From positions 1-53,713 of IMG/VR virus record IMGVR_UViG_3300036852_000233: 53,713 bases of DNA; one strand, given 5' to 3'. Below the pieces are notes generated by a model. The model saw only the letters and a program-made list of their open reading frames with translations, ran no database searches and had not been told where the DNA came from. Shown in pieces: positions 1 to 53,713 of this stretch. Every line of letters starts with the position of its first letter. Position 1 is the stretch's first letter. The DNA is from a virus. Position numbers and translations under genes: made by a program.

Positions 1-22
1 TGCGCGTGGGGGGAGAAATGGC
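1..22. repeat. 22-bp terminal direct repeat, left copy
   Basis: The first 22 bases are identical to the last 22 (53692-53713). This is what a circular genome or a circularly permuted assembly looks like when cut with a short overlap. It joins the HNH gene at the left end to the small terminase at the right end. A true phage terminal repeat of this length is also possible. Confidence 0.9.
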
Positions 23-128
23 TGAGATGGCGCGGAGTCAAGAGGTCAGCTGCATGGAGCCGAGTTGAGTCAGTCTGCGCCGATTGGCTGGATGGTCGGT
101 ATCAGTGCGCTGTTGAACAGTGGCACTT
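23..128. other. Non-coding junction region, candidate packaging (cos/pac) region
   Basis: No convincing gene lies between the end of the HNH gene (129) and, across the circle junction, the start of the small terminase (53637). Together with 53638-53713 this gives roughly 180 bp of non-coding DNA between HNH and TerS. That is the usual place of the packaging site in HK97-like phages. I cannot identify the cut site itself. Confidence 0.4.
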
Positions 129-509
129 CTACCAGTCCCTCGTGTGCTGCCGCCGGCGGATCCTACCTTGGATCCTTGATGCGCGGGTTCTCAATGCGTT
201 GCCGAGCCGCGTGCCGGCCGAGCGGTTGCAGTGGCGGTGCTCGAGCTCACGACCACCAACGCTGGGTCTGGTGTGGTCAGCGCCGCCCTGGGTGAGGACT
301 CGTGGTGCGTCATCGGGGTGGCCGAGGTCGAGGGTGCAGAAGAAGCAACCACGCCGATTGCAGTACCGGCACCGCGTCGGGTGGTACATGGGGTGGCCGC
401 AGCGTCGGCAAGGTGTGCCATCGACGAGGGCTGCGAGCTTGTGTTTGCGGAGGGCCTGGTGTTCTGCGCCGAGTCCACGTTGTGTGGTGGTGCCCGCCCA
501 GCGGGGCAT
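129..509 (-). CDS. HNH endonuclease beside the terminase
   Basis: A 126-residue protein beginning MPRWAG, as do many actinophage HNH proteins. A CxxC pair (about residues 34-37) and further cysteines form zinc-binding knuckles. A DLGH segment (about 61-64) and ELEHRHCNRSAG (about 89-100) fit the HNH core. Its ATG shares one base with the stop of the upstream gene (TGATG). In the circular genome it directly precedes the small and large terminase. HNH proteins in this position are known to help terminase cut packaging sites in several siphoviruses, so that role is inferred from position. Confidence 0.8.
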   Translation of the reverse strand: MPRWAGTTTQRGLGAEHQALRKHKLAALVDGTPCRRCGHPMYHPTRCRYCNRRGCFFCTLDLGHPDDAPRVLTQGGADHTRPSVGGRELEHRHCNRSAGTRLGNALRTRASRIQGRIRRRQHTRDW

Positions 510-670
510 CAGCGTGGCTGGATTTCGCTAGGGACGCTGGCGCCGCAGACGAGGCAGTAGATGATCCCGTCGGCATACGCAAGCCGTGCATCGAATGGGC
601 AGCTAGGCTTGTGGATGATCGCCTGGGTGGTGACGAACTTGATGGGAGGCAGTTCGCGGGGCTCGCTCAT
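509..670 (-). CDS. Small cysteine-containing protein, 53 aa
   Basis: Starts at ATG 670 with GGAG about 9 nt upstream and ends in a TGATG overlap with the HNH gene. The protein has one C at residue 24 and a C-x-x-C at 39-42, followed by G-A, which suggests a small zinc ribbon. Function unknown; tight coupling to the HNH gene shows it belongs to the same transcript. Confidence 0.65.
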   Translation of the reverse strand: MSEPRELPPIKFVTTQAIIHKPSCPFDARLAYADGIIYCLVCGASVPSEIQPR

Positions 671-672
671 GG

Positions 673-771
673 TCACACTCCAGGTACCGCGATGTAATCA
701 TGGGTGCAACGGCCAAAGCAAGTGCTGGCCTGCGGGGCTGTCCGCTTGACAGATTGCGTGCTCGGCCTCAT
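673..771 (-). CDS. Hypothetical 32-aa protein
   Basis: A short open frame starting at ATG 771 in an ATGA overlap with the stop of the upstream gene and ending 3 nt before the next start. Two cysteines four residues apart (CFGRC) are visible. The coupling is the main support; the product is too short to assign. Confidence 0.4.
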   Translation of the reverse strand: MRPSTQSVKRTAPQASTCFGRCTHDYIAVPGV

Positions 772-929
772 CCGACTCTCCGCTGGTAGTCCCGTCGATC
801 CTGATGTTGCTGTCGGTTGAACGCCGGCCACTTGGTAATGGCTCGGGGGAGAACCCACCACCAGGGCTTGTGGCCCATGTACTTCCGGCTCTCCTGATAC
901 CAGCGCCAAAATCCCCAGTCTTCCATCAT
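768..929 (-). CDS. Trp-rich basic 53-aa protein
   Basis: Starts at the ATGATG at 929-924, overlapping the upstream stop. The N-terminal half is unusually aromatic (MMEDWGFWRWYQ, then KPWWWV), while the C-terminal half is basic and polar (RQQHQDRRDYQRR). The composition suggests a small membrane-interface or nucleic-acid-binding protein. No family recognised. Confidence 0.6.
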   Translation of the reverse strand: MMEDWGFWRWYQESRKYMGHKPWWWVLPRAITKWPAFNRQQHQDRRDYQRRVG

Positions 930-1327
930 CCGACTCTCCGTTTGCCGTCGGCCTGGTAGTCGATCGACTGCACCGGCGGTCGCTGAGGGGGGCGCCGGCC
1001 AAGCCGTTCCTCGTAGTAGGCGATGATGCGGCGGAGCTCACCGAGGGCGTTCTTGCGTTGCCGGTCGCGGTCCCGCTGTGCCTGCGCGACCGCGAGGCTA
1101 CATGCTTCCATCTGGTCATGGTCGCTGGAGCCGGTGACCCTGCCGGACGCTGGTTCGGTGCTGGGCAGGGCAGCGCGTTCGATGTCACGGTCAAGCTTGG
1201 CGAGCAGGTCCTCGTGGAGCATGACGATTTCGGCGATCAGGTTCTGCGCCACGCCATCGCGCATGACGAGGTTCGGGTCCCGACCCGGGTCGAGCGGGCC
1301 ACGGTAGCCGGGCGGCGGCTGGGTCAC
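926..1327 (-). CDS. Hypothetical protein with helical, charged C-terminus (133 aa)
   Basis: The preferred start is GTG 1327, which overlaps the upstream TGA as GTGA, the pattern used by its neighbours. GTG 1348 would add seven residues. The N-terminal 25 residues are proline-rich. From about residue 30 the protein is strongly helical and charged, with likely coiled coil (NLIAEIVMLHEDLLAKL and AVAQAQRDRDRQRKNALGEL). Function unknown. Confidence 0.7.
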   Translation of the reverse strand: MTQPPPGYRGPLDPGRDPNLVMRDGVAQNLIAEIVMLHEDLLAKLDRDIERAALPSTEPASGRVTGSSDHDQMEACSLAVAQAQRDRDRQRKNALGELRRIIAYYEERLGRRPPQRPPVQSIDYQADGKRRVG

Positions 1328-1473
1328 CACAGCCGACACACCTTCCACAGCAGGACCGCGAGCCGTTCGCGGTTATGGTCGCAGAGCCAGCATGCAGAGT
1401 GGTCGATTCGGGCGGTGCACCACAGCCGCAGGCGGACCTGGCGGGGTAGCAACTGCCGAAGATCGAAGCTCAC
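1324..1473 (-). CDS. Small basic Cys-containing protein, 49 aa
   Basis: Starts at GTG 1473 in a GTGA overlap with the preceding stop. The protein is arginine-rich with a central CWLC motif and two more cysteines, so a small zinc knuckle is possible. It is one of a chain of coupled small genes; no family recognised. Confidence 0.55.
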   Translation of the reverse strand: MSFDLRQLLPRQVRLRLWCTARIDHSACWLCDHNRERLAVLLWKVCRLW

Positions 1474-1649
1474 CGGGCCTCCTGTTCGGCGTTCCAGCAG
1501 TACGCGCATCCCTCGTGCGGGCATTTCACGACCGCATCCCTGGCCTGTCGGAGGAGCAACGCCAGTTCACGCCGAGCCCACGCCTTGCCCTCGAACGCGG
1601 CAGCGTTCAACCGGGCATGGAGCTCGGCACGGCCAGCACTGAGGGTCAC
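1470..1649 (-). CDS. Small protein with C-terminal Cys cluster, 59 aa
   Basis: GTG 1649 overlaps the upstream TGA as GTGA. Residues 5-40 look helical; the end carries C-x4-C-x2-C (KCPHEGCAYCW), a plausible zinc-binding tail. Gene order and coupling support it; function unknown. Confidence 0.65.
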   Translation of the reverse strand: MTLSAGRAELHARLNAAAFEGKAWARRELALLLRQARDAVVKCPHEGCAYCWNAEQEAR

Positions 1650-1783
1650 TCGTCCGCCTCGTAGTCGTCGCAGTCGCAGCCGTCCACCAAGCAGGGACAC
1701 AGCTCGGCCGGGTTGGTGTGGAGCTCGTGCTGGTCGTCGTCGTGGTGGCACCGGCGGCATGGCAGCGGCAGGGGCAAGCTCAC
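1646..1783 (-). CDS. Acidic, Cys/His-rich 45-aa protein
   Basis: Starts at GTG 1783 with a strong GAGGAGG upstream and a GTGA overlap with the upstream stop. The protein has CRRCHHDDD, then CPC and CDCDDYEADE, so five or six cysteines in 45 residues. This is very likely a metal-binding protein. Function unknown. Confidence 0.65.
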   Translation of the reverse strand: MSLPLPLPCRRCHHDDDQHELHTNPAELCPCLVDGCDCDDYEADE

Positions 1784-1977
1784 TCTCCCTCCTCGGGACC
1801 GGACCGGGAAGGCTTAGGTGGATGACGTCGACATTCGTGGTAACCATCTTCGGAGATCCATCCTTCGCTGCGGGCGAACTCCTCGGCTGCCTCGGCGGGC
1901 AGACCGCCGAGGCTGACGCAGACGATGCCGTCTTCCTCGGAGCGGTCACAGATGATTGACCACGAGTGCCGGATCAT
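1780..1977 (-). CDS. Hypothetical 65-aa protein
   Basis: ATG 1977 has GGAGACGCC just upstream and overlaps the stop of the next gene. The reading frame looks natural (MIRHSWSIICDRSEEDGIVC then LPAEAAEEFARSEGW). The C-terminus is proline- and glutamate-rich. No family recognised. Confidence 0.7.
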   Translation of the reverse strand: MIRHSWSIICDRSEEDGIVCVSLGGLPAEAAEEFARSEGWISEDGYHECRRHPPKPSRSGPEEGE

Positions 1978-2165
1978 GGCGTCTCCTGCGGGTCGGGGTC
2001 GGCCTTGTTGGCGTCGAAGACTGCGAGCACCGCTTCAGCGTCCTCACCGACCGCGGCGAAGACTCGGCAGCGTTCGATGTTGGCGACCTGGACCGCGTTC
2101 ATCGCCTTGATCGTGGAGGTGAGGTCCGTTTCGTCGGGAAGTTCGATGACCAGTACCTTGCTCAT
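1974..2165 (-). CDS. Hypothetical 63-aa protein
   Basis: Begins MSKVLVIELPDE and appears to be a small alpha/beta protein with an acidic C-terminal tail. Overlapping stop/start junctions join it to both neighbours. Function unknown. Confidence 0.7.
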   Translation of the reverse strand: MSKVLVIELPDETDLTSTIKAMNAVQVANIERCRVFAAVGEDAEAVLAVFDANKADPDPQETP

Positions 2166-2581
2166 GGCGCCTCCTGAGGGTCGGGGCCGGCCGGTGGCGA
2201 CTCGATGCCCGCAGCCTGCTGCGGGGTCAGGTCACAGCCGACCGGCAGTGGACCATCGACCGAGATGTAGCCGTGTGGGTCGCTCATGGCTGGCTGCTCC
2301 TTGTCGTTGCCGGGACTTGTATCGATTGCATAGCCACGTTCCGGTGTTGGGGGTAGCTGGGGAAGCACCCGGGGTTCCTGGGGCGATTGCAATCGGTCGC
2401 AGGCGCAGGTGTGCTGCGTGACACGCGTTGGCCCGGACGGCGGGAACGTCATGTGCCACTGGTCGACGTTGCGGAGCGCGACGGCCGGTGCGCAGCCGCC
2501 GTGTCGCAGGCACGTCCACCCCTGGACAGGGTCCCGGTAGAGCGGGTGAACGTCGGGGACCTCGAGGTCGAGTTCGTTCAT
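2162..2581 (-). CDS. Hypothetical 139-aa protein (possible internal second start)
   Basis: ATG 2581 follows AAGGAGACGCA, a good ribosome site. The N-terminal part has several cysteines (CLRHGGC and CAC), the middle is proline-rich. A second ATG at 2287, in the same frame, has AAGGAG 11 nt upstream and would give a separate 41-residue protein (MSDPHGYISVDGPLP...). There is no stop between the two, so I list one gene, but two products are possible. Confidence 0.65.
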   Translation of the reverse strand: MNELDLEVPDVHPLYRDPVQGWTCLRHGGCAPAVALRNVDQWHMTFPPSGPTRVTQHTCACDRLQSPQEPRVLPQLPPTPERGYAIDTSPGNDKEQPAMSDPHGYISVDGPLPVGCDLTPQQAAGIESPPAGPDPQEAP

Positions 2582-2763
2582 TGCGTCTCCTTGACGGGGC
2601 CGCCGCAGCGGGGGCAGCGCTTCCGGGTCGGGTTCTCACGGAACGTGCGACCGCGGTAGGTGGTGATGAGCCGGCCTTGGCGGGTGCCCTTCCAGCCGCA
2701 GGGGCCGGCGAGGGTCGGCTGCGGGTTCGCGCATCGGACCTTCACCGCCTCAATGGTGGTCAT
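2578..2763 (-). CDS. Zinc-ribbon protein, 61 aa
   Basis: ATG 2763 overlaps the stop of the CoiA-like gene. One cysteine pair lies at residues 11 and 22, a second as CPRC at 50-53 followed by GGP, the usual layout of a zinc ribbon. A basic stretch (RGRTFRENPTRKR) could bind nucleic acid. Function unknown. Confidence 0.7.
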   Translation of the reverse strand: MTTIEAVKVRCANPQPTLAGPCGWKGTRQGRLITTYRGRTFRENPTRKRCPRCGGPVKETQ

Positions 2764-3422
2764 CCGGCTTCTCTTTCGTCGATGGGGGCCTTCCGGAAGT
2801 GGTCGAGGAACTCGGCTTTGGTGCCGAGCTGGCCCCACCCTCCAGAAGGACAGTCCGGATACACCCGACGGACACGGAAAATGGCGTCATCGCCGAGATC
2901 CCAGTACAACGGCATGGTGATGGTGGCGTGGGACTTACGAGGCCAACGCCAGCGGAACGTACGGACACGCGGGTCGGTGAGCACCTGCCGGCCCCGCTCG
3001 CCATAGCGTCCATGCTCCCGCATGGGTCGCAGATCCACGTTGTCAGTGAAGCTGCTGGCGTCGAATACCCAGACGATCGCGCCGACGTTGGCACGGTAGA
3101 ACCGTTCACGCTCCCGGATCTCCGACACCGCCAACGACTGGTGTTGAAGTTCGATGACTGTGCCATTGGTGATGATGTCTGCCCGGTGCGATCCGACCGT
3201 CACCTCTGTTTGTTCCGGCTGGAAGAGCCGTTTCCAGTCGGCGTGCCAGTCAGACTCGGGCTCCGACCATGGATCGCAATCAAACTGGGCATGGTGAGCC
3301 CAGTGCCAGGTGACGATCTCTCCGCACTTCGCTATGAGCTGCTCTTGGCAGAGCGGGCACCAGCCAGCCTCCCCGGGACTTGCCGGGGTCCGCTGACCGG
3401 TCCCGTCATCGGCGAGGAGCAT
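2760..3422 (-). CDS. CoiA-like nuclease
   Basis: A 220-residue protein with an N-terminal CxxC zinc motif (CPLCQEQLIAKCG, about 22-34) followed by WHWAHH. Next comes SDWHADWKRLF and a SHRADI...VIELQHQ segment, the acid/Q nuclease core of competence CoiA-like proteins (PD-(D/E)XK fold). The family is known for DNA processing in competence and occurs in phages and plasmids. It sits directly downstream of the RecA-fold ATPase gene, so a role in replication or recombination is likely. GGAG precedes ATG 3422. Confidence 0.75.
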   Translation of the reverse strand: MLLADDGTGQRTPASPGEAGWCPLCQEQLIAKCGEIVTWHWAHHAQFDCDPWSEPESDWHADWKRLFQPEQTEVTVGSHRADIITNGTVIELQHQSLAVSEIRERERFYRANVGAIVWVFDASSFTDNVDLRPMREHGRYGERGRQVLTDPRVRTFRWRWPRKSHATITMPLYWDLGDDAIFRVRRVYPDCPSGGWGQLGTKAEFLDHFRKAPIDEREAG

Positions 3423-3440
3423 GGCGATCTCCAGAACAGC

Positions 3441-4655
3441 TCATGGCTCCAACTTCTCGGGCTTCGCCCAGTCGGGTTCCAAGGAGTCCCACGGGGGGGT
3501 CCTTCTAGAGACCCCCCCGTCGTGGGACTTTTCCTCGCGAGTCCCATGGGGCAATGGGACTGCGTGGGACTCGTGGGACTCTGGGGATTGGGCGGCTTGG
3601 GCGGGGAGCTTGTAGACGGGTCGGCTCATGGTGCCGACGTTGAGCAGCGCACCCTTGCTGACCAGGGATTTTGTTGCTCGGTAAAAGGTTTGCTTGGGGA
3701 GCTTGGCGAGGTCTTTGAGCTCGGTGCGTGAGACGGCCGCAGTCGTCCCAAGCAAGTCCCACATGATTGCCATGAGCGCCTGTTCTGAGGCCACCAACTC
3801 ATCTGTAGTCCCACGACCTGTGTGGGACTGAATAACGCAGGAAGTGGTCATCTGACCACGGAGAGTGACCACCGACCGGGTGAGCTTGATCAGCTCGAAC
3901 TGTTCGGCGTCTTTGGCTTTCTCACACTTAACGGTGAGGTTTGCCCCTTCCGCTTCCACGAGAATCATCGTGTCAGCGGCCCCCTCGATGGAACTTGACC
4001 CACGGTAGGTCTCACCACCTTTGGAGGTGTGGTGAACGACGAGGACGGTGGCGCCGGTCACGTTCTTCACATGGTCCGCGGCGTCGATCGCCAGGCCGAC
4101 ATCGCGGGTGGAGTTCTCATCCCCACCGACCATGCTGCGGGCCAGCGTGTCGATGATGACTAGGGTCGGTTCCAGTGTCATGGTCATCTCGACGAGCGCC
4201 TGCCGGCGGGCTTGGTCGAGAAGGTTGATGGCGGTGGGGAAGAACCGGATTCTGCTGATTTCCGCCACATCAACCCCGAACGTCTCGGTCCACGCCCGAA
4301 CACGGATCCCAAGCCCACCGACCCCTTCCGCGGCGACATACAGGACGATCCCACGACGGACTTCCCGGCCGTTCCATGGAAATCCAGCGGCAACGCACAA
4401 TGCCCAATCGAGCGCGAGGAAGCTCTTGCCTGATCCGGGTTTGCCATACAGGACTGCGAGGGTCGACGCGCCGAGAAGATCGTCGATGAGCCATCGTGGT
4501 GGTGGCATGGTGACAAGCTGGCCAGCGGTAAGGAGTTGACCGACCAGCTTGTCACCGAGCGGCTGAAGCCCATTGTCGGTTTGGCGTTGGCGGACTGTGG
4601 CCCGTGCGACCATCTCGACATCGGGGATGGTGTCGTCGAACGGCCAGCCGCTCAT
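3441..4655 (-). CDS. RepA/DnaB-like RecA-fold ATPase (replication)
   Basis: A 404-residue ATPase with Walker A GKPGSGKS (71-78), VAAEG after strand 2, Walker B TLVIIDT (164-170) and VVHHTSKGG. This pattern belongs to the AAA_25/RepA-like hexameric helicase group. The C-terminal part (from about 300) looks like a winged helix (TELKDLAKLPKQTFYRA). It is the only helicase-like gene in the window, and no polymerase or primase was seen. The phage therefore probably recruits the host replisome, with this protein acting at the fork. Confidence 0.8.
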   Translation of the reverse strand: MSGWPFDDTIPDVEMVARATVRQRQTDNGLQPLGDKLVGQLLTAGQLVTMPPPRWLIDDLLGASTLAVLYGKPGSGKSFLALDWALCVAAGFPWNGREVRRGIVLYVAAEGVGGLGIRVRAWTETFGVDVAEISRIRFFPTAINLLDQARRQALVEMTMTLEPTLVIIDTLARSMVGGDENSTRDVGLAIDAADHVKNVTGATVLVVHHTSKGGETYRGSSSIEGAADTMILVEAEGANLTVKCEKAKDAEQFELIKLTRSVVTLRGQMTTSCVIQSHTGRGTTDELVASEQALMAIMWDLLGTTAAVSRTELKDLAKLPKQTFYRATKSLVSKGALLNVGTMSRPVYKLPAQAAQSPESHESHAVPLPHGTREEKSHDGGVSRRTPPWDSLEPDWAKPEKLEP

Positions 4656-4846
4656 GTTCGTCCCCAGGCACGCCGTTGGAGTTGCTCAACCTCGATGCGG
4701 AGCATCGCCACCTCAAGCATGAGGTTGGCGATGACGGTGCGAAGCGTCTCGATGTCATCTGGGACTTGGAGCGCGGCGCGGGTGTAGCGGCCTGCCTGTT
4801 CGATGAGCTGGCGGGCGTGCTGTTCGGCGTCTGGGACAAGTGCCAC
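4652..4846 (-). CDS. Small coiled-coil protein, 64 aa
   Basis: GTG 4846 follows GGAGCGCC. The C-terminal half has a clear heptad pattern (DIETLRTVIANLMLEVAMLR). It overlaps the start of the ATPase gene and may be an accessory or loader subunit, but that is inferred only from position. Confidence 0.65.
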   Translation of the reverse strand: MALVPDAEQHARQLIEQAGRYTRAALQVPDDIETLRTVIANLMLEVAMLRIEVEQLQRRAWGRT

Positions 4847-4871
4847 GGCGCTCCTTGGACCGGTGGTGGGA

Positions 4872-5255
4872 TCAGAACGGTGGGAGATTCTTCGCGACCC
4901 AGGTGCGGGCGGTCTGCCGGTCCTCCTCATTGGGGTCGGTGAACAGCCATGGTGGTGATTGGCCGGGCTTGGCGACGCCTTTGCCGAGCCTGCCGAGCAG
5001 CATGCGTGGGGTGCCGACACGGTCGGCGAGCTGCGCACGCAACGCCTTTTGGAACAACATGAGTCCCTTGTGTTGAGTACCAGCGTGGTCGCCGTCAAGG
5101 ACGGCGATATCGCAGATGGTCGCGTCGGCGTCTCCGAACGCGGTCCGGATCCCGGTCTCGACTTCGAGGGCTTTGACGAGCAGGAGGCGACCTTCGTAGT
5201 CGGTGATGCGGGTCTGCTCGGTGGGCCCGTCGAACATATCCTGTGCCATGTGCAT
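4872..5255 (-). CDS. SSB-like / OB-fold phage protein
   Basis: A 127-residue protein resembling single-strand-binding-like proteins annotated in actinophages: an ITDYEGRLLL beta-hairpin near the N-terminus, CDIAVLDGDHAGT in the middle and a W-containing C-terminus. It lies between the Cas4-like exonuclease and the replication ATPase, which fits a replication or recombination role. The resemblance is from memory of the family; there is no diagnostic motif. Confidence 0.55.
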   Translation of the reverse strand: MHMAQDMFDGPTEQTRITDYEGRLLLVKALEVETGIRTAFGDADATICDIAVLDGDHAGTQHKGLMLFQKALRAQLADRVGTPRMLLGRLGKGVAKPGQSPPWLFTDPNEEDRQTARTWVAKNLPPF

Positions 5256-5294
5256 GCTCGTTTCTGCTTGTGCGGATGATGTGCATGTGCTGGT

Positions 5295-6335
5295 CTAGCT
5301 GGTCATCGCGGCTCCTTCCTGCAATTGCACCTTCCGGCGCTTGCATGCCTCCAGCAGCTGGTCGTCCCAGGCGCCGGCGTGGTCGGCGTCCTGCCACACC
5401 TTCACGAGGTCATCTTCCGAGGTGGCTTCGTCGACTCGCAGAAGCCACCCGTTCGCGGGTGCATTGGCTGGGGCTGGGGGTTTGGCGCTGGGGGTGAACT
5501 TGGCAGCGAGGTCTTTGCGGGCCCGCCACTGGCGAACCTGGTCGCACAGCTGCGCTTTCTCCCAGCCGGCGGTGATGTCGACCCAGTACAGGTCGCATCT
5601 GGCTTGTCCGACAGGGAGGTGGATGACGACCGCGTCGTTGCGGTTGACTTCCGGCATTGGCTCGTACCGGCCAGCTGCCGGGTCCCATAGCAGTTCGGCG
5701 TTGGCGTAGAGGGCGAGTTGGATGGCGATCTCACCCCACCCGTAGGAGAGGTCCCGGCCAGTTTTCAGATCGCCGATGACTAGGCCAGTGCTGGGCACAT
5801 CTAAGATCCGGTCGAAGGTGCCCGCAACACCGAGCTCGGGGAGGACGACGACCCGTTCGATGTATCTGGCATCGGTGGTGATCTCGGCGTTTGCGAGGGC
5901 CTGCTGATACACCTGGATGTCTCGGTCCCAGGGGGCTGGGATAGTGAGTTGTTCGCCTGCGTCGATGTGTTCGGTAAAGGAATGCAATGCCTGGCCGAGC
6001 CGGGCGCCAGAGCTCGCGGCAGCGGCCTCTTTTGCGTCGTCGACGAGACGGTCCAGCGTGGTCTTGTCGTCGATCGGGGTGGCCGCGGCGAGCGCGTACA
6101 GATCTGGCCTGGTGGCGATGCCCTTGGCGACCATCCTGCATTGCCACTTGGTCAGGCCGAACATGTCGCTCAAGGTCTTGGCCAGCGTGGTGGCGCGGGT
6201 CCACGGCTGTTCCCGGCCGGTCTGCGGGTCGGGGAGCAGGTAGCGGCCATAATGGTCCCGGCGGGGTTCCGGTTGGACCGACGCCACCGCGTCCGCGGGG
6301 TTGCACGCTGAGGGTGCGCGCGTAGCATCAGTCAA
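5295..6335 (-). CDS. Cas4-like exonuclease (PD-(D/E)XK)
   Basis: 346 residues; starts at TTG 6335 with a perfect AGGAGG ten bases upstream. Motifs of the RecB/Cas4 nuclease family are visible: GxxxHxxxE-like LGQALHSFTEH, then VAGTFDRIL, then VIGDLKTGR (the D...ExK core with D in place of E) and a later Q-IQLALYANA helix. Such nucleases generate single-stranded tails for annealing proteins. The annealing-protein candidate is at 9556-10470. Confidence 0.8.
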   Translation of the reverse strand: MTDATRAPSACNPADAVASVQPEPRRDHYGRYLLPDPQTGREQPWTRATTLAKTLSDMFGLTKWQCRMVAKGIATRPDLYALAAATPIDDKTTLDRLVDDAKEAAAASSGARLGQALHSFTEHIDAGEQLTIPAPWDRDIQVYQQALANAEITTDARYIERVVVLPELGVAGTFDRILDVPSTGLVIGDLKTGRDLSYGWGEIAIQLALYANAELLWDPAAGRYEPMPEVNRNDAVVIHLPVGQARCDLYWVDITAGWEKAQLCDQVRQWRARKDLAAKFTPSAKPPAPANAPANGWLLRVDEATSEDDLVKVWQDADHAGAWDDQLLEACKRRKVQLQEGAAMTS

Positions 6336-6410
6336 CGTCGACCACCTCCTAGGGTCTGGTCGGCCGTGGCCGGGGGCGTTCGCGCGCCGCCCGGCCGTTC
6401 ACTCCCCCGG

Positions 6411-6419
6411 ATCATAGCA
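6411..6419 (-). promoter_or_regulatory. Extended -10 promoter candidate for the exonuclease operon
   Basis: Reading leftward the 115-bp gap holds TGCTATGAT: a TGn extension plus TATGAT, five of six matches to TATAAT. No good -35 box lies at 17 bp, which is normal for extended -10 promoters. It would drive the exonuclease gene and the replication genes downstream. Confidence 0.45.
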
Positions 6420-6450
6420 TGAACCCGCAGGTCAGAGGGCATGTGCGCGG

Positions 6451-7803
6451 TCATAGGAGTGTCCCCTGCCGTTCGATGTTGACCCGTCCGAGGACCTTGG
6501 CGGCCCGCTGCCGCGCCAGCGTCTGGTCAGCGGCCAGCCGCGAATATGGTTCGCTCAGGTCGATGCCGACGCCGATCCGGCCGAGGGCCCGGGCGACATG
6601 GGGGACGGTCCCCGTGCCGGAAAAGGGGTCGAGGACGATGGCAGGGCGGGTGGGTGGTGGGGTCCACCGGTCGAGGTGGTACTCCCGCCATGGCCCGACC
6701 CGCTGGTAATTGTGCAGCTCGTTCATTGCTGGTCGGCGGCTAGCGCCCTCAGCGCGTAGCCCGGCGAGGCGGCCGTCGGTGCGTTCGTCCTGCGCCCACT
6801 GGCTCTCGCCGGTGCCTGGGTGGTCGGTGTGGGGGGTACACCCACACGCATACCCCAAGATCGTCGCCGCTTGGCAAGGCATGCAGCCGTCCTCAAGAAC
6901 GGTAGTGGGGCGTCCGCTGAACCGCTCGGCGCTTTCCCACATTCCCGACTTGGCGCTCTGATGATGTTTGCTGCGTTCCGCTCCGCAGCCGTCGCAACGG
7001 CCGTTGGTGAAACCTCGGCGTCGCTCGACGACGGGGAACCTGCCTTGCCCGCACGCCCGGCAGATGCCGGGTGGGGAGAATGCGAGGATCAATCGCCGGG
7101 GCCATTCGGTGGGGAAGGCTGCGTAGTGGTCGGTGTCGATCCAGGGTGGCAGCCGCAACGGCTCGGAGGGGATGCTCCAGACCGACCCGGGGAGCTTCCC
7201 AAGCGGGTTGTCGCCAGCTTTCGGCTCGTCCCACAAGCGGCTTCGCAGCAGATTGCCAGCCTGTTCGCCTTGCGTCCGGTAGTACGGCACCTGCGGCGCC
7301 GGCGTGAGTCGCCGTTGCGGCTTCGCCTCGTATGGCTCGCGGATCTCGTCGAGGGCGGCGTAATACCGCGGCTGCTTGGCGAGATGCCACCAGCGGGAGT
7401 GCGACACGCGGACGCGGTCAGTGACCGATTCCGGTAGGCCGTTGGGCCGGTTCCAGATGATCTCTGCCCGGAGGATCAGCCCGAGCTTGTCGACGCAGCC
7501 GATGGCGTACCGCTGCGGGCTGAGGTTCAGCGATTTGTCGGAGTAGGAATCACCCAGCTCGACGAACAGGCTGGCGGTCGGCTTCATGACCCGGACGCAC
7601 TCGGCGGTGACCTCCCAAAGATGCTGGAGGAACGTCCCCCGAGTGGCCTCATTGCCGATCTGGCCGGGCACGCCGTAGTCGCGCAATTGCCAGAACGGCG
7701 GGCTCGTTACGATCAAATCAATGCACGCGTCGCGCAGTGGGAGCCGTCGGGCGTCCCCGCGGATGATGGTCCGCTCGACCCGGGGGTTCACCATGCCGGT
7801 CAT
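6451..7803 (-). CDS. N4/N6 DNA methyltransferase with zinc-finger insert
   Basis: ATG 7803 overlaps the upstream stop (ATGA), giving 450 residues. The catalytic motif TSPPFW (33-38) comes first and the SAM-binding DPFSGTGT near the C-terminus, the beta-group order. SPPF is more typical of N4-cytosine enzymes. Between them is a cysteine-rich insert (CRACGQGRF, CDGCGAE, CMPC, CGC). It probably protects phage DNA from host restriction. No matching restriction enzyme lies beside it. Confidence 0.85.
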   Translation of the reverse strand: MTGMVNPRVERTIIRGDARRLPLRDACIDLIVTSPPFWQLRDYGVPGQIGNEATRGTFLQHLWEVTAECVRVMKPTASLFVELGDSYSDKSLNLSPQRYAIGCVDKLGLILRAEIIWNRPNGLPESVTDRVRVSHSRWWHLAKQPRYYAALDEIREPYEAKPQRRLTPAPQVPYYRTQGEQAGNLLRSRLWDEPKAGDNPLGKLPGSVWSIPSEPLRLPPWIDTDHYAAFPTEWPRRLILAFSPPGICRACGQGRFPVVERRRGFTNGRCDGCGAERSKHHQSAKSGMWESAERFSGRPTTVLEDGCMPCQAATILGYACGCTPHTDHPGTGESQWAQDERTDGRLAGLRAEGASRRPAMNELHNYQRVGPWREYHLDRWTPPPTRPAIVLDPFSGTGTVPHVARALGRIGVGIDLSEPYSRLAADQTLARQRAAKVLGRVNIERQGTLL

Positions 7804-8102
7804 GGGATGCCGCCGATGGGTTCCATGGCCCCGTCGGTGTAGTGGTGCCACTCGAGGATGTGATGACGGGCGAGGATGCATGGGTTGGGGTCGGTGAGGT
7901 GGCCGCAGCGGGCGGCATGACAGTTGAGGCACACGCAGACGACGTACCAGGGGTCGCCCTGCTGGAGTCCTGGTGGGGTGCGGTCCTCGAGGACCCATTC
8001 GTGGCTCGGGCAAACCATGACCTCAGCGTCGAACCCGTCGGCCAGCCGCAATCGGCATCGCTGATGCCAGAGTGACCGCGCAGGGTTGGGCATGCCGGTC
8101 AT
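7800..8102 (-). CDS. Cys/His-rich hypothetical protein, 100 aa
   Basis: ATG 8102 lies in an ATGA overlap. The C-terminal half has CVCLNCHAARCGH and then ARHHILEWHHY, a dense set of Cys and His that could form a zinc-stabilised HNH-like fold. The fit to HNH is weak and I do not assign it. Coupled to the methyltransferase gene. Confidence 0.65.
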   Translation of the reverse strand: MTGMPNPARSLWHQRCRLRLADGFDAEVMVCPSHEWVLEDRTPPGLQQGDPWYVVCVCLNCHAARCGHLTDPNPCILARHHILEWHHYTDGAMEPIGGIP

Positions 8103-8305
8103 GACCCTCCCCTGAGCGGTTCGCCAGCGGGGCACCAGCGGTCGCTGATGACGGTCTGGAACGGCTCGACGAGTGTCTGCTGCTTGTGGCGGACCGGCTT
8201 TCTGATCCCCGGGATGGGCCGGCCACGGTTGACGCGGGGCGCTCGGATGAGCCGGAACGCCACTTGCCGCCCGCAGGTATTGCAGGTCATCCGGTCGAGT
8301 TTCAT
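8099..8305 (-). CDS. Zinc-finger hypothetical protein, 68 aa
   Basis: ATG 8305. The protein opens MKLDRMTCNTCGRQ (CxxC) and has one more cysteine near the end (WCPAGEP). It is rich in Arg and Pro between them. Function unknown; overlapping junctions on both sides. Confidence 0.65.
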   Translation of the reverse strand: MKLDRMTCNTCGRQVAFRLIRAPRVNRGRPIPGIRKPVRHKQQTLVEPFQTVISDRWCPAGEPLRGGS

Positions 8306-8382
8306 CGGCGGACCGCCGTGATGGCGAGGGCGGCGACGTAGCCGCAGAGGAACCCGAACAGCCACCAGCCGAGGCCGCTCAC
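8302..8382 (-). CDS. 26-aa single-pass membrane peptide
   Basis: A GTGA overlap with the upstream gene starts this tiny frame; almost all of it is one hydrophobic segment (GWWLFGFLCGYVAALAITAV) closed by RR. Membrane micro-proteins of this size are common in actinophages. Supported only by coupling and composition. Confidence 0.4.
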   Translation of the reverse strand: MSGLGWWLFGFLCGYVAALAITAVRR

Positions 8383-8537
8383 CGGTCGCCCTCCCGCTGT
8401 GCCGGGCCTGGGCAAGCCTCGTCGTCTGGTGGCCATGTCTCGAAGCGTTGGCCGCAGTCCTTGCACCACCAGCGCCTGCTGTCGGGTAGCCAGGAGACTT
8501 GATGGCGGTAGCCTTCTCGCCACTGGTAGGTGGTCAC
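8379..8537 (-). CDS. Zinc-ribbon protein, paralogue of 19729-19917
   Basis: GTG 8537 overlaps the upstream stop. Residues share a pattern with the plus-strand gene at 19729-19917: W..GYRHQV, then WWCKDCGQRF..WP, then DDEACPGP. Two copies in different operons imply a conserved small domain. The CxxC plus a later Cys suggests zinc binding. Function unknown. Confidence 0.7.
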   Translation of the reverse strand: MTTYQWREGYRHQVSWLPDSRRWWCKDCGQRFETWPPDDEACPGPAQREGDR

Positions 8538-9352
8538 CGGTCGCCCTCCCGCTGTGCCGCCCGGTCGAGGGCGTGGATGGGGTCGTCGCGTTCCTTGCCG
8601 CATGTCCGGCCACCCTGGACGAAGAGCAGGCAGAGGTTGCTGCGCTGCTCGGCGACAAACGGATGGGTCGGCACATCCTCCACGGCGGTCAGCGCGTGCA
8701 ACCGCTGGACCTCGTGGAGGATGGCGTATCCTCTGGCGGGCCCGTCGACCTGTTCGATCACCTGCTGAATGTTGAACAGGGTGAGGCAGGCTTGGCTGCG
8801 GGTAGGGCCGATGGGTGACTCGTCAAGGAACTGCTGCACCTTGGCGACCTGCACCTCGAGGGCGGCGTGCCGGTCCCGGGTGGCCTGGAGCTGCTCCAGT
8901 AACTCACCGATGCGCCGCTCGGACTTCTGGGCCAGGGTTCGCCAGCCGTCGATATCCGAGCGGGCGGCCTGGAGCAGGACCGGGGCCGCGGTCTCCACTG
9001 CGATGCGGGCGACCTGGGCCCACGGGTCGGACAGGCCGATGGCTGGGTGCTGATCGCAGAGCGCCGTGGTGGCCGCCTGGATGGCCTGGTGAAGGTCGGT
9101 GGTGGTCTGCTCGACCGTGGGGTCGGCCTTCTCGAACTTGGTGCAGGTGCAGTCGGTCACGCGGCATGGACCGGTTATCGGCGTGTCCCACAAGATCATG
9201 TGGCTTCGTTCTCCGTGGCCACAGGTAATGCAGGCATCGACCGGTTCGGTTTGCACGTAGGCGGCGCAGGTACAACCGGGAATGGCGCAGGTGGAGGCAC
9301 CGGGGACATGCGTAGCCCGTTCGTGGCCGCAGGTGAGGCAGGCGTCAGCCAC
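8534..9352 (-). CDS. Protein with two Cys-rich repeats and coiled coil, 272 aa
   Basis: The start is taken as GTG 9352, overlapping the upstream stop. The N-terminus carries two related zinc modules (ACLTCGHERATH...CTCAAY and ACITCGHGERSH...CTCTKF). A long helical region follows, with coiled coil around LAQKSERRIGELLEQLQ. The C-terminus has CLLFVQGGRTCGKERDD. It may be a scaffold or DNA-bridging protein; no family recognised. Confidence 0.7.
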   Translation of the reverse strand: MADACLTCGHERATHVPGASTCAIPGCTCAAYVQTEPVDACITCGHGERSHMILWDTPITGPCRVTDCTCTKFEKADPTVEQTTTDLHQAIQAATTALCDQHPAIGLSDPWAQVARIAVETAAPVLLQAARSDIDGWRTLAQKSERRIGELLEQLQATRDRHAALEVQVAKVQQFLDESPIGPTRSQACLTLFNIQQVIEQVDGPARGYAILHEVQRLHALTAVEDVPTHPFVAEQRSNLCLLFVQGGRTCGKERDDPIHALDRAAQREGDR

Positions 9353-9563
9353 TGCGACCACGCTCGGAGGCCAGATACGTCCGGAGCAGGGTGAGATCCA
9401 GCCCGGCCATGTCATGGATGCCCCACACCAGCATGGGAATGATGGCGTCGGCGAACCGGTCGACTTCGGCGCGCAGGCGGTGAAGCTCCGCGGTGGAGGG
9501 GTCGTGGGTCCATACCAGCCGGCCGGCGTCTGTCCAGGTGACGGCGGCGGATCGTTCAGGCAT
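9345..9563 (-). CDS. Hypothetical 72-aa protein
   Basis: ATG 9563 is embedded in the end of the recombinase-like gene. A helical protein with DPSTAELHRLRAEVDRF followed by a hydrophobic AIIPMLVWGIHDMAG. Function unknown, but the overlap with the recombinase-like gene suggests they work together. Confidence 0.65.
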   Translation of the reverse strand: MPERSAAVTWTDAGRLVWTHDPSTAELHRLRAEVDRFADAIIPMLVWGIHDMAGLDLTLLRTYLASERGRSG

Positions 9564-10470
9564 CGGCCTCGTCACCTCCCACGGGTTCGTCCAGCGCGGG
9601 GGTCGTCGCGGACTCTTGGGACCCTTCCCCGTTCTCATCCCGTCGGTCTGCTCGCCCCGGGCTGGACGTCTGGTCGGCACCGGGGCGGGGGGAGTGCCCC
9701 GCTGCCGGCGTGTTGGCACCAGCCGGCCGGCCAGGGTCGCCGTCGTCACCGGCCGGCCGGCTGGAACCCTGCTCCCGCTCGATCGCGCGGCGGAGCTGAT
9801 TCAGCTGCCCCTTCGCGAGTGGACGGGTGTAGCCCTTCGACTCGAGCCAGGTGGCGACCCACTCCCGCAGGCCGCGCTGCTGGATGAGCTCGCCAAGGTC
9901 GGCGTGTGCGCGCTGCTGCTCCGCGAGGTCCTTCCATCCGGGCGCGACGCCCTTGCCACCGGAGACGGTCTCCCCGCGGGCCGCGGCGGCCTCCATCTCC
10001 TCGGCGGGAGTGGTGTCGTAGCCGGCGAGCTTCATGACGAACCCGAGCGGCATCCGCAGCGCCTTGGAGGACGCACGGGTCTGGCACATGCTGATGAGTT
10101 GGAACGCGGGGGCTTCCAGCCACTTGCGCTTCCCGCCGACTTCCTCGTTGCGCATGACGACCGCGTCGGCGCGGCCGACCAGCGCGCCGGCCAGGGTGCG
10201 GGCTTCGACGGTGGCGCCGTAGCCGGCATCGTCGCCGATCTCCCACGTGCGGACGGTGGTCGCGAACACCCCCAGCATGGTCCCGGCCAGCGTCCATCCT
10301 TCGAGGTAGACGTGTTCGGAGGCGCCGATGCGTTTGATGAGATTGCGTTCGCGAATGAGTGGGGCAATCACGTCGGCGATGGCGGTCGCTCTGGCGACGA
10401 TGGCGTGTGGGGTCGCGTCGCCGAACAGAGTCAACGTCTGCCGGTCGGGATTCAGGTCGAGGTCGCTCAT
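9556..10470 (-). CDS. Probable ssDNA-annealing/recombination protein
   Basis: 304 residues. The conserved half has HVYLEGWTLAGTMLGVF, VEARTLAGALVGRADA and then SMCQTRASSKALRMPLGFVM. This last block resembles the ...A.tkAl.RALr..G helix of Rad52/ERF-type annealing proteins, and similar proteins are widespread in actinophages and plasmids. The C-terminal 80 residues are low-complexity Pro/Gly/Asp. Partnered by inference with the Cas4-like exonuclease. The identity is a family-level guess. Confidence 0.5.
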   Translation of the reverse strand: MSDLDLNPDRQTLTLFGDATPHAIVARATAIADVIAPLIRERNLIKRIGASEHVYLEGWTLAGTMLGVFATTVRTWEIGDDAGYGATVEARTLAGALVGRADAVVMRNEEVGGKRKWLEAPAFQLISMCQTRASSKALRMPLGFVMKLAGYDTTPAEEMEAAAARGETVSGGKGVAPGWKDLAEQQRAHADLGELIQQRGLREWVATWLESKGYTRPLAKGQLNQLRRAIEREQGSSRPAGDDGDPGRPAGANTPAAGHSPRPGADQTSSPGRADRRDENGEGSQESATTPALDEPVGGDEADA

Positions 10471-10679
10471 GCATGAGCCCTTTCAAGTGCATCCAGCGTG
10501 CGGTCGTCGAACTCGATCAGTTCTGCGGCGGTGAAGGTCGGCAGCCGCCCAGCTCGACGGGCACGGGCCAGCTGGCCGACAATGCCCGGGGCTTGGATGC
10601 CGTGCTTGCGGCCGCCGCAGTCGGCGCAGCGGCACCGCTGCGGGTCGCTGGTGGAATGCTCGCAGCGAAGGTTATGCAT
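10467..10679 (-). CDS. Small Cys-rich protein, 70 aa
   Basis: ATG 10679 with AGGAG nine bases upstream. Cysteines at CEHS, CRCADCGG give a probable zinc site in the first third; the rest is helical (GIVGQLARARRAGRLP and TLDALERAHA). Ends overlapping the recombinase-like gene start. Confidence 0.7.
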   Translation of the reverse strand: MHNLRCEHSTSDPQRCRCADCGGRKHGIQAPGIVGQLARARRAGRLPTFTAAELIEFDDRTLDALERAHA

Positions 10680-10688
10680 CGGGTGCTC

Positions 10689-10925
10689 CTAGTTCATGTC
10701 GGGCCAGTAGCCGGCCGGCGGGTGCGCCAGCGCGGCATCTGTGGTGGTGGGGTCGTCGTCGGGGTCGTCGTGGAGAAGGTGATCGAACAGGTCGTCGGAG
10801 AGGTCCGCGGTCGCGCGTGCGAGGAATTCGGCGAGCAGGCGGATCTGGTGTCGCTGCCGCCGGTACATCCACAGCGCGCCGAGGAGGAACGCGCCGGCCA
10901 GCTGCGCCGCCAGGTCCCAGTTCAC
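10689..10925 (-). CDS. Membrane-anchored acidic protein, 78 aa
   Basis: GTG 10925 overlaps the upstream stop. One N-terminal membrane segment (about 5-20) is followed by RRQRHQIRLLAEF and a very acidic cytoplasmic or external tail (DDDPTTTDAAL). Function unknown. Confidence 0.65.
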   Translation of the reverse strand: MNWDLAAQLAGAFLLGALWMYRRQRHQIRLLAEFLARATADLSDDLFDHLLHDDPDDDPTTTDAALAHPPAGYWPDMN

Positions 10926-11041
10926 GACTGTGGCCTCCGTTCGGCGAGTAGGGTGATCTGCCGTTCATGCTCGAGGCAGTAGCGTGCGCCGGGGCTGAGC
11001 GGCCGTCCGCAGGTCCACTCGGTGAACGGTTCGCTGGTCAT
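10922..11041 (-). CDS. Zinc-finger protein, apparently missing its start
   Basis: From ATG 11041 the frame gives 39 residues ending ERRPQS. The same frame continues upstream without a stop and encodes CSYCQGTGIRTRKPRG then GECRATWWDM, a DnaJ-like CxxCxGxG zinc module. No usable start codon lies in that frame before it runs into the WhiB gene. A coupled ATG at 11157 is in a different frame (MTAVPPVRR...) and would need a one-base shift. The gene is probably about 78 residues with a frameshift in this sequence. Confidence 0.6.
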   Translation of the reverse strand: MTSEPFTEWTCGRPLSPGARYCLEHERQITLLAERRPQS

Positions 11042-11153
11042 GTCCCACCAAGTCGCGCGGCATTCCCCGTTCCCGCGTGGTTTGCGGGTGCGGATTCCGG
11101 TCCCCTGGCAGTAGGAGCAGACGGACCGGACCGGCGGACCGGCGGAACGGCGG

Positions 11154-11501
11154 TCATGCGGGCCTCCGAAGGTTCCGGCGGACCTTGTACCGCTCCTGGG
11201 GCAACATGCCGCCCCACACGCCGTGCACCTCGCCAGTGGCCAGCGCCCACGCCAAGCACTCGTGCAGTGCCGGACAGCGGGACTTGCACAGCTTCTTGGC
11301 GTGCTCCGCGTCCTTCAAGTCCAGGCCGAGCTCCCGGTCTGGCGCGAACCAGATGTTGGGGTCGTACTGCTCATGGTCCTGGCAGGGCAGCCCAGCGCCG
11401 AAGTCTGGGGCGGGCCTGCCGAGTGGCAGGTTGACACCGGGGGGGCGGTGGAGATTCCCGACCGGCTTGGCGAGGCCGGCGAGGCTGGTCGCGCGGGTCA
11501 T
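11154..11501 (-). CDS. whiB: WhiB-family Fe-S transcription regulator
   Basis: 115 residues from ATG 11501. The four cluster cysteines are visible: C40, then C72-x3-C76-x5-C82, followed by the family turn GVWGGM and a basic C-terminal tail (RYKVRRNLRR). WhiB proteins bind a 4Fe-4S cluster and act with sigma factors in Actinobacteria; phage copies can repress host whiB genes. This is the best single marker that the host is an actinobacterium. Confidence 0.92.
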   Translation of the reverse strand: MTRATSLAGLAKPVGNLHRPPGVNLPLGRPAPDFGAGLPCQDHEQYDPNIWFAPDRELGLDLKDAEHAKKLCKSRCPALHECLAWALATGEVHGVWGGMLPQERYKVRRNLRRPA

Positions 11502-11722
11502 GGCTCGCCATCCGTGGGGATGAATTCGACCCGGCCACCACAGTTCGGGCAGGGGTCGCGGACGGCTGCGGCAGGATCGAAGAAGAACCCTTCGCTGGGG
11601 CTGGTCCGAGGCCAACGTTCGCCTGTCCAGCCGCAGGGTGCACGGACGGTACGCATGTCGCACGGTTGCCCTATCCCCGGTGGGAGGACGGTCCGGCCGG
11701 CACAGCGAACATTGGCGCTCAT
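11498..11722 (-). CDS. Zinc-ribbon hypothetical protein, 74 aa
   Basis: ATG 11722 overlaps the upstream stop. Cysteines at residues 7, 21 and 30 and a final CPNCGG (48-52) give a zinc ribbon. It overlaps the WhiB start by four bases. Function unknown. Confidence 0.7.
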   Translation of the reverse strand: MSANVRCAGRTVLPPGIGQPCDMRTVRAPCGWTGERWPRTSPSEGFFFDPAAAVRDPCPNCGGRVEFIPTDGEP

Positions 11723-11958
11723 TGCGCACTGTCCAGCTCGACCTCGGCTGGTGGAACCCAGCCGCCGGAGATGGCGAGGGTGACGCCGCCCTCGAGGATG
11801 GCCAGCGCAGCCTCGTCGGTGGCCCATTCCTGGTCGGGGAGCTCAGCGAGCTGCTGGAGGGTCTGGCGGCTGGCGAACCGGCCGACGAACCGGCCCGTCC
11901 GGGGGTCGCGGCGACGATTGCCATACGGCGATGGCGCCTTCGGCGCTGTTGGTACCAT
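11719..11958 (-). CDS. Hypothetical 79-aa protein
   Basis: ATG 11958 (or GTG 11961). N-terminal RDPRTGRFVGRFASRQTL looks like a DNA-contacting basic arm; the rest is a small alpha/beta region (AALAILEGGVTLAISGG). No family recognised. Confidence 0.65.
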   Translation of the reverse strand: MVPTAPKAPSPYGNRRRDPRTGRFVGRFASRQTLQQLAELPDQEWATDEAALAILEGGVTLAISGGWVPPAEVELDSAQ

Positions 11959-11993
11959 CACTTGCCCCCCATGGCCTCGTCGGCGGCGGTCAT
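11958..11993 (-). CDS. Possible 11-aa micro-ORF
   Basis: ATG 11993 overlaps the stop of the upstream gene (ATGA) and its own TGA overlaps the next start. It may serve only to carry ribosomes across the junction between the two genes. Very weak on its own. Confidence 0.25.
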   Translation of the reverse strand: MTAADEAMGGK

Positions 11994-12349
11994 GAGGTCT
12001 CCTCGGAGAGCTTGGCGACGAGGTGGTCGTAGATGACGATGTCGCGCTCTTGATGCACGCAGGGCGCCAACCATCGGGTCGAGCAGTTGTGACCGCGGGT
12101 CGACTCGATGATCTTCCGGGCGGCGCGGAGTTCCTCCCGTACGGCACGCAGCTCGGCATGCTCGGCCTCATGTTTGGCTGCCTGTTCCGCGTATGCCTGC
12201 TCCCAGCGCGACACGGCTGTGATCGCGGTCTCACGGGCGTTCTGGCACTCCTCGAGTTCAAGGCGGAGCCGGTCGACCGCCTCGCGGAGCAGGGTCTCGT
12301 TGCGGGTGGGTGGCGGTGGCCCGCCAGCGTTCCCGAGCACATGCGGCAT
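11990..12349 (-). CDS. Coiled-coil hypothetical protein, 119 aa
   Basis: Residues 18-80 form a long charged helix (LLREAVDRLRLELEECQ, ELRAVREELRAARKIIEST). The block ELRAARKIIESTRG matches ELHAAREVIEATRG of the next gene, so the two are probably related. Function unknown. Confidence 0.7.
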   Translation of the reverse strand: MPHVLGNAGGPPPPTRNETLLREAVDRLRLELEECQNARETAITAVSRWEQAYAEQAAKHEAEHAELRAVREELRAARKIIESTRGHNCSTRWLAPCVHQERDIVIYDHLVAKLSEETS

Positions 12350-12579
12350 CAGCGGCTCGCCTCCCCGGTGACCTTGTCGTAGGCGATGACGGCCGTCGTG
12401 ACAGCGCGGATCACATCCGTCGACCCAGCAGCCTCGCCATCACGCAGCCAACCGCGGGTTGCCTCAATGACCTCCCGTGCGGCGTGCAACTCGGCGACCA
12501 CGGGTGGCACGTACTGGCGGACCCATCCATCAGGCGCGAAGGTCCCCACCATCTCTTCGAGCTTGTCGAGGTCGATCAT
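12349..12579 (-). CDS. Hypothetical 76-aa protein related to its neighbour
   Basis: ATG 12579. It shares an AARE/KxIExTRG helix with the protein encoded at 11990-12349, suggesting duplication. C-terminal segment VIRAVTTAVIAYDKVTGEAS. Function unknown. Confidence 0.7.
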   Translation of the reverse strand: MIDLDKLEEMVGTFAPDGWVRQYVPPVVAELHAAREVIEATRGWLRDGEAAGSTDVIRAVTTAVIAYDKVTGEASR

Positions 12580-12887
12580 TCGGCGACCTCCTGGTGGAGC
12601 AGATCGGCAAGGCGCTGGTTAGCCCGCTCGATCATGGCGAGCCGCTCCGGTGTCTCGTCCTCGCGGTAGCAATCCACGTAGAGGCGATAACGATCGAACT
12701 CGGGTGGGTTGACGTAGCACGTGCGGAACTTGCCGCCGAAGCCGAGCGCGCCCTGGAAGCGGTACTCGATGCCACCGTCACCACGGCGGATGTCATGGCG
12801 CAGGAGCGTCCGGAACATCTCGCGGCCGTCCTCTCGGGCGCCGCACTCCTCAACGAGGATCGTGTAGGCCGCGTCCAAATCAAGCAT
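12576..12887 (-). CDS. Hypothetical 103-aa protein
   Basis: ATG 12887 with AGGAGG seven bases upstream. A mixed alpha/beta protein with many aromatics (FRTCYVNPPEFDRYRLYVDC) and a terminal helix ending LLHQEVAE. The codons for HQEV contain the ribosome site for the next gene. Function unknown. Confidence 0.75.
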   Translation of the reverse strand: MLDLDAAYTILVEECGAREDGREMFRTLLRHDIRRGDGGIEYRFQGALGFGGKFRTCYVNPPEFDRYRLYVDCYREDETPERLAMIERANQRLADLLHQEVAE

Positions 12888-13074
12888 CGGTGACCTCCTG
12901 GTGGAGCAGATCCTGCCGACACGAGTCCAGGTCGCGGGTGAGTTCGTCCGCCAGCCGCCGGTACTTCTCCCGCAACTGGCGGGGCAACTGGGGGTCATCG
13001 CACATGGCGACCCTGCGGAGCCACCGGGCGGGGATGATCAGGTCACGATGGGTGACCCGGGTCGCGGAGGTCAT
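12880..13074 (-). CDS. Hypothetical 64-aa helical protein
   Basis: ATG 13074 overlaps the upstream stop. Mostly charged helix (LREKYRRLADELTRDLDS). Ends LLHQEVTDA; the CAGGAGGT in these codons is the Shine-Dalgarno site of the following gene. Function unknown. Confidence 0.7.
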   Translation of the reverse strand: MTSATRVTHRDLIIPARWLRRVAMCDDPQLPRQLREKYRRLADELTRDLDSCRQDLLHQEVTDA

Positions 13075-13301
13075 GAGGATTCCTCCCCGGGGTCGCTGTT
13101 CATCTCCAGTTCGGCGGCGGTCATCGCTCGGTGATGCGCGCGTATCGTCTCCAGCGTCTTTAGCCGTTTGCGTGCTCTCCAGGTCTGATAGACCCGCTGT
13201 TGTGTGGGCCGACTTACCCGTGCCCAGTGCACCGGGCAGGCGAGCTTGTCCATGGCGACCTCGACCTCGCACCCATCCGCCGGGCAGACATGTGTCGCCA
13301 T
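13071..13301 (-). CDS. Small basic Cys protein, 76 aa
   Basis: ATG 13301 in an overlap. Three cysteines (residues 6, 11, 22) plus His25 (CPVHW) suggest a zinc site; the rest is a basic helix (RVYQTWRARKRLKTLETI). Possible nucleic-acid binder. Confidence 0.7.
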   Translation of the reverse strand: MATHVCPADGCEVEVAMDKLACPVHWARVSRPTQQRVYQTWRARKRLKTLETIRAHHRAMTAAELEMNSDPGEESS

Positions 13302-13501
13302 CAGCGCACCTCCGCGGCGTGGAGGCGACGATGGGTGACCACCGCGGCGACCGCGGCGGCCAGGTCGTTGCGGATCTGGTGACGGTCCCCGCTTGGGATG
13401 AGGTCGCCGAGGAGGCACAGCCGCAGCAGCGCGTCGTCGATGCGGGCCATGGCGATGTCGAGTTCGACGGTGCTCGGCAGCGGCGGCGCGGCGACGGTCA
13501 T
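13301..13501 (-). CDS. Hypothetical 66-aa protein
   Basis: ATG 13501 shares a TGATG junction with the HTH gene upstream. Two helices separated by a short loop (LDIAMARIDDALLRLCLLGD and RNDLAAAVAAVVTHRRL). Function unknown. Confidence 0.65.
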   Translation of the reverse strand: MTVAAPPLPSTVELDIAMARIDDALLRLCLLGDLIPSGDRHQIRNDLAAAVAAVVTHRRLHAAEVR

Positions 13502-13743
13502 CACGCACCCACCTCTTCGCCGGTGCGTTCGTTGCGGGCCACCATCAACCCCCGGACTGCGGACTCGGGGATCCGGCGGTGTCCGCCGGGGGTGTGGATG
13601 CTGGGGATCTTGCCGGCCTTGCACCAGGCGAGCACCGCGCGGGGTGACACGTTCAGCTGGTGGGCGACCTCGCTGGGCTTCAGCAGGCGCTCCTGGTCGC
13701 CTACCTCCGGGGGGCGTCGCCAGGGACGCTGGGTCTGTGTCAT
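13501..13743 (-). CDS. BldC/MerR-like HTH protein, excisionase candidate
   Basis: ATG 13743 has AGGAGG seven bases upstream, so the upstream GTG is not needed; 80 residues. LKPSEVAHQLNVSPRAVLAW is a helix-turn-helix, and IHTPGGHRRIPESAV is the wing seen in BldC, excisionases and MerR proteins. It may act as recombination directionality factor for the integrase, or as a regulator. A second protein of this type is at 48300-48476. Confidence 0.8.
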   Translation of the reverse strand: MTQTQRPWRRPPEVGDQERLLKPSEVAHQLNVSPRAVLAWCKAGKIPSIHTPGGHRRIPESAVRGLMVARNERTGEEVGA

Positions 13744-13807
13744 ATACTGTCCTCCTGGGGTTCCAGTTGGCGCCGCCGGTCTCTCCACAGGCTCGGCGGC
13801 GTCGGCG

Positions 13808-13867
13808 TTAGTGGCCGTTGGCGTTGCTTCGGTCGTGGCGCATGTAGACCAGATAGCTCACCGGCAT
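13808..13867 (-). CDS. Possible 19-aa micro-protein
   Basis: ATG 13867 overlaps the upstream stop in TGATG. A short frame (MPVSYLVYMRHDRSNANGH) with no further evidence. The 64 bases between it and the HTH gene look empty apart from that gene's ribosome site. Confidence 0.3.
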   Translation of the reverse strand: MPVSYLVYMRHDRSNANGH

Positions 13868-14022
13868 CACCCCCCGGTCTTGCGGTAGGTGGTGGGGTCG
13901 CCGACCCGGTAGGGCGGCGTCGGCGGGGTTGGGCGGTGGCCGGCGCGGATGAACCGGCCGACCCCGACCGCCAGCAGCAGCGAGCCGGCCAGGTAGCCGA
14001 CGACGATCAGCGCGACGGTCAT
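13867..14022 (-). CDS. Single-pass membrane protein, 51 aa
   Basis: ATG 14022 in a TGATG overlap. The first 20 residues form one hydrophobic helix (VALIVVGYLAGSLLLAVGVG), followed by a Pro/Thr-rich tail. Function unknown. Confidence 0.65.
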   Translation of the reverse strand: MTVALIVVGYLAGSLLLAVGVGRFIRAGHRPTPPTPPYRVGDPTTYRKTGG

Positions 14023-14285
14023 CACGCCCATCCCTGCAACTGGACCGGCGGGTCGCCACCGCGGGCATGCCGGACCACGTCATGCAGGTCCGGTGGGGTG
14101 TGGTCCTGGCGAGGCGGCTTCGGCAGGTACGGGGCGAGGTCCTCGTCGAGGAAGCTCTGGAACTTGTAGAAGCTGTGCTCCAGGTTCGAGCGCATGCGCT
14201 CGTCGGGGACTTCCATGATCTCCCGGTAAAGCTGGGCGCGTTTCTTGATGGTCGCCTCGCCGAGCAGCGGGTCAACGTGGTACAT
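14022..14285 (-). CDS. Hypothetical 87-aa protein
   Basis: ATG 14285 with GGAGACGCC upstream. Helical N-terminal two thirds (EATIKKRAQLYREIMEVPDE and NLEHSFYKFQSFLDEDL), loose C-terminus. Function unknown. Confidence 0.75.
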   Translation of the reverse strand: MYHVDPLLGEATIKKRAQLYREIMEVPDERMRSNLEHSFYKFQSFLDEDLAPYLPKPPRQDHTPPDLHDVVRHARGGDPPVQLQGWA

Positions 14286-14303
14286 GGCGTCTCCGTTCGT
14301 CGT

Positions 14304-14552
14304 TCACCAGAACAGGCCCTTTCCCCCACCCGGGTCGTCCCGGTCCTGGTCGCTGGTCCACCCCTCAGCGTCGAACCCGTAATGCTGCTTGGCGTAGTGG
14401 CGGGTCTGCTGCTCGCGGGCTTCCCGCATGGTCGTGGCGGGCCGGCCCTGGTGGTCCCCCTCGGGACAGCTGGACTGGAACGGCTTGAGGTTGTCGCCGG
14501 TCTGGTTGACGTCGACGTTGGTGGGGACCTGGAAGAAGTCGGTGAGTCTCAT
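14304..14552 (-). CDS. Hypothetical 82-aa protein
   Basis: ATG 14552 overlaps the preceding stop. Polar protein with a REAREQQTRHYAKQHYGFD helix and an acidic, glycine-rich end. No family recognised. Confidence 0.7.
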   Translation of the reverse strand: MRLTDFFQVPTNVDVNQTGDNLKPFQSSCPEGDHQGRPATTMREAREQQTRHYAKQHYGFDAEGWTSDQDRDDPGGGKGLFW

Positions 14553-14710
14553 AGCGCGCCGCCGCCGGTCTGGATGGTGGTGGCGTGCTGGCCGAGGAAC
14601 CGCATCCACATGTCGGCGGTGGAACCCAGGGCGGGCGGGCTGAGTGTTCGAGGCGGAGGTGCAACGACCCCCCGACCAAGAAGGGCGCGGTCGTTACCGA
14701 TTCCCGCCAC
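14549..14710 (-). CDS. Hypothetical 53-aa protein
   Basis: GTG 14710 lies inside the end of the upstream gene. The middle is proline-rich; the end reads MWMRFLGQHATTIQTGGGAL. Coupling supports it; if translated from ATG 14608 instead it would be only 19 residues. Confidence 0.5.
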   Translation of the reverse strand: MAGIGNDRALLGRGVVAPPPRTLSPPALGSTADMWMRFLGQHATTIQTGGGAL

Positions 14711-14987
14711 CTCCGCCCGTACCGGCGGTGACGCTGGATGCAGCAGCGTCGGGGGTCACGGCCGCCCTGAACATTGGGGTCATACGGTCGGTGGGATTGG
14801 GCACCCAGGGGTCGGGTTCGCCCGGGGGGGGCGGCTCCCCGGGCGGCGACCAGGGGTCGTCCGGCTGGTCGCCGTTCGGGCCGGTGTCGGATGCCGGGGC
14901 GGGCTCCATCACCCGTCCGGGAGCGCGACGGCCCGCGCTCGGACCGGTGGGTGCTGTCCCCAGACTGGAGCCCGCCCCGGGGGTCAT
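14694..14987 (-). CDS. Pro/Gly-rich low-complexity protein, 97 aa
   Basis: ATG 14987 overlaps the upstream stop. The protein is dominated by Pro, Gly, Asp and Ser (DDPWSPPGEPPPPGEPDPW) and probably disordered. Function unknown. Confidence 0.6.
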   Translation of the reverse strand: MTPGAGSSLGTAPTGPSAGRRAPGRVMEPAPASDTGPNGDQPDDPWSPPGEPPPPGEPDPWVPNPTDRMTPMFRAAVTPDAAASSVTAGTGGGGGNR

Positions 14988-15163
14988 GCGGACCTCCTCG
15001 ACGACTTGGACCGTGCGAGGCGACGCAGGATCATCGCGGCCTCAAGTTCGGTGGTCTCGTCGATGAGGACCGCAGCGATCGCGCTTTTGATGGCGCCGGT
15101 GCGGACGCCCGCGTCGAGGGCGTCGCGGATGGCGCGGTAGAGGTCAACGGTGTCGTCGGTCAT
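14984..15163 (-). CDS. Small helical protein, 59 aa
   Basis: ATG 15163 with GGAGATCCC upstream. Two amphipathic helices (VDLYRAIRDALDAGVRTGAI and ELEAAMILRRLARSKSS). Overlaps both neighbours. Function unknown. Confidence 0.7.
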   Translation of the reverse strand: MTDDTVDLYRAIRDALDAGVRTGAIKSAIAAVLIDETTELEAAMILRRLARSKSSRRSA

Positions 15164-15759
15164 GGGATCTCCAATGGCAGCGTGGGGTGGTCGTCACGAC
15201 GCTTGTGGGAGCGGTGCTCCATCAGCCGTAGCGAGTCGGGGCTGCGGTCGAACCGCAGCAGCTCCACCAGTTCGGCGCGGCTAATCGTCTTGCGGTCCCA
15301 CTTGATAAGGTCGCTGGTGTCGGGTGTCGCGCCGGTCAACCGCAGGAGATGCACGCCAAAGCAGTGCACCTGCACGGGACGGCCAGCGAACGATGACCGG
15401 ACGATCCGCGAATTCTGGTCATGGCCATTCAGGAACTGGCCGTTGTCGCGCTGGACCTTCCAGGTATTGGTGCGCAGCAGGTCGTTGATGATCAGGTACA
15501 GGTCGCGGAGCTGCGCGTTGAGGTCCCGGCCGTGGGTTTTGATCTCGACGAGCATCAGATACTTCACATCGCGGTCGACGCGCGGGCCCTCTCGTGTACC
15601 GTAGCGATGCACCCAGAGGTCGCTATCGCCAATGCATAAGCACGCCTGGCGGCTGTCGAGATTCTCGTGGCTGCGGATCCATGCCTTGATCGGCGTCTCG
15701 GTGCTGACCGGCACACCGCAGCGGCCGCACGGGACGACTTCCCGCCAGGGTGTGGTCAT
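15160..15759 (-). CDS. Possible PD-(D/E)XK nuclease-like protein, 199 aa
   Basis: ATG 15759 lies in the overlap with the stop of the ParB-methyltransferase gene. An N-terminal CGRC zinc pair is followed by GDSDLWV and, after a strand, YLMLVEIKTHG. The D...ExK spacing is that of restriction-endonuclease-like folds. Next to a methyltransferase this suggests a sequence-specific nuclease or modification partner. The fold call is by eye only. Confidence 0.45.
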   Translation of the reverse strand: MTTPWREVVPCGRCGVPVSTETPIKAWIRSHENLDSRQACLCIGDSDLWVHRYGTREGPRVDRDVKYLMLVEIKTHGRDLNAQLRDLYLIINDLLRTNTWKVQRDNGQFLNGHDQNSRIVRSSFAGRPVQVHCFGVHLLRLTGATPDTSDLIKWDRKTISRAELVELLRFDRSPDSLRLMEHRSHKRRDDHPTLPLEIP

Positions 15760-17249
15760 GCCAACCGCTCCCGCGCGGCGACAACCGTCTGCTCGTCGAT
15801 GTCGCAGCCGACGAACCTGCGGCCCAATTCCTTGCATGCCGCCGGGGTGGTCCCTGAGCCGACGAACGGGTCAACTACGAGATCGTCCGGCTTGGTCAGC
15901 TCGGCGATCCAGTAGGACGCCTCGGCCTCGGCCTGCTGCCAATCGTGGTCGGTCTTCTCCCGACTTCCGTCGGCGACGAAGTCCTTATGCCAGTTCGGCG
16001 GGTCGCCGTCGCCGTTGCGCATGACCAGCAACGGCTTCCAGCCGCATTGCACATGGGTGGCGTTCATGCGGAAGAACGCGCCGTCGTGGGCGACGGCGTA
16101 GCACCAGAACCATGACAGGCCGGCGTCGCGAAGCCGGTCGAGCACTTCTGGCAGGAGGTACTGCCCGGTGTAGGCGACCAGCAGACCGCCTGGCTTCAGT
16201 GCCTTGACGGCCAGCTCGCCGAGCTCGGACCAGCAGTCGATGAACTCGGCTGGGTAGGGCGGGTCGGTGAAGATCAGGTCGACTGAGCTGGGCTCCAGGT
16301 GGTCGAGCAGGTCGGCTGCGCGGCAGTGTTCGATCCGGATGCGGCCGCCGTCGGCCTGGTCGCGCCGTTCAGCCCAGAGGCGGATGAGGTCGGCGTGGTA
16401 GGCGCTGATCTTGCGGTGCTCCCAGGAGTCCCCGGTGGTGTTGGCCACCAGCCATGCGCGGAACTCTGCGGCATCCTGTTCGGTGCCGTTCTCGGCAATG
16501 GCGTCGAGGACCCGGTCGGCCTCCTCCACGAGTCGCTGCACTGCGGTCGGGGTCGGTCGCTCGTTGGAGAGATAGGCCTCAACGATCTTGCCTTGCGGGA
16601 GCCATGCGCCATGCTGCTCGGGGATCTCGAACTTGGCGACCTCGCCGACCGCCCGTGCGGTGTCCTTGACGGACCAGCTTTTCGCCAGGAATGCAGCGGC
16701 GAGCGCAGGCCAGCATTCTTCCGGAGCCTTGCTGACCTCATGGAGCTGCATCAGGCCGACGAATGCGGGAAACTGTACAATGTTTGTACACTTTTCGTAG
16801 ACCGCATAGGCGTCTCGGCGCTGGATCAACGAATTCACGTTCTTGTTGAGACGCCGCGCATATTCGCGTAGGCCACCCTTATTGCCACGACCACCAACGT
16901 GCCCGCGTTCCACGTAGTAGTGGACGTGGTGACCTTCTTCCAGGGCTGACAGCTCACCTTGGGTGTTGGTGAGGATGAGCTGCATGAACGCCTCATCGTC
17001 GTCCATGTCCCGCACCCAACACGGCACCGTTTCGAGCCGGCACCGCTTGGCGGCCTCGTGACGATGGTGGCCGGAGATGATCTGCCAACCGTCGCCGACC
17101 GGCCGGACGAGGAGCGCATGCTCGGGGCCGAAGCCGCTGCGGGTGATCTCGGCAGCGATCTGCGTGACGATATCCTCGCGGATCTGTAGCCGCGGGTTGT
17201 CCGGATGTGGCCGCAGGTCGGCGATGAGGAGGTCGCAGAGCTCGCTCAT
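15756..17249 (-). CDS. ParB-like/adenine-N6 DNA methyltransferase fusion
   Basis: 497 residues with two domains. The ParB/Sulfiredoxin-type N-terminus has LRPHPDNPR (12-20) and ISGHHRHEAAKR (58-69). The C-terminal methyltransferase has TDPPY (328-332) and the late DPFVGSGTT, giving the beta-type order. ParB-methylase fusions occur in many phages and mobile elements and usually modify phage DNA. It is the second gene of the leftward operon, so it is expressed early. Confidence 0.9.
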   Translation of the reverse strand: MSELCDLLIADLRPHPDNPRLQIREDIVTQIAAEITRSGFGPEHALLVRPVGDGWQIISGHHRHEAAKRCRLETVPCWVRDMDDDEAFMQLILTNTQGELSALEEGHHVHYYVERGHVGGRGNKGGLREYARRLNKNVNSLIQRRDAYAVYEKCTNIVQFPAFVGLMQLHEVSKAPEECWPALAAAFLAKSWSVKDTARAVGEVAKFEIPEQHGAWLPQGKIVEAYLSNERPTPTAVQRLVEEADRVLDAIAENGTEQDAAEFRAWLVANTTGDSWEHRKISAYHADLIRLWAERRDQADGGRIRIEHCRAADLLDHLEPSSVDLIFTDPPYPAEFIDCWSELGELAVKALKPGGLLVAYTGQYLLPEVLDRLRDAGLSWFWCYAVAHDGAFFRMNATHVQCGWKPLLVMRNGDGDPPNWHKDFVADGSREKTDHDWQQAEAEASYWIAELTKPDDLVVDPFVGSGTTPAACKELGRRFVGCDIDEQTVVAARERLA

Positions 17250-17461
17250 GAGGCCTGCTCCGCCGGCTCCGGCTCGGCCTTGGCTTCCTCGACGGTCACG
17301 CCGAGCGCCCTGGCGATGGCCTCCCAGGTCTCCTCGTTCGACTCGCCGCGGTATTCGCGTTCGGTCTCGCTGACGGTCTGGACGTGCAGGCCCGCCCGGA
17401 AGGCGAGCTGCTGCTGTGACCAGCCCTTGGCCCGTCGAAGCTGGGCGACTCGGTTTGCCAC
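17246..17461 (-). CDS. XRE-family HTH regulator (repressor or Cro-like)
   Basis: 71 residues; GTG 17461 with AGGAGG eight bases upstream. VAQLRRAKGWSQQQLAFRAGLHVQTVSETE is a classic XRE helix-turn-helix, followed by WEAIARALGV. It is the first gene of the long leftward operon and sits on a control region with four CCTAGG sites. It may autoregulate and oppose the rightward HTH gene. Confidence 0.85.
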   Translation of the reverse strand: MANRVAQLRRAKGWSQQQLAFRAGLHVQTVSETEREYRGESNEETWEAIARALGVTVEEAKAEPEPAEQAS

Positions 17462-17489
17462 GTCCGGTTCCTCCTAGGTCGAGAGTGGC

Positions 17490-17518
17490 ATCATCCGACT
17501 CTCAGCCTAGGCTGTCAA
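17490..17518 (-). promoter_or_regulatory. Leftward early promoter
   Basis: Reading leftward: TTGACA (17518-17513), a 17-bp spacer, and GATGAT (17495-17490), four of six matches to the -10 consensus. It is 29 bases upstream of the repressor-like GTG start. A CCTAGG palindrome lies inside the spacer and another overlaps the ribosome-binding site. Confidence 0.65.
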
Positions 17519-17572
17519 GAATGACAGACGCATACGGCATGCACCGTAGAACGGTTACGTCTGCGAGACCTG

Positions 17573-17602
17573 TTGACACGGTCACCTAGGTCTGACAACC
17601 TA
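17573..17602 (+). promoter_or_regulatory. Rightward promoter candidate
   Basis: A perfect TTGACA at 17573-17578 faces right, but the -10 position holds only a poor match (CAACCT or AACCTA). Two CCTAGG palindromes lie in and after the spacer. It would serve the HTH-methyltransferase-integrase operon and may need activation. Confidence 0.4.
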
Positions 17603-17649
17603 GGCCGGCCAGGGTAATGGGGACCCTGATCACGAGGAGTACAGCAACG

Positions 17650-18111
17650 ATGGGAGCAAGAGAACTTGGGGAACTCTGTGAGGCCGAGCGCCGCCGCCGC
17701 GGTTGGTCGCTTGCACGCGTCGCCTACGAGATCGGCCTCGTCCCACCACACGACAGAGCGCTGAACGAGTCACAAGCCAAGCGGATACTCGAAGGTCGTC
17801 GCGGCCTCGACGAGTGGATGATCTGGCGCCTGATCAGCGTGTTCGGCCTCCGCCCTGCTGCTGCGTGGGCCGCCGCTGGCCTGCTGCCGAAGGGCGTGGA
17901 TGAGGAAATGCTGAGCAAGCTGGAGTTCTTCGCCACGACCCCCAGCGAACTTACCGCTCGGTCAGTCGGACAAACCGTCTTACCAGTGCCGGCCGAGCTC
18001 CAGGACGCCGCCCTGTTGCGCCGCCTCGGCGTGCCCAACCTCGAGCGGCGCCGCGTCCAGCGCCGCCGGCGGCTGCGGCTCGTCCCCCAGGTCGAGCGGA
18101 GGGTGGCATGA
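17650..18111 (+). CDS. HTH regulator of the integrase operon, 153 aa
   Basis: ATG 17650 is preferred over ATG 17617 because GAGGAG precedes it. RRRRGWSLARVAYEIGLV followed by NESQAKRILEGRRGLDEW resembles a variant XRE domain; the C-terminus is very basic (RRRVQRRRRLRLV). It overlaps the cytosine methyltransferase gene. Candidate immunity or lysogeny regulator, opposed to the XRE gene across the shared control region. Confidence 0.7.
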   Translation: MGARELGELCEAERRRRGWSLARVAYEIGLVPPHDRALNESQAKRILEGRRGLDEWMIWRLISVFGLRPAAAWAAAGLLPKGVDEEMLSKLEFFATTPSELTARSVGQTVLPVPAELQDAALLRRLGVPNLERRRVQRRRRLRLVPQVERRVA

Positions 18112-18740
18112 ACCGCCCCCGCTTGCTGGATCTTATGTGCGGGGCCGGAGGTAGTGCAGTCGGATATGCGCGAGCGGGATTCGATGTCGTCGGCGTGGAT
18201 ATCGCCCCGCAGCCCCGGTACCCGTTCGAGTTCCACCAGGCAGACGCGCTCACGTTCCCACTGGACGGGTTCGACGCCATCCACGCCAGCCCACCCTGCC
18301 ACGATCACACGCCGCTGTCGTCGCTGGTCGGCAAGGATGGCACCGGCTGGCTACTCGCCGCCACCAGGAAGCGCCTGCTCGCTTCTGGCGTTCCCTGGGT
18401 CATCGAGAACGTCCCCCACGCTCCGCTGCGCCCCGATCTCGTGCTGTGCGGCGAGATGTTCGGGCTGCGGACTATCCGCCACCGCTGGTTCGAGTTGTGG
18501 TCCGGGTTCGTGCTCCAGCCAGGCCACCCACCCCACACGGCCAAGACGAGCACCCGCAAGCGGCGGTCCTGCTGGGACGCGGGGATGCACATCTCCGTCA
18601 CCGGCGATGTGGGTGTCTATGTCGGCTTGCTGGCGATGGGCATTGACTGGATGACCGGCGACGAACTCTCCCAGGCGATCCCGCCCGCCTACACGGAGTT
18701 CATCGGCGGACTCCTGCTCCAGGCGGTGGCAGCAGCATGA
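18108..18740 (+). CDS. C5-cytosine DNA methyltransferase
   Basis: 210 residues. LDLMCGAGGSAVGYARAGF is motif I, GVDIAPQPRYPFEFHQAD motif II/III, SPPCHDH the catalytic motif IV (C64) and WVIENVPHAP motif VI. It is shorter than typical bacterial enzymes because the target-recognition region is compressed, as often in phages. Encoded beside the integrase, so it could modify DNA in the lysogen. Confidence 0.85.
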   Translation: MNRPRLLDLMCGAGGSAVGYARAGFDVVGVDIAPQPRYPFEFHQADALTFPLDGFDAIHASPPCHDHTPLSSLVGKDGTGWLLAATRKRLLASGVPWVIENVPHAPLRPDLVLCGEMFGLRTIRHRWFELWSGFVLQPGHPPHTAKTSTRKRRSCWDAGMHISVTGDVGVYVGLLAMGIDWMTGDELSQAIPPAYTEFIGGLLLQAVAAA

Positions 18741-19729
18741 GTATCGCCCTACCTACAGCAACGACCGCACCGATATCCGCTGTTTGCGACTTGGAGCGGT
18801 CTGTCCCCTTAGGCCAGGATGCGGCGCCCGACATCCTGGCACCAGCCGGTCAGCTTTGGACTGAGGGGGGACCTTTGCCATCCAACGAGGTATGGGAGCA
18901 GTATGCGCTGCTGCTGCACCGCCGCCACCGCAGTCAGGAAACCATCGCTCTGTACGAGGTTGCCCTGAGCAAGCTCTGGGCGTTCCTCGCCGACCAGCAG
19001 CACGACTGGCGAACGGTTACCCCGGAACTCGTGGACGCATGGCTGGACGGGCGAGTGCGGGCGGAGTGGACCCGCAACACCTACGGCCGGGTCGTCCGCC
19101 GGTTCTACGCTTGCGCCGTCAGCCGCGGCTGGTTGGACGGTCCGAATCCACTGGAGGACTGGCAGCCACCCCCGGCACCGCCGCCGCGGCCGCGGGCGTT
19201 GCCGCTGGATGCCATCGGCGCGTTGCTGGCGGTCGTCGACCCGAGGATCAGGATGATGGTGCTGCTCGGCTATCATCAGGCCCTGCGGGTCGGGGAGATC
19301 GTGCGACTGTCCGTCGAGGATCTCGCGCTGGGGGCGGACCCGCCGATGGTCCGGGTGGACGGCAAGGGTGGCAAGCAGACGTGGATGCCGCTATCCCCGG
19401 CGCTGGTCGGCCCGCTGCGCGCATGGCTGCTGCTCCGCCCGGCGCGGGGGCCGCTGATTCCTAACTACCGCGACCCCACCAGATACCTACATCCCAAGTA
19501 CGCGGCACATCTGCTCGCCAGCGTCATGCGGCCGGTGGTCGGGGACTCCGGGCATGCGCTGCGGCACACCGCCGCTAGACAGCTCCGCCGGCAGACCCAC
19601 GACCCGTTCCTGGTCCGCGACGCGCTGCGACATGCGGGCCTTCAGACGTTGGACGTGTACACGCAGGATCCGGAGCGGTTGGCGGCCGCGCTCGGCCAGC
19701 TACCCGACCCGCTCAAGACGGAGGCGTGA
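18737..19729 (+). CDS. int: Tyrosine integrase
   Basis: 330 residues. An N-terminal SAM-like core-binding domain (about 50-140) precedes the catalytic domain. Catalytic residues visible: R184 in ALRVGE, a lysine in GKGGK (209-213), H273-x2-R276 in HALRHTA, H299 in LRHAG and Y308 in VYTQ. It integrates the phage genome site-specifically. ATG 18737 overlaps the methyltransferase stop. I could not identify attP or a tRNA fragment near it. Confidence 0.93.
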   Translation: MSIALPTATTAPISAVCDLERSVPLGQDAAPDILAPAGQLWTEGGPLPSNEVWEQYALLLHRRHRSQETIALYEVALSKLWAFLADQQHDWRTVTPELVDAWLDGRVRAEWTRNTYGRVVRRFYACAVSRGWLDGPNPLEDWQPPPAPPPRPRALPLDAIGALLAVVDPRIRMMVLLGYHQALRVGEIVRLSVEDLALGADPPMVRVDGKGGKQTWMPLSPALVGPLRAWLLLRPARGPLIPNYRDPTRYLHPKYAAHLLASVMRPVVGDSGHALRHTAARQLRRQTHDPFLVRDALRHAGLQTLDVYTQDPERLAAALGQLPDPLKTEA

Positions 19730-19917
19730 TGAGCGACTGGAAGCCAGGGTTCCGCCACCAGGTCACTGAGGCCACCGGCTACGACCAGTGGTGGCGACTG
19801 TTGAACTGGCGCTGCGTCGACTGCGGACAGTGGTTCGTCGCGTGGCCATCCGACGATGAGGCCTGCCCAGGCCCACCAGCCGATACCGACCCGCTCCGTC
19901 AGGAGGTCGGCCGGTGA
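19729..19917 (+). CDS. Zinc-ribbon protein, paralogue of 8379-8537
   Basis: ATG 19729 follows the integrase stop in TGATG. W..GFRHQV, WRCVDCGQWF..WP and DDEACPGP match the minus-strand gene at 8379-8537 closely. Two copies in oppositely oriented operons point to duplication or exchange between modules. Function unknown. The end overlaps the convergent HTH gene by 19 bases. Confidence 0.7.
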   Translation: MSDWKPGFRHQVTEATGYDQWWRLLNWRCVDCGQWFVAWPSDDEACPGPPADTDPLRQEVGR

Positions 19918-20102
19918 GGTTCCTCGACCTGGCGGCGGTAGCGTTCCCACGCGGCCGGTCGGGAGACGCCGAGCCGCTCCGCAATCTTCTCCCAGGAATC
20001 ACCCTTGGCCCGCGCTCGTCGAATGGCCTCGGTGAGCAGCGCGTCGAAGCGGTCGCGTTCCCGGCGGAACTCGCTGATGTCGTTGAGCTCGAACTCTGGC
20101 AT
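19899..20102 (-). CDS. Small HTH regulator, 67 aa
   Basis: Leftward gene facing the plus-strand arm. FDALLTEAIRRARAKGDSWEKIAERLGVSRPAAWERYR is a sigma-70-region-4-like helix-turn-helix common in Actinobacteria. Its promoter overlaps a 16-bp palindrome and the rightward promoter, so it very likely represses both. A short regulator acting as local switch. Confidence 0.8.
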   Translation of the reverse strand: MPEFELNDISEFRRERDRFDALLTEAIRRARAKGDSWEKIAERLGVSRPAAWERYRRQVEEPHRPTS

Positions 20103-20125
20103 CAGACCTCCGGCGTTAGGGATTC

Positions 20126-20154
20126 TTGACAGGAGGTAAGGATACCCTTACACT
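20126..20154 (+). promoter_or_regulatory. Strong rightward promoter
   Basis: TTGACA (20126-20131), 17-bp spacer, TACACT (20149-20154). This is the best consensus promoter seen in the window. It drives the gene at 20337 and those after it through a long structured leader. Confidence 0.7.
20136..20151. promoter_or_regulatory. Operator palindrome shared by divergent promoters
   Basis: GTAAGG-ATAC-CCTTAC is a perfect 6+6 inverted repeat. It covers the spacer and -10 edge of the rightward promoter and the -10 box of the leftward promoter. Best explained as the operator of the HTH protein encoded at 19899-20102. Confidence 0.65.
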
Positions 20155-20168
20155 GATTCCATTGTCCA
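20139..20168 (-). promoter_or_regulatory. Leftward promoter of the HTH gene
   Basis: Reading leftward TGGACA (20168-20163), 18-bp spacer and TATCCT (20144-20139). The start of the HTH gene is 37 bases downstream of the -10 box. Confidence 0.55.
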
Positions 20169-20336
20169 CCTAGACCAGCCGCGGGTCGCGTCGTCTATAG
20201 CGGCACTGCCTCGGTACCCGCCGACTGCGCAGCGGCAGGTACCAGCCCACGAGGTCCCTTGTCCGCCGACTCACGAGCACGACCGACCTGCCGCAAGGTC
20301 GGACGCCCCGGCCGGGGCAACACCCACGGAGGAACC
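20155..20336 (+). other. Structured 5' leader, about 180 nt
   Basis: No gene. Three hairpins can be drawn: GGTACC arms at 20213-20218 and 20238-20243 with GC-rich inner pairs; CCGACCT/AGGTCGG at 20283-20289 and 20296-20302; and the 14-base palindrome GCCCCGGCCGGGGC at 20305-20318, just before GGAGG. It could be an attenuator, a regulatory RNA or, given the integrase nearby, part of attP. Confidence 0.4.
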
Positions 20337-20660
20337 ATGATCTTCTACGACCGTGCTGGCCAGCCGATCGCCGATGTTCTCGAGTGGGCCCGCCTGTTCG
20401 AGACCATGGACCGCCGGGTCGCCCTCGACGACGTCGTCTGCGGCGACGGATCGGTGCGGATCTCCACCGTGTTCCTCGGACTCGACCACAACTGGGATGG
20501 CGGGCCACCGCTGATCTTCGAGACGATGTGTTTCGGTGGGCCACCACCGGTCGACCAGTGGCAGACTCGCTACTCGACCGAGGAGCAGGCCCGCGCGGGC
20601 CATCAGAAGGTGGTGGATGCGCTGCGCGCGGCAGAACTTGACTGGTTCCTCCAGCACTGA
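20337..20660 (+). CDS. Hypothetical 107-aa protein
   Basis: ATG 20337 with GGAGG just upstream. Begins MIFYDRAGQPIADVLEWARL and contains VSTVFLGLDHNW-like and YSTEEQARAGHQKVVDALR segments. Similar proteins are frequent in actinophages; their function is not known to me. Confidence 0.8.
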   Translation: MIFYDRAGQPIADVLEWARLFETMDRRVALDDVVCGDGSVRISTVFLGLDHNWDGGPPLIFETMCFGGPPPVDQWQTRYSTEEQARAGHQKVVDALRAAELDWFLQH

Positions 20661-20736
20661 CCCGACCTTCTCAGCCTAGACCGGCCGGACGGTCGGTGGT
20701 AGAACATGGCGCATCTCGCGCTATCAACGCGAAAGT

Positions 20737-20767
20737 GGCCCCCGGACGGGGTTAGCGTCCGAGGGCC
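20737..20767 (+). other. Stable hairpin in the gap before 20791
   Basis: GGCCCCCGGACG (20737-20748) and CGTCCGAGGGCC (20756-20767) pair at 11 of 12 positions around a 7-base loop. There is no T run after it, so it is either a weak terminator/processing site or a leader element of the next gene, whose AAGGAG lies 13 bases downstream. Confidence 0.5.
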
Positions 20768-20790
20768 TGGAGCACCCGGGAAGGAGCCCC

Positions 20791-21039
20791 ATGGTGCCCG
20801 ACAGCAAGTATGACGACCTCGCCGAGCAGTGGGCACATATCGCGTCGCTTGTCGAGCAGGCAAGCCGGGACGCGGACGTGCTCCACGTGCCGATCCCACA
20901 GTCGCTGGCCCGCGGCATGGCCGACCTGCTGGTGTTCCCATCCGAGATCCGCCAGGTCGGCGCCCGCCGCGCCGGCACGTGGGTTGAGCCGATCATGGAA
21001 CGCGCCGACGAACCACCACCCGACCCGGAGGAACCATGA
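20791..21039 (+). CDS. Hypothetical 82-aa protein
   Basis: ATG 20791 with AAGGAG upstream. Helical (DDLAEQWAHIASLVEQASR, SLARGMADLLVF) with a proline-rich acidic tail. Overlaps the next start. Function unknown. Confidence 0.75.
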   Translation: MVPDSKYDDLAEQWAHIASLVEQASRDADVLHVPIPQSLARGMADLLVFPSEIRQVGARRAGTWVEPIMERADEPPPDPEEP

Positions 21040-21227
21040 ACGAGCAGCAAGGACCACCCGCCTTCAGCGCCGCGGACATGCCCATCCAGGATGAAGGCTG
21101 GCACCTATCGACACGCTATGAGGTGCTCGAACGTTGGCTGGAATCGGCGAAGGTGCGGCAGGTCAGGGTGCGGGACATTGTGACCGGGCACACCATCAGC
21201 CGGACGGACTTCTATGAGGGACCATGA
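21036..21227 (+). CDS. Hypothetical 63-aa protein
   Basis: ATG 21036 overlaps the upstream stop. Contains YEVLERWLESAKVRQVRVRD and a TGHTISRTDFYEGP end. Function unknown; coupled to the next (interrupted) gene. Confidence 0.75.
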   Translation: MNEQQGPPAFSAADMPIQDEGWHLSTRYEVLERWLESAKVRQVRVRDIVTGHTISRTDFYEGP

Positions 21228-21629
21228 GCGAGCAGGTCAGGATCTACCGGGTGTTCTGCGAGAGGCAGGCCGGAGGTGAATCGTGTTGTCACACCCTCGC
21301 TGTACGATGCAGCTGTCCCGCTCGACAACCAAGATCGGGGCGATGCCGCCGGGCAGGCGGTGTACCGCGCGGGCAGGCCCTTGACCGGGCCGAGTCCCCG
21401 CCGAGAGGCGGGAGGCGGTTCCGCGAACCACCCGGACAGGCAACCGGGAATCCCCGCCCTTCTAGGGCAGGGAGGATGTCAATATCTGCTGGTGTGCCTA
21501 GAGTGCAGCGAAGGCTCCGATGCGCTCATTCTGCCGTTCGACAGTGCAGAGGCGCGGGGGAAGTGGGCGGCCGCGCATACCAAAGAGACTGGGCACGACC
21601 GCTGGTACGTGGAAGACGAGGAACGATGA
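21224..21629 (+). pseudogene. Small CxxC protein gene split by a structured RNA-like element
   Basis: The first 21 codons (MSEQVRIYRVFCERQAGGESC) and the last 48 (starting YLLVCLECSEG, with LPFDSAEARGKWAAAHTKETGHD) are separated by the 196-bp element at 21287-21482. As it stands they are in different frames. Deleting exactly the element puts them in one frame and gives a 69-residue protein. The second half looks like a small actinophage protein with a CLEC knuckle. Either the halves are made separately, the gene is dead, or the element is removed. Confidence 0.6.
21287..21482 (+). ncRNA. HEARO/omega-RNA-like element, copy 1
   Basis: Homologous to 36296-36477. Shared anchors at constant spacing: TGTCACAC, 8 nt, TACGATG, 17 nt, AACCAAG. 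Then a CCGCC-GGCGG hairpin (346-350/356-360), CGCGGGCAG, GGTTCCGCGAACCACCCGG, CAACCGGGAA, a terminal hairpin and GGATGTCAA. The layout resembles the RNA scaffold of IscB-type (HEARO) or TnpB-type elements, whose right ends commonly finish TCAA. No transposase or nuclease gene is linked. Identification is from memory of these families; the homology and covariation are seen directly. Confidence 0.7.
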
Positions 21630-21632
21630 GCG

Positions 21633-21740
21633 ATGAAACGTCTTCAGATCGTCGCTACGCAGTATTGCCCGTGCTGCCGCCGCGACCATGACGTGTACGG
21701 GTTCGTGGTCGTGGGCAGTTACGTGATCCGCTCGACCTGA
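21633..21740 (+). CDS. 35-aa cysteine-knuckle protein
   Basis: ATG 21633, four bases after the previous stop. MKRLQIVATQYCPCCRRDHD then a beta-like VYGFVVVGSYVIRS. CxCC plus His suggests a metal site. It is the last gene of the plus-strand arm before the terminators. Confidence 0.6.
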   Translation: MKRLQIVATQYCPCCRRDHDVYGFVVVGSYVIRST

Positions 21741-21753
21741 CCCTAGACGCCAA

Positions 21754-21791
21754 GATGCCGCCACGTCCTTGGGGAGGAACGTGGCGGCATC
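21754..21791. terminator. Hairpin terminator between convergent arms (1)
   Basis: GATGCCGCCACGT (21754-21766) pairs perfectly with ACGTGGCGGCATC (21779-21791) around a 12-base loop. It closes the plus-strand operon. Confidence 0.75.
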
Positions 21792-21845
21792 TGTATGGTC
21801 CAGCCATCGCAATAGCGGGAGTCTAGCAGGCGGTCCGGACAGACC

Positions 21846-21889
21846 ATTCGGCCCCCTACCGCCGGCCGGACGGTCTGCGGGGGCCGAAT
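21846..21889. terminator. Hairpin terminator between convergent arms (2)
   Basis: ATTCGGCCCCC (21846-21856) pairs perfectly with GGGGGCCGAAT (21879-21889). The 22-base loop itself can fold. It lies 45 bases beyond the stop of the holin-like gene and probably ends the late (minus-strand) transcript. Confidence 0.65.
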
Positions 21890-21933
21890 CGTGGTCCGAC
21901 ACTTCTACGGCGTGCCGGTACCGTACCGGGAGT

Positions 21934-22197
21934 CTATCCCGTCGGTCGGCGTGGCTGGGGTTGTGGCCGCTCGTCGGCGATCCGGCTCGGCGGCGGCGGC
22001 TCGGCACGCTCGGCCCGTGGGGGCGGCACCGACTGGACGTTGCGAACCCCGAATACCCCGAGGGCGGTCGCCGCGCCGATCACCACCGGCGCCCACCGCT
22101 GCACCCCCTCCGGGGTACCGGGGGGCAGCTGGGTCGCCAGGACCGCAGCCAGGCCGATGATGGCGACGATCGCCTTGCGTGCACCAGCGACGTTCAT
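21934..22197 (-). CDS. Holin-like membrane protein, 87 aa
   Basis: ATG 22197 with AAGGAGG upstream. Two membrane helices (AIVAIIGLAAVLATQL and WAPVVIGAATALGVFGV) separated by a short turn, followed by a charged Pro/Arg tail. Size and topology fit class II holins. It sits close to the lysin gene with another two-helix protein just upstream. Confidence 0.55.
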   Translation of the reverse strand: MNVAGARKAIVAIIGLAAVLATQLPPGTPEGVQRWAPVVIGAATALGVFGVRNVQSVPPPRAERAEPPPPSRIADERPQPQPRRPTG

Positions 22198-22346
22198 GGT
22201 TGCCTCCTTGGCCAGGGAATGGCGACCGCCAGGGCAAAGTGCGCCGCCCAACAGGCAAGGGCGAGCAGGAAGATGTCGACCTGGCCGAGGTGATCGATCC
22301 CGAACGCGTCGAGCAGCAGCAACGCTGCGGCGATGAGCGCGAGCAT
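22194..22346 (-). CDS. Two-helix membrane protein, 50 aa (holin partner candidate)
   Basis: ATG 22346 with GGAGGCGCC upstream. LALIAAALLLLDAFGI and LLALACWAAHFALAVAI are membrane helices, ending WPRRQP. It overlaps the next holin-like gene. Tandem small membrane proteins near a lysin usually form the holin/antiholin pair in actinophages. Confidence 0.55.
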   Translation of the reverse strand: MLALIAAALLLLDAFGIDHLGQVDIFLLALACWAAHFALAVAIPWPRRQP

Positions 22347-22354
22347 GGCGCCTC

Positions 22355-22816
22355 CTACCAATGCAACCAGAAGTGGATGATCTCGTCCTGCGCGACCGTG
22401 AGCGGCAGCGGGTCCTTCGTCCGGCAGACTGCGGCGTGGAGGCGATTCTCCAGGCCGTCTTTGCGCTGCTGGTCACGGTCGTTGAGCTGCGGCCAGATGT
22501 TCTTGGCGCCGTTGCCGCCGCCGAGCTCCAGCGGCAGAAGGTGATCCCACTCGGCGACCTTCTGGCTGGCCGGGTAGCCGTATGCCTTGAGGACGGCGGC
22601 CTTCTGGGCGGCGGTCAGGCTGCGACGGTGCTTGCTTGCCCACCCGGCCGTGCACACGTCCGCGCGGCTGGTGGTTGCCACGACCCCGGGGGTGATGGTC
22701 GGTTTGGGCTGGCCGAGGGTACTGAGCGTGGTGGTCGTGGATATTGGCTGCTGGTGGGAGGTGCAGCCGGCCAGGAGTGCCAACGCCAACACGAGCAGCA
22801 GGACGCGGCGGGTCAC
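22355..22816 (-). CDS. Phage lipoprotein with nuclease-like domain
   Basis: 153 residues from GTG 22816. The signal peptide ends LLAGC, a lipobox (Cys18). A Thr-rich linker precedes a domain with EWDHLLPLELGGGNGAKNIW and NDRDQQRKDGLENRLH, resembling secreted HNH/His-Me-finger-like proteins of Actinobacteria (DHLxPLELGG...N..N). It would be tethered outside the membrane. Superinfection exclusion or DNA degradation at the surface is a possible role, inferred only. Confidence 0.65.
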   Translation of the reverse strand: MTRRVLLLVLALALLAGCTSHQQPISTTTTLSTLGQPKPTITPGVVATTSRADVCTAGWASKHRRSLTAAQKAAVLKAYGYPASQKVAEWDHLLPLELGGGNGAKNIWPQLNDRDQQRKDGLENRLHAAVCRTKDPLPLTVAQDEIIHFWLHW

Positions 22817-23013
22817 GCCATCTCCAACTCCTCGACCGCATGGGGGGACATGTTGCCTTGGGCTTCACCTTCGCTGGAATCCCAGATCACGAACGCCACA
22901 CCGTCGACGACGCGGTCGATCGTTCCGGCCGGTGAGGTGAACCCGAACCGGGCGTTGATGGTGGTCATCGGATCGTACTGCGCCTTCCAGCGGACCCGGT
23001 CCCCGGCGTTCAC
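22813..23013 (-). CDS. Hypothetical 66-aa protein
   Basis: GTG 23013 overlaps the upstream stop. GDRVRWKAQYDPMTTINARFG and GTIDRVVDGVAFVIWD look like a small beta-barrel (SH3-like) protein. Function unknown. Confidence 0.7.
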   Translation of the reverse strand: MNAGDRVRWKAQYDPMTTINARFGFTSPAGTIDRVVDGVAFVIWDSSEGEAQGNMSPHAVEELEMA

Positions 23014-23201
23014 CAGTCCACCTGCTTCGGGTCGTGCCAGTCGGTGATGTGGGCATGCTCGCAGCAGCGGTAGATATGGCCAGTCTTGCCACTGCCACGC
23101 CGGAGGAAGATGACCCGGTCATCTTTGCCACACACGTCGCAGGTGACGATGCCGCAGCCGACCGCCTTCCACTTCGGCTCAACGAACTTCGCGGCGGTCA
23201 T
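23010..23201 (-). CDS. Zinc-finger hypothetical protein, 63 aa
   Basis: ATG 23201 in an overlap. CDVCGKDDRV and RCCEHAHITDWH supply CxxC and CC-H ligands. Function unknown. Confidence 0.7.
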   Translation of the reverse strand: MTAAKFVEPKWKAVGCGIVTCDVCGKDDRVIFLRRGSGKTGHIYRCCEHAHITDWHDPKQVDW

Positions 23202-23332
23202 GACAGTCGTGCCTCCTGATTCCAGCAGACCCATGAGGTGGTCCCGGTCCCCCACGACAGTGGCAGACCAACCGGCCACTCCTCCCCGTCGGCCACGGCG
23301 CCCTCGTCCGGGTCGGATGCGCGGTCGTTCAT
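23198..23332 (-). CDS. Hypothetical 44-aa protein
   Basis: ATG 23332 overlaps the upstream stop (ATGA). Acidic start (MNDRASDPDEGAVADGEEW) followed by Trp-containing end. Function unknown. Confidence 0.55.
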   Translation of the reverse strand: MNDRASDPDEGAVADGEEWPVGLPLSWGTGTTSWVCWNQEARLS

Positions 23333-23601
23333 GCCCATAGCACCCCAGAGCTCTGGCAGGACTGGCATGTCTCCGGACTGGTACCCGCACCCCACCCGCC
23401 CGTGTAGAAGCCAGCGGGAACGTGGCCGCGGCCCTCGCAGACCGGGCAGCGGTAGGGGCGGGTCTGCGGTGTGGCAATCGCCTGATACATCGGATGCTGC
23501 CAGTCGCCCATGTCGAGCAGCATGGGCCGCTTGCAGACGTGGCTCGGCCCTGAGGAGGGCGGGAGCGGCTCCCCGCAGGAGCAGACACCAGGCGAAGTCA
23601 T
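23329..23601 (-). CDS. Protein with DnaJ-like zinc modules, 90 aa
   Basis: ATG 23601. CSCGE near the N-terminus, then CPVCEGRGHV and CQSCQSSGVLW, i.e. two CxxCxGxG-type modules. Such proteins may act as zinc-stabilised adaptors. Coupled to the lysin-like gene. Confidence 0.7.
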   Translation of the reverse strand: MTSPGVCSCGEPLPPSSGPSHVCKRPMLLDMGDWQHPMYQAIATPQTRPYRCPVCEGRGHVPAGFYTGGWGAGTSPETCQSCQSSGVLWA

Positions 23602-24491
23602 ACCGTCGCCTTCGGCCCAAACTGAACGGTGACGACACCGCCCGGGTCGGTGGTGACGCCGACGATCTCGAGCTGCCCGGCGACCAGCGCCGCCAGCGTG
23701 GCCGGATCGACGACCTGACCGACCTTGCTGGCCAGCGTGTCGAGGCGGGTAGAGATGTCGGACAGGCCAGCGGCGAGGTCCTGGCGGGTCCGCTGCAGGT
23801 TGTCTGGATGGGTGTCCTTGGTCGGGTCAGTGGTCTCGTCCCCGCGGATCACCACCAGCAGGCCCTGCTGCACCGCGGCGAACTTGGCGTCCAGGTAGGT
23901 CCTTGTAGCGTCATCGAGCACGGTGAGGTCTCCTTCCATGTCCCAAAGCCGGGTGGAATCGGCCACCAGTGACGCGTCCCAAGGTTGGCCGAGGGTGGTG
24001 TCCCCGCCGTACTGGGTGGCCGCCGACCCCGCGTTCAGATGCGGCTCGTTGGTCCACTGCGCATCCCAGTACCCACCGCTCGGCTTAGGGTTCTGGAGGA
24101 CGGTCCGGCGGGTGCCGTACACCATCACCTTCCAGCCGGCATCCATGACCGCCCGGTCGAAGGCGGCCAGGTAGCCCGGGTCGATGCGGGTCTCGTAGTC
24201 CAACGCTAGCGTGGTGCCGCGGGGGACCTCGTGGCGGACCAACCAGGTGATCGCCGAATGCGCGTCAGCCAGCGGGTCACCGCCGGTCGAGCGGACGAAG
24301 ATCGGCAACCTGTAGCGGGCCGCCTGGCGGGACCACTCCGCGTCGGTCCATACGTGGGGCGTGTTCCCGCCGATATACCCGGCGACCGCCTCCCACTTCG
24401 GTGGCGAGGTCGGCGGGAACGCCGCGTCGAACATCCGTCGCAAGGCCATAGGCTCCCCATACGTGTCGTGGTAGATGTCCGAGTAGGTCAT
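23598..24491 (-). CDS. DUF1906/GH25-like lysin candidate, 297 aa
   Basis: Residues 35-200 resemble the glycoside-hydrolase-like DUF1906/GH25 fold: AGYIGGNTPHVW, then TTLALDYETRID (catalytic-type acids), AGWKVMVYGT and DAQWTNEP. The C-terminal part is helical. Family members act on actinobacterial cell walls. The first residues (YSDIYHDTYG) resemble the start of the minor tail protein at 26070-27374, so it may be virion-associated rather than, or as well as, the lysis enzyme. Confidence 0.65.
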   Translation of the reverse strand: MTYSDIYHDTYGEPMALRRMFDAAFPPTSPPKWEAVAGYIGGNTPHVWTDAEWSRQAARYRLPIFVRSTGGDPLADAHSAITWLVRHEVPRGTTLALDYETRIDPGYLAAFDRAVMDAGWKVMVYGTRRTVLQNPKPSGGYWDAQWTNEPHLNAGSAATQYGGDTTLGQPWDASLVADSTRLWDMEGDLTVLDDATRTYLDAKFAAVQQGLLVVIRGDETTDPTKDTHPDNLQRTRQDLAAGLSDISTRLDTLASKVGQVVDPATLAALVAGQLEIVGVTTDPGGVVTVQFGPKATV

Positions 24492-24503
24492 CGGCGGTCC
24501 AGG

Positions 24504-24914
24504 TTAGTGCGGCAGGCAGACCGGATGCTGCGTTGTACTCGGGTGCACCGTGCTCTTGGGCGTCTGGCACGTCGTGCTCGTGACCGGCAAGGTAGTGCTG
24601 GTCGCCACGGTCGTGGCTGGCCCAGTCGTCGGTGGTGGCATCACCACGATGATCCCCGCCGGCCCCGCCGGCCCGGGCGGTCCCGGAACGCCTGGTGGCC
24701 CTGGAACGCCGATGAGTCCGGCCGTCCCCGTCGTTGAGGACGGGGAGGTGCTCGGCGGTACCGACGGGGGCCGACCGGACGTGGGTGGCCGGGTGGTGAC
24801 CGGCGGCAGGGTCGTCGAGGTCGGGATGGTCGGCTCGAACACCTGCGAGCTGACCGTGACCGCGGCGATGAACGCGGCGGTGGCGACTAGGCCGAGGATC
24901 ACCGACCATCTCAT
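24504..24914 (-). CDS. Membrane-anchored collagen-like protein, 136 aa
   Basis: One N-terminal membrane helix (VILGLVATAAFIAAVTV), a Thr/Pro-rich stalk, then a short collagen-like stretch of G-x-y triplets (GVPGPPGVPGPPGPAGPAG) and another Thr/Pro stalk. Collagen triplets trimerise fibres; here they may form an envelope-spanning spike of the lysis or tail module. Function unknown. Confidence 0.65.
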   Translation of the reverse strand: MRWSVILGLVATAAFIAAVTVSSQVFEPTIPTSTTLPPVTTRPPTSGRPPSVPPSTSPSSTTGTAGLIGVPGPPGVPGPPGPAGPAGIIVVMPPPTTGPATTVATSTTLPVTSTTCQTPKSTVHPSTTQHPVCLPH

Positions 24915-25267
24915 GGGGGCTCCCCATTAGGAGTCGCAATGCCCTCGCGGTGTAACGCGTCCTCGAGCTGGCGGATCCACCGTCGCAGCGCCTGCTCCCG
25001 GACCCGTGCGGCCTCCACGTCAGCCTCAAGGGCGGCGACCCGCCGGTTGCAATTCTCGATCCGCCTCTGCGCCTCATCGATGCCAGCCTGATAGAGCCCC
25101 TTCGCCTGGTCGAACGCCTCACGGACCTCATCTTTGCTGGCCTTCTTGGCGGCGTCCTTGCGGATCTGCTCGGCCTGCTTGCGGTTGGCGGTGCCAAGCT
25201 GCCACACCAGGACCGAGCTGAGCGCCGCTGCGAGTGTCGGCAGGAGGATCCCGAGGAGGCCGAGCAT
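24911..25267 (-). CDS. Membrane-anchored coiled-coil protein (spanin-like?)
   Basis: ATG 25267; 118 residues. N-terminal membrane helix (LLGILLPTLAAALSSVLVW) followed by about 80 residues of charged coiled coil. The topology matches Rz-type spanins, but actinobacterial hosts without a classical outer membrane would not need one. Lies in the lysis region. Confidence 0.6.
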   Translation of the reverse strand: MLGLLGILLPTLAAALSSVLVWQLGTANRKQAEQIRKDAAKKASKDEVREAFDQAKGLYQAGIDEAQRRIENCNRRVAALEADVEAARVREQALRRWIRQLEDALHREGIATPNGEPP

Positions 25268-25268
25268 G

Positions 25269-25733
25269 CTAGTCCTGCCGGTAGGGGATGCCGCGTTGCG
25301 CGGCCACCACGAGAATACACAGGCAGATCCACTGGCCCGCGGCACGGACGATCAGCACATGCGCGTCCGGCCAGGCCGCCAGCGTCAGGATCGCCAGGAG
25401 GATCTTGAGGAGCCACGCGGCAGTGAACGCCGCACGGTCGTCATCCACCCATACTTGCCAGCCACACAGTGCTCCGACCAGGGCGAACAGGATCGCCCAC
25501 AAAAGCAGCGGATGGGTGGCGCTGAAGCGTGCGCCGAACCCGACGATCGCGCTGGATGCGGGCGCGGCCGCCAGTAGCCCTGCGGCCCGACGGTCCCATA
25601 GGCCCCATGCCCAGAAGAGGTCCAACGTAGCGAGGCCGGAGAGGAACAGGCCGCGGTAGCCGACCCGGTGGGACAGCCGATGAACCACCACCGCGAGGCG
25701 GTGGTCGGCGTCGAGCAGCTGGGCGCGGATCAC
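25269..25733 (-). CDS. Multi-pass membrane protein, 154 aa
   Basis: GTG 25733 overlaps the upstream stop. Four hydrophobic segments can be counted (GLFLSGLATLDLFWAWGLW; LLWAILFALVGALCGW; WLLKILLAILTLAAW; GQWICLCILVVAA). Position suggests a lysis or envelope protein. Function unknown. Confidence 0.65.
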   Translation of the reverse strand: MIRAQLLDADHRLAVVVHRLSHRVGYRGLFLSGLATLDLFWAWGLWDRRAAGLLAAAPASSAIVGFGARFSATHPLLLWAILFALVGALCGWQVWVDDDRAAFTAAWLLKILLAILTLAAWPDAHVLIVRAAGQWICLCILVVAAQRGIPYRQD

Positions 25734-26023
25734 GCCAGGCACACGTAGACGTAGTTGACGGCGGTGGCGGAGGACACCCCGCCCCATCGTGCCCGGAACG
25801 TGGTGGAGCCGTAGGTGTCGGTGCCGTACACCCCGGTCGGACCGCCGCCAAGCCCCTGCCCCGACCAGAAGCAGATGACCACGCTGGGGGTGAACCCGGC
25901 ACCATGGGTGATCGTCAGGTAGCCACTGGCGTCGGTCGTGCCCGACCCCGACCCGATGTGCAGGGTGCGGCTCGAGCCGGGAGCGGCCTGCACCACCAGC
26001 GTGTTGAGGTCCGAAGCGGTCAA
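25730..26023 (-). CDS. Small tail/decoration protein, 97 aa
   Basis: TTG 26023 with GGAG close upstream. Beta-rich with Gly/Ser/Thr (SGYLTITHGAGFTPSVVI) and YGSTTFRARWGGV, typical of receptor-binding or tip proteins. Follows the minor tail gene. Confidence 0.65.
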   Translation of the reverse strand: MTASDLNTLVVQAAPGSSRTLHIGSGSGTTDASGYLTITHGAGFTPSVVICFWSGQGLGGGPTGVYGTDTYGSTTFRARWGGVSSATAVNYVYVCLA

Positions 26024-26069
26024 AATGTCTCCGCTTGACCAGGTCTTTCTCGCGATGGTGATCGTCCTC

Positions 26070-27374
26070 CTACGCCAGCGTCCCGGTGTTGAGTTTCGAG
26101 GTATTCAGCTGGAAGGGCTTGAAACTGTCGATGTTGCGGGTGTCGAACCCGATCTCCCAGTAGTCCTGCGTGATGTCGTGGTTCAGCGACTGGATGATGA
26201 CCTGCACGTCCAGGGTGTTCGGACCGTAGTCGCGGACAACCCGAATCCGGTCGAGGTAGGTGAGGCCGAGCAGGGTCGTCCACATCCCCTGCGTTTCTGC
26301 GTGGATGGTGACGTGGGTGACCCGGACGTTGGGGGTTTTGGACCGGCCGACGATCCAGTTCCCGATCGACAGAGCATCCGAGTCGACCCGCAGTAGCGTC
26401 CCCGCGGTCCCCGAGAACGTCCGGATCCCGTAGGCGGTCTGGGAGGTGACGTCGTCGGCTTGCTGTTCGATGCCGCCGTTGCGGGTGATCAGCGCCCGGT
26501 TGGCGATCGTGTCCCGCTGCTTGGACACAGTCACCTCGAGCATGTCCACGTCGGTGCCGACGTCGGAGATGGTCGCGCGGACGGTCTGCGACCGGTGCGC
26601 CAGGTAGGGGTGTAGGCGGTCGTAGAACACCACCGCACCGTTCCCGTCGACGGCGAGGAAGCCGAGTTCGGTGGCGACCGCGTCGTTCACCATCTGCAAC
26701 GCCGACCCCGCATCGCCCAGGACGGTCTGCTGGCAGGTGGACAGGCCCGTGTCGATCTTGCGGAGGGTGGTCGGCCAGGCGGCGCCGTCGAGGATCCGGT
26801 TGATCCGGGCGCCGGTGGTCTCCCCATCCGGGTAGGGAAACCCCGACCGCAACACCGCGCTGGCCAGCACCTCCAGCCCGTCGGTGCATGCCAGCGTGAC
26901 GGTGGGGTCGAACCCGGCGTCGAGGGTGATCGAGTCGGTGAACCCGCGGAACAGCGGGTAGGTGACGCCCTGCCAGATCGCCTTGACCCACACGGCCACG
27001 CCGACGTCGAGCTGCCCGTACCAGGGGCTAGCCGGGTTGAGCGGGTCGTAGGTCCCGGCGGTGTTGTCCAGGTAAACCTGGCAGGTTCCGGGGGAGGCGG
27101 CCTCGAGCTCGCCGGCCTGGCCACGCTGGAAGCTGACCCGCTGCACGTCGGCGGTGACATCAACGAACCCGACCGCGCCGAGCTGCCCGGTCCCAAGCGC
27201 GGAGGAGTCGAGGACGAAGTAGCCGCCAGCGGGGTCGATGGTGGTGGTCCCGCCGAAGGCGACCTCGACGATGATCTGGGGCGCGTTGACTCCGTCGAGG
27301 GAGTAGATCGCGCCGACCTGGGGGCCGAGCGTCCCGTAAACATCAGAATAGACATCGTGGTAGACATCAGGCAC
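26070..27374 (-). CDS. Minor tail protein, 434 aa
   Basis: Starts MPDVYHDVYSDVYGTLG; then beta-rich with DVTADVQRVSFQRGQAGE and an extended region resembling tail-hub proteins of actinophages (GTCQVYLDNTAGTYDPLNP, ITLDAGFDPTVTLAC). The family sits at the tail tip below the tape measure. Confidence 0.75.
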   Translation of the reverse strand: MPDVYHDVYSDVYGTLGPQVGAIYSLDGVNAPQIIVEVAFGGTTTIDPAGGYFVLDSSALGTGQLGAVGFVDVTADVQRVSFQRGQAGELEAASPGTCQVYLDNTAGTYDPLNPASPWYGQLDVGVAVWVKAIWQGVTYPLFRGFTDSITLDAGFDPTVTLACTDGLEVLASAVLRSGFPYPDGETTGARINRILDGAAWPTTLRKIDTGLSTCQQTVLGDAGSALQMVNDAVATELGFLAVDGNGAVVFYDRLHPYLAHRSQTVRATISDVGTDVDMLEVTVSKQRDTIANRALITRNGGIEQQADDVTSQTAYGIRTFSGTAGTLLRVDSDALSIGNWIVGRSKTPNVRVTHVTIHAETQGMWTTLLGLTYLDRIRVVRDYGPNTLDVQVIIQSLNHDITQDYWEIGFDTRNIDSFKPFQLNTSKLNTGTLA

Positions 27375-27390
27375 GGCGTATCCTCAGCGG

Positions 27391-27699
27391 ATGAACGATG
27401 CGCAGCGACCCTTCGGCTTCACTGTCAAAGCAGTGCGCTCCCGGTACGGTCCGGAGAAGCAAACGAACCAGTGGGGCGTCATCACCTACGTAGAGCAGGC
27501 GGTAGACCAGCCGTACTGGCGGGTCTACCTGCCGCACTAGTGCGACGAATGGCAGATCACCGACGATGAGGGCTACGACTCCACTGGCAGCATCGTGCAT
27601 GGATCGAGGCCGGCTGCCGCTATTGCCGAACTGGAGCGGTTCATCGCCGAGGCACAGCAGGCCCTAGAAGCACTTCGCGCAGGCCAAGAGTTCGGTTAG
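27391..27699 (+). pseudogene. Plus-strand small gene with in-frame amber codon
   Basis: ATG 27391 opens a frame against the surrounding late operon. Codons 1-49 read as a natural protein (RPFGFTVKAVRSRYGPEKQT, ITYVEQAVDQPYWRVYLPH). Codon 50 is TAG (27538-27540). The same frame then continues for 52 codons as natural sequence (CDEWQITDDEGYDSTGSI, helix ELERFIAEAQQALEAL) to TAG at 27697. One change such as CAG to TAG would explain it. It could be a dead moron gene, or be read by an amber suppressor. Confidence 0.7.
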
Positions 27700-30044
27700 T
27701 TGTGGGTGGACATGAACCCGAACGACTGGCCGCTGGACACCGCCACCGTGCTCTTGATCGCCACCGTCCACCCGATCCCCAAGTAGCTGGTCGCTGAGGC
27801 GGTGTAGGTTTTGGTGCCGTAGGTACCGGCCGCGTGGGTGGTGGCGTCGTCGGTGACGACGCTGGCGACCCGCCCGTCCGAGGTCCCGGAAGGGAACGCT
27901 ACGGCGCGTTGCGCCTCCCCACCGGGCAGCGTCCATGAACTCGTGAGCCCGCCAGGGTTGTCGCGGGTGAACGCGGCGGAGATGACAAGGTCGCTTGAGC
28001 CGGTGGTGGTCGCGTTTGGGGTGACGACGGTGGTGGAGTCGGTGTTCTTGGTGGATGACTGGTCGACGTCGACGAGGGCGACCTGGTCGGTGCCGGAGTA
28101 GGCGACCAGGTCGATCGACCCGTGCGCGTTCACCGAGTTACCTGAGCCGTCGGTGGTGTTCAGGGCGATGCTGCTGTTGGGGTCGCCAGCAGCGGCGGTC
28201 TTACGGTACAGGCGGCTCACCAGCTCGGCGGCGCCAGCAGCGAGCAGCCGCGAGTCGAACGCCACCCATCCGGTCGGGTCGGTCAGCACCGCGGAGGTCC
28301 CGGAAGGGCCCATCCACGTGTCGGTGGTCAGACCCATGTCGTCCATGTACAGGTCGTAGGTTTGCGCGACCGAGCTGGACAGCCCGAAGTTGTAGGAGAC
28401 CCCGGCGGCGGTCTGGGTGAACGCGGTCGAGTCGACCGGGCCCTCGTCGACAGTCGTCTCGGCTGCCCCACCCGCGTTGGTGTTCTCGAAGATCTTGACT
28501 GTGACCGTGGTCGTCGACCCGTTCCAGACGTACTTCCATTCGACCCGGTTCCACACGTTCGCAGCCGGGGTGATCGTGGAGGTGTAGCGGGTCGCGCCAG
28601 CGGCGATATCGCGGATGATCACCTTCCCGGCGGTGTCCAACCCGATACCCCAGTTACTCCCGGTGGTGGGGTTCTGCTGCATCAACCGGGTGATCTGGGC
28701 GGGCAGCGCGGTCCGGTAGTAGTACAGCCGGCCGTAGTAGGTCGACGGGGAACCGAAGCTGGCCTGCCAGGTCGTCCGCGAGGTCGTTTGCGCCGCCACG
28801 CTGTGATGGATCGACGTAGTCCCAGCGTGTGCCTGCGTGCTCGAGTAGACCGGGATCGGGGAACCGATCGAATCCCACGGGTTCGACCCCACCGAGTTCG
28901 AGTTGCCGGTGGTGACGTTGCCGAGGTTGGTACCCTCCGCGGCGTTGCGCAGGCCGATACGGGTGCAGGTGTGGAACAGCAGCATCCCATCCCCGGCCTG
29001 CACCGTCGATGGCACCGTCAGCGTCTGACTGGCCGAATTCGAGAACGACTTGCTGGCACCATCCCGGAACGAACCCGTGCTGATCGGGGGGCCGGTCGGG
29101 CTCAGGTCCGGGTTGAAGTAGTCCGCCTTCGCCAGATCCTGGAATCCCTTCAGCGCGTTGGCGGAGGTGTTCATGCATTCGCTGACCCCGGAGACGCCGT
29201 TGAAGTAGACGATCGCCTTGACCTGCGGGTAGCTGGCCTGAAGGGTGGTGCGGACCTGGTCGTAGAACCCCTGCTTGGTGTTCGGATAGCTGCCGGTGGT
29301 CTCCTTCTTCCCCCACTCCGCCATCATCAGCGGCTTGGTGTGGCTGCCGCTTTTGGTGACGGTGGCCCAGTTGAGCATCGGATACTTCGTCTGGATGACG
29401 TAGTCCAAGTCCTCGCTGGTCGAGGCGCTGCCGTAGGGATCCCACCCGATCCAGTCCACGTAGGCGTCGCCGGGGTACAGCGCGTTCATCCGGGTTGGGA
29501 ACTGGGTGAGGTACCCGCTCGGCTTGAACACCCACACAACGTTGGTGGCGCCTTGCGCGACGAACACGTCGTGGAGGTGCTGCGCCGCCGACGCGTACTC
29601 CGCGTCGGTCCCGTACGTCCCACCATCCGCACTCGAGCTGGCGTTCATCTCGTTGTGGAACGCCAGGAAGAACGTGACGCCCCAGTCCCGCATCAACTTG
29701 GCCTGCGGGATCACGATCGAGTTGTCGTAGGAGCCGGCGGCGATGTCGGGCCACCTGTACTGCGTCGATGATCCGAAGATCCGCGGAGTCCAATGGATCA
29801 GCAGCAGCCGACCCTCAGCTGACATCGCCTGCTCATCAGCGGTCGGGAACGCCGTCGCGTAGTCGTTCCAGTCGTGATAGGCCGACGCGATGTTGAGGAC
29901 GCCGTTGGTGGTGGGGGTCCGGTTGGCCGTGGTCTCGAAGTTGCGAACCCGGGTGGCGTAGCTGGTCGCCGAATCACACGACGTCGACGGGTACACCCCG
30001 AACAGGCAGCCGACGTTGGGGACCAGGATGGAGCTGAGGCTCAC
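27696..30044 (-). CDS. Tail fibre/depolymerase with GH26-like glycosidase domain, 782 aa
   Basis: Residues 1-300 resemble GH26 beta-mannanases: FFLAFHNEMN (129-134, acid/base E132), DWIGWDPYG, and LMMAEWGKKE with the nucleophile-type E243. Further on are lectin/LamG-like beta regions (KVIIRDIAAGATRYTSTI; YLGIGWTVAIKSTV). It is a strong candidate for a virion enzyme cleaving a host surface mannan or capsule. Encoded between minor tail genes. Confidence 0.75.
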   Translation of the reverse strand: MSLSSILVPNVGCLFGVYPSTSCDSATSYATRVRNFETTANRTPTTNGVLNIASAYHDWNDYATAFPTADEQAMSAEGRLLLIHWTPRIFGSSTQYRWPDIAAGSYDNSIVIPQAKLMRDWGVTFFLAFHNEMNASSSADGGTYGTDAEYASAAQHLHDVFVAQGATNVVWVFKPSGYLTQFPTRMNALYPGDAYVDWIGWDPYGSASTSEDLDYVIQTKYPMLNWATVTKSGSHTKPLMMAEWGKKETTGSYPNTKQGFYDQVRTTLQASYPQVKAIVYFNGVSGVSECMNTSANALKGFQDLAKADYFNPDLSPTGPPISTGSFRDGASKSFSNSASQTLTVPSTVQAGDGMLLFHTCTRIGLRNAAEGTNLGNVTTGNSNSVGSNPWDSIGSPIPVYSSTQAHAGTTSIHHSVAAQTTSRTTWQASFGSPSTYYGRLYYYRTALPAQITRLMQQNPTTGSNWGIGLDTAGKVIIRDIAAGATRYTSTITPAANVWNRVEWKYVWNGSTTTVTVKIFENTNAGGAAETTVDEGPVDSTAFTQTAAGVSYNFGLSSSVAQTYDLYMDDMGLTTDTWMGPSGTSAVLTDPTGWVAFDSRLLAAGAAELVSRLYRKTAAAGDPNSSIALNTTDGSGNSVNAHGSIDLVAYSGTDQVALVDVDQSSTKNTDSTTVVTPNATTTGSSDLVISAAFTRDNPGGLTSSWTLPGGEAQRAVAFPSGTSDGRVASVVTDDATTHAAGTYGTKTYTASATSYLGIGWTVAIKSTVAVSSGQSFGFMSTHN

Positions 30045-30724
30045 GCCGGCACCGTCAGCTGCACGAGCAGCAGGATCTGCAACGGCCCACCCGACGATCC
30101 CTGCGTGACGTGGGTGGTGATGACGCTGGTCCCACCCGTCAGGGAGGTGGAGGAGAACACCGCCGCGATCGTGTTAACGGTCTGGCCGACCACGATCTCC
30201 GGCTGCGTCGACAGCCGAGTAGTGCCGCCGACCTTCAGATCCACCTTGGTGTTCAAACCGGTGGTGGCGACGTTCTTCAACCAGCAGGTGTAGCTGTAGA
30301 GGTCGGCGTTGAACGGCACGACCAGGTTGTACTGGATGTCCAGTGGACTGGTGACCGTGTCGACGGTCCACAGGAACGGCAGGATCGGCCGGTCGGAGCG
30401 GTGCTTGTGGTCCTCCCGCGCGTAGTTGGTGCCGGTCCCCACCGCTGACGCGGTGGTGTAGTCCATCGCGATGACCGTCGAGGCGGGCGTCCCGGCGGGT
30501 ACCGCCGCCCACGCGGTGGTGCCATCGCCCTGCTTGACTGGCACCCACCCGGTGGTCGCGGCAGCGGCAGTCGAGGTGCCGATGCCGAGTTTGGCTTCCA
30601 GCGCACGGATCGCGCCGTGGGCGTTCGGGTGGTGGGTGTCGTGCCCGGTGGTCACCCCATCCACGACAAGGTCGTCGGGGATGGTGGTGTCGTCGTCGAG
30701 CGCGGCAGGGTACTTGGTCGCCAC
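30041..30724 (-). CDS. Minor tail protein, 227 aa
   Basis: N-terminal MATKYPAALDDDTTIPDD and DTHHPNAHGAIRALEAKLG resemble fibre-adaptor modules seen at the start of phage tail fibres. The C-terminal half is a beta domain (DLYSYTCWLKNVATT, VIVVHVTQ-like). Directly overlaps the GH26-like gene, so it may bind it to the tail. Confidence 0.7.
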   Translation of the reverse strand: MATKYPAALDDDTTIPDDLVVDGVTTGHDTHHPNAHGAIRALEAKLGIGTSTAAAATTGWVPVKQGDGTTAWAAVPAGTPASTVIAMDYTTASAVGTGTNYAREDHKHRSDRPILPFLWTVDTVTSPLDIQYNLVVPFNADLYSYTCWLKNVATTGLNTKVDLKVGGTTRLSTQPEIVVGQTVNTIAAVFSSTSLTGGTSVITTHVTQGSSGGPLQILLLVQLTVPA

Positions 30725-30733
30725 AGACGGCTC

Positions 30734-33376
30734 CTAAAGCTGGTTCGCGATGTCTTTCTTGCCACGACTCCGCAGGTCCTCGCGGATGCTTTGGAGCAGT
30801 TGCCGAGCGGCAGTACGGTCAGTGCCGACCGCGGTGATGTTGAAGATGAACGTGTTACCGCCGCCGTAGCGGCGCCCCGGGGTCACGCTGACGGTCTCCG
30901 GACCTGCCTCCCCAACCCCGATCAGGGTCGGGCGGGAGAACACGGTCTCCGGCAGCCCACCGGCGTACCAGTGGGGCGAGCGGGCCTGCCATGCCGCCCA
31001 CGCGGTCGCCGGATTGCCGTACACCATCTTGATGTAGTTCAGACCGGCGGCGATCTGGTCCTGCGGGTTGGAGGTCTTGTGGAACCCGGTCATCGCCCAT
31101 GTCGAGTCGAGGAACTGCGCGATCCCGTAGGCGCTGGAGGTGGGGTTCTGCGCGGCCGGGTTCCAGCCCGACTCGTGCTGCCACAGTTGGCGGAGCGCGT
31201 CCCACTGGGCGCCGACCCAGCCCATCATCGCGGCCATGCTCTTGCCGAGGTCGACGATGGGTCCGACCGCGCCGGTGGTGGTGAACCCCGCCCAGATCTG
31301 CGACCACACGTCCTTGAGCGGCCCGGCCACGTCGGAGGCGAGCCCCCGGAAGAACCCGGCCACGTCGGCGGCACCGTGGGCGAGGCCCTTGAGGATGCCG
31401 CCCATCACGTGCTTGCCAGCCGAGATGGCCCAGTCCGGTGGGCTGTGGATCCCGAGCGCCCCCAGGATCTTGGAGGGCAGACCTTTGAACCAGCCGACCA
31501 CGGTGTTCCAGACCGCTTTCACGCCGTTGAACATCCCGCTGATGATGTCCTTGCCCTTTTGGAGCAGCCACGTCCCCGCACCAGCGAGCGCGGTTTTGAT
31601 GCGGCCGGGAAGGTCCCGGAACCACTGGACCAGTTGCCCCCAGCGGGACAGGATCAGCGGGATCGGGCCGAGGAACCCGTCTTTGGCGGCGCGGACGACC
31701 TGATCGGCGAGCCAGTGCGCCGCCGCGACAAGGGCATGCCACGCGTCGTTGATCCCATGCCACGTCTTCAGAACCCACTCGCGGATGTCCTGCCAGGCCT
31801 TGACGAAGAAGTCCCGCATGTTCAGGACGGCGTGGACGAGGTTGGCGGCGGCATGCTCGAGCGCCGCCCACGTCCCTTTCACGATGTTGCGGAACGTCTC
31901 CGAGGTCTTCCACAAATGCACCAGCCAGGCCGCCAAGGCGACCAGCGCGACGATCACGATCCCGATCGGGTTGGCGGCCAAGACCACGTTCAGGACGCCT
32001 TGGGCGACCGCGAACAGCTTGGCCCCGACCGCCACCTTCACCAGCGTCGGCGCGAGCAGGATCAGCAGCGGGGTGAGCGCCAGCAGGATCGGGACCAACC
32101 CTTGCACGAGCACTGACGCGATCTTGGCGGCGGCGGGGATGATCGGCAGGAACGCCAGCGCTGCGGTCACCACCACCGGGATGAGGGGAGCCAGCGCGAT
32201 CAGGAGCTGCCCGACCGCTTTGGCGACCTGCACCAGCGACGGGGCGGCCTGCTTGAACGCCACGGCCAGCGCGTTCCCGACCTGGTTGGCGACCTGGATG
32301 ATGATCGGCAGGATCACCTTCAACGCTGGCATGAGCCCGCCGAGCAGTGCCGTGACAACGGGGATGATCGCGCTGAGCAGGTTGTTGGCGACCTTGCTGA
32401 TCCACACGGCCAGGTAGACCAGCGATGGCAGCAGCGGCTGGATCCCCTTCAGGAGCTGCCCGACGACCTGGACGAGGCCGACGAACGCGGGGACCAGCTG
32501 CGGCAACACCTTCGCAAGCGCGCCCGCCAGCGCCGCGACGACGCTGGACAGGACCGGCAGCAACGCCCGCAGGATCGCCGCCAAGGCGGGGAACAGCGCG
32601 CCGGCGAGCCGGCCGATCGCGGGGAGCATCTGGTTGATCGCCTTACCGACCAGCGGCAGGACCTTCATCAGGCCCGAGTCCAACGCGGTGCCGACCCCGA
32701 GGATCGCCTGCTGGAACGCCGGCATGATCTGCTGGCCGAGGCGGACCAGCGACCCGATGATGCTGCCCACGATCGGGAGCAGCGACCCGATGGTCTGCAA
32801 GAGGGTCCCGAACGCCTTGGTATTCCCTGACAGCGGCGACAGGATCATCTGCAACGCCGCAGCGAGGTTGCCGACCAGGTCAGGGATCTGGTTGAAGAAC
32901 TCCCGCACGATCGGGAGGACCTGCTTGATGAGCGGTTGGAACTCGGTGATCACATTGAACACTGCGCTGACCAAGCCCTTGCCGAACACGTCCACCAGCG
33001 GTGCGACAGACTTGAAGAACCCCTGCAAGACGGGCTGCATCGTCTTCAGGCTCTCGCGGATGTACTTCACCAGCCCGAGCATCGTGTCCTGCACCGGCTT
33101 GGCGTCGGCGGCAAGTTGGTTCTTCAGGCCCTGCCCGAGGTCCTTGAACTCCTTACGGACGTTCTTGTTCATCAATGCCGCAGCAACGCCCACGCCAGCA
33201 AATGCCGCGCCCAAACCAACGCCCAAAGTCCCCGCAAGTCCAACGCTCGCGACCCCAGCGGCACCAGCAGCCGCGACGAATTTTAGAGTTCCGGTGGACA
33301 GGACCTGGAGATCTTTTGCTGTTCCAGCGGCGGCGACACCTACCCCAGAGATGGTGCGGGAGGCGTTGATGTCCAC
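30734..33376 (-). CDS. Tape measure protein with lytic transglycosylase domain
   Basis: 880 residues as read from GTG 33376. Long hydrophobic helical stretches with regular repeats (VLPLVGKAINQMLPAIGRLA) and Trp-rich helices are typical. Near residue 733, HESGWNPAAQNPTSSAYGIAQF is the soluble lytic transglycosylase active site. The protein sets tail length and opens peptidoglycan. GTG 33376 has no ribosome site; the natural start is probably ATG 33420 behind AAAGGAGG, in another frame because of a T5/T6 ambiguity (see finding). Confidence 0.9.
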   Translation of the reverse strand: MDINASRTISGVGVAAAGTAKDLQVLSTGTLKFVAAAGAAGVASVGLAGTLGVGLGAAFAGVGVAAALMNKNVRKEFKDLGQGLKNQLAADAKPVQDTMLGLVKYIRESLKTMQPVLQGFFKSVAPLVDVFGKGLVSAVFNVITEFQPLIKQVLPIVREFFNQIPDLVGNLAAALQMILSPLSGNTKAFGTLLQTIGSLLPIVGSIIGSLVRLGQQIMPAFQQAILGVGTALDSGLMKVLPLVGKAINQMLPAIGRLAGALFPALAAILRALLPVLSSVVAALAGALAKVLPQLVPAFVGLVQVVGQLLKGIQPLLPSLVYLAVWISKVANNLLSAIIPVVTALLGGLMPALKVILPIIIQVANQVGNALAVAFKQAAPSLVQVAKAVGQLLIALAPLIPVVVTAALAFLPIIPAAAKIASVLVQGLVPILLALTPLLILLAPTLVKVAVGAKLFAVAQGVLNVVLAANPIGIVIVALVALAAWLVHLWKTSETFRNIVKGTWAALEHAAANLVHAVLNMRDFFVKAWQDIREWVLKTWHGINDAWHALVAAAHWLADQVVRAAKDGFLGPIPLILSRWGQLVQWFRDLPGRIKTALAGAGTWLLQKGKDIISGMFNGVKAVWNTVVGWFKGLPSKILGALGIHSPPDWAISAGKHVMGGILKGLAHGAADVAGFFRGLASDVAGPLKDVWSQIWAGFTTTGAVGPIVDLGKSMAAMMGWVGAQWDALRQLWQHESGWNPAAQNPTSSAYGIAQFLDSTWAMTGFHKTSNPQDQIAAGLNYIKMVYGNPATAWAAWQARSPHWYAGGLPETVFSRPTLIGVGEAGPETVSVTPGRRYGGGNTFIFNITAVGTDRTAARQLLQSIREDLRSRGKKDIANQL

Positions 33377-33449
33377 GCCGAACAGCTTAAAAAGGTCAGA
33401 CTGGCCGTGTTACCGGGCATCTGACTGCACCACCTCCTTTCTCGAAGCT

Positions 33450-33920
33450 CTAGATGAACGACTGCTGCCCAGGACTAGGACGTCCCCTGCGTCTCAATCC
33501 CGCTGCTGCTAACTTCCTTTGGCGCTCCGCACGGCACTGGCGACAGGCATTATGTCCCGTCTTTGGGTGGACGTAGATATTTGCAGGAATCCAAGGATGC
33601 CCATTACGACAAGCGCCATTCATCTTGCGCGTCGCACGCGCACGCGCAGTATTTTCTCCACGCGTGACAATTTCCATATGTTGCGGGTTAACGCAGCAGC
33701 GGACACGACACAGATGATCCAGCGTCAAACCATCAGGGATGGGGCCTTTCAGCAACTCCCAGATAAGGCGATGCGCGGCTCGGTTCTTTCGGCTGCCTGG
33801 AGGCCACGTGGCGGCCCCGTAACCAGTCACGGCAACATGGCCGATCCAGAGCCAGCATCCTGTCGTTTCTTCAATGCGGATCTTAACCGTCAGCTTGAAC
33901 GGCAGGGCAGACAGGTCCAC
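33450..33920 (-). CDS. HNH homing endonuclease
   Basis: 156 residues from GTG 33920 (AGGGGG upstream); ATG 33986 would add 22 but lies within a terminator hairpin. GCWLWIG, AAHRLIWELLKGPIPDG, LDHLCRVRCCVNPQHMEIVTRGEN is the HNH_3 homing-endonuclease core. The C-terminus has CRNGHPW and CRQCR zinc ligands. The sequence is visibly more AT-rich than its neighbours, a sign of transfer. It separates the tape measure gene from its usual upstream partners. Confidence 0.88.
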   Translation of the reverse strand: MDLSALPFKLTVKIRIEETTGCWLWIGHVAVTGYGAATWPPGSRKNRAAHRLIWELLKGPIPDGLTLDHLCRVRCCVNPQHMEIVTRGENTARARATRKMNGACRNGHPWIPANIYVHPKTGHNACRQCRAERQRKLAAAGLRRRGRPSPGQQSFI

Positions 33921-33967
33921 AAGGGACCACCCCCTTGATGTGAGTTCCTTGATGTCGTCAGATAAAC

Positions 33968-34003
33968 GGGGAGCCCCAGCCATCAAGGGAACTGGGGCTC
34001 CCC
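33968..34003 (-). terminator. Hairpin downstream of the gp10-like gene
   Basis: GGGGAGCCCCAG (33968-33979) pairs perfectly with CTGGGGCTCCCC (33992-34003), followed leftward by GTTTATC. It would stop leftward transcription before the homing endonuclease and tape measure genes unless bypassed, so downstream expression may need readthrough or another promoter. Confidence 0.6.
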
Positions 34004-34028
34004 TACCCGCCGACGAAGCGGGCTTCTT

Positions 34029-34544
34029 TCAGCCGAGATGAAGTTTCCCAGCAATCACCTTGGCTTTTATATCGTCGAGCACCTTGCGGACCTCGTGTTC
34101 CATCTCCGGCCGTTTCTCCCGCATGGTGGAGTCGAAGTACGGGTAGCCCCGCTGGAACACCACCGGCTTGTGCCCATACGTCGGGTGTTTCCAGCCGCCC
34201 CGGTCGATGTCTTTGGGGAGGTCCCGGGAGTTGCGGCCGCGGAGCCCGGCGGTGAACTGTTTGACCGCCACCTCCCGCGCAGTCACGCTCACCTTGATGT
34301 CGAGCGCCAGCGTGGACCGCAACCCAACCCCGGTCCCTGCCCTGCTCTTGCGGTAGTGCCGGCCTGCGCCGGTGGCGGTGTACTTGGCGGTCGCGGGCAT
34401 CGTGCGGATCTTCACCCGAGCGGCGTCCGCGCCGATCTTGGCGGCCTTCCGCAGCCGCTTCCGGAACGCGCGGCGGATCTCCGGGCGCATCCCCCGGGTC
34501 GCGCGGGTCAACTGAACGTAGTCAGCAACGTCGATCTTCGGCAT
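34029..34544 (-). CDS. HK97 gp10-like tail/head completion protein, 171 aa
   Basis: Basic N-terminal helix (RRAFRKRLRKAAKIGADAAR) and ending HEVRKVLDDIKAKVIAGKL match the gp10-like minor structural family. It is unusual to find it between tail chaperone and tape measure, where it normally sits with connectors. ATG 34544 overlaps the chaperone stop. Confidence 0.55.
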   Translation of the reverse strand: MPKIDVADYVQLTRATRGMRPEIRRAFRKRLRKAAKIGADAARVKIRTMPATAKYTATGAGRHYRKSRAGTGVGLRSTLALDIKVSVTAREVAVKQFTAGLRGRNSRDLPKDIDRGGWKHPTYGHKPVVFQRGYPYFDSTMREKRPEMEHEVRKVLDDIKAKVIAGKLHLG

Positions 34545-35133
34545 CAGCCCTGCCTCTTGGCTTCCTCGTCAGCACGCTTCTGGCGGCCCTCGTCGATCGC
34601 CTCGGTCACGAACCGGAGCCGTTCCGCCTGCCGCCAGCCGAGCTCGTCGACCATGGTGGGGGTCCACCGGAACCGGTCAGCCCACCACAGGTCATCCAGG
34701 GCGGCATGCCAGACCGGATCCAGCCGCTGTGCGAGCTGCGGTTTCAGCCCGTACTGGCCGATGTTGACGAGGGTCCCGCGGGCAAAGGGGATGGTGCCTG
34801 CCCGTTGGCCTCGCCACCGCCAAGGATCTCCGCCAGCGCCGGGGTGACCACCGCCGCCAGCGGCTTGTGATACTTGACGGGGAGGTCCTGCACCGACGCC
34901 AAGCTCACCTCGAGCGGCTGGCCATCGTCGTTGGTCAAGGACCAGCGGCGCACGAACCGCACGATCAGCGCATCCTGCAGGGTGCCGATCCCGGACAGCC
35001 CCATCCCGGCACCGAACAGGTTGATGCCTTCGTCGTCGGCGGCTTTGAGCGCGAACCGGACGTCGCCGCGGCGCAGGTCGCCAATGTCGCGCAGATCGGC
35101 CGTGTGGCCGTCGGGGAGTTCGATGGTGGCCAT
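34544..35133 (-). CDS. Tail assembly chaperone, frameshift product (GT)
   Basis: Made by -1 frameshift at CCCTTTG (34783-34789) from the short chaperone frame into the overlapping frame. After the shift the protein reads FARGTLVNIGQYGLKPQLAQ and continues to KRADEEAKRQG, adding about 80 residues. Long and short forms together guide tail-tube growth on the tape measure. Order and overlap are those of the lambda G/GT pair. Confidence 0.8.
34744..35133 (-). CDS. Tail assembly chaperone, short form (G)
   Basis: 129 residues from ATG 35133, starting in the overlap with the major tail protein stop. MATIELPDGHTADLRDIGDL and LPVKYHKPLAAVVTPALAE. Ends shortly after the slippery site in a low-complexity tail (PSSTSASTG), as expected for the unshifted product. 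Confidence 0.82.
   Translation of the reverse strand: MATIELPDGHTADLRDIGDLRRGDVRFALKAADDEGINLFGAGMGLSGIGTLQDALIVRFVRRWSLTNDDGQPLEVSLASVQDLPVKYHKPLAAVVTPALAEILGGGEANGQAPSPLPAGPSSTSASTG
34783..34789 (-). other. Slippery heptamer for -1 frameshift
   Basis: Zero frame reads C CCT TTG; slipping back one base gives CCC TTT G, the X-XXY-YYZ pattern. Both frames are open here and the downstream frame carries the rest of the chaperone. Confidence 0.75.
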
Positions 35134-36287
35134 CAGAACGCCTGGTCCTGGGAGACGAGCCTGATCTGCACCGGAACACCCCCACCGTCGTCGTAGCACT
35201 CAAATCCGATACTCTCCGGAATCAAGTCAGGACCGCCAACCGCGAGGGGGTCAGTCTTGAATTTGACAAATGGGAGCACAAAGGACAAACGGTACGCGCC
35301 GGTGCCGGTGCTGCCGGCCGCGCCGTCGGCGCCGGAGCCGTTGATGCCGTGGGCGAAGTCAAGCTGCAACGACCGGGTCGCATTGGTGGAGAACAGGTCG
35401 TAGAACTCGGTGCGGTTGGTGAACTCGGCGTCCAGCGTGCCGGTGAGGGTGGGGATGCCGTTCTCAAGCTGTTCGCGCTTTATGCCGGCGTTGCCGAACC
35501 CGTACCGCTCGGAGGCGACCGGCCGGGCGGCGGTGAGGGTGAACCCCTTCACCACGTGGCTGACCGAGGCGGTGCCGGTCAGGGTGGTGTAGTTCCCGGT
35601 CCCGGTCCCGGTCCCACCAGTACCCGGCAGCGACCCGGTGCCCGCCTGGGTGCCGGTGCCGACCTGGAACAGGTAGGCGTCCACGAACGAGAAGATCTGC
35701 GACTGATAGGTGGATGCGGCGAACACGGGCTGGGTGATGGACCCGGTGGTGGTGCAGTTCATCCCGTCGGCGGTGAGCTTCAGCTGCGCGAGCGCACCGT
35801 CGGAGCAGGTGAACTCCCAGCCCGAGAACTTGAGGCCGGAGTAGCCGAACCGGATGGACGTGTAGGGGCTTGCGATCTGCGGGCGGCCGACCTCTGCGGT
35901 GAGTGACAGGCCGGCGGTCGTGCCGGGCTGGTGGACCTGCTGCCACGCGGAGGTGGCGCCGAGCTGCTGCGCCCCGGTCGCCGGTGACCCGAGGGCGTAG
36001 TGGAGCAGAAACCCCATGCCCTTCCCACCGGTCGCTGACACGCCCCGGTCGGCGAACTCGAAGACGAGGTCGCCGTTGACGTCGTAGCGGCTGATCGCGG
36101 TCCGCTGGCCACGCTTGAACGCCTGCCCCTGCTTCAACCCGGCCGAGTCGAGGTAGGTCGGGGTGAGCGCCAGCGACTCCGACAGGAACTCATACCAGGC
36201 GGTCGGCACCGCTTCGGTGCCTGGGGTACCTTCGACGCCGAACCCGAGACTGGCGCCAAGCCCGGATGCGTAGGGGATTGGACTCAC
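35133..36287 (-). CDS. Major tail (tube) protein, 384 aa
   Basis: Start taken at GTG 36287 (VSPIPYASGLGASLGFGVEG). LGFGVEGTPGTEAVPTAW is the usual opening of actinophage tail-tube proteins, and there is an Ig-like or variable loop rich in Gly/Thr (about 235-250). GGAGG abuts the GTG with no spacing, so the ribosome site is poor at present. The RNA-like element at 36296-36477 lies just upstream and has displaced the natural site. Confidence 0.82.
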   Translation of the reverse strand: MSPIPYASGLGASLGFGVEGTPGTEAVPTAWYEFLSESLALTPTYLDSAGLKQGQAFKRGQRTAISRYDVNGDLVFEFADRGVSATGGKGMGFLLHYALGSPATGAQQLGATSAWQQVHQPGTTAGLSLTAEVGRPQIASPYTSIRFGYSGLKFSGWEFTCSDGALAQLKLTADGMNCTTTGSITQPVFAASTYQSQIFSFVDAYLFQVGTGTQAGTGSLPGTGGTGTGTGNYTTLTGTASVSHVVKGFTLTAARPVASERYGFGNAGIKREQLENGIPTLTGTLDAEFTNRTEFYDLFSTNATRSLQLDFAHGINGSGADGAAGSTGTGAYRLSFVLPFVKFKTDPLAVGGPDLIPESIGFECYDDGGGVPVQIRLVSQDQAF

Positions 36288-36295
36288 CTCCGTAC

Positions 36296-36477
36296 TGTCA
36301 CACGCATGGGATACGATGATGTTGCGCTCGGCGATAACCAAGCTGGGACGCTCTGCCGCAGGACATGCGGTGAACAGCGCGGGCAGTCACTCCGGTGGCG
36401 AGGCATCAAGCCGGTTCCGCGAACCACCCGGAGAGACAACCGGGAACCCTTCGCCCGTAAGCGAAGGGGGATGTCAA
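36296..36477 (+). ncRNA. HEARO/omega-RNA-like element, copy 2
   Basis: 182 bp on the plus strand, homologous to 21287-21482, with the same anchors and spacings. Its hairpins carry compensatory changes: CCGCA/TGCGG here against CCGCC/GGCGG there, and CCCTTCGC/GCGAAGGG here against a different GC stem there. It ends GGATGTCAA; the TCA supplies the stop codon of the minus-strand gene at 36474-36638. It lies just upstream of the major tail protein start. No nuclease gene nearby. Confidence 0.7.
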
Positions 36478-36638
36478 TCCTTGTCCTTCGCCTTGGCGGC
36501 GGGCTTGTCGGTGACGGGCTGGAAATACTCAGCTGGCAGGTTGGTGCCGTCGGGGACCTCGACGACCTCGTCGGCGTCCACGTCCCGGCCGACCAGCGGG
36601 AAGCTGACGGGACCACCGCTCACGTTGCGTACCTTCAC
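36474..36638 (-). CDS. Small head-tail region protein, 54 aa
   Basis: GTG 36638 with AGGAGG five bases upstream. VRNVSGGPVSFPLVGRDVD and AEYFQPV resemble short structural proteins found just before the major tail protein. Its TGA stop lies in the end of the RNA-like element, so the natural C-terminus may have been longer. Confidence 0.7.
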   Translation of the reverse strand: MKVRNVSGGPVSFPLVGRDVDADEVVEVPDGTNLPAEYFQPVTDKPAAKAKDKD

Positions 36639-36646
36639 CTGTCCTC

Positions 36647-37129
36647 CTAGAGGCGTGCTTTGGCGTCGATGCGGAACAGGACCTTCACGAGGACACCCTG
36701 GCTGGTCTGGTCCTGCCGCAGCTCCGACCCGCCGCTGACGGGTTCGCAGAACAGCACCAGCCCGCCGAGCATCGGGTCGGCGCGGATCAGCGTCTCGACC
36801 GCGTGGACGATCCCGTAGGCTTCCAGCCGCAGGGTCCGCACGTCGGTCTCACCACTCCACGCTTCGGCGCAGCAGTGGATGGTGAGGGTTTCGTCGACGG
36901 CCTGCTTGCCGAGCGCCGCCCACGTCTGCTCACTGTTGGCGGAGACCGGCTCGTCCGAGTCAGGGTCGGTCAAGCCCACATACAGGTTCCGCTGCGAGGG
37001 TTCCTGGGTGATCCGGGGCCCGTCGTACACCGCGACGGTGTTGGGGGCCGGCGCTGTGCCGAGCGTCACATCACCCGAGAACAGGCTCACCAAGTAGTCA
37101 AGAACGTCCGGTACTCTGGATGTGCTCAT
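36647..37129 (-). CDS. Tail terminator / head-tail joining protein, 160 aa
   Basis: Starts MSTSRVPDVLDYLVSLF and has YVGLTDPDSDEP, LTIHCCAEAWSGETDVRTLR and a VEVLFRI-like end, as in actinophage tail-terminator proteins. It lies between the connector and the major tail protein, as expected. Confidence 0.7.
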   Translation of the reverse strand: MSTSRVPDVLDYLVSLFSGDVTLGTAPAPNTVAVYDGPRITQEPSQRNLYVGLTDPDSDEPVSANSEQTWAALGKQAVDETLTIHCCAEAWSGETDVRTLRLEAYGIVHAVETLIRADPMLGGLVLFCEPVSGGSELRQDQTSQGVLVKVLFRIDAKARL

Positions 37130-37188
37130 GGGCGTGGCACGGCAGGGTTAGGCTCGGCATGGCACGGCTCGGCAGGCATGGCACTCAT
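37126..37188 (-). CDS. Doubtful 20-aa ORF in a short repeat
   Basis: ATG 37188 overlaps the connector stop. The DNA is a degenerate repeat of GGCTCGGCATGGCAC-like units, giving PAEPCHAEPNPAVP. It may be spacer DNA only. Confidence 0.2.
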   Translation of the reverse strand: MSAMPAEPCHAEPNPAVPRP

Positions 37189-38027
37189 ACGTACGCCTCG
37201 AGCATGGCCCAGGCGATCAGTTCGACCGCCCGGTTGGGGATCGCATAGCCGAACCCGGGCAGGGTGACCTCCTCCTCCCCACCGATGCTGGGACGGAGCG
37301 ACGGGCCATGCTGGGTCTGCCACAGGTGTTCGAGGACGATCCGTGCGAACTCGTTGAACGACGGTGGGATTGCGGTGCCCCATCCGACGGTGTAGACGAC
37401 GGTGTAGGCGCCACCCCAGCCGAGGAACGGCCAGCCGAGCTTGCGGCGGATGATCCCCGCGTTCGAGTCGATCTCGAGGTCGCTGGTCGACTGCGCGACC
37501 CCGCTGGCGACGTCGGTGATGGAGGTGACCGCCACTAGCGGCCGTTGCCGGACAGCGATGGTGGTGTGCCCGTACGGGCACGGGACCCGTTCGGTCACGC
37601 TGCGGGTAATGATCGGGCCGCCGGTGAGCTTCTCGAGGTTGGCTTGGATGGTGGCGATCTTGCTCTGGATCTCGCTGTCGTAGGTGGTGTTCGTCTGCGG
37701 GATGTTCAGATGGTCCTTGGCGTCCTGCAAGCCGAGGACCGCGACCTCCAGGGGGTCGAACACCTCGAACACGGAGTAGGAGACGCCGGCGTTGGTGCCG
37801 GTCGCGACCCACTTGTACGAGTAGTGGCCGATCAGGTTGATGTCGGCGGTTGGGATGTCCTGGTGGTACAGGCCGGTCCCGTCGTTGGTCGGCGAGGAGT
37901 AGGTCTGGGTGGACGCGTCAGGCTTCTGCACCGTGAGGGCGATCGCGGTCGCGTTGCCAAGCTGGCCGGCAGCGTTCTTGACGGTGGTTGACAGGGTGAT
38001 CGGCGCGCCCTGCGGATACCTGGGCAT
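37185..38027 (-). CDS. Head-tail connector (gp6-like) with Ig-like N-terminus, 280 aa
   Basis: Residues 1-95 look like an Ig/bacterial-type beta domain (ITLSTTVKNAAGQLG, FEVFDPL). From about 100, LQDAKDHLNIPQTNTTYDSEI and LEKLTGGPIITRSVTERV are the gp6-like connector signature; the end has WGTAIPPSFNEFARIVLEHLW. Ring protein below the portal. Confidence 0.78.
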   Translation of the reverse strand: MPRYPQGAPITLSTTVKNAAGQLGNATAIALTVQKPDASTQTYSSPTNDGTGLYHQDIPTADINLIGHYSYKWVATGTNAGVSYSVFEVFDPLEVAVLGLQDAKDHLNIPQTNTTYDSEIQSKIATIQANLEKLTGGPIITRSVTERVPCPYGHTTIAVRQRPLVAVTSITDVASGVAQSTSDLEIDSNAGIIRRKLGWPFLGWGGAYTVVYTVGWGTAIPPSFNEFARIVLEHLWQTQHGPSLRPSIGGEEEVTLPGFGYAIPNRAVELIAWAMLEAYV

Positions 38028-39782
38028 CTAGCTTGGCCCTCCTGCCGTGTCGGTCGCCGTGAGCGTCGCGGTCATCCCGCCCGTCGTGCTGAGCGCCGCA
38101 GCCGCCTCCGAGGTGGTCAGCGTTGCCGCCGCAGTCGCCACAGTCAGCGTGGCGGTCGCCTGATCCGCTGCGGTGAGAACACCGATCGTGAACGGGATCT
38201 GCGTGGCAGCCGTGAACGTGTCGACGCCGGCGGCCGTCTCAGTCAGCGTGACGAGCACGGCCGCGGCGAGGGTGTCTGCCGCTGCTGCCAGGTCGGCAAG
38301 GGAGACCTGGACTGTGACCGTGAAACTGTCGCTTGCGGTGCCCCCGTCGGCGAGAGTCTTGGGTTGACCGACTGCCACCGAGTCTGTGGCGGCTCCCACG
38401 TCGGCGAGGGGGATTGCCGCCGTGACCGCAAGGCTGTCGGCGGTAGTGCCCTGGTCGATCAGCGGCGTCTGGACGACGACGGCGAGGCTGTCGGTGGCGG
38501 ACCCGGAGTCGAACAGGGGGATCTGCTGGACACCCTGCGCGATGGAGATCGAGTCGGACCCGGTGCCCGAATCGTTGAGGGAGATCTGCGCTGCGACTGT
38601 GAGGGTATCGGCGGCGGCGCCGGCTTCCGCCAGCGGCACCGCGGCACTGACGGTCAGGGAGTCGGCAGCGGTGCCGGTGTCCGCTAGGGGTTTGGGGATC
38701 CCGACGTTGATCGAGTCGGCTGCGGATCCCGTGTCGGCCAGTGGGATCTGCGCGGCGACGGTGACCGAGTCCGACGCGGCGCCGACCTCGCCGAGCGGCA
38801 CGGCGGCAGTGACGGTGAGCGAGTCCGATCCGGTGCCGCTGTCGTTCAGCCCGACCGGGATCGAAACGGCGAGGCTGTCGGTTCCGGCGCCCACATCGGC
38901 CAGCGGGACCGCTGCGGCGACCGTGAGGCTGTCAGCTGCGGTGCCACTGTCCGATAGTGGTGCGGCGACGGTGACTGTGAAACTGTCGCTTGCGGCACCG
39001 GAGTCGTTGAGGGTGATCGCGGTCGCGCCGCCGCCGACCGGGCCGAGGTAGGCGCTGGTGGAGACGCCAATGTCGTCCAGGTAGTAGGTGACGTTGGCGA
39101 TGCCGGTGCCGGTCTGCCCGAACCGGACCCGGTCGATCGTCCCGCCCGTGTTCAGTGCAGTGTTGGTGATCGTCTCCAGCGGGGTGTTCGACTCGGGTGA
39201 GTCGAACAGCTTGCACTCCAACACCCCCGCAGCCGCATCGCCAGTGCAGAACGCCTCCACCCGGACCAGCTGATTGAGCGGGACCGAGTTGCCCATGGTC
39301 GCCACCGTCGACCCAGCCGAGTCGGTGGTGAGCAGCTTCCCCGTCGTGCTGATCTGCACCGACCCACGGACGTTCGAGACGTTGAGCCAACGGAACAGGC
39401 GGGTCTGCGTGCCCGGGTTGGCGGTCAGGTACAGGTAGGCGCGGAGCCACACCGTGCCGGTGGCGCCACCGAGCGCCGTGGACCACATGACGTAGGCTTC
39501 GCCGAGGGTCGCGCCGGTCTGGCACAGCATCCCCAGCGTGCCATGGCCGGGGTGGGCATTGGAGAAGTTCACCGCGCCGTCGCCGGCGCTTACGGTGACC
39601 TGGTCGAACTGGGTGTTCCCGACCCCTCCCGCATTGCTGGTCGAGATGGCGACACCGTTGGTGCCACCCTCAAAGTCGTTGGTGACGGTGACCGCAACAA
39701 GGCCTGCCGCAGGCTTGAGGATCCGTGACCCGCGGCGGATGATCCGGGCTGGGGGCTTGAGATATCCCCGGCGAGGTGGCAT
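38028..39782 (-). CDS. Repeat-rich structural protein with lectin-like domain, 584 aa
   Basis: Residues 30-250 resemble a concanavalin/LamG-like jelly-roll (WLRAYLYLTANPGTQTRLF, YYLDDIGVSTSAYLG). Residues about 255-530 are about 15 tandem repeats of 18-20 residues of the form PLADxGxAxDSLTVxAA. The end is a Thr/Ala-rich tail. Repeats of this sort make extended fibres or decoration arms. It lies among the head genes, so a capsid fibre is possible. Confidence 0.75.
   Translation of the reverse strand: MPPRRGYLKPPARIIRRGSRILKPAAGLVAVTVTNDFEGGTNGVAISTSNAGGVGNTQFDQVTVSAGDGAVNFSNAHPGHGTLGMLCQTGATLGEAYVMWSTALGGATGTVWLRAYLYLTANPGTQTRLFRWLNVSNVRGSVQISTTGKLLTTDSAGSTVATMGNSVPLNQLVRVEAFCTGDAAAGVLECKLFDSPESNTPLETITNTALNTGGTIDRVRFGQTGTGIANVTYYLDDIGVSTSAYLGPVGGGATAITLNDSGAASDSFTVTVAAPLSDSGTAADSLTVAAAVPLADVGAGTDSLAVSIPVGLNDSGTGSDSLTVTAAVPLGEVGAASDSVTVAAQIPLADTGSAADSINVGIPKPLADTGTAADSLTVSAAVPLAEAGAAADTLTVAAQISLNDSGTGSDSISIAQGVQQIPLFDSGSATDSLAVVVQTPLIDQGTTADSLAVTAAIPLADVGAATDSVAVGQPKTLADGGTASDSFTVTVQVSLADLAAAADTLAAAVLVTLTETAAGVDTFTAATQIPFTIGVLTAADQATATLTVATAAATLTTSEAAAALSTTGGMTATLTATDTAGGPS
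38250..39010. repeat. Tandem repeat array inside the 38028-39782 gene
   Basis: About 15 degenerate units of 54-60 bp encode PLADxGxAxDSLTV. Individual units differ by point changes but keep Asp-x-Gly and Asp-Ser. Coordinates are approximate. Confidence 0.75.
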
Positions 39783-39799
39783 GAGCTACCCCCCGAGGG

Positions 39800-40243
39800 T
39801 CACTGATCAAACGACCAATACACGTCGGCGCTCTGGCCGGTGCCGTTGATCGGCAGCAACGCGAACCCGTTGCCGGTGCCCGACGGGAGGAACAGGCCGC
39901 GCCCACCGAACGTCCAGATGATGCCCGACCCGATCGACGCGCCGATGGACGCGCGGCGGATCTCGCCGGCCACCAGGGTCGGCAGGACGGTGTGTGTATC
40001 GCGAGCGTCGGCTTTGGCGGTGAAGTTGGTGTCGTGCTCCTCGTACACGACTGTCTTGGCTGCGCCTTGGGTGCCAGTCGAGCTGACCCGTTGTAGGGTG
40101 CATTCGAACGCAAGGGCGCTGACATTGGTGATGCCGACCTCGACCAGCCATATCCCGCCAGTTCCCAGGGAGTACAGGCTGGCAAGGGGCAACGTTGCCG
40201 TTCCGGGACCGGTAGCACGGTAGGCGGATGCTGCACGGGCCAC
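39800..40243 (-). CDS. Head decoration-type protein, 147 aa
   Basis: GTG 40243 with AGGAGG upstream. Beta-rich with GTGGIWLVEVGITNVSALAFEC and AIGASIGSGI-like; a typical small virion protein of Gly/Thr-rich actinophage structural cassettes. No specific family. Confidence 0.6.
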   Translation of the reverse strand: MARAASAYRATGPGTATLPLASLYSLGTGGIWLVEVGITNVSALAFECTLQRVSSTGTQGAAKTVVYEEHDTNFTAKADARDTHTVLPTLVAGEIRRASIGASIGSGIIWTFGGRGLFLPSGTGNGFALLPINGTGQSADVYWSFDQ

Positions 40244-40246
40244 GAC

Positions 40247-40957
40247 TTAGCCTCCTGAAAGGATCGACGGGGCCTCGCGGCCTGGGTTCGTCGGCCGCCC
40301 CGCAATGGCCGGCTTGATCGCCCCGGAGATGACCGGGACCAGCGACAGGATCGTCTCGGTGAACGCGATCTGGGACTGGCCGGCCACCCCATTGGGGCCG
40401 TTCACCCAGAACTGGCAGTTCTGCCCTGAGGCCATCGACCCTGAGCCGCCCTGCCCCGATGCGTCGTCGATGAACAGCGACACCTTCAGCCGCTCCCCAT
40501 CCAGGATGGCCGTGTCGACCACGTTCGCGGCGGTGACCGTGCAGGTCTTGGTTGCCCCACCGGCCGTGTTGGTGAACTCAAGTGCCCCTTGGCTTGGGCC
40601 GGCCGGATCCACGATGGTGGCCAGCTCCAAGCCGTTGGCATCGCAGCGGTACACGCCGATGCAGGGAGCGCAGTTGGCGGTGGCGGAGGTACTTTGACGG
40701 CCCCACAGCGAGGCGACGATCTGCCCCGCGATCGTGACGGGCTGGAGCTGTTCGGAGTACCACGCGATCGCAGTCGTATCGGTACCAGCAGTCGTCGACG
40801 CAGTGATCTCCAGCGGGACGGTCGGACCGGCGACGGTGTTCTTGTTCCGCAACGTCGACGCGGCGCCTGCCGACCCGTTCAGCTTGTGACGGTTCGTCTC
40901 TGTACCCGAGGGGGTCACCCCGGACATGTCAGTGTTGGTGAGGTAGAGGTTACTCAT
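40247..40957 (-). CDS. Structural protein, 236 aa
   Basis: MSNLYLTNTDMSGVTPSG then a beta domain (QLQPVTIAGQIVASLWGRQS) with a few cysteines. Resembles decoration or fibre proteins in neighbouring genes. Function unknown. Confidence 0.62.
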   Translation of the reverse strand: MSNLYLTNTDMSGVTPSGTETNRHKLNGSAGAASTLRNKNTVAGPTVPLEITASTTAGTDTTAIAWYSEQLQPVTIAGQIVASLWGRQSTSATANCAPCIGVYRCDANGLELATIVDPAGPSQGALEFTNTAGGATKTCTVTAANVVDTAILDGERLKVSLFIDDASGQGGSGSMASGQNCQFWVNGPNGVAGQSQIAFTETILSLVPVISGAIKPAIAGRPTNPGREAPSILSGG

Positions 40958-40961
40958 CGGC

Positions 40962-41639
40962 TCATCCCGTCAGGACCTCACCGCCAGGATCCACCGGCAG
41001 CTCCCCGACGGCGCGGTAGACCAGCATCGTGCCCAGCGCCGTGGCTGCCGCACCCAACGTGGCGGTGCACTCGTACTGTCCGGCCGCCCCGGGATACAGC
41101 CGGGAGATCGCCACCGTCGCATCGCCATACGTGACGCTCGACTGCGACAGCTCCTCGCCCTCCACAAAGCCGTTGGTCTGCCCAGAGATTGTGGTCAGAC
41201 TAAACGCCCCATGTACCGCGAAACACGCAATGTCGCTGGCGCTCGTCTGTGGGGTCGTGCCGGTCGAGATGGACGTGACCCCGGTTGCGCCGTGGGTCTG
41301 CCACTGGTCCAGCGGCTCCGTGAAATCAACGCCATTGATCTCGTAGGCAAACCATAGAATGAGGCCCGTCTCGCCAATAGTTTGCACCGTCCATGACGAC
41401 TCATTAGCCGGCACGCCCTTGCGACGCCAGGCATAAAGATCCGAGCTGCCCAGACCAATCGGGACGATATCCTGCTCGAACCCGGCTGGAATCTGCAACT
41501 GACCAGCGAGTCCGTTCGCCCAGGCGATGATCAGGACCGTGCTGCCATCGGTCGTGCCCGAAGGCAGCGTCGCTGTACCGCTGGCCGCCTCGAACGATCC
41601 CTGGTTCTTCTGGAGGATGCTGGCCTCGGACAGCGCCAC
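40962..41639 (-). CDS. Structural protein, 225 aa
   Basis: Beta-sandwich-like protein (STVLIIAWANGLAGQLQIP, GLILWFAYEINGVDFTEP, GTMLVYRAVGELP). The pattern resembles virion Ig-like or jelly-roll proteins repeated in marine and actinobacterial phages. Function unknown. Confidence 0.62.
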   Translation of the reverse strand: MALSEASILQKNQGSFEAASGTATLPSGTTDGSTVLIIAWANGLAGQLQIPAGFEQDIVPIGLGSSDLYAWRRKGVPANESSWTVQTIGETGLILWFAYEINGVDFTEPLDQWQTHGATGVTSISTGTTPQTSASDIACFAVHGAFSLTTISGQTNGFVEGEELSQSSVTYGDATVAISRLYPGAAGQYECTATLGAAATALGTMLVYRAVGELPVDPGGEVLTG

Positions 41640-41651
41640 CTTGCCGTGCTC

Positions 41652-41891
41652 CTAGCTGCGGTTGGGGTAGTTGGCGATCGCCCACGCCTCGACCGCCTGC
41701 TCGTCGCACGCCACCCCGGACGGGTCGGCCATGTAGCTGCCGTCGGGGACGATCAGGTTCCCGTACCCGTCGTCCTTGTAGTAGGTGGCGCTGGCGAAGG
41801 TGCCGTTGCAGGAACCGATGATCTTCTCCGGATGCGTACCGGACTGGTCGGTGACGTCGACGATCCACTGCCACGCGGAACCCTTGGGCAT
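41652..41891 (-). CDS. Small structural protein, 79 aa
   Basis: MPKGSAWQWIVDVTDQSGTHPE, then ASATYYKDDGYGNLIVPDGSY. Two cysteines could form a disulfide. Short decoration-type protein. Confidence 0.6.
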   Translation of the reverse strand: MPKGSAWQWIVDVTDQSGTHPEKIIGSCNGTFASATYYKDDGYGNLIVPDGSYMADPSGVACDEQAVEAWAIANYPNRS

Positions 41892-41910
41892 ACGTGCTCC
41901 TTTGCCGCGA

Positions 41911-42333
41911 TCAGAACAGGCCAGACAGGGTCGTCGAGATGCCGTTGGTGGTGTCGGTCACGGTCACATCCCCGAACACGACCGTCATCGGCGGTGAGCA
42001 GGACGGCTGGAACGTCGCCACCAGGTCGAGCGAGAAGTACGCCTTGCCGTTTTGCACTGGCACCACGGCGCTGGCGGTCACCGATTCCTTGTTGGCGGCC
42101 TGTGGGAAGTTGTCGCCAGGGTTCAGACACGCCGCAGTCGCGGACGCTTCGACGGTGATCTGGGTCTCGTCGCCGAGTCCGGCTTCCTTCCCGCTGACGG
42201 TGAGGGTGTCACCGGTGCGGGTGGCGGTGAGCTGGTCGTCGACGAAGTGGGGCGAGCCAGCGTAGGCCGGCACCACGATTGCGGCCAGCAGCGCGGCAGC
42301 CAGAGCGAGAGTCGTGAGGATGCGGCGGGTCAT
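41911..42333 (-). CDS. Secreted protein with signal peptide, 140 aa
   Basis: ATG 42333. A Sec signal (MTRRILTTLALAAALLAAIV, cleavage after AYA) precedes an Ig-like beta domain (DQLTATRTGDTLTVSGKEAG; VTVTDTTNG) with two cysteines. Odd for a gene in the head operon: the product would be exported. It may coat the cell or bind the receptor, a moron-like function. Confidence 0.7.
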   Translation of the reverse strand: MTRRILTTLALAAALLAAIVVPAYAGSPHFVDDQLTATRTGDTLTVSGKEAGLGDETQITVEASATAACLNPGDNFPQAANKESVTASAVVPVQNGKAYFSLDLVATFQPSCSPPMTVVFGDVTVTDTTNGISTTLSGLF

Positions 42334-42344
42334 GCGGGTCCTCT

Positions 42345-42992
42345 CTATGTGAAGTCGAGGTTGAACGTGGCAGTCCAGGTCTGCCCGCTCACCTTCGTCG
42401 ACTGGTTGGACACGAGCCGGTTGAGCATCGCGCCGACGGTCGCGCCAGTTCCGGTAGTTGTCCCTTGGTCTATACATTCTTCCTGCCAGGCTATATTCGC
42501 GACACCGGTCGCGAACGTCGCGACGAACGACAGGCGCCGCACCGCCGTCCCAGCCGAGGTGGTTGGGGTGGCATCCAGCATCGCGAAATACCGGCCGGCA
42601 GCACCCTGCGCGGCGTTCAGGTCCGTCTGCCCGGATGCGGCCGCCAATGTGCCGGTGCCGACCCCGATCCTGGCGTTCGCGGACGCGTAGGTGGTGCCAC
42701 CACCACCGAAGGCGAGGGTGAGGATCCGGTCCCACCCGCCGGTGGTGACGAGGTTGGAGTACCCCTCGGTCACCAGGTACGGCTGGACGCCGAGCGTGCG
42801 GAAGTCGGCCGCTTTGGGCTGCTGGAACCCCGGCTTGCCGGCCGGCTCCCCGCCGAGCAAGCGGGACACCCAGCTTGACTGGTCCTGGTCCCACCGTTCC
42901 ACCAGCAGCAGCCCCTTGGCCCGACCGGCCTCGTGGAGTTGGGTGCGGACACCGACCCCGAAGGTGTCGGTCCCGAAGCCGACGTCGGTCAT
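42345..42992 (-). CDS. Head protein, 215 aa
   Basis: MTDVGFGTDTFGVGVRTQLH then a Gly/Thr-rich beta region. Probable capsid-associated protein by position between capsid-modifying enzymes and connectors. Function unknown. Confidence 0.62.
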   Translation of the reverse strand: MTDVGFGTDTFGVGVRTQLHEAGRAKGLLLVERWDQDQSSWVSRLLGGEPAGKPGFQQPKAADFRTLGVQPYLVTEGYSNLVTTGGWDRILTLAFGGGGTTYASANARIGVGTGTLAAASGQTDLNAAQGAAGRYFAMLDATPTTSAGTAVRRLSFVATFATGVANIAWQEECIDQGTTTGTGATVGAMLNRLVSNQSTKVSGQTWTATFNLDFT

Positions 42993-43306
42993 GGCTGGCC
43001 GGCCTTGGTGTCGATCTCCTGCTGGAGCCTGCTTGCCGACCAGCGACCATCCACCTTGACGCCGAGCCGCTCAGCCTGGCCCCGGAGACGCTCGAGCTCC
43101 GAGGCCGGCACCTCGGTCGGGCCTGACGCAGCCGCTGCCGCTGCTGGCGGCTCGTCGATCTCCACGACGACGGGACGGACATGCCCGGGTGGCAGATCGT
43201 CCAGGGCCGGGTCGTCCTGGTCGAACTGGGCACCGGGTTGGTAGACCACGGTCCCGTCCGGATCACTGACCGGCTGGGTCAGCTCCATCTTCACCTTGCG
43301 TGCCAC
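42989..43306 (-). CDS. Head protein, 105 aa
   Basis: GTG 43306 with GGAGG eight bases upstream, inside the end of the glycosyltransferase gene. ARKVKMELTQPVSDPDGTVV, an Ala-rich linker and a LERLRGQAERLGVKVDGRWS helix (SAP-like). Function unknown. Confidence 0.62.
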   Translation of the reverse strand: MARKVKMELTQPVSDPDGTVVYQPGAQFDQDDPALDDLPPGHVRPVVVEIDEPPAAAAAASGPTEVPASELERLRGQAERLGVKVDGRWSASRLQQEIDTKAGQP

Positions 43307-44303
43307 CAGTGGCCTCCTCGAAAAGACTCTCGTACGCGCGTTCCCACATCCTCCAGTGTTCCTGGATCGTCCACCCCGCCGCCTGCTCCTTCGCCGCCGC
43401 GCCCAGCTCCGCCCGCGCATCAGGGTCGTTGACGAGCTCGGTCAGCCGCGCCTCGAACTCCTCCGGCCCGTCGACGAGGTAGCCGGTCTTCCCGTCGATC
43501 ACATAGTCCGAATAGGGCAGGTGGTTGGCCGCGACGATCGGGATGCCGAGCGCGCCCATCTCCAACGCACGGATCGCGCTTTTGCTGCGGTTGAACGGCA
43601 CATCCGCCGACGGGGCGACCGCGATGTCGAAGTCGATCTGCTTGTAGTACTCGCCGACGTCGGCCTGCCACGGCGTCCACCGGCAGGTCCGCTGCACCAG
43701 CGGGGAGAAGTCGAACCCCATCCAGTGCATCTCCACAGCCGGATGCCGCTCGAGCACTGCGCGGAGCGGGTCGGCGACCGTCACCATGTCCACCAGATGA
43801 GAGGTGCCACCCGCCCACCCGACCGTCAGCTGGTCCCGCCGCGGCCGCTGCAGGTCCAGCAGCCCAGCCTTGATGCAGTTGGGAAGCACGACCACGTTCG
43901 GGTTGTAGGGGCGGACCTGCTCCGCCAGGTACGGCGTGGACGCGGTCACCAGGTCGACCAGCCGCAGACACCGCCGGATCGACGCGCGGGTCTGCTCGTC
44001 GTACAGGTGCGGCAATCCGCTGGGTTCGGCCTGGAGCATGTCGTCGTCGATCTCGTAGACCAGCTTCACCTTCCCGACGATCCGCTCCAGCTGCCGCGTG
44101 CCGGTCCGCCCTGCGGGGCGCTGCAGCGCCAGCACGTCGAGCTGGCCGACATCCTCGGGGGTGATCGGCGGCTGCGGACCGGGAGGTGCCATCCCGGCGA
44201 TGTGGTGGGAGTTGGCACCCAGATGCTTGAACGGGAGGAAGAACCGGTAGTAGCCGCTGCCGTCTGGGGCGTGCGCGATCCCGCCGATGACCAGGGTCCG
44301 CAT
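43263..44303 (-). CDS. Glycosyltransferase (GT-B, family 4-like), 346 aa
   Basis: ATG 44303. VVLPNCI, LTVGWAGGTSHLVDM and the C-terminal E-x7-E region (RALEMGALGIPIVAAN) are the GT-B donor-binding signature. It sits between the capsid and structural genes and would attach sugars to a virion protein or cell surface. It overlaps the methyltransferase stop and the head-protein start. Confidence 0.85.
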   Translation of the reverse strand: MRTLVIGGIAHAPDGSGYYRFFLPFKHLGANSHHIAGMAPPGPQPPITPEDVGQLDVLALQRPAGRTGTRQLERIVGKVKLVYEIDDDMLQAEPSGLPHLYDEQTRASIRRCLRLVDLVTASTPYLAEQVRPYNPNVVVLPNCIKAGLLDLQRPRRDQLTVGWAGGTSHLVDMVTVADPLRAVLERHPAVEMHWMGFDFSPLVQRTCRWTPWQADVGEYYKQIDFDIAVAPSADVPFNRSKSAIRALEMGALGIPIVAANHLPYSDYVIDGKTGYLVDGPEEFEARLTELVNDPDARAELGAAAKEQAAGWTIQEHWRMWERAYESLFEEATGGTQGEDGADPAGQ

Positions 44304-44878
44304 CAGGCCGGCACCTCCGCGGGCTGGTAGCACAGCGCGCCGATGCCACCCCACGTCGGCGGGTCGGTGATGAACTCCTCCGTCTCCGCGCCTTCGCGGA
44401 CCTGCAGCCAGAACCGGCCTACCTGCACCTCCGGCATCCTCGGGTGGTTGCAGATGTCGTGCAGGGCGATCACCCCACCCGGACGGACCAGCGGGGAGTA
44501 CAGCTCGAAATCGCGTTTCACCCCGTTGTAGGTGTGGTCCGCGTCGATGAACAGGAAGTCCACCTCATCGCCGTCCAGCAGTTTCACAAGCTGGTCGTAG
44601 GTCGCCTGCTCGTGGGAGTTGCCGATGACCACCTCGGCGCCATGGCGCTGCAGCGGCTTCCCGGAATGGAACCCCGCACGGGGCAGCTCCACCCCCAGCA
44701 GCCGCTGCGGTTCCAGCTGCCGCCACGCCCACAGGGTGCCGCCGGCATCACAGCCGACCTCCACGATCACCTTCGGTTCCAGCTCCAGCAGGACAGCGAG
44801 CAGCCCGGCGAGCTCCGCCTCCTTCTGGAGGGCGTTGTGCTGCTGGATGGCGGCCCGGGCAACAGTCAGTGGATGCAA
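44303..44878 (-). CDS. SAM-dependent methyltransferase, 191 aa
   Basis: TTG 44878 with GGGAGG five bases upstream. VIVEVGCDAGGTLWAW is the SAM-binding motif, DEVDFLFIDADHTYNGVKRD and GGVIALHDI the following strands of the Methyltransf_24/cephalosporin-hydroxylase-like group. Coupled to the glycosyltransferase, so it may methylate the added sugar. Confidence 0.82.
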   Translation of the reverse strand: MHPLTVARAAIQQHNALQKEAELAGLLAVLLELEPKVIVEVGCDAGGTLWAWRQLEPQRLLGVELPRAGFHSGKPLQRHGAEVVIGNSHEQATYDQLVKLLDGDEVDFLFIDADHTYNGVKRDFELYSPLVRPGGVIALHDICNHPRMPEVQVGRFWLQVREGAETEEFITDPPTWGGIGALCYQPAEVPA

Positions 44879-44896
44879 GTTGGCCTCCCATGTAGT

Positions 44897-44930
44897 CGGG
44901 CCGGCTGGACATGGGATGCCAGCCGGCCCG
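44897..44930 (-). terminator. Hairpin downstream of the major capsid gene
   Basis: CGGGCCGGCTGG (44897-44908) pairs perfectly with CCAGCCGGCCCG (44919-44930) around a 10-base loop. It follows the capsid stop by about 20 bases and probably limits readthrough into the modification genes. Confidence 0.7.
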
Positions 44931-44951
44931 ACGGCCGTTGTTGGGATGGGG

Positions 44952-46445
44952 TCAGGAGATTGTCAGGTATCGGAATGCTGCGGTAGTCGAGATGGTTGTC
45001 CCGGTCCTCCAGAACATGTACCATCCTGCCTGACCTGTCGGTATTGAGCCGGCTGTCCCTTTCACCATGGGTTCGTACAGCATCGAGACACCGACGCGGT
45101 CCGCGATGATGAACTGCTGCCAGTCGCCGAACAGGAGCGTCATCGAGCCAGTGCCGGTGGCGCCGGAGGCGCCGGTCATGGTGGCGTTCATGTCGCTGGC
45201 TTCGTAGATGCCCTTGCCGAGCAACTGCTCCGGCGTGTCCGACCCGAAGTTCGCCCAGAACGCGGAACCGCCGTACTGGTCAAGCGCGCGGACCTTGTTG
45301 ATGGCGACGATGTTGGCGATCCACCCGACGTTCGCGCTGTTGCGGAAGCGGGGTGGAAGGGCGGCCTGGAGGTTGTAGACGTCGGGGATGGCGGCGGTGC
45401 CGTTGAAAGCGGTGCCGGTCGCGCTGGGGGCGACCCGGGAGCCGGTGCCGAGCGCGGCGGCGATGCCGAGGGGGACGGCGGTGCCTGAGCCGGTGGTGAA
45501 CGAGCCGGACTCGAGCCGGTCCCGGGCGTCGGCAAGCAGGCCAGGAAGCTGGGTCCCGAAGTCCGTGTCGTCCAGGGCCTCATACGACCCAAACACCCAC
45601 GCAACGCCCTTAACAGGCGTCACCTGGATCTGGCCGAGGGTCGGGGACGCGTCGGCGGCGCCCGTTCCCTCAGCGACCCACGCGGCGGTCACGCCAGCGG
45701 AGTTGACGCCCTGCCACGCGTTGCTGGTGGTCGTGACGCCTCGGGAGATCCGCCGGAACGGGTTCGCCGACGCGTTGTTGGTGAGCACGATCGTGGGGTC
45801 GAGCACGTACGGAAGGAGGTATCCGCCCGAAGCCGCCGTCAGGTTCATCGCGCGGAAGCGCTGCTCGCCGTCCTCGGGGCTCTCAAGGTAGGCGCGGAAC
45901 GCCTCCCGGTACTCCGGGGAGCCGGTGAGCAGGACGTGCCGCGCGATCCCCTGGCTGGTCTTCGCGCGGCGGGTCGCGGTCTCGGCGAAATCCTGGGGCA
46001 GCTCGTAGCGCTTGGCGTCGGTCTCGATCACGGTCTCCGCGCGGGAGCGGAGCTCCTCCGAGGACACCAGCCGCGACCGGACGCGGTCCATGTCTTCGAA
46101 CGGGTCGCGGTTGGACCTGGTGGTCTGCGCGGGGGCCTGCCGGGTCCGGGGGGCGCCGTCCTCGGTGTTGGCGGGATCCTGGCGGGCGCGCATGACCCGG
46201 TCGATATCGGCCATCCGGCGGCGCAGCGGCCCGGCACGCTCCTCGAGGGCGTCGTACTCCTGGATGAGGGTGCCCTGCCAGTTGACGTCGTCGTCGGTCG
46301 GCTCCGGGAGCGCGTCGATCGTGGACAGCTCCGCGCGGATGGCGTGCTGCCGCCCGTCGATCTCCTGCAGGGTCCGGTACATGTTCTGCCCCTGCGCCGG
46401 CTGGGGCTGCCGCTCCTGCGGCTGGGTGGTGGTGTCCTCAGGCAC
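44952..46445 (-). CDS. HK97-fold major capsid protein, 497 aa
   Basis: N-terminal coiled-coil scaffold (delta) domain up to about residue 200. The fold then begins AASGGYLLPYVLDPTIVL and RRISRGVTTTSNAW. Later blocks include PVKGVAWVFGSYEAL, ARDRLESGSFTTGSGTAVPLG and LLFGDWQQFIIADRVGVSM, all typical of HK97 capsids. The N-terminus is expected to be removed by the protease encoded upstream. Confidence 0.93.
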   Translation of the reverse strand: MPEDTTTQPQERQPQPAQGQNMYRTLQEIDGRQHAIRAELSTIDALPEPTDDDVNWQGTLIQEYDALEERAGPLRRRMADIDRVMRARQDPANTEDGAPRTRQAPAQTTRSNRDPFEDMDRVRSRLVSSEELRSRAETVIETDAKRYELPQDFAETATRRAKTSQGIARHVLLTGSPEYREAFRAYLESPEDGEQRFRAMNLTAASGGYLLPYVLDPTIVLTNNASANPFRRISRGVTTTSNAWQGVNSAGVTAAWVAEGTGAADASPTLGQIQVTPVKGVAWVFGSYEALDDTDFGTQLPGLLADARDRLESGSFTTGSGTAVPLGIAAALGTGSRVAPSATGTAFNGTAAIPDVYNLQAALPPRFRNSANVGWIANIVAINKVRALDQYGGSAFWANFGSDTPEQLLGKGIYEASDMNATMTGASGATGTGSMTLLFGDWQQFIIADRVGVSMLYEPMVKGTAGSIPTGQAGWYMFWRTGTTISTTAAFRYLTIS

Positions 46446-47538
46446 CGATCCGACCTCCTCCGTGCTTGATCAGGAACTTGGCCCGTTGGGCCTGAAGTTC
46501 CAGATGCGGGGGCCGACCGGAGCGCATCTCCCCACCCTGGGGGCGCGAGTCCTCGGCGACGAGTCCCGAACTGTCGGGAGCGTCGGCGGCTGGCGAGTCC
46601 AGCGGAGCGCCAGTCCGGATCATCAGGGCGAGCCGTTCACGCTCGTCCGGGTCAAGGCTACCGAGCAGGGAGGCGACCTGCTCGGCGCGGACACCGACGA
46701 TCTCGGCGCCCGCGTAGGCGGGGAACGGTGTCGGGCCGTACTCCCGCAGAGTCGCCTCCATCCGCCGGACCACCTGCAACTTCCCATCCCGTCCCGGCCG
46801 GAACCCCATGCGCGGGACCGGCGGGTCGCTGCGCAGGTACGCACCAGAGACGGAATAGGTGGTCAGCAGCCCCTCACGGATCCCCTCGAGGATCTGATCG
46901 CCGAGCTGGCCAGGGACGTACCGGGTCCGGGTGAACAGCCCACGAGGCTCCGGGCGGATCTCGATCGGCACGCCGACCGGCATGGAGTACAGGTCGCTGG
47001 GGGTCTTCCAGATCGTCATGCCGTGGTTGTAGAACACCCCGACCCGCCACGACTGCCGACCGCCAGCGGGGGCGGCGTCGGCGATGGCCCGGTTGTACAT
47101 GGTCCGGTCGTTGACCTCGCGGTAGTGGCCATCCTCGTCGCGGATCTCGGCTTCCTCGTCGAAGACGGTGGCGTACGCGTCGACGGTACGGCCGTCCCCG
47201 CCGGCGCGGATGGAGATGTCCTCGAGCGGGAAGCTGCGTGTGTATGCGGTCACTTTGCCGGTCCTCCCGTGTTCCTTCCCGCCTGACTTGGCTTTGAGCG
47301 CTTCCCACTCGGCGATCGCCGCGGCGGCCTTCGCGCGGGTCTCCGGCTTCACGTTCTCGCCGCCGGCGGCCCACCGCTTGCACTGGGAGATCGCGGTGGC
47401 GATCGCCTCCGACTCGGGCATGCCCCGCTCGTGGATCAGGTCGTTGGCGATGTGCTGGATGAACGCAGGGAGCTGGACGCCCTTGTGGTGCCACAGCCCC
47501 TGCTGCGTGTGGCCGACCTTCTCGTGTGCGAGGGCCAT
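46438..47538 (-). CDS. HK97-family prohead protease, 366 aa
   Basis: Residues about 95-280 contain the protease fold: VDAYATVFDEEAEIRD, GVFYNHGMT (His), LLTTYSVSGAY (Ser) and YGPTPFPAYAGAEIVGVRAE. The N-terminal 85 residues form a separate domain (PAFIQHIANDLIHERGMPES, ISQCKRWAAGGENV) often fused to actinophage proteases. It cleaves the capsid precursor. Confidence 0.88.
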   Translation of the reverse strand: MALAHEKVGHTQQGLWHHKGVQLPAFIQHIANDLIHERGMPESEAIATAISQCKRWAAGGENVKPETRAKAAAAIAEWEALKAKSGGKEHGRTGKVTAYTRSFPLEDISIRAGGDGRTVDAYATVFDEEAEIRDEDGHYREVNDRTMYNRAIADAAPAGGRQSWRVGVFYNHGMTIWKTPSDLYSMPVGVPIEIRPEPRGLFTRTRYVPGQLGDQILEGIREGLLTTYSVSGAYLRSDPPVPRMGFRPGRDGKLQVVRRMEATLREYGPTPFPAYAGAEIVGVRAEQVASLLGSLDPDERERLALMIRTGAPLDSPAADAPDSSGLVAEDSRPQGGEMRSGRPPHLELQAQRAKFLIKHGGGRIGA

Positions 47539-47664
47539 GCGTCCTCCTCAGGCAGGGTCTTCCGCCGGCCCGACGATGCAGATTCGTGACCTACCAGCTA
47601 TGGCGGACAACGACGGTTAGTGACATGCTGTGACCACAAGTAGTCTTTCGGGAAAGGAACCCCG
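47539..47664 (+). promoter_or_regulatory. Divergent gap with promoter for the plus-strand cassette
   Basis: No gene. It must contain the promoter of the plus-strand lipoprotein cassette. GTGACATGCTGTGAC contains a direct repeat, and only a weak -10 (TAGTCT) is visible. GAAAGGAACCCC precedes ATG 47665. Confidence 0.35.
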
Positions 47665-48300
47665 ATGCTCACCGTCAAGCGCCTACTCATCGCCGGCGCC
47701 ACCATCGCCATCGTTGCCGGGATAGCCGCCTGCTCCAGCTCAGCCAAGACGGATGCCGCCGCAATCCCCGTTGTGACCCCGGCATCCCGCGGCGGCCCCG
47801 TCGGGTTCCCCGACGAGGGGATCACGACCACGACCGCCCCACACATCACCGTCCCAGCACTGCACCTCGGCGACACCGTCAACCTCGCCGTCATCAACGT
47901 CCCCGCCGGCGACACCGGCGCCGAAGCACCACGGTTCGCAGTAGACCCGTCCAAGCCGACCGCCGGACGACTGCAAGCCGCCCGGGTCAAGACCACCCGC
48001 GGCAGCGACTACGACACCCCCGAACGCGGCCTCTACCTCGGCGTGTACATGAAGGCCCAGTCCGTCCACGGCACTGGCATCCCCGGCGGGCTCGGCTGGA
48101 ACCTCTACGTGGTCGTCAACGGCCACCACTACGACTCCACCATCGCCATCGACGGGTTCAAGCCTGATTTCGGCGACGTCTACCTGCACCCCGGCGAGAC
48201 CGACGAGGGCTGGTTCGTGTACGACGTGCCCGCCGCCCACGGCAAGATCGTCTTGACCGACGAGTTCAGCGACGAGCAGATCGCTACCTGGAGCTTCTGA
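47665..48300 (+). CDS. Secreted lipoprotein, moron cassette, 211 aa
   Basis: Signal peptide with lipobox AGIAAC (about 18-23). The mature part has a beta-rich domain resembling DUF4352/telomeric-repeat-like lipoproteins (GRLQAARVKTTRG, YLGVYMKAQSV, GETDEGWFVYDVP, GKIVLTD). It would be displayed on the host membrane, a typical lysogenic-conversion or superinfection-exclusion gene. Confidence 0.72.
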   Translation: MLTVKRLLIAGATIAIVAGIAACSSSAKTDAAAIPVVTPASRGGPVGFPDEGITTTTAPHITVPALHLGDTVNLAVINVPAGDTGAEAPRFAVDPSKPTAGRLQAARVKTTRGSDYDTPERGLYLGVYMKAQSVHGTGIPGGLGWNLYVVVNGHHYDSTIAIDGFKPDFGDVYLHPGETDEGWFVYDVPAAHGKIVLTDEFSDEQIATWSF

Positions 48301-48476
48301 TGTCCGAGCTCCTCACCATCAAAGAGGCTGGTGCGTACCTCAAGGTCTCCGTTGAGACACTCCGCAAGTGGCGCGCGCAGGGCCGCGGCCCCAAAGCCGT
48401 CAAGCTCGGCCGTCACCTGCGGTACCGGCCCGAGGACATCGACCAGTGGATCAAAGAGCAGGAAGGAGCACAGTAA
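48300..48476 (+). CDS. Xis/AlpA-like HTH protein, 58 aa
   Basis: ATG 48300 overlaps the lipoprotein stop. LLTIKEAGAYLKVSVETLRKW then RAQGRGPKAVKLGRHLRYRP is the excisionase/HTH_17 winged helix. It could be the directionality factor for the integrase or the regulator of this cassette. Confidence 0.82.
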   Translation: MSELLTIKEAGAYLKVSVETLRKWRAQGRGPKAVKLGRHLRYRPEDIDQWIKEQEGAQ

Positions 48477-48721
48477 TGCGCATCTACACAGGCAGGCACG
48501 GAACCCGCGTCAGCATGGGACCGTTCACCGCGCTGCTGGTCGGCATGTTCGTCTGGCCAGTCCAGATCATCTGGCACCTGTTCAAACTGATGGTCCCCAT
48601 CGCGATCGTGGTGCTGGCCGTGACCTGGCGGTTCAGCGTGTGGACGGTCCGGTGGACCATCGACGGTGGCAAGATCCTGTGGGACGAATTCCACCACCAC
48701 GACGAGGCGCGAGACCTGTGA
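48476..48721 (+). CDS. Membrane protein, 81 aa
   Basis: ATG 48476 overlaps the upstream stop. One long or two short membrane helices (FTALLVGMFVWPVQIIW; LMVPIAIVVLAVTW) and a charged C-terminus (HHHDEARDL). Function unknown. Confidence 0.7.
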   Translation: MRIYTGRHGTRVSMGPFTALLVGMFVWPVQIIWHLFKLMVPIAIVVLAVTWRFSVWTVRWTIDGGKILWDEFHHHDEARDL

Positions 48722-48921
48722 TCATCAAGAGCCGCGCAGCCAAACTCACCGAGGTCGTGCCCGGCGCCCCGACCCGCTGCCCGAACTGTCACCACCGGGT
48801 CGGCACCCACTTCCAGGCGTTCTACAGCGGCGACCCCGAGCTCCCCGATACGGTGCGTCTCGAAGGCTGGCGGTGCACACGGTGCGGCACCGTCCATGAC
48901 ATCCCACCAAAGGAGGTGTGA
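48718..48921 (+). CDS. Zinc-ribbon protein, 67 aa
   Basis: GTG 48718 in a GTGA overlap. CPNCHHRVGTH and CTRCGTVHD give two CxxC pairs. Ends next to the AAAGGAGG of the next gene. Function unknown. Confidence 0.7.
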   Translation: MIIKSRAAKLTEVVPGAPTRCPNCHHRVGTHFQAFYSGDPELPDTVRLEGWRCTRCGTVHDIPPKEV

Positions 48922-48922
48922 G

Positions 48923-49054
48923 ATGTACTGCCCTGTTTGCCACATCAAGATGTACTGGTGCTTCGATGTTGGCTGGTACTGGTTCTGCATCCCATGTGGT
49001 CTCCGGTATGGAGACATCGACTGCAAACGTGGCGGAGGAGTGATCATGGCATGA
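48923..49054 (+). CDS. Cys/Trp-rich 43-aa protein
   Basis: AAAGGAGG precedes ATG 48923. CPVCHIKMYWCF and CIPCGLRYGDIDC contain six cysteines in 43 residues. Probable metal-binding micro-protein. Confidence 0.6.
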   Translation: MYCPVCHIKMYWCFDVGWYWFCIPCGLRYGDIDCKRGGGVIMA

Positions 49055-49263
49055 GAAAAACCGCGATTCCCTGGTCTGTCTCAAGCACCGGCGGAGACCC
49101 TGACCCGCACCCTGAGCCTCCACCCGACCCGTGGCCGGGCCCTCCGATCCCACCGCCGCAACCTTGGACCATCTCCACCACCGGTGGTGGTACCGACGCG
49201 CCACCGTGGGTGACCCCACCCAACTCGCCGCCGCTACCACCGCCACCGCCACCAGGCAAGTGA
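49051..49263 (+). CDS. Proline-rich protein, 70 aa
   Basis: ATG 49051 overlaps the previous stop (ATGA). Over 35 percent proline with repeats of SSTGG/STTGG; probably disordered. It converges with the portal gene, leaving a gap of three bases. Confidence 0.6.
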   Translation: MRKTAIPWSVSSTGGDPDPHPEPPPDPWPGPPIPPPQPWTISTTGGGTDAPPWVTPPNSPPLPPPPPPGK

Positions 49264-49266
49264 CGA

Positions 49267-50724
49267 CTAGGGCCGACGGAGTAGCGTGGGTGGCATCGGC
49301 CGCATCTGTTTGGGGGTCGGACCCTTCCCGTTCCCGGTCGGCGGCCCCGGCTTCTGGCTGGGTGCGGGCGGCTCCCCGCTCGGGTTCCCATCGGTGACCT
49401 TCCCCGACGCGGCGGCTGGCGCGTTGTACCGCTCCGTGGCGGTCTCCCGGCCGCTGATCCCCGGCGGTGGCGCGGACGGGGCCTCCTGCAGCTGGCTCAC
49501 GTCCCCGGTCTGCAACGCCGCCACCGAGCTCTCGCGGGTGTAGCCAGCCTGTACCAGGGTGAGCAGCGCGGCGGCGTTCACCTGCATCGTCTGCGCCCGC
49601 TCGGTCTCGCTGGCCCGCAGCGCCGCGATGTCGGCGGTGTCGAACCACAACCTGACCCCCGCCGGCGGCACGTTCGGGACGAGCTTCTGCAACGCCGCGC
49701 ATGCGGAGCGCCACAGCGGCCGCATCGTGATATCCCCAACCCGCCGCATCGCCTGCTCATAGGTCACCGCAGCCCGGCCAAGCGTCAACAGGCCGATCAG
49801 GATCGGGTCCACCCCGCTGGCGGAGCAGATCCGGTTCGCGCCGGCCTCCTGCGTGGACGCAAAACCCATCCGGTCCAGACTGTTGTCCAGCACGGTCGCG
49901 TCAGCGCCCTGGTCGAGCACGAACGTCTTGAACGCATTGGAGCCGCCGAACTTGGCGTGCATCCGCTCACCGATCGCGTCCACCGTGTCCGGCCGGAGCT
50001 TCTGCTGATACTTGAGCAGAAGGTTCGGCGCGGCCATGTTCTCCAGATAGGCGATCTTGTAGCTGGTCATCGCCGAGTCGGCCTGCGTGTCCCGCAGCAC
50101 CGGCGTGAGCCAGCTCATCCCACGGAAGTTCGCCCGAGGGTCCGGATACGGCGACCAGTGCGCGATCTCGTCGACAGTGAACGTCTGCGCCTGCTCCGAG
50201 CGGTTGTCGGTGCCGGGGGCGACGTTCTGGACCGGGGTCGGATCCCAATCATAGCCGACGATCTCACGGTAGTGCCCGCCAGGGACACGGACCTGCTGGC
50301 TGATGATCGTCACCTCGTCGGGGGGCAGACGGACCAGCCGGTCGTCGGCGGCCTTCCACAGGTAGCAGTTCCCCGCCAGGCTGAGGTCCTGCTCCATCCG
50401 GGCGAGCAGCTCACCGGTGGTGCAGTTCGGCCACGGCTCCTCCAAGATCTGCAGATCCTGGCTGCCGTAGGTGTGCTTGTCGACCAGCGACTGGAACACG
50501 AACCTGGCCTCGGAGAACAGCGCGAGGCGGATGAGGATGACCGCAAACACGGCCCCGTTGGACTGGTAGGCGTCCCTGGCCATCCCGACCAGGTTGGTGA
50601 TCGCCTTCTCCTTGCCAGGGTCACCGTAGTTGCCCATGTACACGGCGGCGCCGGAGGCCATGCCCTCCCAGAAGCCTTGGCGAAGGCTATAGCGATCGGC
50701 GAGTCGGTCAAGGAGGCGAGGCAC
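49267..50724 (-). CDS. Portal protein, 485 aa
   Basis: HK97-type phage portal: AVFAVILIRLALFSEARFVF, ELLARMEQDLSLAGNCYLW, DEIAHWSPYPDP, MSWLTPVLRDTQAD and QEAGANRICSASGVDP. Disordered Pro-rich C-terminus. Ring at the packaging vertex. Confidence 0.92.
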   Translation of the reverse strand: MPRLLDRLADRYSLRQGFWEGMASGAAVYMGNYGDPGKEKAITNLVGMARDAYQSNGAVFAVILIRLALFSEARFVFQSLVDKHTYGSQDLQILEEPWPNCTTGELLARMEQDLSLAGNCYLWKAADDRLVRLPPDEVTIISQQVRVPGGHYREIVGYDWDPTPVQNVAPGTDNRSEQAQTFTVDEIAHWSPYPDPRANFRGMSWLTPVLRDTQADSAMTSYKIAYLENMAAPNLLLKYQQKLRPDTVDAIGERMHAKFGGSNAFKTFVLDQGADATVLDNSLDRMGFASTQEAGANRICSASGVDPILIGLLTLGRAAVTYEQAMRRVGDITMRPLWRSACAALQKLVPNVPPAGVRLWFDTADIAALRASETERAQTMQVNAAALLTLVQAGYTRESSVAALQTGDVSQLQEAPSAPPPGISGRETATERYNAPAAASGKVTDGNPSGEPPAPSQKPGPPTGNGKGPTPKQMRPMPPTLLRRP

Positions 50725-50938
50725 CGTCGGTCTTCTCCAGAATGTCGAGCGCGGTGCCCTGGTCGAGGATCAGGATCTTGATGTCCTCGCCGAGCTTGGC
50801 CTCGAGGTGCTCGCCGATCTCATGGGCGGTATCTGCGCGAAGGCGCTGCTTGAACCGGAAAACGAGAATGTCACCCGGCCGGATCGTCAGCCGACGGACC
50901 TCCTCAAGATCCTCCAGCAGCTCATCCAGCTTGCTCAT
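50708..50938 (-). CDS. Small head protein, 76 aa
   Basis: ATG 50938. EDLEEVRRLTIRPGDILVFR then a DIKILILDQGTALD strand pattern, a short conserved protein often found next to the portal. Overlaps the portal start by 17 bases. Function unknown. Confidence 0.7.
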   Translation of the reverse strand: MSKLDELLEDLEEVRRLTIRPGDILVFRFKQRLRADTAHEIGEHLEAKLGEDIKILILDQGTALDILEKTDGASPP

Positions 50939-51099
50939 CGCGCCCTCCGGTACCGCTCCAGCACGTCCTCATGGCTCGTCGGGACCGGCCGCCGCTCTGG
51001 TGCCTCCCGCAGCAACCCGTCCACCCCGATCAGCAAGCAGCCGACGATCAGCATGATCCCCAGCGCCACCCGGCTGATCAGCGCCGCACCACCCAGCAT
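50935..51099 (-). CDS. Membrane protein, 54 aa
   Basis: ATG 51099 with GGGGGA upstream. One or two membrane helices (AALISRVALGIMLIVGCLLIG) and a charged tail. An earlier non-ATG start cannot be excluded. Confidence 0.55.
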   Translation of the reverse strand: MLGGAALISRVALGIMLIVGCLLIGVDGLLREAPERRPVPTSHEDVLERYRRAR

Positions 51100-51145
51100 T
51101 CCCCCAACCGCAAGCAGGATCTGGAACGTGGGGGTTCGGGCGCGG

Positions 51146-51367
51146 CTACTTGCCCTTCCGGCCGCCGCCCTTGCGTTTGCGGCCAGCAGCAGCCAGCTTC
51201 TGCATAGCCGCTTTCCCGTACTTCCTGTTCCCCGCGGCCGCGGCCACAGCGGCGGGATTTCTCGCGCCGGACTTTGCAGCACTGGCCTCCACCGCCTTGA
51301 AGTTCGCCCCCGACCCGAGCGGCGCCCCCGCTGCGGTGCCACCCTTCCGGCTCTTCCTGGTCGCCAC
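51146..51367 (-). CDS. Small very basic protein, 73 aa
   Basis: GTG 51367 with GGGAGGG upstream. Lys/Arg/Ala-rich with an RKRKGGGRKGK end; likely DNA- or capsid-interior-binding. Its position between terminase and portal fits a packaged internal protein. Confidence 0.65.
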   Translation of the reverse strand: MATRKSRKGGTAAGAPLGSGANFKAVEASAAKSGARNPAAVAAAAGNRKYGKAAMQKLAAAGRKRKGGGRKGK

Positions 51368-51368
51368 G

Positions 51369-51578
51369 TCAGTACCCTCCCGCCTGCCGGCCACGGTCCG
51401 CCGACCCGTCCCCGACGTCGGCGTGGCCACCGACGACTTGGTGGCCGTTTGAGACGATGAACCGGTGCGCGTCGGCCTGCTGCGCATCCGCCTTCGACTT
51501 CGACGACGCCAACCCCGAACGCACCTCACTGGCGGTCTGCTGGAGTCCCGGGGCGAGCTGGCCGGTGTCCTGGCTCAC
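51369..51578 (-). CDS. Hypothetical 69-aa protein
   Basis: GTG 51578 overlaps the preceding stop (GTGA). Ser/Ala/Gln/Gly-rich and polar. Function unknown. Confidence 0.55.
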   Translation of the reverse strand: MSQDTGQLAPGLQQTASEVRSGLASSKSKADAQQADAHRFIVSNGHQVVGGHADVGDGSADRGRQAGGY

Positions 51579-51856
51579 CCGGACCCGCCCCCCTCCACGT
51601 CGTTGATCGCCAAGCCCGCATCCCACCCGAACATGTCCCCACCACCGCCGATCTGGTGGCCGGCCACGCCGGAACCCTGCGGGGACTGAATCAGTCCCGC
51701 CGCCTCGTTCTTCCGCCGGTTCGCGGCCGCCTCCGCCTGCCGCTTCGTCGAGGTGATCTGACCCGTCGCGTCCGGACCCGGCCGCGCGGTGTTCTGCTCA
51801 CCCGCCACCCCCACGTTCCCGTTGCGGGCCTGCTTCACGCTCGGATTGACCGCCAT
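51575..51856 (-). CDS. Gly/Asn-rich hypothetical protein, 93 aa
   Basis: MAVNPSVKQARNGNVGVAGE; includes a Lys/Arg helix (TSTKRQAEAAANRRKNEAAG). Probably disordered head protein. ATG 51856 with GGGAGG upstream. Confidence 0.62.
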   Translation of the reverse strand: MAVNPSVKQARNGNVGVAGEQNTARPGPDATGQITSTKRQAEAAANRRKNEAAGLIQSPQGSGVAGHQIGGGGDMFGWDAGLAINDVEGGGSG

Positions 51857-51872
51857 CCCAACCTCCCTGCCA

Positions 51873-53408
51873 CTAGATCGCCCCGACCGTCACATCGGAC
51901 GGGCCAAGCTCCATCCCGTAGGTCCGATAACCCCAGTGCGCCAAGTCCACCGCCTCGGCCGGACTCTGATCCACCGAGACCCTCCGGTCCAACCGCCACG
52001 AATCCCCAAGCGGGTACTTCTGCGCCGCCGCAAGCGCCGCCCGCAACGGCCGCTGGCTCTCAACGTCCCCAAGATGACGCAGCGTCCGCGAGTCGACGAT
52101 CGCGTCGTAGAACTGCGCCCACGACTGCGCCACCTCCCGCGCGGTCGGCGTCTCGATCCGCAGCCCCTCGTTCCGCAGCTCCTCGACCAGCGACCCAGCG
52201 GGACTGCCAGCGTCCACCACGGTCGCGCACGGATCCCACTGCCGGTCGAGTTCCACCAGCCGGTCCTTCACCCATGAGGTCCCCGGGCGGTACTCGAGCA
52301 GCTCCACGAACGTGGTCCCATCCCCACGGCCACCCGACACCGCAATCGACGTTTTCCGGGCCTCTGGATGCACCGCCACCGCGAACGCGACCGGATCCTC
52401 GAGCTCGGAGTCGTTGTCAGCCAACGCGTCCCAGGAGAGCTTGGGGATGACTGCCCACGCGTCTGCCCCATCGGACAGGTCCGGCCAGTCACCGATCCCG
52501 AGCCGCTCCACCTCGAAATCCGTCGGGTCCAGCGCGCCCAGCTCCGTCTCGATGAACTCGTCGCTGATCCGGATACCCCGCGCCGGGTTCGCCATCGCCC
52601 ACGCCCGCCGGTCTGTCCGCAACGCGGCCAACTCGTCCGGCTTCAGATCCTCCCGATCTCCCGCCGACCACTCCAGGTACACCAACCGCGGACTTCCCGT
52701 CTTCCCACGTGCCCGCAGCCTTGCCAACACTCGCGCGTTGTTGTCTTTCACTTGGTTCGGCGGCGTGGAGGTGTACCACAGCTGCGGGTTCGGCTGCGCC
52801 GACATCGTCGGAAGCAACGCCGCCATCGACGCGTCCGCAAGCTCGAACGCCTCGTCCAGGATCACGACCCGGCCGGTGAACCCCCGGGCACTCACACGGG
52901 AACGCGCCAGGAACCGAAGCCGCGGCGCCACACTGCGGCGGACCTTCCGGCCACCAGCGCCGAAGATGATCGTCGGGGTCGCGCGGAGTTCGATGCCCTC
53001 CTCACCGTGCGACCGGTTGATCCGTTTCACCCTGCGGGAGAACTCGTCGTAGTTGGTGATCGGGGCCAACAGCCGCAGGAACGCCTCAGCGGCGGTCTTC
53101 ACCTCGTGTGCGGTGTGCAGGATCAACGGCTCGTTCAGCAGATACAGGCCGCCAAGCTCACGAGCCTCGACGATGACCCCTTTCCCGTTCTGCCGGGCAA
53201 CAACCAACCCGACCTCGGGCGCCGCCCAGTCGCCATCCTCCCGCTCGCCCAGCCCGTCGTCGAGCGCATCCGCCTCCCACGGGTCCAGCACCAGCCCAGC
53301 CTGCGCGGCCAGCTCCCGAACCTCAGGGCCAGCCGACGACACGTACGGTGGAACGCAGCGGATCCTAGGCGCTACCACGCCTGGCGGCGCGTCGAGCAGT
53401 GAGGTCAT
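51873..53408 (-). CDS. terL: Terminase large subunit, 511 aa
   Basis: ATG 53408, behind GGAGGG, is preferred over GTG 53420, which abuts the ribosome site. Walker A-like VARQNGKG, Walker B VVILDEAF and a nuclease-type VVDAGSPAG region define the ATPase-nuclease that drives DNA into the prohead. The upstream overlap with TerS is normal. Confidence 0.93.
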   Translation of the reverse strand: MTSLLDAPPGVVAPRIRCVPPYVSSAGPEVRELAAQAGLVLDPWEADALDDGLGEREDGDWAAPEVGLVVARQNGKGVIVEARELGGLYLLNEPLILHTAHEVKTAAEAFLRLLAPITNYDEFSRRVKRINRSHGEEGIELRATPTIIFGAGGRKVRRSVAPRLRFLARSRVSARGFTGRVVILDEAFELADASMAALLPTMSAQPNPQLWYTSTPPNQVKDNNARVLARLRARGKTGSPRLVYLEWSAGDREDLKPDELAALRTDRRAWAMANPARGIRISDEFIETELGALDPTDFEVERLGIGDWPDLSDGADAWAVIPKLSWDALADNDSELEDPVAFAVAVHPEARKTSIAVSGGRGDGTTFVELLEYRPGTSWVKDRLVELDRQWDPCATVVDAGSPAGSLVEELRNEGLRIETPTAREVAQSWAQFYDAIVDSRTLRHLGDVESQRPLRAALAAAQKYPLGDSWRLDRRVSVDQSPAEAVDLAHWGYRTYGMELGPSDVTVGAI

Positions 53409-53637
53409 CAATCCCGTCACCCTCCGGCTTCGACGCCTTCGCCTCCGCCCGCAGGTCAGCCATCAGCAGCCGATGTTGCGCCGCTGCGGCCGCCGCGGCT
53501 ACCGCGCCACGGGCCCGGTCGATCTGGCTGGCAAGCGCCACCGCCAACGCGGCCGTGGCCGAGTCCTGGACCGAGATCTTCAGCCGGCGCAGCTCCGCCC
53601 GTGTGGCCTTCTCGACCCGCCCAGCAGTCTCACTCAT
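53365..53637 (-). CDS. Terminase small subunit candidate, 90 aa
   Basis: A helical, Ala-rich protein (ATAALAVALASQIDRARGAV) encoded just before TerL, overlapping its start, where the DNA-recognition subunit is usually found. There is no clear HTH, so the call is by position. Confidence 0.6.
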   Translation of the reverse strand: MSETAGRVEKATRAELRRLKISVQDSATAALAVALASQIDRARGAVAAAAAAAQHRLLMADLRAEAKASKPEGDGIDDLTARRAARRGSA

Positions 53638-53691
53638 GCTCGCATCCCATTAGCACCACTGATAACCGGGGGCTGGGTGCAACCCCTAAGT
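53638..53691. other. Non-coding junction region upstream of the small terminase
   Basis: Together with 1-128 this is the non-coding interval between HNH and TerS across the circle junction. A GGGG/CCCC inverted repeat spans GGGGGCTGGGTGCAACCCC at about 53668-53686, but no known cos sequence is recognisable. Confidence 0.4.
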
Positions 53692-53713
53692 TGCGCGTGG
53701 GGGGAGAAATGGC
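53692..53713. repeat. 22-bp terminal direct repeat, right copy
   Basis: Identical to bases 1-22. See the left copy. Confidence 0.9.

Follow-up and report, generated by a model that had tools for sequence, protein, structure and literature searches.

TnpB-less omega-RNA mini-elements in a soil phage: probable non-autonomous IS200/IS605-type insertions with relatives in actinobacteria

The analysed window, a soil phage sequence of 53,713 nucleotides (IMG/VR record IMGVR_UViG_3300036852_000233), carries two homologous, covarying RNA-like elements, both on the plus strand, which we classified as probable TnpB-less omega-RNA mini-elements. Element 1 (e1, 21293-21482, 190 nt) lies within a small plus-strand phage gene (21224-21629, composed of 21224-21292 and 21483-21629), which encodes 71 amino acids once e1 is removed. 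Element 2 (e2, 36302-36477, 176 nt) lies between two minus-strand genes, a minor tail protein gene (35133-36275; PHROG 290, E = 5.3e-21) and a small structural-module gene (36478-36638) with its stop codon at the e2 insertion. With one copy as BLAST query, the other was the sole match in the genome (E = 2.9e-15). Approximately 29% of the sequence differs between the two copies, yet neither has lost a stem, one of the two loops, the -10 box or the TCAA end. The motifs listed for them in a first-pass annotation were all recovered in place on the plus strand, and the homology ended where it had been drawn (21287-21482 and 36296-36477). The corresponding extents of 196 and 182 nt hold as limits of homology, while the elements proper are 190 and 176 nt long, the leading TGTCAC being the target. 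As that annotation had observed, nuclease and transposase genes are missing: model and tblastn searches found neither TnpA nor TnpB above cutoff in the window, and no IscB gene was found there in a search run without an IscB-specific model. A subthreshold zinc-ribbon match at 48775-48900 was not TnpB.

The insertion sites were analyzed by excision in silico. The target motif (TAM) TGTCAC is found left of e1 (21287-21292, plus strand) and left of e2 (36296-36301, plus strand). Removal of e1 behind the motif gave MSEQ..CCH-YLLVCLE.. in frame, with the two adjacent of the three phases tried failing. Removal of e2 restored the KDKE-stop found in relatives, and again both adjacent phases failed. 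Using the minor tail protein gene as conserved neighbour for locating empty sites, e2 was found missing at the same gene junction in four related phages (L052-L055). As excision between TGTCAC and TGTCAA restored the frames and four relatives are devoid of e2, the elements are best described as non-autonomous insertions beside TCAC, placed at both loci 3' of a short motif and without target duplication. That the repeated TGTCA is element sequence at both ends was also considered and rejected, since both frames are recovered solely when TGTCAC is treated as the target. Host relatives of the elements carry TCAY where e1 and e2 have the target motif.

The predicted folds of both elements show one common series of hairpins, with modest z-scores of -2.25 for e1 and -1.75 for e2. 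The series is preceded by a -10-like promoter box TACGAT (21303-21308 in e1, 36312-36317 in e2, plus strand), conserved as TANNNT across the family of related elements described below; 21 of 22 elements have it 18-23 nt upstream of the loop of the hairpin, compared to a background of 1%. A -35 box at TTGTCA was rejected because 11 nt is insufficient spacing, and the promoter claim is therefore limited to the -10 box. The 5' hairpin (hairpin 1) spans 21314-21342 in e1, with the loop GACAACCAA at 21324-21332, and 36324-36351 in e2, with the loop GATAACCAA at 36333-36341. It is supported by folding and by covariation in 23 elements; the first-pass annotation had not described this hairpin with its loop GA(C/T)AACCAA. 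Hairpin 2 (e1, 21343-21363, loop GGGCA; e2, 36352-36372, loop GGACA) is likewise supported by fold and covariation, and the e1 copy corresponds to a hairpin with which tnpB genes end (..LAAGQA..). The right-end hairpin is found at 21452-21472 in e1, followed by GAGGATGTCAA, and at 36447-36468 in e2 (CCCTTCGC..GCGAAGGG, followed by GGATGTCAA). Compensating stem changes (GCCGCC/GGCGGU versus GCCGCA/UGCGGU) were evident, and the 3' hairpins differ in sequence yet pair. Together with the shared folds they sustain the earlier proposal of a selected RNA structure. By-eye inspection yielded no consistent scaffold partner for the AACCAAG loop. A subterminal hairpin at the left end is absent from e1 and e2, though most host copies have one.

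The 3' part of both elements corresponds to the right end, i.e., the omega-RNA scaffold, of IS200/IS605 TnpB elements. Plasmid matches to the right end were often located at annotated tnpB or transposase genes (L003, L005, L006), and the right-end hairpins of e1 and e2 are homologous to the right ends of autonomous elements. The TCAA end expected of a TnpB omega-RNA is present in both copies, with flank homology restarting directly after it. No Rfam covariance model matched, because Rfam holds no suitable family. The covariance-model search proposed earlier thus failed with Rfam and succeeded with a custom model, R1, built from three sequences (e1, e2 and an element of S. carneum). At the 3' ends of tnpB genes, R1 recovered this RNA with 45-68 bits, including the same core and ..GAACCGCGAACC.., and it connected e1 and e2 both to one TnpB subfamily and to over 20 actinobacterial elements devoid of TnpB; e2, itself among the building sequences of the model, scored 173.8 bits. 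A TnpB-type scaffold, one option of the first-pass annotation, is thereby favoured, as is its description as an orphan scaffold, given homology to tnpB loci and no TnpB in the phage. Judged from sequence comparison, we consider e1 and e2 to be non-autonomous IS200/IS605-type insertions from which tnpB (and any tnpA) was deleted while the omega-RNA part was kept, with a probability of roughly 0.8. The identity assigned to the two elements as such appears very probable.

Related elements were collected from 299 genomes of one actinobacterial order. They share the TANNNT box, the 5' hairpin with loop GAYAACCAA and the TnpB-type scaffold, with TCAY at fixed distances. The hairpin was 97% paired with strong covariation in this set, for which the loop served in part as search criterion; it played no part in finding e1, e2, the S. 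carneum element, L085 and L094. Over 23 elements, covariation of hairpin 1 was 0.400 compared to 0.145 after shuffling (0/500). In genomes holding such elements TnpB was encoded elsewhere in all 18 checked, and TnpA in 17 of these 18. Most likely, the TnpB-less elements represent guide-RNA-only mini-transposons served by TnpB and TnpA of the host. They apparently form a widespread, undescribed actinobacterial family which retains, after loss of the nuclease gene, both a promoter and a 5' hairpin structure. A search for TnpB-less omega-RNA genes in the literature outside subscription journals returned only the papers on palindrome-associated transposable elements (PATEs).

The same GAYAACCAA loop forms a hairpin within actinobacterial tnpB genes. 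In most actinobacterial TnpBs seen it lies at the RuvC-II codons ENQ/DNQ, where the loop codon was the rare CAA in 39 of 39 cases, and in the TnpB subfamily nearest to the phage elements the hairpin, with its loop more broadly written GANARCCAA, lies at the zinc-ribbon codons RESQ. The proteobacterial and haloarchaeal TnpBs included in this comparison are without the ENQ motif and give no information on the coding hairpin. A hairpin common to the tnpB coding sequence and to TnpB-less elements suggests that an RNA (or ssDNA) signal is under selection here; the literature found, again outside subscription journals, does not mention such a signal. Tentatively, the GANARCCAA-loop hairpin might be a transposon nucleic-acid element in its own right, carried inside the tnpB frame and kept as 5' hairpin after loss of tnpB. 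As an RNA signal additional to the omega-RNA, it would tie the RNA to TnpB or a host factor. The TnpB-less elements would then genuinely parasitise TnpB by means of their guide RNAs, with phages included in their spread.

For the two phage copies a mechanism can be proposed. Both would have lost tnpB (and any tnpA), kept promoter, 5' hairpin, omega-RNA scaffold and right end, and entered the phage DNA on the 3' side of TCAC with no duplication of the target, presumably by TnpA acting in trans. The promoter would drive an RNA of approximately 160 nt plus a 3' guide taken from the flank behind TCAA. A TnpB supplied by the host or by a co-resident element may bind this RNA and cut uninserted alleles carrying TCAC and the guide match, so that the element would be kept or copied. 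Predicted guide 1, TATCTGCTGGTGTGCCTAGA (21483-21502, plus strand), comprises the first 20 nt 3' of TCAA and is native phage gene sequence; relative G154 differs from it by 3 mismatches and has no adjoining TCAY. Predicted guide 2, TCCTTGTCCTTCGCCTTGGC (36478-36497, plus strand), matches relative L052 in 20 of 20 positions, with CTAC and not TCAC at the TAM position. A susceptible allele with TCAC beside a guide match was found in none of the known relatives. Guide-RNA activity of e1 and e2 in trans is slightly more likely than not. Continued mobility of these two copies is somewhat less likely than not, because the left-end hairpin is missing. Guide-RNA genes of TnpB transposons seem to persist without a nuclease of their own, repeatedly in actinobacterial genomes and, as found here, also in a phage; the family allows a direct test of whether a nuclease is used in trans.

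Alternatively, e1 and e2 could be deletion remnants of formerly inserted TnpB elements, now functionless. The missing left-end hairpin, the disruption of a small phage gene by e1 and the many similar IS605 remnants known as PATEs agree with such relics, which we nevertheless regard as unlikely, since structure, loops, box and end survived the divergence of the two copies and hairpin 1 covaries across the family. We are aware of the fact that this conservation speaks for selection in the family and not strictly for selection on e1 and e2 since their entry into the phage. Orphan guide RNAs that are structured and phage-borne also resemble TldR systems, which are known from phages (PMC13418256); a phage RNA would then work with a host protein in repressing or cutting chosen targets. 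In a TldR-type system, the guide would be aimed at a conserved target that is not self, and a dead TnpB would be encoded. Here both guides are insertion flanks common to relatives without the element, and the phage encodes no dead TnpB or other TnpB homologue, making domestication very improbable. As both guides correspond to native phage sequence flanking the insertions, the targeting of competitors or host genes suggested earlier is not supported; a non-autonomous element and the use of a host nuclease are the best-supported of the readings then offered. The HEARO/IscB reading, suggested by the layout, can practically be dismissed, since Rfam HEARO gave no match with either element at E up to 10, the predicted guide lies 3' and not 5', and right end as well as scaffold correspond to those of TnpB elements. 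What remains in common with HEARO/IscB omega-RNA is the general concept of a transposon guide RNA.

Further candidates were discarded. A match in Streptomyces phage VWB (8.8 bits with R1) was a coding/intergenic chance match, and L015 and L016, from a pattern scan of genome contigs, were unrelated GC-rich chance matches. The left-end pattern TGTCACAC-TACGATG-ACCAAG had no match in viral contigs or in 395 genomes. The best bacterial or archaeal Rfam likeness to e1 was HgcC (RF00062; 20.6 bits, E = 0.0097, far under the gathering score of 50, e2 unmatched), covering the right-end hairpin and the GAGG(A/U)GUCA end.

Compared to the omega-RNA (reRNA) of IS200/IS605 TnpB, for example of ISDra2 (PMC8612924, PMC10097598), those of e1 and e2 do not overlap a tnpB, have their own putative promoter and 5' hairpin, and would need the nuclease supplied in trans. 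PATEs are transposase-free IS605 derivatives, described in Haloquadratum (PMC3119063) and Halanaerobium (PMC7290912); the passages concerned describe no guide-RNA gene. As far as these passages go, e1 and e2 resemble them in being short and gene-free, in their IS605-type origin by core loss, in the right-end palindrome and in lacking target duplication. Having no inner transposase or TnpB gene, a motif-adjacent insertion and a homologous right-end hairpin, e1 and e2 were filed as PATE-like derivatives and, as the left-end hairpin is missing, not as proven mobile members. The Halanaerobium PATE retained, according to the passage in question, its complete right end together with the final 58 nt of tnpB. 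Unlike the PATEs described there, e1 and e2 have no left-end palindrome, and their omega-RNA scaffold is complete and preceded by a conserved -10 box and 5' hairpin.

The two plus-strand segments marked by the first-pass annotation (21287-21482 and 36296-36477) and their common blocks were recovered at these positions, and the segments were each other's sole match within the record (E = 2.9e-15). Folding gave an identical order of hairpins in both; the z-scores were modest (-2.25 and -1.75). Besides the stems already recognized, both elements carry an extra 5' hairpin (hairpin 1) with the 9-nt loop GA(C/T)AACCAA and C-G closing, while the stems around this common loop are wholly unlike in sequence.

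Relatives of the phage were located via the neighbouring tail gene (85-95% identity). Element 2 was missing between the same two genes in all 4 relatives. Homology to the closest relative restarts right after TGTCAA, at 21483 for element 1 and at 36478 for element 2. In-silico excision of element 1 (after TGTCAC through TGTCAA) yielded a 71-aa frame, MSEQ..CCH-YLLVCLECSEG.., conserved in the relatives from YLLV onward. Excision of element 2 yielded ..KDKE-stop; the relatives end with KDKE, TKE or SKE plus stop. Moving the cut by one base in either direction restored the frame at neither locus. As only this one of the three excision phases restores the frames, element 1 was assigned to 21293-21482 (+) and element 2 to 36302-36477 (+), both 3' of TCAC and without duplication. 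TCAC or TCAT is also found left of the left end in autonomous TnpB elements of the nearest subfamily and in host mini-elements. The corresponding site of the relatives reads CTAC, since their stop codon is TAG; the TCAC in the window's ancestor was probably created by a TGA stop codon.

The first-pass annotation had considered a HEARO relationship, yet neither element gave a HEARO match with E up to 10, and nothing in Rfam reached the gathering score. The top bacterial/archaeal Rfam resemblance of element 1 was HgcC (RF00062; 20.6 bits versus a gathering score of 50). Toward its 3' end the HgcC model resembles an IS605-type right end or omega-RNA, a hint that HgcC RNAs may be guides of TnpB. 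Comparing element 1 with plasmids by blastn, 1,595 records matched. Most of the matches listed are confined to the final stretch of about 37 nt (GGGAAnCCC-hairpin-GGGAGGATGTCAA); a large share of them are located at annotated TnpB genes. In Streptomyces plasmids, tnpB terminates exactly at the right-end match, and the element 1 hairpin GCCGCCGGGCAGGCGG is identical within the final coding part of the gene. These matches identify the 3' half as a TnpB-type omega-RNA end. Judged by sequence, the elements are best described as IS200/IS605-derived mini-elements that keep a putative guide RNA but lack TnpB. The suggestion that their predicted guides (first 20 nt 3' of TCAA) are aimed at competitors or the host was not borne out: guide 1 (TATCTGCTGGTGTGCCTAGA) and guide 2 (TCCTTGTCCTTCGCCTTGGC) are the phage's own gene sequence. 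Guide 2 is identical to relative L052 in 20/20 bases, guide 1 differs from relative G154 by three mismatches, and TCAY is absent beside both matches. Such native flanks are expected for an insertion, not for a retargeted guide.

Transposase-free IS605 derivatives (PATEs) are already known. In the literature searched, we found no description of this arrangement of a putative guide-RNA gene, in which a promoter and a 5' hairpin are combined, of its spread, of its occurrence in a phage or of the apparent common coding hairpin.

Domain models found neither TnpA (PF01797) nor TnpB above cutoff in the window, and tblastn with TnpBs and one TnpA gave empty or chance results, in agreement with the earlier remark that no such gene is visible. 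A small zinc-ribbon frame (RCPNC..RCTRCG) at 48775-48900 (+) had a subthreshold TnpB-domain score and was rejected as dissimilar to TnpB. TnpB was present in 18/18 (2-35 matches each) and Y1 TnpA in 17/18 checked genomes holding such elements. The phage terminase shares no more than about 40% identity with those of collection phages, mainly actinobacterial ones.

A covariance model built from both elements and a TnpB-less Streptosporangium carneum element matched in 50 of 395 sampled actinobacterial genomes. Matches of about 45-68 bits (L068-L082) were mostly tnpB 3' ends with the same core, GCCGCAGGrCrTGCGGTG..TGCGCGGGGAGGC..GAACCGCGAACC. Two weaker matches (L085, L094) have the same 5' hairpin and no TnpB. 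When 299 genomes of their order were searched by pattern, 48 gave matches; since the pattern written backwards as a control hit many genomes too, only inspected matches were counted. The inspected set comprised 20 non-phage elements with hairpin, scaffold and right end (22 with elements 1 and 2), plus that of S. carneum. Over these 23 sequences hairpin 1 was 97.1% paired, with both sides changing in 5 of 6 pairs; for most members the search pattern had contained the loop, but not the stem. Hairpins 1 and 2 jointly reached a covariation score of 0.400 versus 0.145 for shuffled data (0/500). Of 22 elements, 21 have a TANNNT box 18-23 nt 5' of the loop (background 1%), and from its position the RNA should begin near the foot of hairpin 1. 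In most host copies there is a left-end hairpin as well, and the target motif precedes the loop by about 96 or 153 nt; this left-end hairpin is absent from elements 1 and 2.

Among the 74 TnpB-like frames gathered, the RuvC-II motif (E/D)NQ..E(D/N)L has its Gln encoded by CAA in 39/39 cases, compared to 162/1000 remaining Gln codons (Fisher p = 6e-30, ignoring relatedness among frames). The flanking codons pair (CGC/GCG, CGT/ACG, CAC/GTG), forming a hairpin with the loop GANAACCAA. The TnpB subfamily nearest to our elements is without the (E/D)NQ motif and carries the loop GAGAGCCAA at the zinc-ribbon RESQ codons (CAA in 13/14). In the TnpB-less elements a free 5' hairpin bears GAYAACCAA. This is most simply explained by a hairpin that is selected as nucleic acid and retained upon tnpB loss. 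Among tnpB loci L003-L221 (e.g., L031, L092, L189) the rare CAA is fixed in these 39/39 cases at the RuvC-II ENQ/DNQ site of actinobacterial TnpBs, in a small palindrome; this coding-region hairpin is apparently under nucleotide-level selection.

TnpB-type right ends without upstream tnpB were also seen in three more viral contigs (L008:8985-9021, L011:554-590, L012:7030-7066), so viral occurrence is not restricted to this phage. Omega-RNA-like right ends with no adjoining tnpB annotated or seen occur in a Streptomyces plasmid (L004:2397-2553) and an Allochromatium plasmid (L182:2405-2577). Contig L009, possibly chimeric or odd, holds at about 9750-10130 a tnpB-like stretch with CRISPR-repeat-like repeats (GTTCCCCGCGCTCGCGGGGATGAACCG) and a repeated tnpB piece. 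The window further encodes two DNA methyltransferases (N6_N4_Mtase; 15756-17249 (-) and 6451-8013 (-)), one with a fused ParB_N domain, and a glycosyltransferase (PHROG 7162; 43263-44354 (-)) inside the structural gene block, close to the gene for the major head protein.
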